Origin: an uncultured Clostridia bacterium
GTDB lineage: Bacteria > Bacillota > Clostridia > Oscillospirales > Acutalibacteraceae
Assembly: GCA_944384995.1 (NCBI GenBank)
Contig: CALWVN010000014.1
Location: 1-46,791 of the forward strand
DNA: 46,791 nucleotides
Direction: 5' to 3'
Shown here: piece after piece, positions 1 to 46,791 of the stretch
How positions within the stretch are numbered: position 1 is the first letter of the stretch
Layout: every line of letters starts with the position of its first letter
Made by a program: the position numbers and the translations under genes
The notes under the pieces: model-generated
What the model was told of the DNA's origin: nothing
Database searches by the model: none
The model's input: the letters and a program-made list of their open reading frames with translations, nothing else

Positions 1-90
1 ACCTTTTGGAGAACGACCCAAGGCAAAATGTGTAAACCATGTTGTTGCACATTTTGTAAACCATGTTGCTCTTGACAGGAGACCCGCCCC
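1..90. other. Window edge with a 14-bp direct repeat
   Basis: No gene is visible here. The 14-mer TGTAAACCATGTTG occurs twice, at 31-44 and 55-68, a spacing of 24 bp, followed by TTGACAGG at about 73-80. The stretch is unlike the intergenic modules that follow. It could be the end of a mobile element or the upstream region of a gene lying outside the window. I cannot assign it. Confidence 0.4.
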
Positions 91-610
91 TACGGATTTT
101 AGCAAAAATTCAATTCCTTTCGCAGCCGAAAGTTCCTACAAACACGCAGTTTCAACGGAATATGTCTGCACAGCTTCTGACCTCTGACCACTGAAATCTG
201 AATTCTGAAAGCGCCCGCCCCTACGGATTTTAGCAAAAATTCAATTCCTTTCGCAGCCGAAAGTTCCTACAAACACGCAGTTTCAACGGAATATGTCTGC
301 ACAGCTTCTGACCTCTGACCACTGAAATCTGAATTCTGAAAGCGCCCGCCCCTACGGATTTTAGCAAAAATTCAATTCCTTTCGCAGCCGAAAGTTCCTA
401 CAAACACGCAGTTTCAACGGAATATGTCTGCACAGCTTCTGACCTCTGACCACTGAAATCTGAATTCTGAAAGCGCCCGCCCCTACGGGGTTCAGCAAAC
501 TCTTAATTGTTTTCGCAGCAGAAAAGGTGTGTGATCTTTCGGCTTTCATAAAATCTGTCTGCACCGCTTCTAACCTCCGGCTTCTGACATCTGAACCCCG
601 TAAGACGCCT
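91..610. repeat. 131-bp tandem repeat, three copies plus a degenerate fourth
   Basis: Near-identical 131-bp units start at 91, 222 and 353. A decayed copy starts at 484 and runs to about 600. Each unit begins with TACGGATTTTAGCAAAAATTC, includes a CGCAGCCGAAAG block and a CTGCACAGCTTCTGACCTCTGACC block, and ends with a CCGCCCC motif. The same modules recur in other gaps of this window (for example 36767-36890), so this is a locally amplified piece of the dispersed intergenic repeat. There are no unique spacers, so it is not a CRISPR array. Short ORFs across it are not credible genes. Confidence 0.9.
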
Positions 611-618
611 GTCGCTTG

Positions 619-640
619 TTTGAGTAAACGTTTACTCAAA
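619..640. promoter_or_regulatory. Perfect 22-bp LacI-family operator, orphan
   Basis: The arm TTTGAGTAAAC is followed directly by its exact reverse complement. This is the CG-centred palindrome bound by LacI/PurR-type repressors, and its core GTAAACGTTTAC matches the sites at 904-915 and 1978-1993. It is the best of the three sites, yet I see no promoter or recognisable gene next to it. The stretch 641-903 between it and the next site holds small hairpins but no gene that I recognise. The site may have belonged to a deleted target operon, or may act by DNA looping with the lacI promoter operator 1.35 kb away. Confidence 0.7.
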
Positions 641-903
641 AGTGAAATAACGGTTCCCCATGTGCTGCTGTTTCTGTTTGCGCCCCTCCCACGTGCCGTT
701 CGTTCGGGCATATCTGCCGGGCAAGCGGAGCAAGGGGCATCTGCCCTCGCCGTTTTCCGCACGCCGTGCGTTTCCTTTTCCCTTCTGCACTGCGGGAAAG
801 CGTGTTTCCCGTCTGCAAACGGTAAGGGTGCTTTTGCGTACGTTTCTTTCCGTTCACCACGGAAAGCCTGTCATACGTCACGGAGCTCCTGTCATGCGGT
901 TGG

Positions 904-915
904 GTAAACGTTTAC
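904..915. promoter_or_regulatory. LacI-family operator core downstream of lacI
   Basis: A perfect 12-bp palindrome GTAAACGTTTAC lies 22 bp past the lacI stop codon. It shares its core with the operator at 619-640. A site this close to the 3' end of the regulator could block read-through or take part in looping. Function is inferred from sequence only. Confidence 0.55.
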
Positions 916-937
916 GCTTTGGGCAAAAAGAGACGCC

Positions 938-1960
938 TTACGCCTCTTCGGACTGTCCGCCCGTGGACGCACGCACCACCAAATGCACCGGGAGCGTGAT
1001 GTGCCGCCGTTCGGGCTGGTTGCCGTCGATGATCTGCAAAAGCGTATCCGCCGCAAGCCGCCCGATCTCCTCGGTCGATTGGTGCACGGAGGTCAGAGGA
1101 ACCGCGCCGTAATGCGCGATCGCGGTATCGTCATAGCCCACCAGCTTGACCTGCCCCGGGATCTCGACGCCCTCTGCGCGCAGCGCATTGCATGCACCCA
1201 CGGCGAGTGCGTCCGCCGTGCAGAACAGTCCGTCGAAGCCGCCTGCCTGCCAAACGGCCTTCGCCTTTTCGTAGCCTTGCAGGACGCTGACGTCGGGGAC
1301 AATCTCCACACGCACATCGCCCGCCTGCAGCCCCGCTTCCCGCGCGGCCTGCCGAAAGCCCGCTTCACGGGCGTTGTGGGTGGAAATGTCGTCGCGGTAT
1401 TTGAATACGCAGAGCCTGCGGCAGCCCTTTTGCAGCAGCTCGCGGGCGGCAAGCGCGCCGCCGAGAAAATTGTCGGATTCGATCAGGCTGTAATTGCCCG
1501 CCTCCCGCGCCGTCTGGGGTTCGCGGTCAATAAATACTGCGGGCAGATGCGACAGACGATCAAACGCGTGCGGCGTACCGGAAACGTACATGACGCCGCT
1601 GACCTGCTGGGAAAGCAGCATATCGAGATGCCGCCGTTCGATGTCCGCCTTTTCGTCGGTATTGCAGATGATGGTAGAGTAGCTGTGCGCAAACAGCCGT
1701 TCCTGCAAATGCAGAGTAATGCGCGCGAAGTATTCGTTTGTAATATCGGGAACGACGACGCCGACCGTTGCAATGCGCTTGGTACGCAGGCCCCGCGCGG
1801 CGAGATTCGGCGTGTAGTTGTATTCCTTCAGCGCCTTTTTGACGCGCGCTTCGGTCTCCTTGGAAAATCTGCCGTTGTTGTTGATGACGCGCGAAACCGT
1901 TGCCACGGAGACGCCTGTGATCTTTGAAATCTCACGAATCGACACCGAATCCGGCTTCAT
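938..1960 (-). CDS. LacI/GalR-family transcriptional repressor
   Basis: A 340-residue DNA-binding regulator of sugar or nucleoside metabolism genes. The N-terminus carries the typical LacI helix-turn-helix at about residues 6-27 (SIREISKITGVSVATVSRVI), followed by the hinge region NYTPNLAARGLRTKR. The remainder is the periplasmic-binding-protein-like effector domain, with family motifs such as ATVGVVVPDI, GVMYVSG, DALAVGACNAL and the KLVGYDDTAIAHY strand. Length is normal for the family. The start codon is preceded by GAGGAGGGG. Upstream is a consensus promoter with an operator between it and the ribosome-binding site, so autorepression is likely. The ligand cannot be told from sequence, and no sugar operon lies next to it in this window. 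Confidence 0.93.
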   Translation of the reverse strand: MKPDSVSIREISKITGVSVATVSRVINNNGRFSKETEARVKKALKEYNYTPNLAARGLRTKRIATVGVVVPDITNEYFARITLHLQERLFAHSYSTIICNTDEKADIERRHLDMLLSQQVSGVMYVSGTPHAFDRLSHLPAVFIDREPQTAREAGNYSLIESDNFLGGALAARELLQKGCRRLCVFKYRDDISTHNAREAGFRQAAREAGLQAGDVRVEIVPDVSVLQGYEKAKAVWQAGGFDGLFCTADALAVGACNALRAEGVEIPGQVKLVGYDDTAIAHYGAVPLTSVHQSTEEIGRLAADTLLQIIDGNQPERRHITLPVHLVVRASTGGQSEEA

Positions 1961-1977
1961 CCGTTCCCCTCCTCGCT

Positions 1978-1993
1978 GAGTAAACGATTACTC
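1978..1993. promoter_or_regulatory. LacI autoregulatory operator
   Basis: Imperfect palindrome GAGTAAACGATTACTC with a central CG, lying between the lacI -10 box and its ribosome-binding site. It has the same core as the sites at 619-640 and 904-915. Binding here would block lacI transcription just after initiation. Confidence 0.75.
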
Positions 1994-2004
1994 ATCCTGC
2001 CGTC

Positions 2005-2033
2005 ATTATACGCCCGCAATTTTGCTTTGTCAA
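2005..2033 (-). promoter_or_regulatory. lacI promoter, full sigma-A consensus
   Basis: Read on the minus strand, TTGACA (2033-2028) and TATAAT (2010-2005) are separated by exactly 17 bp. This is a perfect sigma-A-type promoter. The operator at 1978-1993 lies just downstream. A promoter this strong in front of a repressor gene fits negative autoregulation. Confidence 0.85.
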
Positions 2034-2273
2034 GCAAAAAATACAAATTTTTTAAAATCTTTTTCTGTTTTTTGTACTCTTGTTCAAAACCACGAATTTT
2101 ACGCCTTGTATTTGGCGATTTTATCCATGGTTTTTGGAAAAAGGAGCTTCTGTGCCAAATTCGGCGCCTTTCATCGCCTCGGCTTTGCTTGGCAGGGGAT
2201 AGATGCTGTTCGGCGCTTTGCCCGGTCTTGGTTTATTTGATCCGAAATCCCGACGGTTCTTTAAAAACAATTG

Positions 2274-2324
2274 ATGACACCGCGTCAGAATGCTGGTATA
2301 ATGATATTGCTGACACAGTGTCAG
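2274..2324 (+). promoter_or_regulatory. Promoter with two TGACAC palindromes (TetR-like operators)
   Basis: ATGACA (2274-2279), a 17-bp spacer and TATAAT (2297-2302) with an extended TG (2294-2295) make a strong plus-strand promoter. An imperfect palindrome TGACACCGCGTCA covers the -35 box (2275-2287). A perfect 15-bp palindrome CTGACACAGTGTCAG lies at 2310-2324, about where transcription would begin. The paired-operator layout is typical of TetR-family control. No TetR gene is present nearby. The promoter points at the truncated aldo/keto reductase. Confidence 0.7.
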
Positions 2325-2392
2325 AAAAGAGTCGGGATTTGTTTTCGCCGCAGGCAGACCGCCGCCTGCCGGGGGTAATAAAGGATAAGAAC

Positions 2393-2950
2393 CGCGCTTC
2401 CGCCATGTACGGCTATCAGTTCTACAATATGCAGCTTGCCGCAAGGGACAACGGCTTTGCGCAGTTCGCGGCGATGGAGAACCATTATAACCTCCTTTAT
2501 CGCGAGGACGAGCGTGAGCTGATCCCCATCTGCCGCCAGATGCACGTTTCCCTCATGCCTTACAGCCCGCTGGCGGCAGGGCACCTGACCCGGCCGGAAT
2601 GGAATTCGGACTCCCTGCGCAGCAAAACGGATCGGGCGGCTATGGGGAAATATGACCGCACCCAAGAGCAGGATATGGAGATCGTCCGCAGGGTCCATGC
2701 GTTTGCGGAAAAGTACGGCGTCAAAATGCAGCAGATCGCGCTGGCATGGGAGTGGGCAAAGGGCGTGACGTCGCCGATCATCGGCGCCACCAAAGCCTCC
2801 CACTTTGACGATGCGGCGGAGGCGTTTGCCGTCCGGCTCACACAAGAGGAAATCGCATATCTCGAAGAGCCGTATGTGCCCCACAGGATCGTCGGCGCGA
2901 TTGACCGCAATCCGGAAGAGGGCGTTCGGCTGCTGGATGTCAAGAAATAA
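2393..2950 (+). pseudogene. Aldo/keto reductase, N-terminal half missing
   Basis: From about 2393 the translation matches the C-terminal half of AKR-superfamily NADPH oxidoreductases: ASAMYGYQF, MENHYNLLYREDERELIP, SLMPYSPLAAGHLTR, IALAWEWAKGV and SPIIGATKASH. The first half of the TIM barrel is absent. It would carry the catalytic Asp, Tyr, Lys and His and the strand ending in the conserved G-S dipeptide. The open frame does extend upstream to 2027, but that part shows no AKR similarity and overlaps the lacI promoter. An internal ATG at 2405 would give a 181-residue fragment without the active site. An intact regulated promoter at 2274-2302 suggests that the gene's 5' part, and perhaps an adjoining regulator, were deleted. 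A functional short protein is unlikely. Confidence 0.8.
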
Positions 2951-2970
2951 AGAAAGCGAGGAACAACACC

Positions 2971-3303
2971 ATGCGCATTACCATGCATCTCTATTACACC
3001 GGCAAGGACGGCAGCGCCCGCAAATTCGCCGAGGAAATGGAGCACAGCGGGACTGCCGACCTGATCCGCGCGGAAGCGGGAAACGAAAGATACGACTACT
3101 TTTTCCCGATGAACGACCCGGAAACGGTTTTGCTGATCGACAGCTGGAAGGACCAGGCGTCCCTTGACGTCCATCACGCCTCGCCCATGATGGGGACCAT
3201 CGCCGCCCTTCGCGAAAAATACGACCTGCACATGCGCGCGGAACGATACGTTTCGGACGACGCAGGGATCCCGGCATCGGATGCAAAATTCATAAAAGAA
3301 TAA
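2971..3303 (+). CDS. ABM-domain (antibiotic biosynthesis monooxygenase-like) protein
   Basis: A 110-residue single-domain protein of the dimeric alpha/beta-barrel superfamily that includes YgiN-type quinol monooxygenases and heme-degrading monooxygenases. The N-terminal strand MRITMHLYYTGKD, the central YDYFFPMNDPETVLLIDSWKDQASLDVHH and the HMRAERY strand follow the family pattern (strand, helix, then a W-x5-6-H-H segment). It begins 20 bp after the aldo/keto reductase remnant, with GCGAGG as a weak ribosome-binding site, and was probably transcribed with it. AKR and ABM genes commonly pair in redox or quinone detoxification operons. Substrate is unknown. Confidence 0.8.
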   Translation: MRITMHLYYTGKDGSARKFAEEMEHSGTADLIRAEAGNERYDYFFPMNDPETVLLIDSWKDQASLDVHHASPMMGTIAALREKYDLHMRAERYVSDDAGIPASDAKFIKE

Positions 3304-3329
3304 ACGGGAACCATGTCGGCGTAGAAAAA

Positions 3330-3368
3330 GGGGACGGGCTGTGCCTAAGCAGGCATAGACCCGTCCCC
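3330..3368. terminator. Strong 17-bp hairpin after the ABM gene
   Basis: GGGGACGGGCTGTGCCT pairs with AGGCATAGACCCGTCCCC around the 4-nt loop AAGC, with one G-U pair. AAAAA precedes it on the plus strand, so the minus-strand transcript would read into UUUUU, while the plus side is only weakly U-rich. It is probably a bidirectional terminator between the ABM gene and folD. It resembles the hairpin at 3527-3566. Confidence 0.6.
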
Positions 3369-3389
3369 CTGTCTTATGTTTTGACGGCC

Positions 3390-3418
3390 GTAGGGACAGC
3401 CCTTGCGGCTGTCCCTAC
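3390..3418. repeat. 29-bp GTAGGGACAGCC hairpin (dispersed family A)
   Basis: GTAGGGACAGCC, the loop CTTGC and GGCTGTCCCTAC form a perfect 12-bp stem. Whole or partial copies recur near 17785-17860, 17945-17970, 29037-29062, 32672-32700, 36350-36375, 36893-36920, 42393-42418 and 42499-42525, always between genes. The behaviour is that of a REP/MITE-like palindromic repeat. A family-B right arm (GCGCGAGCAAGCCCGCGCCCTAC) lies at about 3488-3511. Confidence 0.85.
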
Positions 3419-3526
3419 AATACGCGGGTTTTTGTTTTCTTTCGTGTGAATGGCCGTCCGTCGTTCTGTCGCCGCACCGCCCTTCCGGCGCGAGCAAGCC
3501 CGCGCCCTACGCGGTGGATGTAAACC

Positions 3527-3566
3527 GGGGACGGTTCTATGTCCTTTTGAGACACAGAACCGCCCC
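3527..3566 (+). terminator. GGGGACGGTTCT hairpin followed by a T-rich tract
   Basis: GGGGACGGTTCTATGTC pairs with GACACAGAACCGCCCC around a short loop. It is followed on the plus strand by a T-rich run (3570-3590). It could stop plus-strand transcription before it runs head-on into folD. Together with 3330-3368 it looks like two members of one GGGGACGG-ended hairpin family. Confidence 0.5.
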
Positions 3567-3587
3567 CTGTTTTGGGTTGTTTTCTTT

Positions 3588-4442
3588 TTACAAAAGCCCG
3601 TTCTGCTGCTTCGCGGCGGTGACGGTGTTTTTTAAGAGCGTTGCGATCGTCATCGGCCCCACGCCGCCGGGGACGGGCGTTATGTAGGAGGCTTTCGGCT
3701 CGACGCCGCCAAAATCCACGTCGCCGCACAGCTTGCCGTTTTCGTCGCGGTCCATGCCGACGTCGATGACCACCGCGCCGTCCTTGACCATGTCGGCAGT
3801 TACGAAATGCGGGATGCCCACCGCCGCCACGAGGATGTCGGCATTGCGGGTGTGTGCGGCGAGGTCCTGCGTCTTGGAGTGGCAGATCGTCACCGTGCCG
3901 TTCTGCTGCAAAAGCAGCATCGCCATGGGCTTGCCGACGATGTTGCTGCGGCCGATGACGACGCAGTTTTTGCCTGCGATGTCGATGTCATAATACCGCA
4001 GCATTTCCATGATCCCCGCCGGCGTGCACGGCAGGAACGCATAGTCGCCGATCATGATGTGCCCGACGTTGACGGCGTGAAACGCATCCACGTCCTTTTC
4101 AGGCGCGATGGCGGCGATGACTGCTTTTTCGTCCAAATGCGCGGGCAGCGGCAGCTGGCAGAGGATGCCGTTGACATCCGGCTTTTTATTGAGGGTTTCG
4201 ACGAGCGCCAGCAGTTCCTCCTGCGTGGTTTCGGCGGGCAGGGCGTATTCCTCGGAACGGATCCCTGCGGCGGCACACGCTTTTTTCTTATTGTTGACAT
4301 AGGTGCGCGAGGCGGGGTCGTCGCCGACAATGATGACCGCAAGCCCCACGGGGACGCCCTGCTTTGCGAGGGCTTCCACCTCTGCCTTTACCTGCTCGCG
4401 CACATGCGCGGAAACGGCTTTACCGTCCAGAATCTTCGCCAT
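3588..4442 (-). CDS. folD: Bifunctional methylenetetrahydrofolate dehydrogenase/cyclohydrolase FolD
   Basis: This cytoplasmic enzyme interconverts 5,10-methylene-THF and 10-formyl-THF using NADP, supplying one-carbon units for purines and formyl-Met. The 284 residues match the usual family length. Visible motifs are the catalytic Y48-x3-K52 (TYVNNKKKACAAAG), QLPLP, the PCTPAGIMEML segment, the nucleotide-binding GRSNIVGKPMA and the C-terminal PVPGGVGPMT. I chose the ATG at 4442, which gives the standard MAKILDGK start. An upstream in-frame extension of 56 residues is only the out-of-frame tail of lgt. The start overlaps the end of lgt by 23 bp, so it is probably translationally coupled as the last gene of the M16-lgt-folD operon. 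Confidence 0.97.
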   Translation of the reverse strand: MAKILDGKAVSAHVREQVKAEVEALAKQGVPVGLAVIIVGDDPASRTYVNNKKKACAAAGIRSEEYALPAETTQEELLALVETLNKKPDVNGILCQLPLPAHLDEKAVIAAIAPEKDVDAFHAVNVGHIMIGDYAFLPCTPAGIMEMLRYYDIDIAGKNCVVIGRSNIVGKPMAMLLLQQNGTVTICHSKTQDLAAHTRNADILVAAVGIPHFVTADMVKDGAVVIDVGMDRDENGKLCGDVDFGGVEPKASYITPVPGGVGPMTIATLLKNTVTAAKQQNGLL

Positions 4443-5469
4443 CGTCCGGATCCTTCCCTTCCTGTTTTTCGAGCATTTTTGCCTTTGCCGCACGCGCTTC
4501 GGCACGAAGCGCTTTGCGCGACGGCTTCTTTTCTTTGGTTTCGCTTTCCGCTTTTTCGGGCACGACCTCCACGGGCGAGAACGGCACGGGGTGCTTTTTG
4601 AGTTTAACAAGCTTTGCGATCATAATACATAAGCACACGAGCACCAACAGCATCGAGAGTACCTGAGAGACGCGCAGGGTCGTGTCGCCTATGTAAAGGC
4701 TGTCCGTGCGCAGGCCCTCCACCACGGCGCGCTCCGCGCCGTACAAAATGCCGTAGCCCAAGATCAGCTGACCGCTGAATTTATACGCCTTTTTGCAGAT
4801 GAGGTACAAAATGAAAAAGCTCGCAATGCACCAAAGCGATTCGTACAAAAACGTCGGGTGCACGGGGATATCCGGATCCATCGTGATGCCGCGCGCGGCA
4901 AATTCCGCCTGATGCGTCTCGATATAGTGCGTCACCTTTTCGCTGGACATCCCTAAAAACCCCGTGGTGTTTGTGCCGAACGCCTCCTGGTTCGCGAAAT
5001 TGCCCCAGCGCCCGATGCCCTGGCCGATAAGGAAGCTCATGCCCGCAAGGTCTAACAGCTTTAAGAAATTGAGCCCGTTGCGGCGGCAGGTGAAGAACGC
5101 GGCGATGATCGCGCCGATCAGCCCGCCGTAGATGGCAAGCCCCCCTTCCCAGATCTGCGGGATCTCAGAAAGGTGGTGGCTGTAATAATCCCACTCGAAC
5201 GCGACGTAATAAAGGCGCGCGCCCACGATGCCGCCGATGGTGCCGAACAGCAGAACGTCGAGCATTTTGTTTAAATCGAGCTTCCATTTGTACGCCATCC
5301 GCCCGCCGAACAGCACGGCGAGCAAAAAGCCGAACGCGATGATCAGCCCGTAAAACTTGATGCTGACCGCGTGGCCGAACAAAGTAAACTCCACAAAGGT
5401 GGAATACACGGTGAATACGTGGTCGATCCCCTGAAAGGTGACCTCCACGCCGTCGGTCAGGAATTGCAT
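4420..5469 (-). CDS. lgt: Prolipoprotein diacylglyceryl transferase Lgt
   Basis: This membrane enzyme transfers diacylglycerol from phosphatidylglycerol to the lipobox cysteine of prolipoproteins. Such a substrate is encoded at 44395-45006. The 349 residues contain multiple membrane segments and the signature blocks SIKFYGLIIAFGF, GARLYYVAFEW, IWEGGLAIYGGLIGA, GQGIGRWGNFANQEAFG and HPTFLYES, then GAERAVVEGLRTDSL. The C-terminal 50 or so residues are a charged K/E/A-rich cytoplasmic tail, longer than in most homologues. The start overlaps the preceding M16 gene by 13 bp, indicating one operon. Confidence 0.97.
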   Translation of the reverse strand: MQFLTDGVEVTFQGIDHVFTVYSTFVEFTLFGHAVSIKFYGLIIAFGFLLAVLFGGRMAYKWKLDLNKMLDVLLFGTIGGIVGARLYYVAFEWDYYSHHLSEIPQIWEGGLAIYGGLIGAIIAAFFTCRRNGLNFLKLLDLAGMSFLIGQGIGRWGNFANQEAFGTNTTGFLGMSSEKVTHYIETHQAEFAARGITMDPDIPVHPTFLYESLWCIASFFILYLICKKAYKFSGQLILGYGILYGAERAVVEGLRTDSLYIGDTTLRVSQVLSMLLVLVCLCIMIAKLVKLKKHPVPFSPVEVVPEKAESETKEKKPSRKALRAEARAAKAKMLEKQEGKDPDDGEDSGR

Positions 5470-6746
5470 ACGTCGTCTCCTTTCGGCAAAATGACAGCCA
5501 GCGCCGCGCAGTCCGTATGGATGCTCGTACGCAACCGTTCGTTCGCTTCGTCGAGCGTGAGCGCACCGAGCGTTTCTACCTCGTCAAACATCCCCTCGCC
5601 GCAGAAGTGCGCGGCGACCATGGCGTTCGCGATGCCGTCGATGTCGTTGAACGCCATCACGGCGCGCCCGTAGAGCTTTTTGCGGATGCGCTCGAAGTCC
5701 GCTTCGCCGATGCCCGTCTCCTGCAAGGCGCGGATGCGCGCGGTCAGGCGGTTTTGCACTTCCTTCGCGTCGGGGGATTCGCCGGTGAAGATGGTTGCGG
5801 CGTAGCCGTAGCCGCAGAAATATTCATAGTCGAACGAGGTGTTGATGAGCCCCGCCTCCAAAAGCTCGGCATAAAACGGCGTGGTCTTGCCGCAGACCGC
5901 TTCGAGCACGATGCGCGAAAGCAGGATCTCGCGCAGAGACCGTTCGGGCGTCGTGATCGACTCCTTGAAGCCGAGCGAAAAGATGGGTGAAGCGACGGCG
6001 AGCGTTTCCTCCACATACGGCGCATTCACCCCGCGCGGCTCTTCGTGGAATTTGCGCTCGATTTTGACGGGCTTTTGTACGGGCAGCAGCCGGTCGGCAA
6101 CTTCGAGCACATCCTCGGCGGTCACGCCGCCCGCGACGCACAGCACCATGTTCGAAAGGTTATAAAACGTGTGGTAGCATTTATACAGCAGGTCGGCGGT
6201 GATGTGGGAAATGGATTCTTCCGTCCCCGCGATGTCGATGCGCACGGGATGGTTTTTATACATGGCGCGCAGCAGCTGGAACAGCGCCTCCCAGCCGGGC
6301 TCGTCGCGGCACATGCGGATCTCCTGCCCGATGATGCCCTGCTCTTTCTGCACGGTCGCGGCAGTGAAATACGGGTGCATGACGAAGTCGAGCAAAATTT
6401 CCAGCGACGCCTTGAAATTCCCCGTGCACGAAAACAGATAGCAGGTCTTGTCAAACGAGGTGTAGGCGTTCGCGCTTGCGCCCGTTTCGGCATAGCGCTG
6501 GAAAGCGTCGAGCTCCTCGCTTTCAAACAGCTTGTGCTCGAGGAAATGCGCGATGCCCTCGGGCACGGTGGTAAAATCCTTATCCTCCGGCAGACGGAAC
6601 TGCGTGTCGATCGAGCCGTAGCGCGTCCCGAACACGGCATATGCCGATTTGTAGCCCGCCTTCGGGTACACTAAGATTTTCAAGCCGGAGGGGTGGTCGA
6701 TCTCAAAATAGCTTTCCGAAAGCCGTTCGTTTTTCACTTCACGCAT
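5457..6746 (-). CDS. ymfH: M16-family zinc peptidase, catalytic partner (YmfH type)
   Basis: A 429-residue cytoplasmic M16B metallopeptidase. The inverted zinc motif H67-F-L-E70-H71 (GIAHFLEHKLFE) is intact, and the downstream EQGIIGQEIRMCRDEP segment supplies the third-ligand glutamate, making this the catalytic member of the pair with the next gene. I chose the ATG at 6746 because GAGGAGG lies 8 nt before it. The ATG at 6776 would overlap the neighbour by 38 bp and has no such site. In Bacillus the YmfF/YmfH pair has been linked with elongation factor P modification, and some relatives process peptides. No peptide precursor is seen here, so the substrate is unknown. Confidence 0.9.
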   Translation of the reverse strand: MREVKNERLSESYFEIDHPSGLKILVYPKAGYKSAYAVFGTRYGSIDTQFRLPEDKDFTTVPEGIAHFLEHKLFESEELDAFQRYAETGASANAYTSFDKTCYLFSCTGNFKASLEILLDFVMHPYFTAATVQKEQGIIGQEIRMCRDEPGWEALFQLLRAMYKNHPVRIDIAGTEESISHITADLLYKCYHTFYNLSNMVLCVAGGVTAEDVLEVADRLLPVQKPVKIERKFHEEPRGVNAPYVEETLAVASPIFSLGFKESITTPERSLREILLSRIVLEAVCGKTTPFYAELLEAGLINTSFDYEYFCGYGYAATIFTGESPDAKEVQNRLTARIRALQETGIGEADFERIRKKLYGRAVMAFNDIDGIANAMVAAHFCGEGMFDEVETLGALTLDEANERLRTSIHTDCAALAVILPKGDDVCNS

Positions 6747-8028
6747 GTTCCGCTTCCTCCTCATCCTTGCCCGCAAGCAGGTATACCGTGTCGAGTGTCA
6801 GCGCGTTGGCGGCGCGCACCACATCCTCGCGTGTCACGGCCGCAAGCCCCGCTGTGAGCGCTTCGGGCGTCGTAATGTCGCCGTCGGCAAACTGCGCATA
6901 ATAGACATCCAAGCCCTCCGGCGTGTCGCCCACGCCGGCGAATGCGTCGCAAAGCGCCTTTTTCGAGGCGGTCAGCTCCTCGTCCGTAAACTCGCCCGCC
7001 TGCATGACATGCAGCTGCCGCAGGATCTCGTCGAACGCCACATCGCGGTTTTTGCGCTCGATGCCGCTTTGCACGACGAGCAGGCCTTTTTGCCGCTGCA
7101 GCCGCGCCGAGCAGTAATAGCAGAGGCTTAATTTCTCGCGCACGTTCATAAACAGCCGCGAATACGGGCCGCCGCCGAACAGATCCGCCATCACGCGGCG
7201 CGCATAGAAATCGTCGTTGCGGTCGCACATGCCGGTGCGGAAGCCCAAAACCAGCTTGCTTTGGCTGACGTCCTGCTCCTCGGTCAATTCGGTCACGTCA
7301 TCGCACCTTTCGACGAACACGGTTGAAAGCTCTGCGGGTGCGCGGTCGGCAAGTGCGCCGAGGCGCGTGCGAAGCACCGCTTCAAGCGGTTCAAGCGCCA
7401 CATCGCCCGTCACCTGCACCGTGATGTGTGCCGTCTTTAAAAGCTCGTGCCATGCGCGGTACATGCTTTGAGGCGTCACGGCGCGCACGCCCGTGAGGAG
7501 CGCTTCATGCGGATAACCATAGGGCTCGTCGGCGCACATGGTCTCCAGCATCCGCATGAGCGCCCACGCGCGTTTGTCATTCTGCTCGCTTTCAAGGTCT
7601 TCGGCGCACAGGCGCACCTCGGTGCGCAGCTGCGCTTCGTCGAACCTGCCGTCCTGCATTTTAGGCTCCAGCAGCAGGTCCAAAAGCAGCTCCAGCGCGT
7701 CGCGGCTGACCGCTTGTCCGTCGTACGCGAGCGCATCCGCAAGGCAATCCACGGAAAGCCGCAGGCAGTACGCTTCGCCTAAGCGCGAGATCTCACCCGA
7801 GAGCAGCGCACCGTAAAGTTCTTCCAGCCGCGCGTTGAGTGCCGAGAGCGTCGGGCAGCGCGCGCACGAATGGGCGAGGTAGGAGGCAAGCACCGTTGTT
7901 TCCGCCGGGTTTTGATGCATGGGCGTCAACAGCAAAAGGGAGATACAGGTGGTTTTCGGGCGCGCCGAGCGCACCTCCAGCAATCGGATCTTTTCGCCGA
8001 TTCGGATGATTTTCGGTTCCGTCTGCAT
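6739..8028 (-). CDS. ymfF: M16-family peptidase-like protein, non-catalytic partner (YmfF type)
   Basis: A 429-residue M16 homologue that lacks the HxxEH zinc motif in its N-terminal domain (the region reads SYLAHSCARCPTLSALN) but keeps the C-terminal R/Y segment GGGPYSRLFMNVREKLSLCYYCSA. In heterodimeric M16 proteases one subunit binds zinc and the other supplies the R/Y motif, so this gene and the next are expected to act as one enzyme. AAGGATG lies about 14 nt before the ATG. The stop overlaps the start of the catalytic partner. A promoter at 8084-8112 makes this the first gene of a four-gene operon ending in folD. Confidence 0.88.
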   Translation of the reverse strand: MQTEPKIIRIGEKIRLLEVRSARPKTTCISLLLLTPMHQNPAETTVLASYLAHSCARCPTLSALNARLEELYGALLSGEISRLGEAYCLRLSVDCLADALAYDGQAVSRDALELLLDLLLEPKMQDGRFDEAQLRTEVRLCAEDLESEQNDKRAWALMRMLETMCADEPYGYPHEALLTGVRAVTPQSMYRAWHELLKTAHITVQVTGDVALEPLEAVLRTRLGALADRAPAELSTVFVERCDDVTELTEEQDVSQSKLVLGFRTGMCDRNDDFYARRVMADLFGGGPYSRLFMNVREKLSLCYYCSARLQRQKGLLVVQSGIERKNRDVAFDEILRQLHVMQAGEFTDEELTASKKALCDAFAGVGDTPEGLDVYYAQFADGDITTPEALTAGLAAVTREDVVRAANALTLDTVYLLAGKDEEEAEHA

Positions 8029-8083
8029 ACAGAGCTACATCCTTTCTTCTCGTTCGGCAGGACATTTAGCCGATATAAAGTTT

Positions 8084-8112
8084 ATTGTAGCACACTTGTG
8101 CCTTGATTTCCA
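8084..8112 (-). promoter_or_regulatory. Promoter of the M16-lgt-folD operon
   Basis: On the minus strand TGGAAA (8112-8107), a 17-bp spacer and TACAAT (8089-8084) preceded by TGC form an extended -10 promoter in the 88-bp gap after the giant synthase gene. Confidence 0.55.
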
Positions 8113-8116
8113 TAGT

Positions 8117-11100
8117 TTACCGGATTTTTATATGGTGGTTTTTGCCGTCCGGCAGAAGCGAGGCGGCAGGTCTGCCGTCGATAAGCACCAAGCCCTCCCG
8201 CGGGGCGGCGGCGACCTCCACCGAAATTTCAGCACCGTCGAGCGTAAGCGTATAGGAGAATGCGCCCATCTGCGGGATCTCGGCGGGCGTAAAGAAAAGC
8301 CGCCCGTCCTGCATATGAAGCCCCAAGAGCACCTCGGTCACCAGCGCAAACAGCTGCCCTGCCGCGCCCGTATACAAGCTCCAGCCGCCGCGCCCGGGGC
8401 TCGCTTCGCCGTACACGTCGCCGCAAAGGAAGTACGGCTCGGTTTTATAGCGGCGCGCCGTTTCTTCCGTCTCGTATTTCCGAAGCGGGTTGAGCGCACA
8501 AAGCACGCGCATCCCCTCGTCGTACATACCGGCTTCTAAAAGCGCGCGGCAGAACCACACGGCGGCGTGCGTATACTGCCCGCCGTTTTCGCGCACACCC
8601 GGCGGATACGCCGAAACGTAGCCCGCCTGCGGCTGTGTGTCGGAAAAGGGCGGTGAAAACAGGCGCAGGAGGCCGTTTTCTTCGTCGAACAATGCCGAAA
8701 ACGCGGTGCGAAGTGCCGTCTCGGTACGCGTTTTGTCAAGCCGCGCAAATACGGCGAAGCTCTGCGTTAAGCTGTCGATGGCGCATGCCGTGTTCCCCGC
8801 CGCGCCCATTTTACCGCCGTCGTCATAAAACGCACGCAAATACCGGTCGCCCGCATAGGCATGGGTTTCGATCGCTTCGCGTAAAGCCTTGGCTTCGGAA
8901 AGGCAGAACGTGCGGAACTCGGTTTGCTCGGGCTCGTTTTCCAAAAGCGCGGCAAAAGCCTCCAGCACGAGGACGGCGAACTGCGAAAGCCAGACGCTCT
9001 CGCCCCTGCCGCACCTGCCGACGCGGTTGAAGCTGTCGTTCCAGTCGCCCGTGCCCATAAGCATCAGGCCGTGTTCGCCCTTTTTTTCAAGCGCGTATCG
9101 GACGGCGCGCACGGCGTGGTCGAGCACGCTGCCGCGCGCGGTCGCGCGTTTGACTTCAAAATAGCGTTCGTCCTCGTTTTCGCGAAGCACAGGCGCTTCC
9201 CGGTACGGGACTTCGACATGCAAAATCGACCGGTCGCCCGTCGAGCGCACGTATTTTGCCAAAAACAGCGGCAGCCATAACAAATCGTCGCTGCAGCGCG
9301 TGCGCACCCCGCGCACGGTGCCGTTCGGCAGCACGTGCCACCAGTGCAGCACGTCGCCCTCTGAAAGCTGCGCGGCCGAGCAGCGCAGCAGCTGGCGGCG
9401 CAAAAGTTCGGGCCGCAAAGCCAAAAGCGACGCCGCGTCCTGCAGTTGGTCACGAAATCCCCACGCCCCGCCCGCCTGATAAAAGCCGGCGCGCGCAAAC
9501 AGCCGTCCGTTTTCCGTCTGCCGCACCAAAAACAGATTATACAGGTCGTCCAATGGTTTGTCGTTCGAACAAAGCTGTACGCGGTTTTGCGGCAAAGGCT
9601 CGGACAGACACGCCCTTGCGAGCGTTACGGCGGGTGCGGGGCGGCGCGCAAAGGTCAGGTGAAAGCGCACGCGCGCGCACCCGTTCGCCGCGATCTCGAC
9701 CGTCTTACCGAGCGCCGCGCAGGGTGTCGCTTCGGGGAGACTGCCGCCCGCGTCCCAGCCGCCGCCGGAAAACGCCTCGTCCGATACGGTGTAAAATACA
9801 TTTTCCTCCAATCGGAAATATTTTTCCGATTCTTTTTCTGCATTTCGGAAATATTTTTCCGATCCCGTCTGTTCCGACCGGAAGTTTTCTTCCGATTTTT
9901 CGGTTTCGGATCGGCAATATTTTTCCGATTCCGACCGAACGGCGCACAGGCACAGAACCCCGGGGAAATCCTCGGCTGCGGGGTTGCGCACCAGCAGTGC
10001 GCCGTCTTGAAACTCGGATCGCAGAAACGGCGAGGGGGCGGCGTCCTCGCAAAGCGCGGGGCGGGTGTAGTAACATACGGCGGCGCGTGTCGGCACATCG
10101 CTGCGGTTTTCCAGTAAAATTTCGGTTTCCTTGCGCATCCCGCGCGCGGGGACGCGCACCGTTACGCGGATGTGAAGCATCCGCACGTCCGTTTCAAATA
10201 CTGCCCGGTCGCCGCAGAAGAACGCTGCGGCGTTTCGCAAAACATCGTAGATTTTTCCGCCTGCCGTGCGCAGGAACAGTCGCTCGCCGGGGAAATCGCG
10301 CATCGGGTCGTTCGGGAATTCCGTTAAGCGATTGAGCCGCGCGTTCATAGCAAAGGTCGTGCCCAAAGCGCCGTCGCCCACAAGCGTCCCGAAGGACGGA
10401 TTTGAAAGCACCCAGCACCACGGCAAACGCGGCTTTTGCGCGATCCGATACCCGCCGTTTTCTACGCCGTTCAATCGTTTTGCGGGCTTTGTAAAATGCA
10501 CGGCGGCGTGCATAAACGGGGGATTGTCGGGGTATTTCTGCCCCGTGACCGGGAAGGCGAGATCAAAGCCGCACGCAGAAAAGGCGAGCAGCGCACAAAG
10601 CTGCTCGTGTGACTGCGCCGACGCATCCACAATATGGACGCGTCCGCCCTCCAGCAGGCGGCAAAACAATGCGTTTTCCCGGAGCATCTCCCGCAGGCTT
10701 GCCGCCCCCGGCGCATCCCGAACGCACAGCACAAGGTCACAGGGAAGCCCCGCTTCGCAAAGCGCGCCGACGCCCGTCAAAAAAGGCGACAGCTTTTCGA
10801 TTGCCGCGCCGTCTGCGTTTTGCAGGGTAAAAAGGGGCAGGTCGCCCGAAATGCCAAGCGCCCAAAGCGCCCGCACGCCGTTTTGGTTTTCACAAAGCGC
10901 CCTTTTGCGCGCCTCTTGCAGCCGCCCGCCGCAAAACAGCGCCGGCAGGATCGTCCCTCGCCAAAGCTGCGCGGGGAAAACGGCTGGGGCACGCGCCGCC
11001 GAGCGCGCGCGCCGCACGGCCTCCAGCCGCCGCAGGGCTTCTTCCCGCGTATCCGCCGCGCACAGGTGCAGCGTTACGGTTTGCTCGCCGTGTGCGGGCA

Positions 11101-14100
11101 GGTGCAGCCGCCGCACCGCCGCAAAGCACACATCCGCCGTGCCGCGCGGCTCTTGTCCAACGATTTTTGCCTGCGGCAGGGAAAAGATCCCTTCATCGCG
11201 GGAAAGCGCCTCGTCACGCTGCAAGCATACGGCAAACGGCGCGTTTTCCTGAAAGCCGCAGGCAAGCGCCAACGCAGGCTGCCCGCGCCCCGCGCGCCGC
11301 GTAAACACCACGGCGTTTTGCGTTTTGTCAAAGGCGGCGGTCACGAATAATTTTTGAAACGTGCGGTGCGCTTCAAGCGCCCGCTCGGTCGTCATGGTCG
11401 GTTCAAAGTATACGAGCAGCGTCACATCCTGCGGCGCGCCCGTTTTGTTGCACAGCCGAAAGTCCCGCCGCTCGGCGGGAAGCGTTTCCTGCACGGCAGC
11501 GCGGGTCTCTGCAAACAGTGTTTCGGCTTTTGCCGTGTATACGGCCTCCGTCTTCCGTGCTTCAAACGTATAGACCGCTTTTTCTTCCCGTGCGCAGGCG
11601 CGTGTAAGCGGCAGCGCGCCGCTTTCCGTTTGCAGCACGGCGAACACCCCTCTGAAATCCTCCGGGTCCACGTGCACGCGCCGCGTGATATCCACGCCGT
11701 AAGCATGGGCAAAGGATGTGCCGGCATCCGTGAGAAACAGCGTCCAAGCGCCGTTCGTATACACCTGCGTGCTTTCGGGCAGCGGGCTTTGCACAGGTTT
11801 TTCGGGGGACGGGGTATACCGCGCGGTGCGTTCTGCGCGCACGGCAGGCACACCGCGGCGCGGCAGCGGTGTGAAAGCCGGGGCGCGTTCCGAGAGCAGG
11901 GCGCGTGCCGAACGCATCGTCCCGTATGCCGAAAACCGCTTCTGGAATACGTTTTCGCAAAGCAGGTTCGTCACGGCGAGCATGCTCATCCCGATATGAT
12001 GCGCCATAAAGCTGCGCACAAGCTTAGGACGCCTGCTCGTACAGTCAAGCGCCTCGTAAAACCCGTATTCGCCAAACATACCGCGTGCACGGTACGCGTC
12101 CAGCGCCTTTTGCGCGGTATGCGCCGCAAACGGCAGGCATAGATACGCCGAATACGGCGAGGAAACACGATTTTCCGCCGGGTTTGCGCTGCGAAGCCCA
12201 AGCGCGGGCACACCGTGCGCGCGGTATTGGTAATTGCCCGCCGCATCCGTGGCTGCATACCCGCTTTCGGATACGCCGAACTCGATGCCCTGCCGCTTTG
12301 CATACCGCGCCTGCTCGCGCACGCAAAAGTGAAGGGATTCGTTCGCAAGCGTGCCGGGCGGGCTTTCCAAAAACAGATGCGGCATAAAGAATTCAAACAT
12401 CGTGCCCGACCACGCAAGCGCCCCCGTAAAGCCCCCGTCTGCGGACAGGGCGCGGGAAAGCGCGCCCCAATGCGAAACGGGGACCGCCCGCGCGGCGACG
12501 ACATAATAGCTCATCATGCGCGATTCACTCATCAACAGGTCATAGTGGCCCGAAGAAAATGTCCCGTGATCCGTATCGAAGCCGATATAAAACAGGTCGC
12601 GCCCCCAATCATACAGCGCGCCGAGGTGCGTATTTTGTAAGATGCTTTCCGCCAGTTGACGCGCACGGCGGCAGGTTTGGCTCGCTTCATATGCCGAAAG
12701 CCCCGATATGAGCGCGGCGAGACAGCACAGGAAATTGCCGCTGTCCACCGCCGAAACGAAGCGCGGCGGCAGGGGTTCGAGTGTTTTTACGTCGTACCAG
12801 TTGTAAAGATTCCCGCGCCACGTTTCAAGCTTCTGCACGGTTTCGAGCGTGCGGCACACGCGCGCGCCGAGCGCTTCTTTCGAAATCAGCCCCACATCGC
12901 ACGCCGAAAGCGCGGCGCACAGCATGAGCCCGATGTTCGTCGGTGAGGTGCGGTACGCCGTGCGGCGCACGGGCGCGAACTGCACATTGTCGGGTGGGAG
13001 AAAATGCGTTTCCGCCGTGCACAGATCTTCATAAAACCGCCACATCGCCGCCATATCCTGCCGCAGCGTTTCGCGCACGGCGGGGGAAATACTTGTTTTG
13101 CCCGCTTTCCGATACGGCTTCGCCGACCAGACGGCATACGCGGGTGCGGCGAGGAAAAACAGCGCAAATGCGCGCGCGAGCGCCCCGCCGAACAGCAAAA
13201 GCCATACCCCGCAGGCAAAAGCGGGAAGGCTGCGGCGCAGGGGAGAAGCGCCCGCGCCCTCTGCGTCTGCGGCGGTTACCCAGTCGAGCATGCGGCGGTG
13301 CGAAAAAAGGCGGCGCCAGACGCCCTTTAAAAACGCGCAAAGGCAGACCCAACCCGTCACGGGCAGGAGCATGAGGGAAAGCAGAAAGTCGCTTACCGCC
13401 TTTGCCGCCGCAGGGAGCGCGCCGCCGAAATACCGTGCCGAAAGTGCGGAAAACCCGCCTGTGCGCAGCGCGCCGAAAAAGGCGAGCGCGGCGGGGACGG
13501 ACAACGACAGCAGAACGCACAACAGCACAGCCGTCTGTGCGGCGGGCTGCAAAAGGGGTGAGAGCAGGCATAAAAAGAAGCTTGCCGCAGGCGTCAGATC
13601 ACGGCGCAGGCAGTCGAACAGCTTGTACCGCGACAAGGCTTTCAGGCGCATATCGCGCCCCGCGCCGTCTTTGTATGTGGGACGCAGCAGTACGATGTTC
13701 TGCGCATCCCCGCGCACCCAGCGCCCAAGCCTTGCAAGGTGCGCGCCGAGCGCCGACGGACAGCCCTCCGTCACCTGCGCCGAACCGACGAACGCCGTGC
13801 GTAAGATTTCGCCCTCCGGGATGTCGTGGCTCAAAACCGTCTCTTTCGGGAAAGCTTCGGGCAGAAGCGAGGCGCACGCCGCAACGTCCATCAGCCCTTT
13901 CCCCGTAAACAGGCTCGCGCCGGACAGGGTCTGCCAGCGTTCATGCAGCTCACGCACATAGCCCGAAACGCCGCCCGCGCCCGCCGTCAGGCGCGAAAAG
14001 CGCGTGCAAAACGCCGCGTCGGCAGACACTTCCGCCTGCGGTACGAAAACGCCGTACCCGTGCGTGACACGGCGCATTTTTTCATCCACCTGCGGCGCGT

Positions 14101-15448
14101 TTTCGGGATGCCGCGCTGCGGCAAGCAGCCGGAAAAGGCAGTCGGGGGCGGGCGACGCGTCCGCGTCGAGCGCGAATACATAGTGCACCCCGCGCAGGAG
14201 GCTTTGCGCCCCGTGGCAGACCGAAAAGGCAGACGCATCGCCGTGCGCGAGCAGGGCAAACAGCGCGCAAAGCGCACCGCGCTTGCGCGCAAAGCCCGTG
14301 TAGGCGTTCTGCGTTTCGGAATAGGTGCGCCCGCGCACAAGCAGCACGAAGCGGCCGGGATATTTTTCGTTGAGCGCGTCGATCATCCGCTTTGCCGCCG
14401 CAATATCGGCATTGTCCGTTTCCCGCACGGCACTCGGCGCGGCTTTGAGATCGGCAAGCAAGGCGAGCCCCAGCGCCCCCCTGCCCGCCGAAAGGTATAC
14501 TTCTTCGAGGTGGTCGGAAAGCGCAGCTTCTCTGCCGCCTTCGGGCAGAAGCGCAGATACGGTCACGAGCGTTCGCGCCCTGCCGCCAACGCGCGAACGC
14601 ACACGGCAGGTGGGAACGATCTTCGGCTTTGCCCGCCGCAGCACAAGCCGTTCCAATATGGGCGACAATCCTGCGAAAAGCGGCAGCCATAAAGCCGGCA
14701 GCAGCCACCATATGCCGAATATGCCCGCTACCGCCGCCGTGAGCAGACCGGACACGCCCCACTCGAGCGCGAGCAGCACGCTCCCGCGTACATGCCGTTC
14801 GTTTTCCCACAGCAGCCGCCAAAGCGTCGAGTTTTCTGCTTTTGCGCGCCGAAGGAGCGCCTGCGCCGCCGCTTCCTCCGAGATCTTCTGCTTTCTCGCA
14901 AGGCGTGAAAGCCGTTCGCGGTACGCCGCTTTGGTCCGATCATCGGACGCGCGAAAGCCCGCGTCCGTAAGGCAAACGCGTTCGGCGGCGCTTACGTGTG
15001 CGAACAGGCGCGAAAAATCTGTCTGTTCCGTTTTTTCAAGCGCCTGCGCCGCCCGCACCGCCTGCGCTGCATCCTTGCTTTCCGAAGCGCAGATCACGCA
15101 CGCCGCGCGAAAAAGCAGCCCTGTGAGCGTCAGCTCCGTAAAGCTGAAGCTGCCGGCTTTGAGCGAAGCCGTAAGCGTTCGGAGCGTCGGCTTTTCTTCG
15201 CTTTGCAAAAAGGCATACAGCCGTTCAAAGGCGCGCGGCAGACCGTTTTCCCCGGCGGGCAAGCCGGGGGAAACGCGCAGATCCCGCAGCGCGCTCTCCG
15301 ATGCTTCACAAAGCTGCGGCAAAAACGGAAGCAGCTGCTCGCCTGCCGTGCTTTGCGCGCCGTCCTGCGTCCCCGCATACACACGCGCAAGGCTCTTACG
15401 CGCTTTGTGAAGCCTTTTGCAAAGCGCGCGTACTGCCGTTTTTTTCAT
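8117..15448 (-). CDS. Giant cyclic beta-1,2-glucan synthase-like protein (GT84 + glycoamylase-like + GH94)
   Basis: A 2443-residue multi-domain membrane enzyme laid out like cyclic beta-1,2-glucan synthases (NdvB/Cgs). Approximate order: N-terminal soluble region 1-220; membrane segments 225-270; GT84-like glycosyltransferase 300-600 with DAD near 428, FTGKGLMDV, SHDIPEGE near 541 and RWVRGDAQ near 578; membrane segments 615-776; glycoamylase-like domain 795-1170 (SESRMMSYYVVA, GTMFEFFMPHL, SESGYAATDAAGNYQYRAHG, YEALDCTSRRP, MAHHIGMSMLAV); sandwich domains near 1230 and 1680; GH94 phosphorylase-like barrel from about 1950 with GTGDWNDSFNRVG near 2135, YPPGVRENGGQYTHAAVW near 2285 and GGWSLYTGAAGQLF. 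Family knowledge predicts polymerisation from UDP-glucose, cyclisation, and chain-length control by phosphorolysis. I chose the ATG at 15448 (GGAGG 10 nt upstream) over one 29 codons earlier. A repeat-rich insertion interrupts residues 1835-1880. It is a single gene with no obvious partners. Confidence 0.9.
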   Translation of the reverse strand: MKKTAVRALCKRLHKARKSLARVYAGTQDGAQSTAGEQLLPFLPQLCEASESALRDLRVSPGLPAGENGLPRAFERLYAFLQSEEKPTLRTLTASLKAGSFSFTELTLTGLLFRAACVICASESKDAAQAVRAAQALEKTEQTDFSRLFAHVSAAERVCLTDAGFRASDDRTKAAYRERLSRLARKQKISEEAAAQALLRRAKAENSTLWRLLWENERHVRGSVLLALEWGVSGLLTAAVAGIFGIWWLLPALWLPLFAGLSPILERLVLRRAKPKIVPTCRVRSRVGGRARTLVTVSALLPEGGREAALSDHLEEVYLSAGRGALGLALLADLKAAPSAVRETDNADIAAAKRMIDALNEKYPGRFVLLVRGRTYSETQNAYTGFARKRGALCALFALLAHGDASAFSVCHGAQSLLRGVHYVFALDADASPAPDCLFRLLAAARHPENAPQVDEKMRRVTHGYGVFVPQAEVSADAAFCTRFSRLTAGAGGVSGYVRELHERWQTLSGASLFTGKGLMDVAACASLLPEAFPKETVLSHDIPEGEILRTAFVGSAQVTEGCPSALGAHLARLGRWVRGDAQNIVLLRPTYKDGAGRDMRLKALSRYKLFDCLRRDLTPAASFFLCLLSPLLQPAAQTAVLLCVLLSLSVPAALAFFGALRTGGFSALSARYFGGALPAAAKAVSDFLLSLMLLPVTGWVCLCAFLKGVWRRLFSHRRMLDWVTAADAEGAGASPLRRSLPAFACGVWLLLFGGALARAFALFFLAAPAYAVWSAKPYRKAGKTSISPAVRETLRQDMAAMWRFYEDLCTAETHFLPPDNVQFAPVRRTAYRTSPTNIGLMLCAALSACDVGLISKEALGARVCRTLETVQKLETWRGNLYNWYDVKTLEPLPPRFVSAVDSGNFLCCLAALISGLSAYEASQTCRRARQLAESILQNTHLGALYDWGRDLFYIGFDTDHGTFSSGHYDLLMSESRMMSYYVVAARAVPVSHWGALSRALSADGGFTGALAWSGTMFEFFMPHLFLESPPGTLANESLHFCVREQARYAKRQGIEFGVSESGYAATDAAGNYQYRAHGVPALGLRSANPAENRVSSPYSAYLCLPFAAHTAQKALDAYRARGMFGEYGFYEALDCTSRRPKLVRSFMAHHIGMSMLAVTNLLCENVFQKRFSAYGTMRSARALLSERAPAFTPLPRRGVPAVRAERTARYTPSPEKPVQSPLPESTQVYTNGAWTLFLTDAGTSFAHAYGVDITRRVHVDPEDFRGVFAVLQTESGALPLTRACAREEKAVYTFEARKTEAVYTAKAETLFAETRAAVQETLPAERRDFRLCNKTGAPQDVTLLVYFEPTMTTERALEAHRTFQKLFVTAAFDKTQNAVVFTRRAGRGQPALALACGFQENAPFAVCLQRDEALSRDEGIFSLPQAKIVGQEPRGTADVCFAAVRRLHLPAHGEQTVTLHLCAADTREEALRRLEAVRRARSAARAPAVFPAQLWRGTILPALFCGGRLQEARKRALCENQNGVRALWALGISGDLPLFTLQNADGAAIEKLSPFLTGVGALCEAGLPCDLVLCVRDAPGAASLREMLRENALFCRLLEGGRVHIVDASAQSHEQLCALLAFSACGFDLAFPVTGQKYPDNPPFMHAAVHFTKPAKRLNGVENGGYRIAQKPRLPWCWVLSNPSFGTLVGDGALGTTFAMNARLNRLTEFPNDPMRDFPGERLFLRTAGGKIYDVLRNAAAFFCGDRAVFETDVRMLHIRVTVRVPARGMRKETEILLENRSDVPTRAAVCYYTRPALCEDAAPSPFLRSEFQDGALLVRNPAAEDFPGVLCLCAVRSESEKYCRSETEKSEENFRSEQTGSEKYFRNAEKESEKYFRLEENVFYTVSDEAFSGGGWDAGGSLPEATPCAALGKTVEIAANGCARVRFHLTFARRPAPAVTLARACLSEPLPQNRVQLCSNDKPLDDLYNLFLVRQTENGRLFARAGFYQAGGAWGFRDQLQDAASLLALRPELLRRQLLRCSAAQLSEGDVLHWWHVLPNGTVRGVRTRCSDDLLWLPLFLAKYVRSTGDRSILHVEVPYREAPVLRENEDERYFEVKRATARGSVLDHAVRAVRYALEKKGEHGLMLMGTGDWNDSFNRVGRCGRGESVWLSQFAVLVLEAFAALLENEPEQTEFRTFCLSEAKALREAIETHAYAGDRYLRAFYDDGGKMGAAGNTACAIDSLTQSFAVFARLDKTRTETALRTAFSALFDEENGLLRLFSPPFSDTQPQAGYVSAYPPGVRENGGQYTHAAVWFCRALLEAGMYDEGMRVLCALNPLRKYETEETARRYKTEPYFLCGDVYGEASPGRGGWSLYTGAAGQLFALVTEVLLGLHMQDGRLFFTPAEIPQMGAFSYTLTLDGAEISVEVAAAPREGLVLIDGRPAASLLPDGKNHHIKIR
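9811..9929. repeat. Four hairpin repeats inside the giant synthase coding sequence
   Basis: Four copies of a roughly 20-bp palindrome (ATCGGAAA, a 4-nt loop, TTTCCGAT) lie at 9811-9830, 9845-9863, 9877-9896 and 9910-9929. The third has a G-T pair and the fourth a substitution. On the coding strand they encode SEKYFR, SEKYFR, SEENFR and SEKYCR with acidic linkers. The stretch is AT-rich and clearly different in composition from the surrounding GC-rich gene, yet the frame is kept. It falls in a loop between beta-sandwich and barrel parts of the GH94 module. Confidence 0.9.
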
Positions 15449-15535
15449 ACCTTCAAAGCCTCCGCATTTGGACAGCGGCGTTCGCCGCCGTAAAATTATT
15501 CCTATCTTTCCCCGTTTTCGGCGAATAAACCGCAT

Positions 15536-15835
15536 ATCGGGCGGAAAAGGTATATTAGATGCTGGACGTTAGATATTAGATGCTAGATGTGGGGTGGGGA
15601 AGTTTGCGCAAAGCCGTGGGGTCTCTGTAATTTTTTTTTGCGTGTTGTAGGGCGGGGGCTTGCTCCCGCCGCAAAATGGTAAAGCTCTTGTCTATTCTTT
15701 TCCCGGGAAAAGAATGCTTAAAATTTTCAAAACAGCGGAAGGCTTCCCCCTCTGCCCTCGGCGGGAGCAAGCCCCCGCCCTACGTCATTTCCTGCGCAGC
15801 CACAGCTTTGCGGCGTTGCTTCGTTTTGCTTTTGC
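15536..15835. repeat. Intergenic palindromic repeat cluster
   Basis: The order is a TAGATGCTGGACGTTAGATATTAGATG string (15556-15590), a GGTGGGGAAGTTTGCGCAAAGCCG block, a family-B left arm (15647-15671), a middle with a perfect palindrome (15694-15715), a family-B right arm (15759-15783) and a GCGCAGCCACAGCTTTGCGG block. The outer blocks mirror each other, so the cluster is a large nested inverted repeat. No gene is seen; the short ORFs here are shadows. Confidence 0.85.
15694..15715. promoter_or_regulatory. Candidate Noc-binding-site-like palindrome
   Basis: A perfect 22-bp palindrome centred on CCCGGG, with half-site ATTCTTTTCCC and its exact complement. The inner TTTCCCGGGAAA equals the core of the Bacillus Noc-binding sequence. 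A Noc protein is encoded at 41483. It is the only site of this quality that I found in the window. It could instead be part of the surrounding repeat. Confidence 0.4.
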
Positions 15836-15919
15836 TCCCTGCCGTCTCCTGCTATTTTGTTCAAAACCCGACAGAATCCGCCGCACCCGTTCAACTTCCC
15901 TTTTCGGTGGCTTTTTTTG

Positions 15920-15948
15920 TTTACAAATTGTCAAATTCGTGGTATGCT
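15920..15948 (+). promoter_or_regulatory. Promoter of the radical SAM gene
   Basis: TTTACA (15920-15925), a 17-bp spacer and TATGCT (15943-15948) preceded by TGG make a good extended -10 promoter 76 bp before the start codon. Confidence 0.6.
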
Positions 15949-15965
15949 AAAAATGAACTGTTAAG

Positions 15966-15977
15966 GTAAACGTTTTC
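15966..15977. promoter_or_regulatory. LacI/CcpA-like operator in the radical SAM leader
   Basis: GTAAACGTTTTC differs at one base from the GTAAACGTTTAC core found at the lacI locus and also resembles a catabolite-repression element. It lies just downstream of the promoter at 15920-15948, where a bound repressor would block transcription. Weak single-site evidence. Confidence 0.35.
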
Positions 15978-16023
15978 TCAACGCCGTGCACGGCTACCCG
16001 CCGCGGCGAAAGGAAGGATTTTT

Positions 16024-17619
16024 ATGGCGAAATCGCATAAGGTGCAGCGCGCCGCCATCGCGGTCGCGCTCGACCAAATTCTCAAGTATGTGTACAAGGA
16101 CCCTTACCCGAACCTTGTCAAGCTTGCCGATCGTGTAGGCGCGCTGTTCGGCGGGATCTTCCCCTCGGAAAACTTCAAAAAGATGAAAGCCGCCGCCGCC
16201 GACCCCGACAACGTCTGGACGCAGTATGCGGTCAGCCTCCTGCGCGACGTCGACCCGCGCGTGGCGCGGCAGATGCTCTTGTCTCTCGGCGTGGACGCAG
16301 GGCTTTACGGCACCAAGACCGTCCGTGCGCTTCGCGAAGAGCTGCACTGCAATGTGCCGTTCATCATTCTGTTCGACCCGACGAGTGCCTGCAACCTCAA
16401 ATGCAAGGGCTGCTGGGCGGCGGAGTACGGCCACAAATTGAGCCTGACAAATGAGGAGATGCAGTCCATCGTCTCGCAGGGGAAAGAGATGGGCACGCAT
16501 TTTTACATGCTCACGGGCGGCGAACCGCTTATCCGCAAAAACGACATCGTGGAGCTCGCACGCCGAAACCGCGACTGCACCTTCGTCATTTACACAAATG
16601 CCACGCTCGTCGATCAGAAGTTCTGCGAGGACATGAACGAGTGCGGCAACATCAGTTTGGCGTTGAGCCTGGAGGGTTCGGAGGAATCCAACGACTGGCG
16701 GCGCGGCGAGGGCGCATATAAGCACACGCTTGCGGCGATGGAGCTTTTGCAGAAAAACAAGTGCCTGTTCGGCATTTCGGTCTGCTATACCGCTAAGAAC
16801 GTCGATCAGGTCACGAGCGACGAATTTATTGACATGGTGCTTGAAAAGGGCGTGAAATACGCGCTCTACTTCAACTACATGCCCGTCGGGCACGATGCGG
16901 ATCCCGCGCTCATCCCCACCCCTGCGCAGCGCGAGCACATGTACGGCTGGATGAAACGCATCCGCAACTCGAAAACCGGCAAGCCGCTGTTCGTCATGGA
17001 CTTTCAGGACGACGGCGAATACGTCGGCGGGTGCATCGCGGGCGGGCGCAACTATTTCCACATCAATTCTGCGGGCGACATCGAGCCGTGCGTATTCATC
17101 CACTATTCCGATGCGAACATCCGCACGCACACGCTCAAAGAGGCGCTCAAGTCCCCGCTGTTTATGGAGTACTACCACAACCAGCCGTTTAACGACAACC
17201 ATCTGCGCCCCTGCCCCCTGCTTGAAAACCCGGAGCGGCTGCGCGAGATGGTGAAGCGCAGCGGCGCGAAGAGCTCGGATCTTCTGCACGCCGAGGACGT
17301 AGACACGCTTTGCGACAAGTGCGTGGCGTTTGCGCGCGAATGGGCGCCCGAAGCCCAGCGCATTTGGGACAGCACCCCGCACCGCGACACGCACACGCAG
17401 TATTACCGCGACACGCCGGAGGGCAAAGCGGCAGCGGCAAAGGCGGCGGAGCAAAGCGCCGACGCCCCCGAAAAAGCCGGTGAAACGTGCGCCGCGCCGG
17501 CGACCGCGCAAGACGTGCCGGCGGGCTGTGCGCACTGCGCCGCAGCGGCACAGTGCAAGGCCGCACAAAATGCGGACGCACCGGCAGATGCGGAAGATAC
17601 ACAGGAAAAGGGCGCGTGA
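16024..17619 (+). CDS. Radical SAM/SPASM-type protein with a Cys- and Ala-rich tail
   Basis: A 531-residue radical SAM enzyme. The cluster motif C123-x3-C127-x2-C130 (CNLKCKGCW) and the TGGEPL motif (residues 164-169) are intact. The C-terminal part has SPASM-like features: GGCIAGGRNYFHINSAGDIEPCVF followed by NIRTHTLKEAL, and the LRPCPLLENP and CDKC segments, which could bind an auxiliary iron-sulfur cluster. An N-terminal helical region of about 110 residues precedes the barrel. The last 70 or so residues are low-complexity Ala/Glu/Asp-rich with C489, C502, C505 and C511. AAGGAAGG precedes the ATG. The gene has its own promoter and terminator and runs head-on to replication. The product is unknown: relatives modify peptides or small molecules, and no precursor peptide is visible. 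Confidence 0.88.
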   Translation: MAKSHKVQRAAIAVALDQILKYVYKDPYPNLVKLADRVGALFGGIFPSENFKKMKAAAADPDNVWTQYAVSLLRDVDPRVARQMLLSLGVDAGLYGTKTVRALREELHCNVPFIILFDPTSACNLKCKGCWAAEYGHKLSLTNEEMQSIVSQGKEMGTHFYMLTGGEPLIRKNDIVELARRNRDCTFVIYTNATLVDQKFCEDMNECGNISLALSLEGSEESNDWRRGEGAYKHTLAAMELLQKNKCLFGISVCYTAKNVDQVTSDEFIDMVLEKGVKYALYFNYMPVGHDADPALIPTPAQREHMYGWMKRIRNSKTGKPLFVMDFQDDGEYVGGCIAGGRNYFHINSAGDIEPCVFIHYSDANIRTHTLKEALKSPLFMEYYHNQPFNDNHLRPCPLLENPERLREMVKRSGAKSSDLLHAEDVDTLCDKCVAFAREWAPEAQRIWDSTPHRDTHTQYYRDTPEGKAAAAKAAEQSADAPEKAGETCAAPATAQDVPAGCAHCAAAAQCKAAQNADAPADAEDTQEKGA

Positions 17620-17671
17620 GGCGGTTGCCGAAAAAACGGTTTTCGTAAGGAAAACAGAGAAAAATAAAAAT

Positions 17672-17709
17672 AAAGCGGTCCCGTGTCGTGTTTGACACGG
17701 GACCGCTTT
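17672..17709 (+). terminator. Rho-independent terminator of the radical SAM gene
   Basis: AAAGCGGTCCCGTGTC, a 6-nt loop, and the exact complement GACACGGGACCGCTTT form a 16-bp stem that ends in a T run, 53 bp after the stop codon. The symmetric A/T flanks allow termination from both sides. Confidence 0.9.
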
Positions 17710-17739
17710 TATGCTGTGTGGGCATCCGCAAGTAAAGCA

Positions 17740-18030
17740 AAAGCTGCGCGCCGAACGGCTACGCGAAAGCTGACCGTCCATTGCTTATCGTAGGGACAGG
17801 GCTTGTCCCTGTCCGCTTGCGATGCGCTTTCCCGCGGACAGCCGCAAGGGCTGTCCCTACGGGCTTGTACAAATTTTCGGCTTTGCGAAAAACCCGTCTG
17901 CCCCACATCTAGCATCTAATATCTAACGTCTGAAATCTAAAACGGCCAGCCGCAAGGGCTGTCCCTACGCGGTCGTGTAAATTTTTGCCTTGCTGAAAAC
18001 AATCTCTCCCTCATCTGTCTTCGTAAAGAC
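17740..18030. repeat. Intergenic palindromic repeat cluster
   Basis: Contains family-A-type arms (GTAGGGACAGGGCTTGTCCC near 17790, GGACAGCCGCAAGGGCTGTCCC near 17836 and again near 17945), a TTTCGGCTTTGCGAAAA block and an ATCTAGCATCTAATATCTAACGTCTG string (17907-17938). The module order is the mirror image of that seen at 15536-15835. The short reading frames here are not genes. Confidence 0.85.
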
Positions 18031-18088
18031 AGGGAAAGGCACAGAACCGAACCCTATCTCACACGCGGAATCGGGGCGATACAATCCA

Positions 18089-18442
18089 TCAAGGTTCCTT
18101 CCAAAAACCACCCTTGTGAAAATTTTCATTTCCAAGCGGCTTTGCCGTTAAACGAAACAGGACACAGCCGTCCGGGCAGACGATCGTTTTACTGTATTTG
18201 CCGTCTCCGCCCAGATTTTCCAAGTCCCCGCCGCTTCGGATCGCTTCCATCAGCGGGAACAACTGCATCATCGTTTTGGAGCAGATCCCGAAGCCGTCCT
18301 GATTGACGGGACAGCCATAGGTACACGTATATGTATCCCCTACCTCTTCCCCGTTGCGGCAATATCTTTCCGTGTGGTCGCCCCGCAAAAAACCGATGAC
18401 TTCGATGTTAAATTCATATTCCTCGTCGTACCATTTTTTCAT
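18089..18442 (-). CDS. TIGR04076-like small cysteine-containing protein
   Basis: A 117-residue protein of a widespread small family of unknown function. It shows the pattern strand FNIEVIGF, a Cys/Gly/Asp segment GEEVGDTYTC, then GFGICSKTMMQLFPLMEAIRSGGDLEN and a C-terminal CPDGCVLFRL. The cysteines could bind a metal, but this is not shown. I chose the ATG at 18442, which gives MKKWYDEEYEF and has GAAGGA 4-5 nt upstream; ATGs at 18454 and 18487 have poorer sites. A repeat cluster lies downstream and the Mrp gene upstream, with a terminator between them, so it may be transcribed alone. Confidence 0.65.
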   Translation of the reverse strand: MKKWYDEEYEFNIEVIGFLRGDHTERYCRNGEEVGDTYTCTYGCPVNQDGFGICSKTMMQLFPLMEAIRSGGDLENLGGDGKYSKTIVCPDGCVLFRLTAKPLGNENFHKGGFWKEP

Positions 18443-18508
18443 ACCGTCCTTCATCCCTTTCGCTTTTATTCTGCGCGCTTTCCGCATCGCCGATTTTCAA
18501 AAACGGTA

Positions 18509-18535
18509 AAGGGCATGGCGCGCAGCCATGCCCTT
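18509..18535 (-). terminator. Terminator after the Mrp gene
   Basis: AAGGGCATGGC, loop GCGCA, and GCCATGCCCTT form a perfect 11-bp stem 5 bp past the Mrp stop codon. Reading on the minus strand, a T5 run follows. Confidence 0.75.
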
Positions 18536-18539
18536 GTTT

Positions 18540-19355
18540 TTATTTCTTTTCGATCGCTTCAAGCGCGCTTTTCAAAGCGTCCGTATCGGAAAGCTCCACC
18601 GCGCCCTTGTCGGCAAGCGAGGTGTTTTTCGGGTCGATAGGCAGCCGCGCAAGCACGGGGATCCCATATTCCGCAGCGACGCCGTCGAGCTTGCTTTCGC
18701 CGAAAACGGCGTGCCGTTTTTTGCAGTCGGGGCATTCGAACCAGCTCATGTTCTCGATGAAGCCCAAAACGGGAATGTTCATTTCTTTCGCCATATTGTA
18801 CGCCTTTTTGACGATCAGCGTGACGAGCTCCTGCGGGGTGGTGACGACCAGAATGCCGTCGAGCGGCAGGGATTGGAACACCGTCAGCGGCACGTCGCCC
18901 GTGCCGGGAGGCATATCGACGAACATGTAATCCACGTCGCCCCAGATGACCTCCTGCCAAAACTGCTGGATCATGCCGGAGATCACGGGTCCGCGCCAGA
19001 TGACCGGGGCGTCCTCTTTTTCAAGCAGCAGATTGACGCTCATCACGCGGATGCCGGTTTTTGTCTCCATCGGGAAAATGCCGTCGGCGCTGCCCTCGGC
19101 GCGCCCGTGCAGCCCGAACATTTTGGGGATCGACGGGCCGGTGACGTCCGCGTCGAGGATGGCGGTCTGGAAGCCTTGGGATTGCGCGGCGACCGCAAGC
19201 ATCGCGGTCACGGTGCTTTTGCCGACGCCGCCCTTGCCGCTGACCACGCCGATGACGTGCTTTACCGTGCTGTATTGATTCGCGGGCAGGCGCAGGTCGC
19301 GCGCGGCGCAGTCCTGCGAGCAGGATGCGCAGTCATGGGAACAGGATTCACTCAT
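18540..19355 (-). CDS. mrp: Mrp/NBP35-family P-loop ATPase (Fe-S cluster carrier)
   Basis: A 271-residue cytoplasmic ATPase that carries and transfers iron-sulfur clusters. It has the deviant Walker A GKGGVGKST (residues 40-48), DADVTGPS (68-75), DMPPGTGD (147-154) and the bridging-cluster motif C208-P-D-C211 in FECPDCKK. The N-terminus has a second cysteine set, C5-x3-C9-x2-C12-x3-C16, typical of anaerobe NBP35-type Mrp proteins and absent from short ApbC. AAGGAG lies 11 nt before the ATG. It may serve Fe-S proteins such as the nearby radical SAM enzyme, but there is no operon link. Confidence 0.93.
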   Translation of the reverse strand: MSESCSHDCASCSQDCAARDLRLPANQYSTVKHVIGVVSGKGGVGKSTVTAMLAVAAQSQGFQTAILDADVTGPSIPKMFGLHGRAEGSADGIFPMETKTGIRVMSVNLLLEKEDAPVIWRGPVISGMIQQFWQEVIWGDVDYMFVDMPPGTGDVPLTVFQSLPLDGILVVTTPQELVTLIVKKAYNMAKEMNIPVLGFIENMSWFECPDCKKRHAVFGESKLDGVAAEYGIPVLARLPIDPKNTSLADKGAVELSDTDALKSALEAIEKK

Positions 19356-19376
19356 TTTTTCAGATCTCCTTATTAG

Positions 19377-19800
19377 ATGTTAGATGCTGGATGCTGGACA
19401 CTGGACGCGCAAAGGGCAAATCTGTGGAAAGCCGAAAATTGGCAGAAATCGTAGGGCGGGGGCTTGCTCCCGCCGTATGAAGAACAGATTTTATCTCTCC
19501 CCCTTCCGCCTTGCGGCGGCATCCCCCTCGTCAGAGGGGGAAACGCACAACCGGAAGTCAGTACAAACCTTTTCCTCCCTCTGATGAGGGAGGTGGCGCG
19601 CGCTTTGCGCGTGACGGAGGGAGAGACCGTAGGGCGGGGGCTTGCTCCCGCCGTGGGCAATGGTTCAACCCAACCATTTCTTGTTTATCCTAAAAAATTT
19701 CTGCCCGTATTCCCCGGGAAGGACAAAATTCGTATTTTTTGCGGCGGGGGCAAGCCCCCGCCCTACACTTATAGGGAGCAAAAGCCCCTGGATTCCGATA
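19377..19800. repeat. Intergenic repeat cluster with two CTCTCCC elements
   Basis: Starts with a TTAGATGCTGGATGCTGGACACTGG string, then family-B arms at about 19451-19475, 19629-19653 and 19742-19766. Between them is a pair of family-C elements in opposite orientations (about 19494-19545 and 19570-19625), recognisable from the CCCTCGTCAGAGGGG and CCTCTGATGAGGGAGG palindromes. No gene is supported in this 490-bp gap. Confidence 0.85.
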
Positions 19801-19864
19801 CCCTCTGAACGCTGTCCGCGGGCAGGTCTTTCGCTGCGAGATCGGGATGCGCATCCCGCGCCCC

Positions 19865-20359
19865 CTATTTCTTTTCCCGCAATCCCTTAAAAAAAGACGT
19901 CAGCACTTCGGCGCATTCCGCCTCAAGCACGCCGCCCACGGCTTCGGGCTTATGCGTTAAGGGCAGGGAAAACATCGAAAACACGCTGCCCACCGCGCCG
20001 TTCTTCGGGTCGCGCGCGCCGTAGGTCACCCTTTGCAAGCGCGCGTTCACGATCGCGCCCGCGCACATCGGACAGGGCTCAAGCGTCACGAACAGCTCGC
20101 ATTCCCACAGCCGCCAGCCGCCTAAAGCCTTGCACGCACGGTCGATCGCTTCGATCTCGGCGTGGGCAAGGGCATTTTTTTCTTTTTCCCGGCGGTTGCG
20201 CCCGACAGCGACAACCTCGCCGTTCCGCACGACGACCGCCCCGACGGGCACCTCGCCCTCGGCGGCGCTTTTCTGCGCTTCGCGCAGCGCCAGCCGCATA
20301 AACGCTTCTGCCGCAGTATTGTCCGCAAGGACGGGGCGCGGCGCGTCAGAATTCCACAT
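19865..20359 (-). CDS. tadA: tRNA-specific adenosine deaminase TadA
   Basis: This enzyme converts A34 to inosine in the tRNA-Arg anticodon. The 164-residue cytidine-deaminase-fold protein has GEVPVGAVVV, the zinc and proton-shuttle motif H66-A-E68, the zinc cysteines in P95-C96-P-M-C99-AGAI, and GARDPKNGAVGS. The ATG at 20359 gives a roughly 20-residue N-terminal extension and overlaps the preceding CPBP gene by 14 bp, which favours coupling. MRLALREAQ at 20299 is an alternative start closer to family length. It is probably co-transcribed with the CPBP protease. Confidence 0.95.
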   Translation of the reverse strand: MWNSDAPRPVLADNTAAEAFMRLALREAQKSAAEGEVPVGAVVVRNGEVVAVGRNRREKEKNALAHAEIEAIDRACKALGGWRLWECELFVTLEPCPMCAGAIVNARLQRVTYGARDPKNGAVGSVFSMFSLPLTHKPEAVGGVLEAECAEVLTSFFKGLREKK

Positions 20360-21827
20360 ATTGGATGGTCTCCAAAACCAGCAGGATGATCGCGATGATC
20401 ATGGGCGCGCTGCACAAAAAGGCGCGGTTCTTTTCGCGCGTGTCGAGCTGTGTCCTCGTTTTTGTGAGCGGCACGCGGGCATAGCGCTTTGCGTACACGA
20501 TCGCGCACACAAGCCCCGCGACGAACACCAGTGCCATAAGCCCCAGCGTGATGAGCGCCGCCGCTTCTTCGGGCAGCAGGTCGTACGCCGCCTCCGAGCA
20601 GACTGCGATCAGGTTATTGCAGAAGTGGATGATCACGCCCGTCCACATGGAGCCCGTGGCAATGACGGCATAGCCGATGGCAAGCCCTGCGATAAACGCA
20701 AAGGGGATCTGCACCATGTTGCCGTGCATAAGCGCGAACACGAACGCCGACATCAGCAGCGCAAACTTCTCGCCGTAGCGCCGCAGCGGCTGCATCACCA
20801 CCCCGCGCACGGCAAATTCCTCAATAAGCGCGGGCAGGACGGCAGTCTGCAGGATGCGCAGCAAAAACGTCGCGCCGCCCGTGATCGCGAAATCGTCGGA
20901 CGGGGAAATAAATCGGATGCCGAAGATCGATTCGACAAACATGGAAAAGAAATTCGTGGCATAGTTGCCCACCATGCAGCACATCAGCGCGGCAAAAATC
21001 AAAAGCACGGTCACACCGCCGTTTACGGGCGTACCGAGATTCAGCTCGCCGAGCGCCTGCCTTTTGCGTAGAAAACGGTAGACACAGTAAAACGGGACGC
21101 CGATGACCACGGTGGAATACAGGGCGTTGAAGCAAATATAGAATATGGAATTGGTTTCGTACACCTCAAAAAAGCCCGGGATGAGCGCCAGCGCGAAGCT
21201 GATTAAGAACGGCAGCGCCGTGAACGCGATGACGGCAAGCCCCGTGGCGTTGCTGATGCGGCGGATCTGTGTCTGATCGCGCAGCTTTTCCGGCGACATA
21301 TAGACCTTGGTATTCGGCGCGGGCGGCCGATAGCCGTAAGGCGTCTGCCCCTGGCTATAAGGCGGGCGGGGGTTTTGCGGGTTCTGCGCGCCATAGGGCG
21401 GGCGCTGCCCGTACGGGTTCTGTGTTCCGTACGGCGGGCGGTTCGCATAGCCCGTGTTTTGGGTATACGGATTCTGCGCGCTGTTCGGCACACGGTTCGC
21501 ATAGCCCGTGTTTTGGGCATACGGATTCTGCGCGCTGTTCGGTGCACGGTTCGCATAGCCCGTGTTTTGGGCATATGGATTCTGCGCGCTGTTCGGCGCA
21601 CGGTTCACATACGGATTTTGCGCAAAATTCGGCTGCTGCGCGGTATACGGTGCGCGCGCAGTTTGGGACGGCGCCGCCTGTTCGGGCGTCTTTGCCGTCT
21701 GCGGGTTTTGCACATTTTGCGGGTTTTGCACAGGTTGTACAGGCTGCGTGCCCGGCGCGGGCGGAGCTGCCCCTTGCCCGTTGTGTGCTGCCTGCGTGTT
21801 CTGCGCGTTGTTTTGCATATTCTCCAT
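20346..21827 (-). CDS. CPBP-family intramembrane metalloprotease with proline-rich repeat N-terminus
   Basis: A 493-residue membrane protein. The C-terminal 300 residues carry several hydrophobic segments and the CPBP (CAAX protease/bacteriocin-processing) signature: E336-E337-x3-R341 in EEFAVRGVVMQPLRRYG, then FALMHGN and HFCNN. The N-terminal 170 residues are hydrophilic and rich in Pro, Asn, Gln, Tyr and Ala, including three exact-register 18-residue repeats of the YANRAPNSAQNPYAQNTG type at 76-129. I chose the ATG at 21827 (MENMQNN) because GGAAGAGAG precedes it; the ATG 6 codons earlier has no site. Members of the family cleave prenylated or other membrane peptides, and the substrate here is unknown. 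Confidence 0.88.
   Translation of the reverse strand: MENMQNNAQNTQAAHNGQGAAPPAPGTQPVQPVQNPQNVQNPQTAKTPEQAAPSQTARAPYTAQQPNFAQNPYVNRAPNSAQNPYAQNTGYANRAPNSAQNPYAQNTGYANRVPNSAQNPYTQNTGYANRPPYGTQNPYGQRPPYGAQNPQNPRPPYSQGQTPYGYRPPAPNTKVYMSPEKLRDQTQIRRISNATGLAVIAFTALPFLISFALALIPGFFEVYETNSIFYICFNALYSTVVIGVPFYCVYRFLRKRQALGELNLGTPVNGGVTVLLIFAALMCCMVGNYATNFFSMFVESIFGIRFISPSDDFAITGGATFLLRILQTAVLPALIEEFAVRGVVMQPLRRYGEKFALLMSAFVFALMHGNMVQIPFAFIAGLAIGYAVIATGSMWTGVIIHFCNNLIAVCSEAAYDLLPEEAAALITLGLMALVFVAGLVCAIVYAKRYARVPLTKTRTQLDTREKNRAFLCSAPMIIAIILLVLETIQYVEF
21441..21602. repeat. 54-bp in-frame tandem repeat in the CPBP protease gene
   Basis: Three units with period 54 start at 21441, 21495 and 21549, with a partial unit at 21603. 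They encode 18-residue Pro/Asn/Gln-rich repeats. A few third-position differences (Ala/Val, Gln/Thr) separate the copies. Copy number is likely to vary between strains. Confidence 0.9.
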
Positions 21828-21879
21828 ACACACACTCTCTTCCATCCGAAATCGCCCGTAGAGCTTCGTCGGCTGCGCC

Positions 21880-22135
21880 GACTGAGCGTGTCAAAAAAAT
21901 GCCTTTTGCTTCCTTGTCAGGGGTGATTCCCCGCGGGGCGGGGAAATGTCGCGAGCGACAAAGGGGACGGCCGCCGTCAGCGGCTGTCGAGCGAAGTAAG
22001 CCTTGGGGTAGTCAAAGGCCTTGATATTTCACAAGGCTTCTCTCCCTCCGTCACACGCTTCGCGCGTGCCACCTCCCTCGTCAGAGGGAGGAAAAAGACT
22101 TTATTGACGGGCTTCGCCGGCTGCTCCGACGCTTC
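21880..22135. repeat. Repeat cluster between gyrA and the CPBP gene
   Basis: This gap of about 360 bp has a GTGATTCCCCGCGGGGCGGGGAAATGTCGCGAGCGAC module (about 21920-21960, related to the 59-bp element seen elsewhere). It also has a complete family-C element, CTCTCCCTCCGTCACACGC...GCCACCTCCCTCGTCAGAGGGAGG, at about 22041-22091. No gene is seen. Confidence 0.8.
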
Positions 22136-22187
22136 TACTCAGATATACCATGTGTTTGCGACGGAATTGTTACGAGTTTTGAAACTT

Positions 22188-24749
22188 TTATGCATCCTGC
22201 CCGTCTGCGGCTTCGGTTTCCGTATTTTCGGCAGGATTTTCCGCATTTTCGTCCGCCCGGGCCGCCTCATCCTCTTTTTCGGATGCGTGCTCGGTGACGG
22301 ACAGCGTCACGATCTTTTCGCCCTCTGAGACGCGCATCACGCGCACGCCCTTGGACGGCCTTGCAAACTCGCTGATGTCGGAAACGGGGATGCGGATGAG
22401 GATGCCGTCGGAGGAGATCAGGATGACGTCCTCATCGGGCGCGACGCAGGTACATGCCGCCACGTCTCCGAAGCGCGCGGTGTGGTAGTTGATTAAGCCC
22501 TTGCCGCCGCGCGACTGGATGCGGTAATTGGAAACGTCGCTTCGCCTGCCGAAGCCGGTCTCGGTGACGGTGAGCACCTTCTTTTCGGGGTCGAGCACGC
22601 ACATGCCCGCGACGCAGTCGTCCTCCCGCAAGGTAATGGCTTTCACGCCGCGCGCCGTTCTGCCGATGCAGCGCGCATCCGCCTCATGGAAGGCGATGCT
22701 CATGCCCTTTTTCGTCGCGATCATGAGCTTTTGGTCGCCGTCGGTCAGCTTCACCCAGCAAAGCTCGTCGCCCTCGTCGAGATTGATGGCGGCGATGCCG
22801 TTTTTGCGGATATTTTTATACGCGTCAAGCTCGGTGCGCTTGATGATGCCGTGTTTTGTGACCATGCAAAGGTAGCTCGTCTCTTCGGCGCCGAAGTCCG
22901 GCACGCGCAGCATGGCGGTGACGTGCTCGTCGGGAGAAAGCGGCAGGATGTTGACGATGTTCATCCCGCGGCTTTGGCGGCTGCCCTCGGGGATCTCGTA
23001 GCCTTTCAGACGATAGACGCGCCCTAAGGACGTGAAGAACATGATATAATCGTGCGACGAGCAGGTAAACATGGTCTCGGCGATGTCCTCCTCGCGGCGG
23101 GTCATGCCCTTGATGCCCTTGCCGCCGCGGTGCTGCGTCTGATAGGTGTCCACGCTCTGGCGCTTGATGTAGCCCATGTTTGTAAGCGTGTAGACGCAGG
23201 TCTCCTCGGGGATGAGGTCTTCGATGTCCACCTCGCCCGAGACGCCGACGATCTCGGTGCGGCGCTCGTCGGCGAACTTGTCGCGGATGGCGCAAAGCTC
23301 GGTCTTGACGATCTCGTGCACGCGCGCGTCTGAAGATAGGATGTCCTCATATTCCGCGATCTTGCGCAGCAGCTCGTCGCGCTCGTCTAAAATTTTGCGG
23401 ATCTCTAAGCCCGCGAGCTGGCCGAGACGGTAGGCGACGATGGCGGCAGCCTGCACGTCGTCGAAATCGAATTTTTCCATGATCGCGGCTTTCGCTTCGG
23501 GGATACCGCCCTTGCACGCGCGGATGGTGGCGATGATCTCATCCACGATATCCACGGCGCGCGCAAGACCTTCCAAAATGTGCTCGCGGTCCTTCGCCTT
23601 TTTCAGATCGTACCGCGTGCGGCGGGTGATGACCTCGCACTGGAACGCGATATATTGCTCCAAGATCTGCTTTAAGGTCAGCGTTTTCGGCTCGCCGTTC
23701 ACGAGTGCGAGCTGGATGATGCCGTAGGAGATCTGCAGCTGCGTATACTGGTACAGATAGTTGAGCACCACCTGGGGGTTGGCGTCGCGTTTCAGATCAA
23801 TGACCATGCGCATGCCCTCGCGGCTGGAATAGTCGTTGATGTCGGCGATGCCCTCGACGCGCTTTTCCTTCACAAGGTCGGCGATGGATTCGATCAGGCG
23901 CGCCTTGTTGACCTGATAGGGCAGCTCCGTAACGACGATGGAAAAGCGTCCGGTTTTTTCATTTTCCACGATCTCGGCTCTGGCGCGGACGGTGATCTTG
24001 CCGCGGCCCGTGCCGTAAGCCGCGCGGATGCCCGCGCGCCCCATGATGATGCCCGCCGTCGGGAAGTCGGGACCCTTGATGCACTCCATGAGCTGTTCCA
24101 AAGAGGCGTCGGAATTGTCGATGAGCAGGCAGACGCCGTCGATGACCTCGCCGAGGTTATGCGGCGGGATATTCGTCGCCATGCCGACGGCAATACCCGT
24201 TGAGCCGTTGACGAGCAGGTTCGGGAAGCGGCTGGGCAGCACGACCGGCTCTTTTAAGCGGTCGTCGTAGTTAGGCATGAAATCGACGGTGTCCTTGTCG
24301 ATGTTCGTGAGCATTTCCATGGAGATCTTGCTCATGCGCGACTCGGTATAACGGTATGCGGCGGGCGGGTCGCCGTCCACCGAACCGAAGTTGCCGTGGC
24401 CGTCTACGAGCATATACCGCATGGAAAAGCTCTGCGCCAAACGCACCATGGCGTCGTACACGGACGCGTCGCCGTGCGGGTGGTAACGTCCCAGCACCGA
24501 ACCGACGGTATCCGCGCATTTGCGGTACGCCTTTTCGGGGTAGAGGTTATTTTCATACATCGTATAGAGGATGCGCCGGTGCACGGGCTTTAAGCCGTCA
24601 CGCACGTCGGGCAGCGCGCGGGAGACGATGACCGCCATGGAGTAATCCAGAAAGGATTTTTTCATTTCCTTGTTGATCTCCACGTTGATGATCTTTTGCT
24701 GCTCGAACGGGATGTATTCCTCGTGCGGCGCGTTTTGTTGTTTTTTCAT
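22188..24749 (-). CDS. gyrA: DNA gyrase subunit A
   Basis: The 853-residue breakage-reunion subunit of gyrase. The winged-helix domain reads [20 protein letters not shown], and the catalytic tyrosine is Y134 in AYRYTES. A long coiled-coil region follows, and then the C-terminal beta-pinwheel with a GyrA-box-like [10 protein letters not shown] (about residue 545), which marks gyrase rather than topoisomerase IV. The tail is acidic ([17 protein letters not shown]). The position equivalent to E. coli Ser83 is Ala95, with Ser at the next residue and Asp99 at the Asp87 position. GAGGGA precedes the ATG. A 591-bp repeat-filled gap separates it from gyrB. Confidence 0.98.
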
Positions 24750-24764
24750 GGTGTTCCCTCGTTT

Positions 24765-25320
24765 TAGATGTCAGATAGTAGATGTTAGATGTTAGATGTT
24801 AGATGTTAGATGTGGGTGGTTCGGTTCTAAGCGCAACCGCGGCTGCGCGGAAATCGAATGTCTCTTGTAGGGCGCGGGCTTGCTCGCGCCGCATAAAGTA
24901 CAGAGTTTGATTTTGCTTTCGGGGGTTCTGATAGGGCGTTTTCAGAACAAACAAAACCGGTTTTGCCGCCCTACCGCCCTCGGCGCGAGCAAGCCCGCGC
25001 CCTACGATCTCTCCCTCCGGCAAAACGGTGTACACACCGTTTTGCCACCTCCCTCGTCAGAGGGAGGATATGGTTTGTACAGACTTTCGGCCTTTCTCTT
25101 TGCCCCCTCTGACGAGGGGGCTGTCTTGGCGGCAGTCACGTCGCCAAGACTGGGGGAGAGACAAAGTTTGTACGAAGTTTCTCTCCCTCCGGTAAAACGG
25201 CATGTTTGCCGTTTTACCACCGCCAACGGCGCCGTCCCCTTTGTCTACTGCGCAGACCTTTCCCCGCACCGCGGGGAATCACCCTCATCAGAGGGAGGAA
25301 CGAGCTTATCAAACTATTTT
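24765..25320. repeat. Large repeat cluster between gyrB and gyrA
   Basis: The order is a TAGATGTTAGATGTTAGATG array (24765-24812), a GCGCAACCGCGGCTGCGCGG block, a family-B pair at about 24867-24893 and 24978-25003, and then three family-C elements: 25011-25066, 25104-25160 and 25183-25305. The last has a longer interior containing a GTCCCCTTTGTC...CGCGGGGAATC module. The intervening open frames are not genes. Confidence 0.88.
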
Positions 25321-25340
25321 AGTTAAATTTTATCTACCAC

Positions 25341-27314
<1,974 letters not shown>

Positions 27315-27324
27315 CTACTCCTTT

Positions 27325-27580
27325 TTCAGATGCTGGATTTTAGAAGTTAGATTTTAAATGTAGGGCGGGGGCTTGCTCCCGCCGAAAAGTAAAAAGAATA
27401 AATTTTTTACCTTTATTTACTAAGAATTTCAAACCGTATCTTTTCGGAACAGCAGAAAATTTTTTCTGCCCTCGGCGGGAGCAGATTCTCCGAATCCCGA
27501 ACCCTTTTGTCCGCTACGCGGACATTTCCCCTGTTAGGGGAATCACCCGCCCTACAGATTTTGCTCTACCGCTTCCGCTT
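27325..27580. repeat. Repeat cluster between remB and gyrB
   Basis: Contains a TTTTAGAAGTTAGATTTTAAATG string, a family-B left arm at 27359-27384, a right arm CGGCGGGAGCA interrupted by the 61-bp GATTC...GAATC element at 27484-27544, and the end of the arm (ACCCGCCCTAC), then a CTTCCGCTTTCTAATCTCCGG string. Confidence 0.85.
27484..27544. repeat. 61-bp GATTC...GAATC element, copy 1
   Basis: Starts GATTCTCCGAATCCCGAACC, contains a short GTCCGCTACGCGGAC hairpin and CCCCTGTTAGGGG, and ends GAATC. It sits inside the right arm of a family-B palindrome. Three more copies lie at 32505-32563, 36695-36753 and 38526-38584. Confidence 0.85.
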
Positions 27581-27581
27581 T

Positions 27582-27839
27582 CTAATCTCCGGCTTCCGTT
27601 TTCAACCGCTTGAGCAGCGTGCCGGAGAGCACGGGTGAAATGTACACGCGCCGTTTGCCGTTTTCTACCGCCACGACGAAGGTGCGCGGCAGCTCATAAG
27701 ACACAGTCACGGCGTCGCCGCCTTTTTCCGCAGCCGAAAGGTATTCGCGTGAATCGCGCATAACGGTGGTATTGTCGAGGTCGAACACGCCCAAAATATC
27801 GCGGGCGCGCACAAGAGCGCCGCCGAGGTCAAGCATCAT
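27582..27839 (-). CDS. remB: RemB-like DUF370 protein
   Basis: An 85-residue protein at the position of yaaB/remB between recF and gyrB. The start MMLDLGGALVRARDILGVFDLDNTT and the later TFVVAVENGKRRVYISPVLSGTLLKRL match the DUF370 regulators related to RemA, a DNA-binding biofilm-matrix activator in Bacillus. I chose the ATG at 27839, whose ATGA overlaps the recF stop; GAGGGGGG lies about 9 nt upstream. A longer frame from 27881 would start inside recF and is not likely. What the protein regulates here is not known. Confidence 0.85.
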   Translation of the reverse strand: MMLDLGGALVRARDILGVFDLDNTTVMRDSREYLSAAEKGGDAVTVSYELPRTFVVAVENGKRRVYISPVLSGTLLKRLKTEAGD

Positions 27840-28927
27840 AAGAGCCTGCCCCCCTCGATATGGAATGTCCGGCCTTCGCAAAGCCGCAGTACAGCGGTCG
27901 GGTCACAGCAGGTGATGAACACCTGCCGCCCACGGATGTGGTTTAAGATATAATCCTGCCGCCCTTCGTCGAGCTCGCTCATCACGTCGTCTAAAAGGAT
28001 GATCGGCTCTTCGCTTGTGACGGTCTTTAAAATATGCGCCTCGGCAAGCTTCAGAGAAAGCGCCGCCGAACGCTGCTGCCCCTGCGAGCCGAATGACCGC
28101 GCCGAAAGCGAATCAATTTGGATGCGCAGGTCGTCGCGGTGGGGGCCTATGGAGGTGATGCCGTTCAAAATATCCGTGTGCTGCGCTTCGCCGAGCGCCG
28201 CAAACAGCCGTTCGCGGATTTTATACGCGTCGCCGTCCGACGTGTCGACGTTGCTCGTATACGTCACGCGCAGGGTCTCACGCCCGCCGGAAAGGCCGTC
28301 GTAGATCTCCGCCGCATGCTCGGAAAGCAGGTTTGTATACGCGACGCGCTCCGAAACGACCGCCGCGCCATAGGCGGAGAGCTTTTCATCCCACACGGCA
28401 AGCGTGTCCAAAAGCTCCGGGTGAAATTGGATATCTTTGAGCAGCGCGTTGCGCTGGGAAAGCGTGCGGTTGTATTTGGCAAGCCCCTTTGCATAGGCGG
28501 GCTTGAGCTGACAAAGCGCCGTATCTAAAAACCGGCGGCGCATCAGCGGCCCTTCCTGCACGAGCGACAGGTGCGCCGGTGCAAAAATCACCGCCGAAAA
28601 TTCGCCGATCAGTTCCGCAGGGGATTGCAGCGTCACGCCGTTTTTCATGGCGGTGCGCTTCTGGTCGATATACAAAAGCACTTCCTGCTCGCGGCCCTTC
28701 GCAAAAAAATCCATGGTGTTTTTCGCAAAAGGCGCGTCGAACCCGACCATTTCGCGGTCGCGGCGGCTGCGGAAGCTTTTGCAGCCGGTAAACAGCCAGA
28801 TGCACTCGAGCAGATTCGTCTTGCCCTGCGCGTTCTCACCGAAAATCACGTTGACGCCCTCGGCGGGGAACAGCTCCATGGCTTCGATATTTCTGAAATT
28901 TTCCAAGGCAAGCCGTTTGACAAGCAT
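27836..28927 (-). CDS. recF: DNA replication and repair protein RecF
   Basis: A 363-residue SMC-like ATPase that loads RecA at gaps together with RecO and RecR. It has Walker A GENAQGKTN (about residues 31-39), the RecF/ABC signature region GSQGQQRSAALSLKLAEA and Walker B PIILLDDVMSELD. The N-terminus MLVKRLALENFRNIE is canonical. The stop overlaps the remB start (ATGA). The ribosome-binding site GGCGGTG is weak. A repeat cluster separates it from yaaA, so the usual tight yaaA-recF coupling is lost. Confidence 0.97.
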   Translation of the reverse strand: MLVKRLALENFRNIEAMELFPAEGVNVIFGENAQGKTNLLECIWLFTGCKSFRSRRDREMVGFDAPFAKNTMDFFAKGREQEVLLYIDQKRTAMKNGVTLQSPAELIGEFSAVIFAPAHLSLVQEGPLMRRRFLDTALCQLKPAYAKGLAKYNRTLSQRNALLKDIQFHPELLDTLAVWDEKLSAYGAAVVSERVAYTNLLSEHAAEIYDGLSGGRETLRVTYTSNVDTSDGDAYKIRERLFAALGEAQHTDILNGITSIGPHRDDLRIQIDSLSARSFGSQGQQRSAALSLKLAEAHILKTVTSEEPIILLDDVMSELDEGRQDYILNHIRGRQVFITCCDPTAVLRLCEGRTFHIEGGRLL

Positions 28928-28944
28928 AGTTTCACCGCCGTTTG

Positions 28945-29205
28945 TTAGACGCTGGATTCTAGATTCTAGATTCTAGATTTTAGATGCTAGACGCAGGGTG
29001 GGGAAGTTTTGCGTGAAGCTGCGGAACGCGTGATCCGTAGGGACAGCCCTTGCGGCTGTCCGTTTCCGGAAGTCAGAATTTAGAAGTCAGAGTACAGATA
29101 TCAGAGGTCAGAAGCGATGCAGGTAGGTTTTCACAAAGCTGCGGTTGTGCGTGAAATCTTCCTGCACCACATCTGATATCCGTTCTCTAACTTCTGCCCT
29201 CTGAA
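28945..29205. repeat. Repeat cluster between yaaA and recF
   Basis: Direct TAGATTCTAGATTTTAGATG strings (28957-28992), a GGTGGGGAAGTTTTGCGTGAAGC block, a family-A arm at 29037-29062, a CAGAATTTAGAAGTCAGAG string (29073-29110) and its mirror ending in TCTGAATTTTACTTTCTG. No gene is seen. Confidence 0.8.
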
Positions 29206-29207
29206 TT

Positions 29208-29474
29208 TTACTTTCTGTCCTCTGCTTTTTGCACTTTATATTCGATCCCATTAAATAGGAACCGGTCGCCGTCATGCAGCTTTTTCCCGCGGGAAAGGCA
29301 CACTTCCCCGTTGACGCGCACATCGCCCTCGGTAATGACAAGCTTTGCCTGTCCCCCGGTAGAAACGGCGTTTGCCAATTTCAGCGCCGCGTCCAGACGG
29401 ATAAATTCTGTTGTAATCGGGAGAGTGCGCGTCTCTTTTTTGGCGATACGCGCCGTGATCTTGCGCGGCGTCAT
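29208..29474 (-). CDS. yaaA: S4-domain RNA-binding protein YaaA
   Basis: An 88-residue protein with one S4 RNA-binding domain (FIRLDAALKLANAVSTGGQAK, EGDVRVNGEVCLSRGKKLHDGD). It sits between dnaN and recF exactly as in Bacillus, where a ribosome-related role has been suggested. The ATG at 29474 overlaps the dnaN stop codon (ATGA). It carries about 15 basic N-terminal residues more than the short Bacillus form. The longer frame from 29591 lies inside dnaN and is rejected. Confidence 0.9.
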   Translation of the reverse strand: MTPRKITARIAKKETRTLPITTEFIRLDAALKLANAVSTGGQAKLVITEGDVRVNGEVCLSRGKKLHDGDRFLFNGIEYKVQKAEDRK

Positions 29475-30574
29475 TCGGTTTTCAGCCGCACGGGCAGCAC
29501 CAGGAACAAAAAGTCCTCGCCCTCGGTGGGCACGATCAGGATGGGCAGGATGGGGCTTCCGATCTTCACGAGCACCTCGTCCGCGTCGCACACGCGCAGT
29601 GCGTCCAAAAGATACCGGTTATTGAAGCCGATCTCCATGTGCTCGCCCTCGCTCTTGCAGGGTACGCGGTCGTGCGCGGTACCGAGCGCCGTGGTGCTCG
29701 AAATGCGGATCATATCTTCATCGAACACGCAGCGGATCGGGCTTTTTGTGCGGTCGGTGATAATGAGCGACGTGCGCTCGATGCTCTGGATAAGAAGCCT
29801 TGTATTGACGCGCACCGTCCCCGTGACTTTGCCGGAGATTGCCGCACGGTAATTCAAAAATTCGCCCTCCAAAAGACGCGAAACAATGCGGTAGCTGCCG
29901 ATCTCGAACACAATGAACCGCTTGCCGACGTTTAAAGCGATAGTTTCTTCGCCGCCTGTGAGTTTCACGACTTCACCCAGCGCCTTTTTCGGTGCGACAA
30001 AGATCTTTTCCTCGCCGTCATAATCGATCTCTTCGTTGCGCATGGCGAGGCGGAAGCCGTCTACGGCGACCAGGCGGATCTGATTTGAGCCGATCTCAAA
30101 GCGCACGCCCGTGTGCACGACCTTGACGTCGTTTTCCGCCGTGGCAAAAATCGTCTTGCGGATCATATCACGCAAAACCTCACTTTGGAGCACAATAGGG
30201 AAGCCGCTTTCCACGGAGGGCAGCTCCGGATAGTCGGCGGCGGGGATGCCGATGAGCGAGAATTCCGCGTCGCCGCTTTTGATGCGGCATGTAAGCCGTT
30301 CGTCCGCCTCGACGGACACCGTGTCGTTCGGCAGGCTTCTTAAAATATCGCAAAGAATCTTTGCGTTTAAGATGATGCTGCCCGCTTCCTCGACGCGCGC
30401 TTCCATAGAAGTGATCATGCCGACCTCCAGGTCATAGCCCGTAAGGGTCAGCACGTTTTCTCCGGCCTCTAAGAGGATGCCTTCGATCGCGGGGATGGAG
30501 GATTTCGTGGAGACTGCTCTTTGCACATTTGAACAGATTTCCGAGAGCTTTTGGGTTTCGCAAATGAGCTTCAT
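29471..30574 (-). CDS. dnaN: DNA polymerase III beta subunit (sliding clamp)
   Basis: A 367-residue clamp with the three repeated domains of the family. The N-terminus MKLICETQKLSEICSNVQRAVSTKSSIPAIEGILLEA is typical, as is the C-terminal ILPIL-type strand (GSPILPILIVPTEGEDFLFLVLPVRL). AAAGGAACC precedes the ATG. It lies downstream of dnaA across a 219-bp spacer and is translationally coupled to yaaA. Confidence 0.97.
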   Translation of the reverse strand: MKLICETQKLSEICSNVQRAVSTKSSIPAIEGILLEAGENVLTLTGYDLEVGMITSMEARVEEAGSIILNAKILCDILRSLPNDTVSVEADERLTCRIKSGDAEFSLIGIPAADYPELPSVESGFPIVLQSEVLRDMIRKTIFATAENDVKVVHTGVRFEIGSNQIRLVAVDGFRLAMRNEEIDYDGEEKIFVAPKKALGEVVKLTGGEETIALNVGKRFIVFEIGSYRIVSRLLEGEFLNYRAAISGKVTGTVRVNTRLLIQSIERTSLIITDRTKSPIRCVFDEDMIRISSTTALGTAHDRVPCKSEGEHMEIGFNNRYLLDALRVCDADEVLVKIGSPILPILIVPTEGEDFLFLVLPVRLKTE

Positions 30575-30793
30575 ACGCCGGTTCCTTTCTAAAAAAACAT
30601 AAAGTACCTAAACATATATAGTATTCGTATTAGGGGGTGTGCAAATTGTAGAAAACCGCAGGGTCGTCCGTACAGGGCGGGAAACGCGAATTTTTCGGGT
30701 GAGAAAACTTGTGCAAAAGTTTTTTCTTTTGAACGGTTAAAATTTAACTGAAAACGCGATGTTCAAAACCGTATGTTCAAAACAAAAACCTGT
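30575..30793. other. dnaA-dnaN spacer with GTTTTGAAC repeats, possible origin element
   Basis: GTTCAAAAC occurs at 30761-30769, 30775-30783 and 30792-30800 (the last reaching into the dnaA end), and a TTTTGAAC in the opposite orientation lies at about 30726-30733. DnaA-box-like TGTGCAAAA lies at 30710-30718 and TGTGCAAAT at 30638-30646. In Bacillus this spacer is the second half of oriC. The clustering here suggests a binding array for DnaA or another origin factor. Assignment is tentative. Confidence 0.4.
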
Positions 30794-32122
30794 TCAAAAC
30801 TCCTGCACGTTTTTGATGAGGTTTTCGATGAGCGCCTTAAAATCCTTTTCGCGGTCCATGCGCTCGGCAACGTTGCTGATGGAGTGCTTGACCGTGGAAT
30901 GGGTCTTGCCGTTAAAGCTCTTGCCGATCTCCTCTAAAGACATGCCGGTCATCTCGCGGATGATATACATTGCGATCTGCCGCGCATCCTTGATGTTTTT
31001 GTCGCGCTTGTCCGAGACAATGTTTTCCACGCTCACGCCCGTGGCGGCGGCGACATTTTCGAGAATGCGCTCGCGCACGACGGAAACGGGCTGCGTGGTG
31101 TTCATCAATTCCTTGATGGCATCCTTTGTAATCTCGATGGTCGGGGCGGTATCAAGCAGCGCGCAGATCGCCTGCAGCTTTTTGACGGCGCCTTCCAGCT
31201 GCCGCACGTTGTGGCTGACCTGCTCGGCAATGAATTCCACGACGTTGTTCGGGATGACGAAGCGGAGCGCTTCGGCCTTGTTTTTGATGATCGCGACGCG
31301 CATTTCAAAGTCCGGGGGCTGGATGTCCGCCATGAGCCCCCACTCAAAGCGGTTCTTGAGCCGTTCGGTGAGCTTCGGGATCTCGTTGGGCGGGTTATCG
31401 GACGAAAGAACGATCTGCTTACCGTCTTCGGTCAAAGAGTTGAATGTATGGAAAAATTCCTCTTCAATCGAATTTTTGCCGGCAATGAATTGGATGTCGT
31501 CTACCAAGAGCGCGTCTGCGCGGCGGTATTTTTCCCGCAGGGCGACGGTATTGGAATTGCGGATATGCTCAATGATGTCGTTCGTAAAATGCTCGCTCGT
31601 GACATAGATGATGGAAGCCTCGGGATTTTTGCTGCGCATGTAATTTTCAATCGCCTTTAACAGGTGCGTTTTCCCAAGACCGCTTTTGCCGTAAATAAAC
31701 AGCGGGTTGTAGGCGGTGCCGGGATTTTCGGCGACCTTTTTCGCTGCGGCGTAAGCATAGTTGTTGGATTTGCCGACAACGAAATTTTCAAAGCTGTTGT
31801 TCGGATTGTTGATGACCAGGTCATCGTCCGCCTGCACGGCGGCGGGAGGCGCTTCTTGCGGCGTCTCCTTTTGGATCAGGCGGATCTCCACCGTGACGGG
31901 GAAGCCTAAGACAGAGAAAAACGCATCCTCCAAAAGCGGATTAAATTTTTTTTCGACGATTCCGAACTTGAATTCGCTTTCAATGCCGAGAATGACGGTT
32001 TCTCCGTCAAAGCTGTCGATAAACAGCGGCTCGATCCATAAGGTGAAGACGGAATCCGTGATACCGCCCGTGGTGCGCACATAGGTGCACACAGCATCCC
32101 ATAATTCGGAAAGAGAGTCCAT
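30794..32122 (-). CDS. dnaA: Chromosomal replication initiator DnaA
   Basis: A 442-residue AAA+ initiator. Domain I is at 1-85 (LWDAVCTYVRTTGGITDSVFTLWIEPL), the variable linker at 85-105, and the AAA+ core starts at NSFENFVVGKSNNYAYAAAKKVAENPG with Walker A GKSGLGKTH and Walker B LLVDDIQFI. The C-terminal domain IV has the DnaA signature DKRDKNIKDARQIAMYIIREMT and FNGKTHSTVKHSISNV. GAAGGGG precedes the ATG. The gene marks the origin; genes diverge from its upstream region. Confidence 0.98.
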   Translation of the reverse strand: MDSLSELWDAVCTYVRTTGGITDSVFTLWIEPLFIDSFDGETVILGIESEFKFGIVEKKFNPLLEDAFFSVLGFPVTVEIRLIQKETPQEAPPAAVQADDDLVINNPNNSFENFVVGKSNNYAYAAAKKVAENPGTAYNPLFIYGKSGLGKTHLLKAIENYMRSKNPEASIIYVTSEHFTNDIIEHIRNSNTVALREKYRRADALLVDDIQFIAGKNSIEEEFFHTFNSLTEDGKQIVLSSDNPPNEIPKLTERLKNRFEWGLMADIQPPDFEMRVAIIKNKAEALRFVIPNNVVEFIAEQVSHNVRQLEGAVKKLQAICALLDTAPTIEITKDAIKELMNTTQPVSVVRERILENVAAATGVSVENIVSDKRDKNIKDARQIAMYIIREMTGMSLEEIGKSFNGKTHSTVKHSISNVAERMDREKDFKALIENLIKNVQEF

Positions 32123-32445
32123 ACATTCTTCCCCTTCAACAAGATAGATTTTACTAATCTTTCAAAATGCGCCGTACAAAGCAGTTTCTGCCGTTTTATA
32201 CCGTTCCCGTATCCCTGTGCGAAACAGAGCAAAATCGGCAAAATCGGGCTTTTAAGGCGAAATTTTCACATTTACACTTTATATAGTATCATGTTTTCAG
32301 AAAGATTGCAACTGTTTTAGATAAAGGTTTTTATATTATATAATATAGTATAGTATAAAAAACAGAAAAGCGTGGAATTTCGGAAACGTGAATATGTCAT
32401 GCCGTAAAGACGATTTCTGTACCGCAGCATAAAAGCAGAAGATAA
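32123..32445. other. Likely oriC region upstream of dnaA, with AT-rich unwinding stretch
   Basis: The gap between dnaA (minus) and rpmH (plus) is the point where all surrounding housekeeping genes diverge, the usual origin location in Firmicutes. The stretch at about 32310-32362 is almost pure A/T (TTTTTATATTATATAATATAG and so on) and is a good duplex-unwinding candidate. I do not find a clear cluster of TTATCCACA boxes; only weak matches such as TGTGCGAAA (32217-32225) are seen. Confidence 0.6.
32283..32311 (-). promoter_or_regulatory. dnaA promoter
   Basis: On the minus strand TTGCAA (32311-32306), a 17-bp spacer and TACTAT (32288-32283) preceded by TGA give a plausible extended -10 promoter with a leader of about 155 nt. 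It lies at the edge of the AT-rich stretch. Confidence 0.5.
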
Positions 32446-32447
32446 AA

Positions 32448-32815
32448 ACGGTAGGGCGCGGGCTTGCTCGCGCCGTGTATGCGACTTCTGTATCGGCGGG
32501 GGCAGATTCTCTGAATCCCGAACCCTTTTGTCGCTGCGCGACATTTCCCCTGCCAGAGGAATCACCCCCGCCCCTACAACTGCGAAAATTCGGTTTCTGC
32601 ACAGCCGCGGCTATGCGTGAAACTAGCCTGCCCCACGTCTAACATCTAATATCTAACGTCTGAAATCTAAAACGGACAGCCGCAAGGGCTGTCCCTACGG
32701 GTGCGCGTTTCCTTTCGGTTTCCTGCAAACCCGCCTGCACCGCTTCTGCCGTCTAACGTCTGTATTCTGCGCTCCGGCTTGCACATCCGACATCTACCAT
32801 CTAAAACTACATCTT
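32448..32815. repeat. Repeat cluster in the origin region
   Basis: A family-B left arm (32451-32476), a right arm interrupted by the 59-bp GATTC...GAATC element (32505-32563) and closing with CCCCGCCCCTAC, a GCACAGCCGCGGCTATGCG block, a family of ACATCTAATATCTAACGTCTG strings (32639-32672), a family-A arm (32672-32700) and a second set of CTAACGTCTGTATTC strings. The module order is the same as in other gaps. Confidence 0.85.
32505..32563. repeat. 59-bp GATTC...GAATC element, copy 2
   Basis: GATTCTCTGAATCCCGAACC, then TGTCGCTGCGCGACA hairpin, CCCCTGCCAGAGG and GAATC. It is inserted in the right arm of a family-B palindrome at the same point as the other three copies. Confidence 0.85.
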
Positions 32816-32886
32816 GTTCCCAAAAAACCTTCTGCCACAAGGTATGGCACAGGCGCGAAAAATTCCGCCGAAAACGGACAAAGGCG

Positions 32887-32922
32887 TTGACAAATCAACA
32901 AATTGTAGTATATAATTACTAC
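32887..32922 (+). promoter_or_regulatory. rpmH promoter with palindromic arms around the -10 box
   Basis: TTGACA (32887-32892), an 18-bp spacer and TATAAT (32911-32916). The -10 box is flanked by GTAGTA (32905-32910) and its exact complement TACTAC (32917-32922). The leader to rpmH is about 140 nt and GC-rich, with several potential hairpins. Confidence 0.75.
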
Positions 32923-33064
32923 TCGCAGATTTATTTTGAGCCGGACTGCGCTGCTCTACTTTGCGGAGCGCACATGTGCGCGGTTCTGCTTCCGTTATGC
33001 TCGGTTGCGCCGAAACACGGCGCGCGGCGAATGGGTCCGGTTTCGTGAAATGGAGGATCGAACG

Positions 33065-33199
33065 ATGAAAAGAACGTATCAGCCCAAAAAGCGGCATCGT
33101 AAAATGGAACACGGCTTCCGCAAGAGAATGGCGACCAGGGGCGGCAGAAAAGTTCTTGCCCGCAGAAGAGCCAAGGGCAGAAAACAGCTGACCTACTAA
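33065..33199 (+). CDS. rpmH: 50S ribosomal protein L34
   Basis: The 44-residue basic protein [20 protein letters not shown]... matches L34 at full length. GGAGG lies 7-8 nt before the ATG. A longer in-frame extension to 32936 has no family support. It is the first gene of the rpmH-rnpA-yidD cluster and diverges from dnaA. Confidence 0.98.
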
Positions 33200-33211
33200 G
33201 GACGCAAAACG

Positions 33212-33550
33212 GTGAATACCACGGTTACGCTGAAAAAGAACGCGGATTTCCGCAGGCTTTACCATCGCGGAAAATCCTACGCAGATCCTGCACTGGTTGT
33301 TTATTTCTGTAAAAACCGTGCGGGAATTTGTCGTATTGGCATAACCGTCAGCACAAAATTGGGCAACGCCGTGGAACGCAACCGCTGCAAGCGCGTCATC
33401 CGTGCCGCGTACCGCGCGCTGGAGGACGAGCTTTCCGGCAGCTATGATTTTGTGTTCGTGGCGCGCAGCCGCACAAAGCATCTCAAAAGCACGCAGGTAC
33501 AGGCTGCCATGCGCGGGCTTCTTAAAAAGGCGGGGGTGCTATGCGCGTAA
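33212..33550 (+). CDS. rnpA: Ribonuclease P protein component
   Basis: The 112-residue protein cofactor of RNase P, which trims tRNA 5' leaders. The RNR motif [10 protein letters not shown] is at 55-64, preceded by [12 protein letters not shown]. It starts with GTG, supported by AAGGA 8 nt upstream, and lies 12 bp after rpmH. Its last 10 bases overlap yidD. Confidence 0.95.
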
Positions 33551-33786
33551 AAGACGCCGCTGTGCGCGCCATCCGCTTTTATCAGCGGAAGATCTCGCCG
33601 CATTTCCCGCCGCGCTGCCGGTATACCCCGACCTGCTCGGCGTATATGCTAACGGCGATCGAGCGTTTCGGGCTTGTGCGCGGGGGGCTTATGGGGCTGT
33701 GGCGGCTGCTGCGCTGCAACCCGCTGTTCCCGGGCGGGTACGACCCCGTCCCCGAAAAGCCGCAAAGACCGCCGAAGCTTCGCTAA
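33541..33786 (+). CDS. yidD: Membrane protein insertion efficiency factor YidD
   Basis: An 81-residue protein with the signature [11 protein letters not shown] (26-36) and [17 protein letters not shown] near the C-terminus. YidD assists YidC-dependent membrane insertion. It overlaps rnpA by 10 bp. The usual immediate link to yidC is broken by a 375-bp repeat cluster. Confidence 0.95.
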
Positions 33787-34145
33787 GGCGCAGAAGCCAG
33801 AAATCAGAAGACAGATATCAGAAGAGGTATGGGTAGATTTTTTTAAAAGCTGCGGCTTTGCTGAATATGAAAAATCTGCTGAAACCTATAGGGGTTTGTG
33901 ATTCCCCTAACGGGGTTTCTCCATTCCTATAACTCTCCCTCCGTCACGGCGTTCCGCCGTGCCACCTCCCTCGACAGAGGGAGGAATGGACTGTGAAAAC
34001 TTTTAATTAAGCGTTTCCCCCTCTGACGAGGGGGATGCCGCCGTCAGGCGGCAGGGGGAGAGAAAAAAGAAGTGTTTTCTTACGGCTACGTACTGACTTC
34101 CCCACCCCACATCTAGCATCCAGAATCTAACATCCAGTATCTAAC
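33787..34145. repeat. Repeat cluster between yidD and yidC
   Basis: A CAGAAATCAGAAGACAGATATCAG string (33790-33822), a CTGCGGCTTTGCTGAA block, a GATTCCCCTAACGGGG fragment, two family-C elements (about 33931-33985 and 34016-34062), a GACTTCCCCACCCCACATC block and an ATCTAGCATCCAGAATCTAAC string (34112-34143). No gene is seen. Confidence 0.85.
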
Positions 34146-34161
34146 AGCATGGAGGTTTTCT

Positions 34162-35115
34162 ATGCAACGACTTTACGAATGGCTGGGTATCCCGTTCGGC
34201 TTTGTCATTTCCGTTTTCTATGCGATGACGGGAAACTACCTGCTTTCGCTTTTGTGCATGACCATCATTATCCGTCTCTGCCTGCTGCCCGCCTCGATCA
34301 AGCAGCAAAAGGGCATGGCGAAGCAGGCGCGCTTACAGCCCAAATTGCGGCGCATCCAGAAAAAGTATGAGGGCAACCAGCGCAAGATCCAGGAGGAAAC
34401 ACAGGCGCTGTACCAGCGCGAGGGTACGTCCGGCATGACGGCGGGCTGCTTTCCGATGCTGCTCCAGCTTATCATCATGATGGGCCTTTTTCAGGTCAAC
34501 TACCATCCGTTCTCGATGGTGCTGCGCCTGCCCGATGCGGTCGTAACAGCGCTGGAAAACGCTGTGCAGCCGATGCTCGAAGGCTCGGCGGCAAGTGCCT
34601 CTTACCGGATGGAGCTGTACGCGCTTGAGCACTTCCATGAGCTCGACCTCTCCTCGATCCAGGGGCTTACGGCGGATATGATCGCCAGCGTCGACCAATT
34701 CATCGAGCGCTACACCCTCTTCGGGCTGGATCTTTCCCACACGCCGAGCATCTCGAACCCCGATATCTATTGGGTGATCCCGATCGTCTCCGGGCTTTTG
34801 GCGCTGGGGATGAGCCTGTACTCCTTCCTGCGTCAGAAAAAGACGAACCCCGGCATGGCAAACAATGCCAGCATGGGCTGCATGATGTTCTTTACACCCG
34901 TTATGCAGGTTTGGTTCGCCTTTATTTTGCCGATCAATGTCGGCGTTTACACCATCTTCTCTTCTATCCTCTCGTTTATCCAGATGGTGGCGCTCAACCA
35001 TATTTACAGTCCGAAAAAGGTGCTTGCGCGGTTGATGGTGGAAGAAACGATCTACCGCCGATCAAAGGAAGCGAACACCAAGCGTATCCGCGAGATACAA
35101 TCGCAGGATGACTGA
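34162..35115 (+). CDS. yidC: Membrane protein insertase YidC
   Basis: A 317-residue insertase of the Oxa1/YidC/Alb3 family. The conserved groove arginine is R38 in TIIIRLCLLP, followed by the cytoplasmic coiled-coil hairpin QARLQPKLRRIQKKYEGNQRKIQEETQALYQREG and the membrane segments GMTAGCFPMLLQLIIMMGLF, YWVIPIVSGLLALGMSLYSF and GCMMFFTPVMQVWFAFILP. No lipobox signal is seen at the N-terminus. The extracellular loop is long, as in clostridial forms. GGAGG precedes the ATG; jag follows after 18 bp. Confidence 0.96.
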   Translation: MQRLYEWLGIPFGFVISVFYAMTGNYLLSLLCMTIIIRLCLLPASIKQQKGMAKQARLQPKLRRIQKKYEGNQRKIQEETQALYQREGTSGMTAGCFPMLLQLIIMMGLFQVNYHPFSMVLRLPDAVVTALENAVQPMLEGSAASASYRMELYALEHFHELDLSSIQGLTADMIASVDQFIERYTLFGLDLSHTPSISNPDIYWVIPIVSGLLALGMSLYSFLRQKKTNPGMANNASMGCMMFFTPVMQVWFAFILPINVGVYTIFSSILSFIQMVALNHIYSPKKVLARLMVEETIYRRSKEANTKRIREIQSQDD

Positions 35116-35133
35116 TACACGAAGGAGAAAGCT

Positions 35134-36195
35134 ATGACCAAGGAATGCATAAAATCCGCCGCTACCATTGAGGAAGCGACTGCGGCGGCGCTTACGGAAC
35201 TGGGCCTTACGGACGAGGATGACTACCATGTGGAGGTCTTAAAGCTCCCGTCGAAAAAGATCCTCGGGCTGTTCGGCGGCTCGCCCGCCGAGGTCAAGGT
35301 GACCGTGGAACTCCCGGACGCGCCCGCCGAGAAAAAGGCGCCGCGCCCCGAAAAGAAGAAAAAACCGGCGGAAAAGCCGCAGAAAAAAGAAACAGCCGAA
35401 AAGCCCAAGGCGGCGAAAAACGCAGAAAAAGCGGAAAAGGGAGATAAGACGGAAAAAGCAAAGGCGCCTGCCGAAAAGCCGCTTTCGTTCCGGGAGCGCA
35501 AGGCGCGGCTGACCCCGACCGACGCGCATGAAAAGACCGCGGCTTACATTGCCGAGCTCGTGCGCGGGCTGGGGCTGCCCGAATGTGAAGTCACAGCATT
35601 TGAAAACGATGAGGAGATTTTGTTTGAGCTTTCCTGCGGGGAGGATTACGGCATTGTCATCGGCCGCCGCGGCGAAACGCTTGACGCGATCCAGTACCTT
35701 GCACGCATGGTAGAAAACCGCGGCAGACAGGGGTATAAGCGCGTGGGGATCAACATCGGCGATTACCGCGAAAAGCGCGAGGCGGCGCTTGCCGACCTTG
35801 CGAAAAAGGACGCCGCAAGAGTCCTGCGCACCGGGCGCAGCCTGACGCTTGAACCGATGAACCCGTATGAACGGCGCATCATTCACACCACCATTCAGGA
35901 GATTGACGGCGTGACCTCGTATTCCACGGGCGTGGACCTTGACCGCCGCGTGATCATTGCATCCGAAAACGCGCCCAAGGGCAGCGCGCGCGGTGGACGC
36001 TCCGGTGACTACCGCCATGACCGCAATGACCGCCACGATCGGCGGGATCGCCGCGACCGACCGCGCCGCGAGCCGTATGTGCCCGACGTCGCCGCGGACC
36101 GCGAAAAGCGCAATGACGTGGCGGGGGCTTCGCTTTACGGCAAGATTGAAGTGAAAAAAGAGCAGACCGCCCCCGACTCGACCGAGGCGGAATAA
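35134..36195 (+). CDS. jag: RNA-binding protein Jag/KhpB
   Basis: A 353-residue protein with the three-part Jag architecture. The Jag-N domain is at 1-62 (VLKLPSKKILGLFGGSPAEVKV). A Lys/Ala/Glu/Pro linker spans about 63-125. The KH domain has its GxxG loop in IGRRGETLDAIQYLARM (about 172-190), and the R3H domain contains the motif R-x3-H in YERRIIHTTIQ. The C-terminal tail is Arg/Asp-rich (DRNDRHDRRDRRDR) and longer than usual. KhpB with KhpA binds many small RNAs and affects cell division in Gram-positives. It forms an operon with yidC. Confidence 0.95.
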   Translation: MTKECIKSAATIEEATAAALTELGLTDEDDYHVEVLKLPSKKILGLFGGSPAEVKVTVELPDAPAEKKAPRPEKKKKPAEKPQKKETAEKPKAAKNAEKAEKGDKTEKAKAPAEKPLSFRERKARLTPTDAHEKTAAYIAELVRGLGLPECEVTAFENDEEILFELSCGEDYGIVIGRRGETLDAIQYLARMVENRGRQGYKRVGINIGDYREKREAALADLAKKDAARVLRTGRSLTLEPMNPYERRIIHTTIQEIDGVTSYSTGVDLDRRVIIASENAPKGSARGGRSGDYRHDRNDRHDRRDRRDRPRREPYVPDVAADREKRNDVAGASLYGKIEVKKEQTAPDSTEAE

Positions 36196-36204
36196 ACAAG
36201 CACA

Positions 36205-36231
36205 AAAAGCGGCGGAGCTCCCGCCGCTTTT
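36205..36231 (+). terminator. Terminator of the yidC-jag operon
   Basis: AAAAGCGGCGG, loop AGCTC, CCGCCGCTTTT form an 11-bp stem ending in a T run, 9 bp past the jag stop. Confidence 0.92.
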
Positions 36232-36960
36232 AGATTTTGGATGCTGGATGCTGGATGCTAGACGTGCGAACCAGAGTTTAGAATACAGACGTTAGATGTC
36301 AGATACGGCGTGGGTGGGTTTCCAAGAAGCCGAAAAAAACGCGAACCCGTAGGGACAGCCCTTGCGGCTGTCCGCGTGCAGAGAGCATGGATGGCTTTGC
36401 AGTACGTGAAAAATCTGCTTGAACTTGTAGGGGCGGGGCTTAAGTGCCCGCCCGAGCAGAGTGCGGAAAGAAAACAGTTTGTGTCTGTTATGAAAGTTGT
36501 GATTCTGATATTCGCCGTTAACCGATTACAAAACCCAGCTTCCTTGCGGGCGGGCGCTTAAGCCCCGCCCCTACAACAGCAAAGATTCGATTCACTGTGC
36601 AGCCGCACCTTTACGGGAAGCAGAAAATTCAATTCCCCGTGTAGGGCGCGGGCTTGCTCGCGCCGCGTATGCGACTTCTGTCTCGGCGGGAGCAGATTCT
36701 CCGAATCCCAAACCCTTTTGTCGCTGCGCGACATTTCCCCTGACATGGGAATCTCCCCCGCCCTACGCCCCTACAGGTTTCAGCAGAAGTTTACTTGTTT
36801 TCGCAGCCGAAAGGTTATACATACACGCGGATTGTGAAAAATATGCCCACACCGCATCTGATCTCTGCTATCTGAATTCCGTCTTCTAAAAGCGGACAGC
36901 CGCAAGGGCTGTCCCTACGGATTGCGGCACTCTACGGCTGCGTACAATCCGCGCCACCCC
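36232..36960. repeat. Large repeat cluster upstream of mnmE
   Basis: The order is a TTTGGATGCTGGATGCTGGATG string, a family-A arm (36350-36375), a GTAGGGGCGGGGCTTAAG left arm (36428-36452) with its mirror CTTAAGCCCCGCCCCTAC (36558-36576), a CTGTGCAGCCGCACC block, a family-B left arm (36642-36667), a right arm interrupted by the 59-bp element (36695-36753), then a unit closely matching the 131-bp repeat of the window start (about 36770-36890), and a second family-A arm (36893-36920). It encodes no recognisable gene. Confidence 0.88.
36695..36753. repeat. 59-bp GATTC...GAATC element, copy 3
   Basis: Same structure as copies 1, 2 and 4, with TGTCGCTGCGCGACA in the middle and CCCCTGACATGGG near the end, nested in a family-B right arm. 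Confidence 0.85.
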
Positions 36961-36989
36961 ACACCACCATCCAAAAACGAGGTGATTTT

Positions 36990-38351
36990 ATGTCCACGAT
37001 AGCCGCAATCTCCACCGGCCAGGCGGCGGGCGGGATCGGCATTGTCCGCATTTCGGGCGAGGATGCCCTGACGGTTGCCGACCGCATTTTTCGCCCCGTC
37101 TCACAAAAACCCCTATCTTCCCTGCCGGGCTACCACGCCGCCTTCGGCACGGTGCTTTGCGGCGGCGTTCCCGTGGACGAGGCGGTCGCCCTTGTGTTCC
37201 GCGCGCCGAAAAGCTATACGGGCGAGGATGTGGTGGAAATCTCCTGCCACGGCGGGCTGTATGTGACGCGGCAGGTCTTGCGCGCCGCCCTCCAAAACGG
37301 GGCGCGCGCCGCCGAGGCGGGCGAATTTACGCGCCGCGCGTTTTTAAACGGCAAAATGGATCTGACCCGCGCCGAGGGCGTGATGCAGCTCATCGCCGCA
37401 CAGGGCGAGCAGGCGGCGCAGGCGGCGTTCGGTGCACTGGAGGGCAGACTTTCCGGGGAGATCGACGCGATCTCGAGCCGCTTGAAAGCGACCTCCGCTG
37501 CGCTTGCGGCGTGGGTGGACTACCCTGACGAGGACATTGACGAGGTTTCGGACGGCGCGCTGCTGCAAACCATCGACGGCGCGCGGGACGCGCTCTCGGC
37601 GCTTATTGCCCGCTTTGATTCGGGGCGCGCCGTGCGCGAGGGCGTGGACACGGTCATCGTCGGCCGGCCGAACGTCGGCAAATCGACGCTGATGAACCTG
37701 CTTTCCGGTGCGGAACGATCCATTGTCACCGACGTGGCCGGTACAACGCGCGACGTGGTGGAGGAAACGGTCACGCTCGGCGGGCTGGTGCTGCATCTTT
37801 CCGATACGGCAGGACTGCACGATACACAGGACGCAGTCGAGCGCATCGGCGTGGAACGCGCCCGCACGGCATTGGAGCGTGCGGCACTCGTTTTGGCGGT
37901 GTTTGACAGCGCCGAGCCGCTGACCGACGAGGACAAGCAGCTTTTTTCGCTGTGCAAAGGAAAAAAAGCCATCGCAGTCGTCAACAAAACCGATCTGCCG
38001 CAGCAGTTGGATACAAAGATATTAGACACAGTGTTTAATAAAATAGTCCCGATCAGCGCCAAGATGCAGGACGGTCTTACCGAATTGGAAGCCGCTGTTG
38101 CCGAGGTGCTGGGGACTGCCGATTTTGACACCGCCGCCCCAACCTTGATGAACGAACGGCAAAACGCCTGCTGCCGTTCGGCGCTCGAACACTTAAACGA
38201 AGCGCACGACGCGCTTGCCGCAGGTGTCACGCGCGACGCGGTGCAGGTGTGTATGGATGCGGCGATCGAGGAGCTCGATGCGCTCACCGGCAAACGCGCC
38301 ACGGAATCCGTCGTGGATGCGGTCTTTGCACAGTTCTGCGTCGGCAAGTGA
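36990..38351 (+). CDS. mnmE: tRNA uridine-34 modification GTPase MnmE
   Basis: A 453-residue GTPase that works with MnmG to place carboxymethylaminomethyl groups on wobble U34 using a folate one-carbon unit. The N-terminal formyl-THF-binding domain begins MSTIAAISTGQAAGGIGIVRISG and has the EISCHGG block. The G domain has GRPNVGKSTLMN (about 226-237), DVAGTTRD, DTAGLHD and NKTD. The C-terminus is the catalytic FCVGK (CxGK). GAGGTG precedes the ATG. Repeat-filled gaps lie on both sides. Confidence 0.98.
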   Translation: MSTIAAISTGQAAGGIGIVRISGEDALTVADRIFRPVSQKPLSSLPGYHAAFGTVLCGGVPVDEAVALVFRAPKSYTGEDVVEISCHGGLYVTRQVLRAALQNGARAAEAGEFTRRAFLNGKMDLTRAEGVMQLIAAQGEQAAQAAFGALEGRLSGEIDAISSRLKATSAALAAWVDYPDEDIDEVSDGALLQTIDGARDALSALIARFDSGRAVREGVDTVIVGRPNVGKSTLMNLLSGAERSIVTDVAGTTRDVVEETVTLGGLVLHLSDTAGLHDTQDAVERIGVERARTALERAALVLAVFDSAEPLTDEDKQLFSLCKGKKAIAVVNKTDLPQQLDTKILDTVFNKIVPISAKMQDGLTELEAAVAEVLGTADFDTAAPTLMNERQNACCRSALEHLNEAHDALAAGVTRDAVQVCMDAAIEELDALTGKRATESVVDAVFAQFCVGK

Positions 38352-38690
38352 AAATCAGATGTCAGAAGTTAGAAAACAGAAATCAGATGCGGTGCAGTTG
38401 GGTTTTTCACAAAACCGCATGTTTATATAAACTTTCGGCTGCGAAATAAATTAAAATTTTGCTGAATCCTGTAGGGCGGGGGCTTTGCTCCCGCCGAGAC
38501 AGAAGTCGCATACACGGCGCGAGCAGATTCTCCGAATCCCGAACCCTTTTGTCGCTTCGCGACATTTCCCCTAACAGGGGAATCACCCGCGCCCTACCAC
38601 TACGGATTTTATTTTTTCTGCGCAGCCGCACCGTCTCGGAAAACCGCCTGTATCGCTTCTGACATCTAACCTCTGTATTCTGTATTCTGA
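38352..38690. repeat. Repeat cluster between mnmE and mnmG
   Basis: A CAGATGTCAGAAGTTAGAAAACAG string, a GGTGCAGTTGGGTTTTTCACAAAACCGC block, a family-B left arm (38471-38495), a right arm interrupted by the 59-bp element (38526-38584), a CTGCGCAGCCGCACCG block and a TTCTGACATCTAACCTCTG string. This is the full left-centre-right order of the composite. Confidence 0.88.
38526..38584. repeat. 59-bp GATTC...GAATC element, copy 4
   Basis: GATTCTCCGAATCCCGAACC, TGTCGCTTCGCGACA hairpin, CCCCTAACAGGGG, GAATC, nested in a family-B right arm. Confidence 0.85.
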
Positions 38691-38705
38691 TAAGGGAACA
38701 TAACT

Positions 38706-40577
38706 ATGGACTATTTTGCAAAACAATATGACGTTGCCGTGATCGGCGCGGGGCACGCGGGCATTGAAGCCGGCCTTGCCGCCGCGAGACTCGGCTGCAC
38801 GGTCGGGGTGTTCACCATCAACCTTGACTGGATCGGGAACATGCCCTGCAACCCCTCTATCGGCGGCACGTCAAAGGGACATCTGGTGCGCGAGATCGAC
38901 GCGCTCGGCGGCGAAATGGGCAAGGCGGCGGACAAAACGGAAATTCAGTCGCGCATGCTCAACCGCGGTAAGGGTCCTGCTGTGCACTCCCTGCGCGCGC
39001 AGATCGACCGCCGCGAATATGCAAAATACATGAAGCACGCGCTCGAACGCCAGGAGCGATTGGATGTACGCCAAGCGGAAATCGTCGACCTGTACCGCGC
39101 GGACGACGGGCTTTGGACGCTTAAAACGCGGCTCGAAGCCATTTACTCGGCGAAATGCGTTGTCCTCGCAACGGGGACGTTCCTCGGCGGGCGTATCTAC
39201 ATCGGCGACATCTCTTACGAAAGCGGTCCGGACGGTATGTTCCCCGCAACGGCGCTTTCTGCGGCGCTCAAACGCCTGCACATCCCCCTGCGCCGCTTTA
39301 AAACGGGTACGCCCGCACGCGTCAACCGCCGCAGCGTGGATTTTTCCGGGATGGAGGTGCAAAAAGGCGACGAAGCGACTGTGCCGTTTTCTTTCGATAC
39401 GGAGACCCCGCCCGAAAATAAGGCGGATTGCTACATCACTTATACGAACGACGCGACCAAGCAGGTCATTCTCGAAAATATCGACTCGTCCCCCCTCTAC
39501 GGCGGCAAAATTCACGGCGTGGGGCCGCGCTACTGCCCCAGCTTTGAGGATAAGGTCATGCGCTTCCCCGACAAGGAACGCCACCAGCTGTTTGTAGAGC
39601 CCTGCGGCTTAGATACCGAGGAAATGTATTTGCAGGGGATGTCCTCTTCCCTGCCCGAAGCCGTGCAGCTGCAATTTTTGCGCACGATCCCGGGGCTCGA
39701 ACACGTGGAGATCATGCGCACTGCCTACGCGATCGAATACGACTGCGTCGACCCGCTCGCGCTGTCTCCCTCGCTGGAATTTCTCGATCTGGAAGGCCTG
39801 TTCGGCGCGGGGCAGTTCAACGGCTCGTCCGGCTACGAGGAGGCGGCGGCGCAGGGCCTGATCGCGGGCATCAACGCCGCGCGCAAGGTGCAGGGGAAAG
39901 ACCCTTTCGTGCTCGACCGCGCCACGTCCTACATCGGCACGCTCATTGACGATCTCGTGACCAAGGGCTGTGCCGACCCCTACCGCATGATGACCTCGCG
40001 CTCGGAATACCGCCTTTTGCTGCGGCAGGACAACGCCGACCTGCGCCTGACGCCTATGGGCCACGAGCTCGGGCTGGTCTCGGACGAAAAATACGCCCGA
40101 TTTCTCAAAAAGGCCGGGCAGATCGAAGCCGAACGACGCCGCGCCGAGGAAACGACCATCCCGCCGAGCGACGGCTTGCAGGCGCTGCTTGTTTCACGTG
40201 AAACATCGCCGATGAAAACGGGCATGAAGCTGGCGGAGCTTCTGCGCCGCCCGCAGCTGGACTATGATGTGCTCGCGCCCTTTGACCCGACGCGCCCCGA
40301 CCTGCCGAACGCCGTGTTTGAGCAGGTGGAGATCGCGCTCAAATACGAGGGCTACATCCGCCGTCAGGAGGCGCAGGTGCGCGAAATGCGTCGCTTGGAG
40401 GGCAAACGCATCCCCGACGGTATCTGCTATGACAACATCGACGGTCTGCGGCTCGAAGCGCGCGAAAAGCTCGGTAAGGCGCGCCCGCAGAACGTCGGGC
40501 AGGCGTCGCGCATCAGCGGCGTCTCCCCCGCCGACATCTCCGTTTTGCTCATTTACCTTGCCAAGGAGGGGTATTGA
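38706..40577 (+). CDS. mnmG: tRNA uridine-34 carboxymethylaminomethylation enzyme MnmG
   Basis: The 623-residue FAD enzyme that partners MnmE. The FAD dinucleotide motif GAGHAGIEAG is at 14-23. PCNPSIGGTSKGHLVREIDALGG, GTFLGGRIYIG and the YCPSFEDKVMRFPDKERHQLFVEPCG block are canonical, and the C-terminal helical domain ends ISGVSPADISVLLIYLAK. AAGGGA precedes the ATG. The stop overlaps the rsmG start (TGATG). A perfect parS site lies within its coding region at 40190-40205. Confidence 0.98.
   Translation: MDYFAKQYDVAVIGAGHAGIEAGLAAARLGCTVGVFTINLDWIGNMPCNPSIGGTSKGHLVREIDALGGEMGKAADKTEIQSRMLNRGKGPAVHSLRAQIDRREYAKYMKHALERQERLDVRQAEIVDLYRADDGLWTLKTRLEAIYSAKCVVLATGTFLGGRIYIGDISYESGPDGMFPATALSAALKRLHIPLRRFKTGTPARVNRRSVDFSGMEVQKGDEATVPFSFDTETPPENKADCYITYTNDATKQVILENIDSSPLYGGKIHGVGPRYCPSFEDKVMRFPDKERHQLFVEPCGLDTEEMYLQGMSSSLPEAVQLQFLRTIPGLEHVEIMRTAYAIEYDCVDPLALSPSLEFLDLEGLFGAGQFNGSSGYEEAAAQGLIAGINAARKVQGKDPFVLDRATSYIGTLIDDLVTKGCADPYRMMTSRSEYRLLLRQDNADLRLTPMGHELGLVSDEKYARFLKKAGQIEAERRRAEETTIPPSDGLQALLVSRETSPMKTGMKLAELLRRPQLDYDVLAPFDPTRPDLPNAVFEQVEIALKYEGYIRRQEAQVREMRRLEGKRIPDGICYDNIDGLRLEAREKLGKARPQNVGQASRISGVSPADISVLLIYLAKEGY
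40190..40205. promoter_or_regulatory. parS site inside mnmG
   Basis: TGTTTCACGTGAAACA is identical to the Bacillus parS consensus. ParB-CTP clamps load here and spread, and ParA and Noc-related functions follow. It lies about 8 kb from the presumed origin, within the coding sequence, and reads as VSRET in the protein. Confidence 0.93.
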
Positions 40578-41290
40578 TGCTCAATTTTCCGCTGTTGGAA
40601 CGCACGCTCGCCGCGCACGGTGTGACGCTCGGCAAAGAAGCTCTCGCGCGGCTCGACCTGTATGCCGAACGGCTGATCGAAACCAACCGCCGATTCAATC
40701 TGACCGCCGTGACCGACCCCGACGAGGTCACGGTCAAGCACTTTGCGGATTCGCTGGTGCTGCTCGGGAAAACGGATATCCCTAAAGGCGCGTCGCTTTT
40801 GGACGTCGGCACGGGCGCAGGCTTTCCGGGACTGGCACTCAAGCTCGCGCGACCCGACCTGCAAGTTGCTTTTTTGGACGGCACGCGCAAAAAGCTGGGC
40901 TTTATTTCGTCCGTCCTCGAAGAAACGGGGCTCGCCGGCGAAACCCTGCACCTGCGCGCCGAGGAAGCAGGAAAACTGCCGGAATACCGCGAAAAATTTG
41001 ACTTCGTGACGGCGCGCGCCGTGGCGGATATGGCGGTGCTTTCGGAATACTGCCTCCCTTTCGTGCGCGTGGGCGGGCTGTTTCTCGCCATGAAATCCGC
41101 CGCCGCCGAAGAGGAAATTCAAAACGCGGCGGGCGCAGTTCGGCTGCTCGGCGGGAAGGCGGAGCAAAATCTTTTGTTTGATCTCGTCGAAAACACGCCG
41201 CGGCGCATTGTTTTTGTGCGGAAAATATCGCAAACTCCGGCAAAATACCCGCGTGCTTCCGCAAAAATCGCGAAAAGCCCCTTAAAATAA
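40577..41290 (+). CDS. rsmG: 16S rRNA (guanine-527-N7)-methyltransferase RsmG
   Basis: A 237-residue class I SAM methyltransferase, GidB type. It has the N-terminal helix ALARLDLYAERLIETNRRFNLTAVTDPDE, a KHFADSL block, the SAM motif LLDVGTGAGFPGLAL and TARAVADMAVLSEYCLPFVRVGG. The ATG at 40577 follows AAGGAGGGG and overlaps the mnmG stop by one base. A TTG one codon earlier is possible but unnecessary. Confidence 0.96.
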   Translation: MLNFPLLERTLAAHGVTLGKEALARLDLYAERLIETNRRFNLTAVTDPDEVTVKHFADSLVLLGKTDIPKGASLLDVGTGAGFPGLALKLARPDLQVAFLDGTRKKLGFISSVLEETGLAGETLHLRAEEAGKLPEYREKFDFVTARAVADMAVLSEYCLPFVRVGGLFLAMKSAAAEEEIQNAAGAVRLLGGKAEQNLLFDLVENTPRRIVFVRKISQTPAKYPRASAKIAKSPLK

Positions 41291-41336
41291 AGGAAAAAAG
41301 CCGTGAATTGCCGCGTTTTCGGACGAACGCTTTTTC

Positions 41337-41366
41337 TTTACAAATCCGCCCCGCCCGTGCTAAGCT
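41337..41366 (+). promoter_or_regulatory. Probable noc promoter
   Basis: TTTACA (41337-41342), an 18-bp spacer and TAAGCT (41361-41366) preceded by TGC. The -10 box lies inside the loop of the hairpin at 41349-41383. Confidence 0.4.
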
Positions 41367-41383
41367 AATGCTGTCGGGCGGGG
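41349..41383 (+). terminator. Hairpin between rsmG and noc
   Basis: CCCCGCCCG and its exact complement CGGGCGGGG form a 9-bp stem around a 17-nt loop, followed by AAATTTTTC. It may end the mnmG-rsmG transcript while the loop carries the noc promoter. Confidence 0.45.
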
Positions 41384-41482
41384 AAATTTTTCAAAGCCTT
41401 CGCTTGGACAAGCCGGGCGGGGCGCTTTCCCCGACGGGATTCTGTGTAAAGGAAAGGGCGGCTTTCGCCCGCGGAAAAAAGG

Positions 41483-42313
41483 ATGAAAACACCGAAGGTC
41501 AAAAGCGCGGGTCAGATCTTCCTGATCCCGCAGGAAAACATAGCGCCGAATCCCAACCAGCCGCGGCAGCGGTTCGATTACGACGAGCTGGAGGGGCTGG
41601 CGCAAAGCATCCGGCAGAACGGCATTTTACAGCCGATCACGGTGCGCCAGACCGAAACAGGCTTCGAGCTGATCTCGGGCGAACGGCGGCTGCGTGCGGC
41701 GCGGCTTGTGGGGCTTACCAAGATCCCCGCCATCGTTGCCGAGCTCGACAACAAAAATTCCGCCGTGTTTTCACTCATTGAAAACCTGCAAAGGCAGGAT
41801 CTTGATTGCTTTGAGGAGGCGGAGGCGATCGACCGCCTGGTGACGGACTACGGCATGAGCCGCGAGGAACTCAGCCGCAAGCTCGGCAAAGCGCCGTCTA
41901 CCCTCTCTAACAAGCTGCGGCTTCTCCGCCTGCCGGAGGACATGCGCTACAGGCTAACGCGCGGCGGACTTTCGGAGCGCCATGCACGGGCGCTTTTACA
42001 GCTTGACAACGACGGACAGCGCGCGCGTGCGCTGGGGATCATGCTCGACCGCCATCTGACTGTGCAGGAAAGCGAACGGCTTGTCGAGCAGATGCTCGCG
42101 AAAACCGGCAAAAACCGCACGAACTTCCGCGGGGTGCGCGATGTGCGCGTGTTTATCAACACCTTGAACCACGCCGTGGACGCCATTCGGCGCGCAGGCG
42201 TGGATGCAGACGCCGCCAAGAGCGAAACGCCGGAATACATCGAATACGTCGTGCGTATCCCGAAATTAGAACAGCTCAAGCTTCCCCTCTCTGCGGAGGA
42301 CGAGGCGGTCTGA
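41483..42313 (+). CDS. noc: Nucleoid occlusion protein Noc (ParB paralogue)
   Basis: A 276-residue ParB/Noc-type DNA-binding protein. The N-terminal CTP-binding domain has PNPNQPRQRFD, ISGERRLRAARLVGL and SLIENLQRQDLDCFEEAEA; the central helix-turn-helix is GKAPSTLSNKLRLLRLP followed by SERHARALLQL. The C-terminal RDVRVFINTLNHAVDAIRRAGVDAD and EYIEYVVRIPK resemble Noc rather than Spo0J. The ATG at 41483 is the only start, since a stop lies 12 codons upstream, and the ribosome-binding site is poor (AAAAAGG abutting the ATG). The amphipathic N-terminal helix that anchors Bacillus Noc to the membrane is missing. The distinct parB gene is at 45035. Confidence 0.88.
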   Translation: MKTPKVKSAGQIFLIPQENIAPNPNQPRQRFDYDELEGLAQSIRQNGILQPITVRQTETGFELISGERRLRAARLVGLTKIPAIVAELDNKNSAVFSLIENLQRQDLDCFEEAEAIDRLVTDYGMSREELSRKLGKAPSTLSNKLRLLRLPEDMRYRLTRGGLSERHARALLQLDNDGQRARALGIMLDRHLTVQESERLVEQMLAKTGKNRTNFRGVRDVRVFINTLNHAVDAIRRAGVDADAAKSETPEYIEYVVRIPKLEQLKLPLSAEDEAV

Positions 42314-42600
42314 AGGCAGATTTCAGACATCAGAAATCAGAGGTCAGAAGTGCGGCGGGACAGGTTCACCGAAGCCGAAAATCAGCGACCCCGTAGGGAC
42401 AGCCCTTGCGGCTGGCCGTTTTCAGAAGTCGGATTTCAGAAATCAGAGGGCAGAAGTGCGGAGGGACAGGTTCACCGAAGCCGAAAATCAGCGACCCCGT
42501 AGGGACAGCCCTTGCGGCTGTCCGCTTTCAGAAGTCGGATTTCAGAAATCAGAGGTCAGATGTGCGGCGGGAGCAAGCCCCCGCCCTACACACTGCACAT
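42314..42600. repeat. 106-bp tandem repeat downstream of noc
   Basis: Units start at 42331 and 42437, with a partial third at 42543. Each carries CAGAAATCAGAGG, a GTGCGGnGGGACAGGTTCACCGAAGCCG block, and a family-A arm (GTAGGGACAGCCCTTGCGGC). The partial third unit runs into a family-B right arm (42562-42590). It differs from the 131-bp and 145-bp repeats but is made of the same modules. The rest of the gap to 42800 shows no gene. Confidence 0.9.
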
Positions 42601-42802
42601 TTCTCCGCGCAGCGGCGGCGCTGCAAAAGGCTTACCTTTCCGCGTCTGATTTTTCGCCTCTCACCGCTCCTCTCTGAATCCTGCCCGCCCCGCGCCGCAG
42701 GCGGCGCGCTAACTTCGTAAAACGTGGGCGGCGGCCCACCCCTGTCGCCGTTCCGTTTTAAATATCCATATCCTTCTCTTTCACACCCCACATCCACAGC
42801 GG

Positions 42803-42836
42803 AACAGCGGTTCGGGCATATTGCCCGGCCGCTGTT
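42803..42836 (+). terminator. Terminator-like hairpin after the noc region
   Basis: AACAGCGG...CGGGCA, loop TAT, TGCCCG...CCGCTGTT, with a two-base bulge on one side and one on the other, followed by TCGCCTTTT. Confidence 0.6.
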
Positions 42837-42840
42837 TCGC

Positions 42841-43130
42841 CTTTTAGATATTAGATTACAGATATTAGACGTTAGATGCGGTGCAGGCGGATTTTACGCA
42901 AAGCCGCGGCTGCGCAAAAAATATAATCTGAAGCGGTAGGGGCGGGTGATCGAAATTTCGGTTTCCCGCACAGCCGCTGCTTCGCCTTTTAGATATTAGA
43001 TTACAGATATTAGACGTTAGATGCGGTGCAGGCGGATTTTACGCAAAGCCGCGGCTGCGCAAAAAATATAATCTGAAGCGGTAGGGGCGGGTGATCGAAA
43101 TTTCGGTTTCCCGCACAGCCGCGGCTTTGC
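42841..43130. repeat. 145-bp tandem duplication upstream of parA
   Basis: Two almost identical 145-bp units, 42841-42985 and 42986-43130, differ only near the end (GCTGCTTCGC against GCGGCTTTGC). Each holds a TTAGATATTAGATTACAGATATTAGACG string, a GCGGTGCAGGCGGATTTTACGCAAAGCCGCGGCTGCGC block and a GTAGGGGCGG arm. Near-identity suggests a recent duplication. The flanking remainder up to 43200 and 43220-43440 holds degenerate module pieces and no gene. Confidence 0.92.
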
Positions 43131-43203
43131 ACGAATCCGCTCATACCGCTTCTAATCCCTGTATTCTGACCTCTGACTTTTGGAAGCGCCCCCTCACACC
43201 GTA

Positions 43204-43219
43204 TGTTCCACGTGAAACA
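43204..43219. promoter_or_regulatory. parS-like site upstream of parA
   Basis: TGTTCCACGTGAAACA differs from the perfect parS by one base and keeps the CACGTG core. It lies 377 bp before parA and about 3 kb from the site in mnmG. Confidence 0.85.
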
Positions 43220-43474
43220 TCGAAAGCTTCTGTTTGTGCCCAACGGGGACGTACGGATTTTCAGTTAGGGCTTCCCCGGCAGAGACGGCCGCTGTCGCGG
43301 ATACCGGGCGCAGCGAGACAGGGCGAGAAAAAAATCGCGGTTTGCAGCCGAAAAAATCCAAACGGCAAACCTTCCCGACGGCTCTGATATCTGCATTCTG
43401 AAGTCTGATTTCTGAAAGCGTGTCCCGAAAAACGGACTTTGCGGGAAAAAAGACTTTCCTTTTAGGTTGGTTTA

Positions 43475-43483
43475 TGCTATACT
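43475..43483 (+). promoter_or_regulatory. Extended -10 promoter upstream of parA
   Basis: TGCTATACT is an extended -10 box about 112 bp before the parA start. The -35 region (TTTCCT at 43455-43460, 17-bp spacing) is poor. Confidence 0.45.
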
Positions 43484-43595
43484 ATAAAAACATGAAGTGA
43501 GAGCCTGTTTGCGGGAGGCGCCGTCCGCCCCCGCGCGGCTTACGGGCAGCGTATGCGCTCGGACAAGTCCAATTTTTCGGAGCTGAAAAAACCCT

Positions 43596-44363
43596 ATGGC
43601 AAAAACCATTTCCATAATCAACCAAAAAGGCGGCGTGGGCAAGACCACCACGGCGGTCAACCTGTCGGCGGCAGTCGGGGCGCTCGGCAAAAAGGTGCTT
43701 ATCTGCGACGTGGACCCGCAGGGCAACACCACCAGCGGCTACGGCGTAAACAAGCGGTCGATCCAAACCTCCGCCTACGATGTTCTTATCAACGAAGCGC
43801 CGACAGCGCAGGGAATAATCAACACAAAGTTTAAAAATGTCGATATTTTACCGTCGGATATCAATTTGGCAGGGGCGGAGGTCGAGCTCATCGGCTTAGA
43901 CCGCCGCGAAAGCCGACTGAAAACGGCGCTCGCGAGCGTATGGGAACAGTATGACTTTGTTTTTTTGGACTGCCCGCCCTCGCTGGGGCTTATCACCATC
44001 AATGCCCTTTGTGCATCCGACAGCTTTTTGGTGCCCATCCAATGTGAATACTATGCGCTTGAGGGCTTGGCACAGCTCATGGCGACGGTGCGGCAGATCA
44101 AACGGCTTTATAACCCGCAGCTGGAGCTCGAGGGCGTGCTGCTGACGATGTACGACGGGCGGCTGAACCTGACGGCGCAGGTGGTCGAGCAGGTCAAAAA
44201 ATTTTTCCCGCAGAAGGTTTACCGTTCCACGATCCCGCGCAATGTCCGGCTTTCGGAAGCGCCGAGCTTCGGCCAACCTGTGCTGTATTACGACAAAGCC
44301 TCCAAGGGCGCGCGGGCCTATGAAGCGTTCGCCGAGGAGTTTCTCAAAAAACAAAGGCATTGA
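43596..44363 (+). CDS. parA: Chromosome-partitioning ATPase ParA/Soj
   Basis: A 255-residue ParA. The deviant Walker A is in NQKGGVGKTTTAVNLSAA (residues 9-26), followed by DVDPQGNTTSG and FLDCPPSLGL. The C-terminal TIPRNVRLSEAPSFGQPVLYYDKASKGA is the standard Soj block. It drives origin segregation with ParB and can affect DnaA. GGAG lies about 13 nt before the ATG. The lipoprotein gene follows after 31 bp. Confidence 0.98.
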   Translation: MAKTISIINQKGGVGKTTTAVNLSAAVGALGKKVLICDVDPQGNTTSGYGVNKRSIQTSAYDVLINEAPTAQGIINTKFKNVDILPSDINLAGAEVELIGLDRRESRLKTALASVWEQYDFVFLDCPPSLGLITINALCASDSFLVPIQCEYYALEGLAQLMATVRQIKRLYNPQLELEGVLLTMYDGRLNLTAQVVEQVKKFFPQKVYRSTIPRNVRLSEAPSFGQPVLYYDKASKGARAYEAFAEEFLKKQRH

Positions 44364-44394
44364 CGCGTGGGTGTCATGCGGAAAGGATCGGGCT

Positions 44395-45006
44395 ATGAAA
44401 CGACGAATGTACGCAGTATGTGCGGTGCTTTTGCTGCTTGCGGCGGCCTTGACCGCCTGCGGGCAGCGAGAGTTTGTGAAAGACGATTCTGCGCCGACTG
44501 CGGCGGAATCCACCACCGCCGAGACGACCACTGCCCCCGCCGAAGAGGACGGCTTTGTATTTGCGGCGAATATCCGTATGGGGACGAGCATAGCCGAGGT
44601 GCAGGCGGCGATCGGGCAGGTCACGGATGTGACGACTGCCGATGACGGGCGGCAGCAATTTGCCAACGAATTTTCGGGCGTGTTTATCAACTATTCCACG
44701 ACGAAATCCGTGATCTTCATGTTCAGCGCCGACGGTGCGCGTCTGGAGCAGATCCAATTCCGCGGCGCGACGGGGACCGACGGCGCGAACACCGTAGATG
44801 CGGTTGCGCTGTTCGACGTCCGCTACGGCGCGCATGCCGAATACGAGGGCAACTACCCCAACTGTATCTGGAAGCTGGATGATGTGTATGTGGTGCTCTC
44901 CGAGATCGATGAAAACAATTACGCCGTAACGTACACGCAAGAGGATTATTTTGAAGAAGCCTACCCCAACGAGGCGGAGACCTATCGCCGCGCGGCGGGT
45001 ACTTGA
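44395..45006 (+). CDS. Lipoprotein of unknown function between parA and parB
   Basis: A 203-residue predicted lipoprotein with a basic N-terminus, a hydrophobic stretch and the lipobox LTAC with Cys22 as the acylation site. It should be a substrate of the Lgt encoded at 4420. A Thr/Glu/Ala-rich linker (about 30-50) follows. The folded part begins RMGTSIAEVQAAIGQ, which recalls the first helix of BamE/SmpA-like or BLIP-like domains (GMskeEVxxxlG), and has aromatic beta strands (GVFINYSTTKSVIFMFSADGARLEQIQFRG). AAAGGATCGGGCT precedes the ATG. It lies 31 bp after parA and 28 bp before parB, so it must be co-transcribed. I do not recognise a specific family. Confidence 0.75.
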   Translation: MKRRMYAVCAVLLLLAAALTACGQREFVKDDSAPTAAESTTAETTTAPAEEDGFVFAANIRMGTSIAEVQAAIGQVTDVTTADDGRQQFANEFSGVFINYSTTKSVIFMFSADGARLEQIQFRGATGTDGANTVDAVALFDVRYGAHAEYEGNYPNCIWKLDDVYVVLSEIDENNYAVTYTQEDYFEEAYPNEAETYRRAAGT

Positions 45007-45034
45007 TGCAATAAGCGGGAAAGGGATATGTAAT

Positions 45035-45883
45035 ATGGCAAAAAAAGGCGGGCTCGGCAAGGGCGTGGATGCACTGTTCTTCGACAACGCGGTCGAGGAG
45101 GGCGTCGTGACCCTGCCGCTTTCGGAGATCGAACCCAACCGCGCACAGCCGCGCAAGGCCTTTGACGAGGCTGCGCTTTCCGAGCTTTCGGCAAGCATCG
45201 CCGCGCACGGCGTTTTGCAGCCGCTGCTCGTGCGGCCGCGCGCAGAGGGCGGCTATCGGCTGGTCGCGGGCGAACGGCGCTACCGCGCCGCACGCATGGC
45301 GGGGCTTAATGAGGTTCCTGTGACCGTGCGGGAGATGACCGACGAGGAGGAAAGCATATTCGCGCTCATTGAGAATTTACAGCGCGAGGACCTGAATCCG
45401 CTTGAAGAAGCCGAGGGCTTGCAGCAGCTCATCACGCGCTTTGGTTTGACGCAGGAGCAGGCGGCTGCGCGCGTGGGCAAAAGCCGCACCGCCGTAACGA
45501 ACGCCCTGCGCCTTTTGCAGCTGCCGGAGGAAACGGCTGCGCTCGTGCGCGAGGGGAAGCTCTCCATGGGGCATGCGCGCGCACTGCTTGCGGTGGAGGA
45601 CGAGACGCAGCTCACGGCGTTTGCCCGGCAAATCGTGCAAAGCGGCGCGTCGGTGCGCGAGACCGAGAGACTCGTAAAAGCGGCGGGGCGCGAAAAAAAA
45701 CCGGTCGAGCACCGCGCGAAAAAACGCGACCGCTTTTATACGGAGGTCGAGCTTGCGCTTCGCGAAACGCTCGGCAGAACGGTCAAGGTGTATGTAGGCA
45801 AGGGCGGCAGAGGGACGCTGGAGATCGAATTTTTCGGCACGGACGACCTCAAAAAGCTCGCCGCCGCGTTCGACGAGGCGTAA
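45035..45883 (+). CDS. parB: Chromosome-partitioning protein ParB/Spo0J
   Basis: A 282-residue ParB that binds parS and CTP. The N-terminus MAKKGGLGKGVDALF contains the basic ParA-stimulating peptide. It has PNRAQPRKAFDE, VAGERRYRAARMAGL (CTP-binding GERRxRA), ALIENLQREDLNPLEEAEG, the helix-turn-helix GKSRTAVTNALRLLQLP and GHARALLAV, and the C-terminal dimerisation region. The ATG at 45035 is chosen for the canonical start (AAAGGG upstream); a longer frame overlapping the lipoprotein is rejected. Confidence 0.97.
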   Translation: MAKKGGLGKGVDALFFDNAVEEGVVTLPLSEIEPNRAQPRKAFDEAALSELSASIAAHGVLQPLLVRPRAEGGYRLVAGERRYRAARMAGLNEVPVTVREMTDEEESIFALIENLQREDLNPLEEAEGLQQLITRFGLTQEQAAARVGKSRTAVTNALRLLQLPEETAALVREGKLSMGHARALLAVEDETQLTAFARQIVQSGASVRETERLVKAAGREKKPVEHRAKKRDRFYTEVELALRETLGRTVKVYVGKGGRGTLEIEFFGTDDLKKLAAAFDEA

Positions 45884-45906
45884 GACGCAAACGGAAAGGG
45901 AAAAAT

Positions 45907-45924
45907 ACAGGGCGACCTGTTTTT
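45907..45924 (+). terminator. Small hairpin before serS
   Basis: ACAGG, loop GCGA, CCTGT, then TTTT. The stem is only 5 bp, so it would be a weak attenuator at most, in the 57-bp gap between parB and serS. Confidence 0.25.
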
Positions 45925-45940
45925 CGGAGGCAAAGAACAT

Positions 45941-46791
45941 ATGCTGGATATCAAATTTGTACGGGAGAACCCGGAGATTGTCAAAGAAAACATCCGCAAG
46001 AAATTTCAGGACGAAAAGCTGCCGCTGGTAGACGAAGCGATCGACCTCGACCGCCGCTACCGTGAATGCAAGGGCCGCGCGGATCAGCTTCGCGCCGACC
46101 GCAACCGCATCAGCAAGCAGATCGGCGCGCTCATGGCAAAGGGGCAGCGCGAGGAAGCGGAGGCGACCAAGAAGCAGGTCACCGAGATGGCGGACGAATT
46201 GAAATCGCTCGAAGAAAAAGAGACCGAGCTTTCCGCACAGCTTCGCGAACGGATGCTCGTCATCCCGAATATCATCGGCCCGGATGTGCCCATCGGCCGC
46301 GACGACAGCGAAAACGTTGAGCGCGAGCGCTTCGGCGAGCCGGCAGTGCCGGAGTTCGAGATCCCCTACCACGTGGACATCATGGAAAGCTTTGACGGCA
46401 TTGACCTTGATTCCGCACGCAAGACAAGCGGCAACGGCTTTTACTATCTCAAGGGCGACATCGCGCGGCTGCATTCGGCGATCCTCTCCTACGCGCGCGA
46501 CTTTATGATCGACCGCGGCTTTACCTATTATGTCCCGCCGTTTATGATCCGCAGCGACGTCGTGACGGGCGTGATGAGCTTTGCGGAAATGGAAAACATG
46601 ATGTATAAGATCGAGGGCGAGGATCTGTATTTGATCGGCACGAGCGAGCACTCGATGATCGGCAAATTCATTGACACGATCCTGCCCGAAAGCGATCTGC
46701 CGCAGACGCTCACAAGCTATTCGCCCTGCTTCCGCAAGGAGGTCGGCGCGCACGGCATCGAGGAGCGCGGCGTGTACCGCATCCACCAGTT
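45941..46791 (+). CDS. serS: Seryl-tRNA synthetase, 3' end outside the window
   Basis: Starts MLDIKFVRENPEIVKENIRKK, the canonical SerRS opening. The coiled-coil tRNA-binding arm spans about 28-105 (CKGRADQLRADRNRISKQIGALM). Then come MLVIPNIIGPDVPIG and the start of the class II catalytic domain with TSGNGFYYLKGDIARL and the motif-2 region CFRKEVGAHGIEERGVYRIHQ near 262-283. The frame is open at the window end, so 283 of about 425 residues are present. GGAGG lies 11 nt before the ATG. There is no room for a T-box leader; it may be transcribed from the parB operon. Confidence 0.97.
   Translation, partial: MLDIKFVRENPEIVKENIRKKFQDEKLPLVDEAIDLDRRYRECKGRADQLRADRNRISKQIGALMAKGQREEAEATKKQVTEMADELKSLEEKETELSAQLRERMLVIPNIIGPDVPIGRDDSENVERERFGEPAVPEFEIPYHVDIMESFDGIDLDSARKTSGNGFYYLKGDIARLHSAILSYARDFMIDRGFTYYVPPFMIRSDVVTGVMSFAEMENMMYKIEGEDLYLIGTSEHSMIGKFIDTILPESDLPQTLTSYSPCFRKEVGAHGIEERGVYRIHQ

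Follow-up and report, generated by a model that had tools for sequence, protein, structure and literature searches.

Two palindromic repeat families, one nested in the other, were found in the gaps between genes in the window (the whole 46,791-nucleotide stretch analysed): GTAGGG/CCCTAC arms that are GTAG-tagged REPs and inverted REP pairs (REPINs) of a known kind, and arrays of the heptad YAGANNY, which terminate a distinct inverted repeat, about 120 bp long, with REPINs in its middle. The original prediction of a single cassette, more than a simple REP sequence, was correct as to complexity but not as to unity. The system is best explained, with modest confidence, as nested non-autonomous palindromic repeats that either propagate or persist close to the origin.

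Repeat modules of the window

The named modules lay at the window positions predicted for them (Table 1). Heptads (TAGATnT and CAGAnnT strings, consensus YAGANNY) usually came five to an array, and exactly five in 174 of the 202 arrays on the array-bearing contigs retrieved for three species. With A or G tolerated at the second heptad base, arrays of at least three heptads numbered 15 in forward and 12 in reverse orientation in the window (mean of 0 in 10 Markov resamplings). CRISPR and plain tandem repeats were dropped as candidates: most arrays were fixed in length and the heptads differed among copies. Rfam, at its gathering scores, showed no known RNA family in the window. The inner unit had a GTAG foot at the base of a 20-40 bp imperfect palindrome (REPs were called on the fetched contigs of the three species as GTAGGG plus a stem of at least 8, with no more than one mismatch), and one REP had 32 matches in the source genome (G000) at up to three mismatches.

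Module polarity followed the predicted grammar: 136 of the 233 adjacent pairs (up to 300 bp apart) conformed, vs. 58.1 ± 6.0 expected from 500 orientation shuffles (maximum 76). Sixty-six adjacent pairs converged and 9 diverged; for the REP pairs of the fetched contigs (three species) the figures were 39 and 3. Polarity was strong, but the order of the modules, described as the same in at least ten gaps, was variable (35 pairs had the REP outside the array), and tandem neighbours were also present (28 array-array and 12 REP-REP pairs). Mirror symmetry did not hold for every unit: 15536-15835, 38352-38690 and 36232-36960 folded as single-stranded DNA (z of -3.9, -7.2 and -10.4, respectively), but 32448-32815 was one-sided (no left array; z of -1.8, with 6 of 100 shuffles folding equally well), as were the units of several gaps. 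The count of at least ten gaps held only loosely: array and REP occurred together in 8 of the window's 14 module groups, and the loci at 19374 and 27327-27598 joined these only under a looser array rule.

Table 1. Repeat features of the window. H5 and H7, arrays of five and seven heptads; z, fold score.
Feature	Position	Strand	Remarks
131-bp tandem repeat of alternating inverted heptad arrays and CCCGCCCCTAC arms	83..606	-	contig left end
Inverted arrays within the 131-bp tandem repeat (<H <H <H)	176-469		
Double-foot GTAG REP 3390-3418 (GTAGGGACAGCC...GGCTGTCCCTAC) and inverted REP 3486-3510	3390..3510		
Composite: H5 array 15556-15590, REP 15647-15671, inverted REP 15759-15783 (REPIN)	15556..15783		z -3.9
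REP, inverted REPs, inverted H5 array 17905-17939	17790..17968		
Degenerate H5 array 19374-19408, two REPs, inverted REP	19374..19766		
Composite 5' of gyrA: H7 array 24765-24813, REP 24867, inverted REP to 25005	24765..25005		
gyrB-recF composite: 4-heptad array, REP 27360, CCCTAC 27550-27555, inverted 4-heptad array	27327..27598		
H7 array, REP 29037-29061, REP-free heptad-armed element ~29081-29203	28946..29224		RNA fold z -4.3
One-sided composite, dnaA-rpmH gap: REP, CCCTAC, inverted arrays 32635-32669 and 32742-32776	32451..32803		z -1.8; inverted REP between the two arrays
H5 33791-33825 and inverted H5 34109-34143 around CTCCCTCC...GAGGGAGG-type repeat, 5' of yidC	33791..34143		
Largest composite, jag-mnmE gap: H5, H5, REP, REPIN 36427-36574, GTAGGG...CCCTAC 36641-36766, inverted H5, inverted REP	36231..36918		z -10.4
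Full composite, mnmE-mnmG gap: H5, arm, GTAGGG...CCCTAC 38471-38597, arm, inverted H5	38356..38689		z -7.2
Two 106-bp tandem units (H5 array and REP) followed by an array and an inverted REP	42317..42591		
145-bp tandem units (H5 array, GCAAAGCCGCGGCTGC palindrome, GTAGGGGCGGGT arm) and degenerate inverted array	42845..43188		
Inverted H5 array 5' of parA	43380..43414	-	

Origin-centred distribution

The repeats did not form a genome-wide system, a point missed in the original prediction: array matches were confined to an origin-centred domain. In G000, seven contigs with synteny to the oriC contig of G025 made up 14% of the assembly and carried 54 of the 61 exact array matches (47 of 54 with overlaps merged; p ~1e-33), and array density fell with distance from oriC (Spearman -0.83 in G000, -0.71 in G025). 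Contigs of G002 matched the G025 origin contig in 9 of 12 cases if array-bearing vs. 0 of 10 if array-less, and the origin-centred pattern was common to four species of these gut bacteria. At equal sizes, repeated bases (at least three copies, coding sequence included) reached 47.1 per kb in the origin group vs. 2.7-5.3 in 10 subsets drawn from the remaining sequence. The confinement of the arrays was shared by the REPs and by a CTCCCTC-type repeat, a third family by k-mer content; this argues for a regional rather than an array-specific cause.

Origin confinement was rejected as a general trait of both families. The REPs of G017 (138 matches across many contigs, with a mild excess on the mnmE contig, 6% of the genome, which held 23 among the matches listed, p ~2e-5) and the arrays of G303 (69 matches over 34 contigs, dnaA being on C15) spread through the genome; a link to the origin is hence not inherent in either family. 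The backward pattern, used as a control for the array search, gave 18 vs. 61 matches in G000 and 64 vs. 69 in G303; this control was not clean, as arrays in which AGA is followed by T or C match AGAYNNN too. Array matches were found in 35 genomes of the family, some of them simple tandem heptads instead of the heptad-armed element.

Turnover and sequence constraint

As foreseen for a mobile or recombination-propagated sequence, syntenic gaps varied between species, with individual elements missing, or present as tandem copies, in relatives. The composite upstream of gyrA was missing in G038 and G025, whose gaps are shorter; at 42317-42591, G025 retained the first array only; the jag-mnmE gap was 83 bp in G001, 75 bp in G036 and 151 bp in G033, and the mnmE-mnmG gap, measured from the stop codon, was 29 bp in G001 and G036. 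Several presence/absence cases were deletions or replacements, and no clean target-site duplication was seen at the junctions read in the interspecies gap comparisons. The 106- and 145-bp tandem units and whole-heptad replacement in orthologous arrays were further signs of turnover; heptad exchange, together with duplication and deletion of units, suggests recombination between copies.

Orthologous arrays kept their core, and their variable triplets changed fast. Of 84 arrays, those with enough outer flank aligned were compared (47 for G000-G038, 21 for G000-G025, 19 for G038-G025). Between G000 and G038, changes were found at 2 of 242 core G sites, 23 of 459 core A sites and 114 of 550 triplet sites, the triplets evolving faster than four-fold sites (586 of 3910); against G025, core G was changed at 4 of 106. 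Conditioning the query array on the motif could lower the apparent core rate by about half at most, and core G was still far lower. Heptads with 0, 1, 2 and 3 changes numbered 95, 44, 20 and 5 vs. 84, 63, 16 and 1 expected (6 gapped arrays of the 47 omitted), in keeping with whole-heptad replacement. The constraint on the array core exceeds the expectation for dead repeats, unless conversion accounts for it.

Sites used by the host are a possible, if less probable, explanation: five-heptad arrays would bind a putative protein marking or organising the origin region, the hairpins would be the vehicle and selection would keep the arrays near oriC. The pattern in four species, the conserved core and the fixed array size all agree with this. 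However, conversion or slippage is evident from whole-heptad replacement and from triplets changing faster than four-fold sites between G000 and G038, and could alone preserve the core; the REPs and the CTCCCTC-type repeat are also confined, and the arrays of G303 are scattered. Slightly less probable still is the stronger form, that YAGANNY arrays are a maintained origin-domain address code, bound by a putative protein, spread by REPIN-capturing hairpin elements and selected to be dense near oriC, as a repeat-built counterpart of parS, Noc sites and matS. These known sites mark other chromosome regions.

Placement at gene edges

Twenty-two of 61 start-side arrays lay 14-18 nt from the assigned start codon, the others being scattered, and 21 of the 40 with an assigned Shine-Dalgarno sequence were 1-6 nt from it; the H7 array at 24765-24813 ended 4 nt ahead of that of gyrA. 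Ten of the 99 stop-side arrays overlapped the stop codon at a single fixed offset. These counts come from the 202 arrays, which include orthologues from three species (23 were unassigned, and 19 of 80 start-side arrays were without a start codon), with start codons assigned by a simple rule slightly biased to near starts.

Arrays and hairpins acting as untranslated-region RNA elements, controlling translation or stability of the neighbouring genes in mRNA, are an unlikely explanation. Array edges do adjoin genes, three REP-free units fold as long RNA hairpins (z of -4.3, -6.1 and -7.4), and TAACTGA heptamer arrays just 5' of start codons have been proposed as translational sites (PMC4679880). 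However, an RNA role makes no prediction of origin-domain confinement, and packing at gene edges is equally expected if only the interval between stop codon and Shine-Dalgarno sequence tolerates elements. The arms showed no co-variation within units (0.424 within vs. 0.445 between, p = 0.83, 35 units), and selected base pairing between the two arms was unsupported.

Two nested families

Six of the 13 close array pairs listed were REP-free units; five of these had middles of 56-60 bp and the other of 75 bp, and four were 120-124 bp long, two of them orthologous. The one at about 29081-29203 consisted of an array, a 59-bp middle and an inverted array, and the G038 recF-dnaN unit, counterpart of 28946-29224, held an additional nested GTAGGGG...CCCCTAC element. 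The same array-middle-array plan was present in G303, a different genus. Composites measured about 330-350 bp and, in line with the predicted conserved unit, 10 composites of G038 were homologous along their whole length (mean identity 0.714, minimum 0.647; flanks 0.547, maximum 0.674), the REPIN being inverted in 2 of the 10.

Ordinary REP/BIME mosaics, with heptad arrays as mere inter-REP spacer and no distinct element, are very improbable: complex REP mosaics are well known and REPs and arrays are mostly neighbours (83 <R <H pairs), but REP-free heptad-armed units occur in the G000 clade and in G303, and G017, of the same genus, has plentiful REPs and no exact array. An assembly or binning artefact, with foreign repeat-rich contigs or misassembled repeats, is scarcely credible: although G000 is a draft (86% complete, 22 contigs) whose contig ends may fall at repeats, its repeat-rich contigs are collinear along the 278,716-bp origin contig of G025, as are six G038 contigs, the listed contamination is 0.02 and the same repeat pattern is found in four genomes.

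RAYT transposase and proposed mode of spread

The search for a REP-associated tyrosine transposase (RAYT), suggested with the original prediction, gave one gene in G000 (C6:12806-13327, on a different contig from the window; E = 1.4e-63), with the REP GTAGGGACAGCC...GGCTGTCCG at the 5' edge of the open frame and an inverted copy, differing by one base, in frame. This REP is the commonest of the window, and its 14-mers were the top repeated words of the origin contigs, where 27 of 35 copies were located (857 kb sampled, with denser sampling of the origin contigs than of other parts of the genome; L004 excluded for its overlap with L190). A candidate mobiliser of the REPs is present in the genome; for the heptad element, none was identified. 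A survey gave 31 RAYT loci, with HUH located in 28: HUH lay between a REP pair in 17 (at the usual in-gene positions in 16 of them), 5 had a single REP and 6 had none, counts that depend on the rule (a looser one finds two REPs in one gene scored as none). REPs in frame inside the tnpAREP gene have already been described for TnpAREP subclass 2.4 (PMC6006769) and were rejected as a novelty. RAYT was not detected in the array carriers G038, G025, G002 and G037, so current mobilisation there is unsupported; as sole mobiliser in every carrier, it was rejected for present-day G038, G025 and G002.

According to the favoured explanation, nested non-autonomous repeats, the inner unit is a GTAG REP, often an inverted pair, of the kind copied by the RAYT/TnpAREP single-strand transposase, whose gene elsewhere in the source genome carries the matching REP. 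REPINs lie in the centre of the outer inverted repeat of about 120 bp, ended by five YAGANNY heptads, and the composite of about 340 bp would then have multiplied, the outer unit probably spreading by recombination. Resident arrays swap heptads, and units duplicate or are deleted, probably by recombination between copies; elements may pile up between stop codon and Shine-Dalgarno sequence as the place of least harm, spreading or surviving mostly within about 110-190 kb of oriC. This confinement may be due to local recombination or copying, or to use by the host, for example as protein sites of the origin domain; local, replication-linked copying plus conversion between nearby repeats is the preferred candidate.

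Comparison with known systems

The inner unit resembles GTAG REPs, REPINs, BIMEs and their RAYTs in its GTAG foot and palindrome, inverted pairs and intergenic location (PMC3733652, PMC6006769), and in having a double-foot REP (3390-3418); the transposase resembles TnpAREP subclass 2.4, a Y1 HUH transposase carrying its own REP in frame (PMC6006769). Most REP families are spread genome-wide, the blocks of T. roseum being an exception (PMC3733652). Unlike the REPs described there, those studied here are concentrated at the origin and nested inside another palindromic element, and RAYT went undetected in all but one of the four main carriers. TAACTGA arrays of Beggiatoaceae, Cyanobacteria and Bacteroidetes (2-6 copies per set, mostly just 5' of start codons; PMC4679880) share the seven-base period, the few copies and the placement near start codons; the window heptads are not TAACTGA direct repeats but degenerate YAGANNY strings, usually five, which form the ends of inverted hairpin elements and are also found at stop codons.

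No earlier report of heptad-armed elements or origin-confined REPs was found in the open-licence literature. The outer unit, intergenic, multi-copy and non-autonomous, with terminal inverted repeats and a defined short length, is like a MITE, examples of which are BOX and RU elements. Unlike MITEs, it ends in five-heptad arrays instead of terminal repeats of the transposase type; no clean target duplication was seen at the junctions read, and the heptad unit is not known to have a partner transposase. Cyanobacterial small dispersed repeats and STRR heptanucleotide repeats comprise nested small repeats and intergenic heptamer arrays, and the present system is similar, by description, in its nesting and its heptamer arrays between genes.

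REP-type repeats are usually described chromosome-wide, whereas here an origin-centred pattern in four species is common to two families and, by k-mer content, to a third, and a neutral yardstick shows the array core to be maintained. This makes it testable whether chromosome position alone amplifies small repeats or selfish hairpins have been turned into origin-domain sites, and provides a case of RAYT-linked REPs nested in a distinct element, the composite of which appears then to have multiplied.

Two nested repeat families in the origin region

Arrays of YAGANNN-type heptads occurred 15 times in forward and 12 times in reverse orientation in the window (against an average of 0 over 10 Markov resamplings), and 174 of the 202 arrays on array-bearing contigs fetched from three species contained exactly five heptads. 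Six of 13 close array pairs lacked a REP (a GTAG-footed palindrome), five of the six being built as an array and its inverted counterpart around a 56-60 bp middle; array-middle-array units were also found in a genome from a different genus (G303, middles of 37-135 bp). Because array pairs exist without REPs and such units occur in G303, the outer heptad-armed family is separate from the REP family, and the two are nested.

Sixteen array pairs had middles of approximately 260-290 bp (328-353 bp in total): 10 in the relative G038, 4 in the draft genome under study (G000) and 2 in the relative G025. All 10 from G038 enclosed the same type of REPIN (an inverted REP pair), inverted in two of them, with a mean pairwise identity of 0.714 (minimum 0.647) vs. 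0.547 for the flanking DNA (maximum 0.674). Among the other six, the interiors differed in some.

The original prediction had described a set of modules in a common, mirror-symmetric order. Its placement was correct for the GCAAAGCCGCGGC block, the variable centres and both kinds of arm (GTAGGG and CCCTAC). The predicted polarity was also recovered (136 of 233 adjacent module pairs were grammatical, whereas shuffling the orientations 500 times gave 58.1 ± 6.0; convergent pairs numbered 66 and divergent ones 9), but the order was looser than claimed, because REPs also occurred outside arrays and units were tandemly repeated. One stretch put forward as a clear mirror-symmetric example (see the table) was in fact one-sided, and its fold was little better than those of shuffled sequences.

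As RNA, three REP-free units folded into long hairpins, and in two of these a small internal loop recurred at intervals of about seven bases. Across 35 units, the two arms of one unit resembled each other at the variable positions no more than arms from separate units did (p = 0.83), so the comparison gave no support for selection on pairing as such. Arrays were also positioned at gene edges: 22 of the 61 with an assignable start codon ended 14-18 nt upstream of it, and 10 of 99 stop-side arrays overlapped the stop codon at an identical offset.

Features located in the draft genome
Contig	Position	Feature
window	9807-9933	repeats of 33 bp containing GGAAATATTTTTCCGAT palindromes, within a GH94-domain gene
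window	21392-21607	repeat of 54-bp period, within an Rce1-like protease frame
window	25015-25310; 33955-34065	third repeat type (CTCCCTCC...GAGGGAGG and CCCCCTCTGACGAGGGGG)
window	32448-32815	one-sided unit
window	40190; 43204	parS-like sites, matching TGTTTCACGTGAAACA with 0 and 1 mismatch; one lies within mnmG
C6	12806-13327	RAYT gene

Concentration of repeats around the origin

G000 comprised 1.89 Mb in 22 contigs and was 86% complete; the named relatives closest in MnmE were gut and rumen Clostridia/Oscillospiraceae assemblies. The window, which is all of contig C14 (46,791 bases), carried gyrA, gyrB, recF, dnaN, dnaA, yidC, jag, mnmE, mnmG and rsmG, together with a parA that has two ParB-type genes around it, and was therefore assigned to the replication-origin region. 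The fetched contigs of G025 and G038 had two parS-like sites each at ≤2 mismatches.

Seven G000 contigs tiled along the single G025 contig containing the dnaA region. They represented 14% of the assembly, yet contained 54 of its 61 exact five-heptad matches, or 47 of 54 once overlaps were merged (p ~1e-33). On the dnaA contig of G025 lay 22 of 28 array matches, and 78 of 87 in G038 were on six contigs (299 kb) matching it, the fetched contigs of G038 being the array-bearing ones. Counts in 20-kb bins decreased with distance from oriC, taken as the dnaA-rpmH gap (Spearman -0.83 in G000, with interpolated positions, and -0.71 in G025; edge bins were partly covered). In the more distant G002, the same G025 contig was matched by 9 of 12 array-bearing vs. 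0 of 10 array-less contigs (Fisher p = 5e-4; 22 contigs, each sampled to 20 kb). Repeated 14-mers covered 47.1 bases per kb in the origin group, compared with 2.7-5.3 when the remaining sequence was taken in 10 subsets of equal size; REPs and the CTCCCTC...GAGGGAGG-type repeat therefore share the confinement pattern. The third repeat type was also concentrated in the origin contigs.

Two genomes argued against the generality of this confinement: the own REP of G017 was present in 138 copies over many contigs, and the 69 array matches of G303 were on 34 contigs. Contig C26 of G017 (143.5 kb, with mnmE) had 23 of the REP copies listed (138 in total), a mild origin-side excess. Across the taxonomic family the array matches were patchy: 35 of 398 genomes and 24 of 135 genera had them, and simple tandem heptads accounted for some. 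In the same search, G426 gave 0 matches to the array pattern and 193 to its backward control, indicating that this genome abounds in a heptad repeat of another kind. Relatives also contained further strings of heptad period (AATTATG-type, AATTGTC-type), at loci L269 (near 150-190) and L084.

The surprising point is that distinct repeat families have one origin-centred pattern in common. Our preferred cause is copying and conversion that act locally and are linked to replication; a live rival, and the more interesting explanation, is that the arrays have a host role.

Maintenance of the array core

Between G000 and G038 (47 orthologous arrays), 2 of 242 core G sites, 23 of 459 core A sites and 114 of 550 variable-triplet sites differed, as did 586 of 3910 four-fold sites (15.0%; window genes tested, up to 13). 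With G025 (21 arrays), 4 of 106 core G sites and 65 of 244 triplet sites differed, and 33.3% of four-fold sites had changed. The four-fold yardstick is rough, since inner-arm change was near it between G000 and G038 (13-15%) and only half of it between G000 and G025 (16-17%); motif conditioning in the query array could lower the core rate at most about two-fold.

The core could be kept by purifying selection or by whole-heptad exchange between arrays. Exchange does occur, as heptads with 2-3 changes were in excess and the triplet rate was above the four-fold rate between G000 and G038. In the 10 arrays with just 1-2 triplet changes, 6 of 150 core vs. 15 of 120 triplet sites had changed, and this lower core change favours some selection, without proving it.

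Turnover of gaps between relatives

In G000 the gyrA-gyrB gap contained a composite (a REPIN inside a heptad-armed unit) and measured 591 bp; in G038 and G025 the composite was absent and the gap was 207-208 bp. The jag-mnmE gap was 794 bp in G000 and 83, 75 and 151 bp in the relatives G001, G036 and G033 respectively; from the stop codon, mnmE and mnmG were 29 bp apart in G001 and G036. Array-free gaps were sometimes long (mnmE-mnmG, approximately 995 bp in G037 and 944 bp in G017). An additional nested GTAGGGG...CCCCTAC element was present in the recF-dnaN gap of G038. Units of 106 and 145 bp were tandemly repeated in the window; at the site of the 106-bp pair, G025 retained a single array. 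Several of these comparisons showed a deletion or a replacement rather than a clean insertion, and none revealed a target duplication.

Relationship to known repeat families

No described family matching the outer heptad-armed unit with its nested composite was found in the literature searched. A profile built from 11 RAYT-like proteins detected genes for RAYT, the REP-associated transposase, in 23 of 39 genomes of the same genus; G000 has one such gene. There, a REP (GTAGGGACAGCC...GGCTGTCCG) was at the 5' edge of the open frame, and an inverted copy with one base different was in frame 3' of the HUH motif; among the words repeated in the origin contigs, 14-mers of this REP were the most frequent. 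In RAYT genes of the genus (loci L231-L260 and L213), two in-frame REPs, identical or nearly so, often formed an inverted pair, the first 120-141 nt ahead of the HUH codons and the second 42-90 nt beyond them (both in 16 of 28 located genes); the two matched within one gene and differed between genes. According to PMC6006769, REPs in frame within such transposase genes are already known for TnpAREP subclass 2.4.

The inner family, in which a palindrome follows the GTAG foot and inverted pairing is frequent, fits the description of GTAG REPs/REPINs in PMC3733652 and, with its cognate RAYT, adds a new member to this kind.
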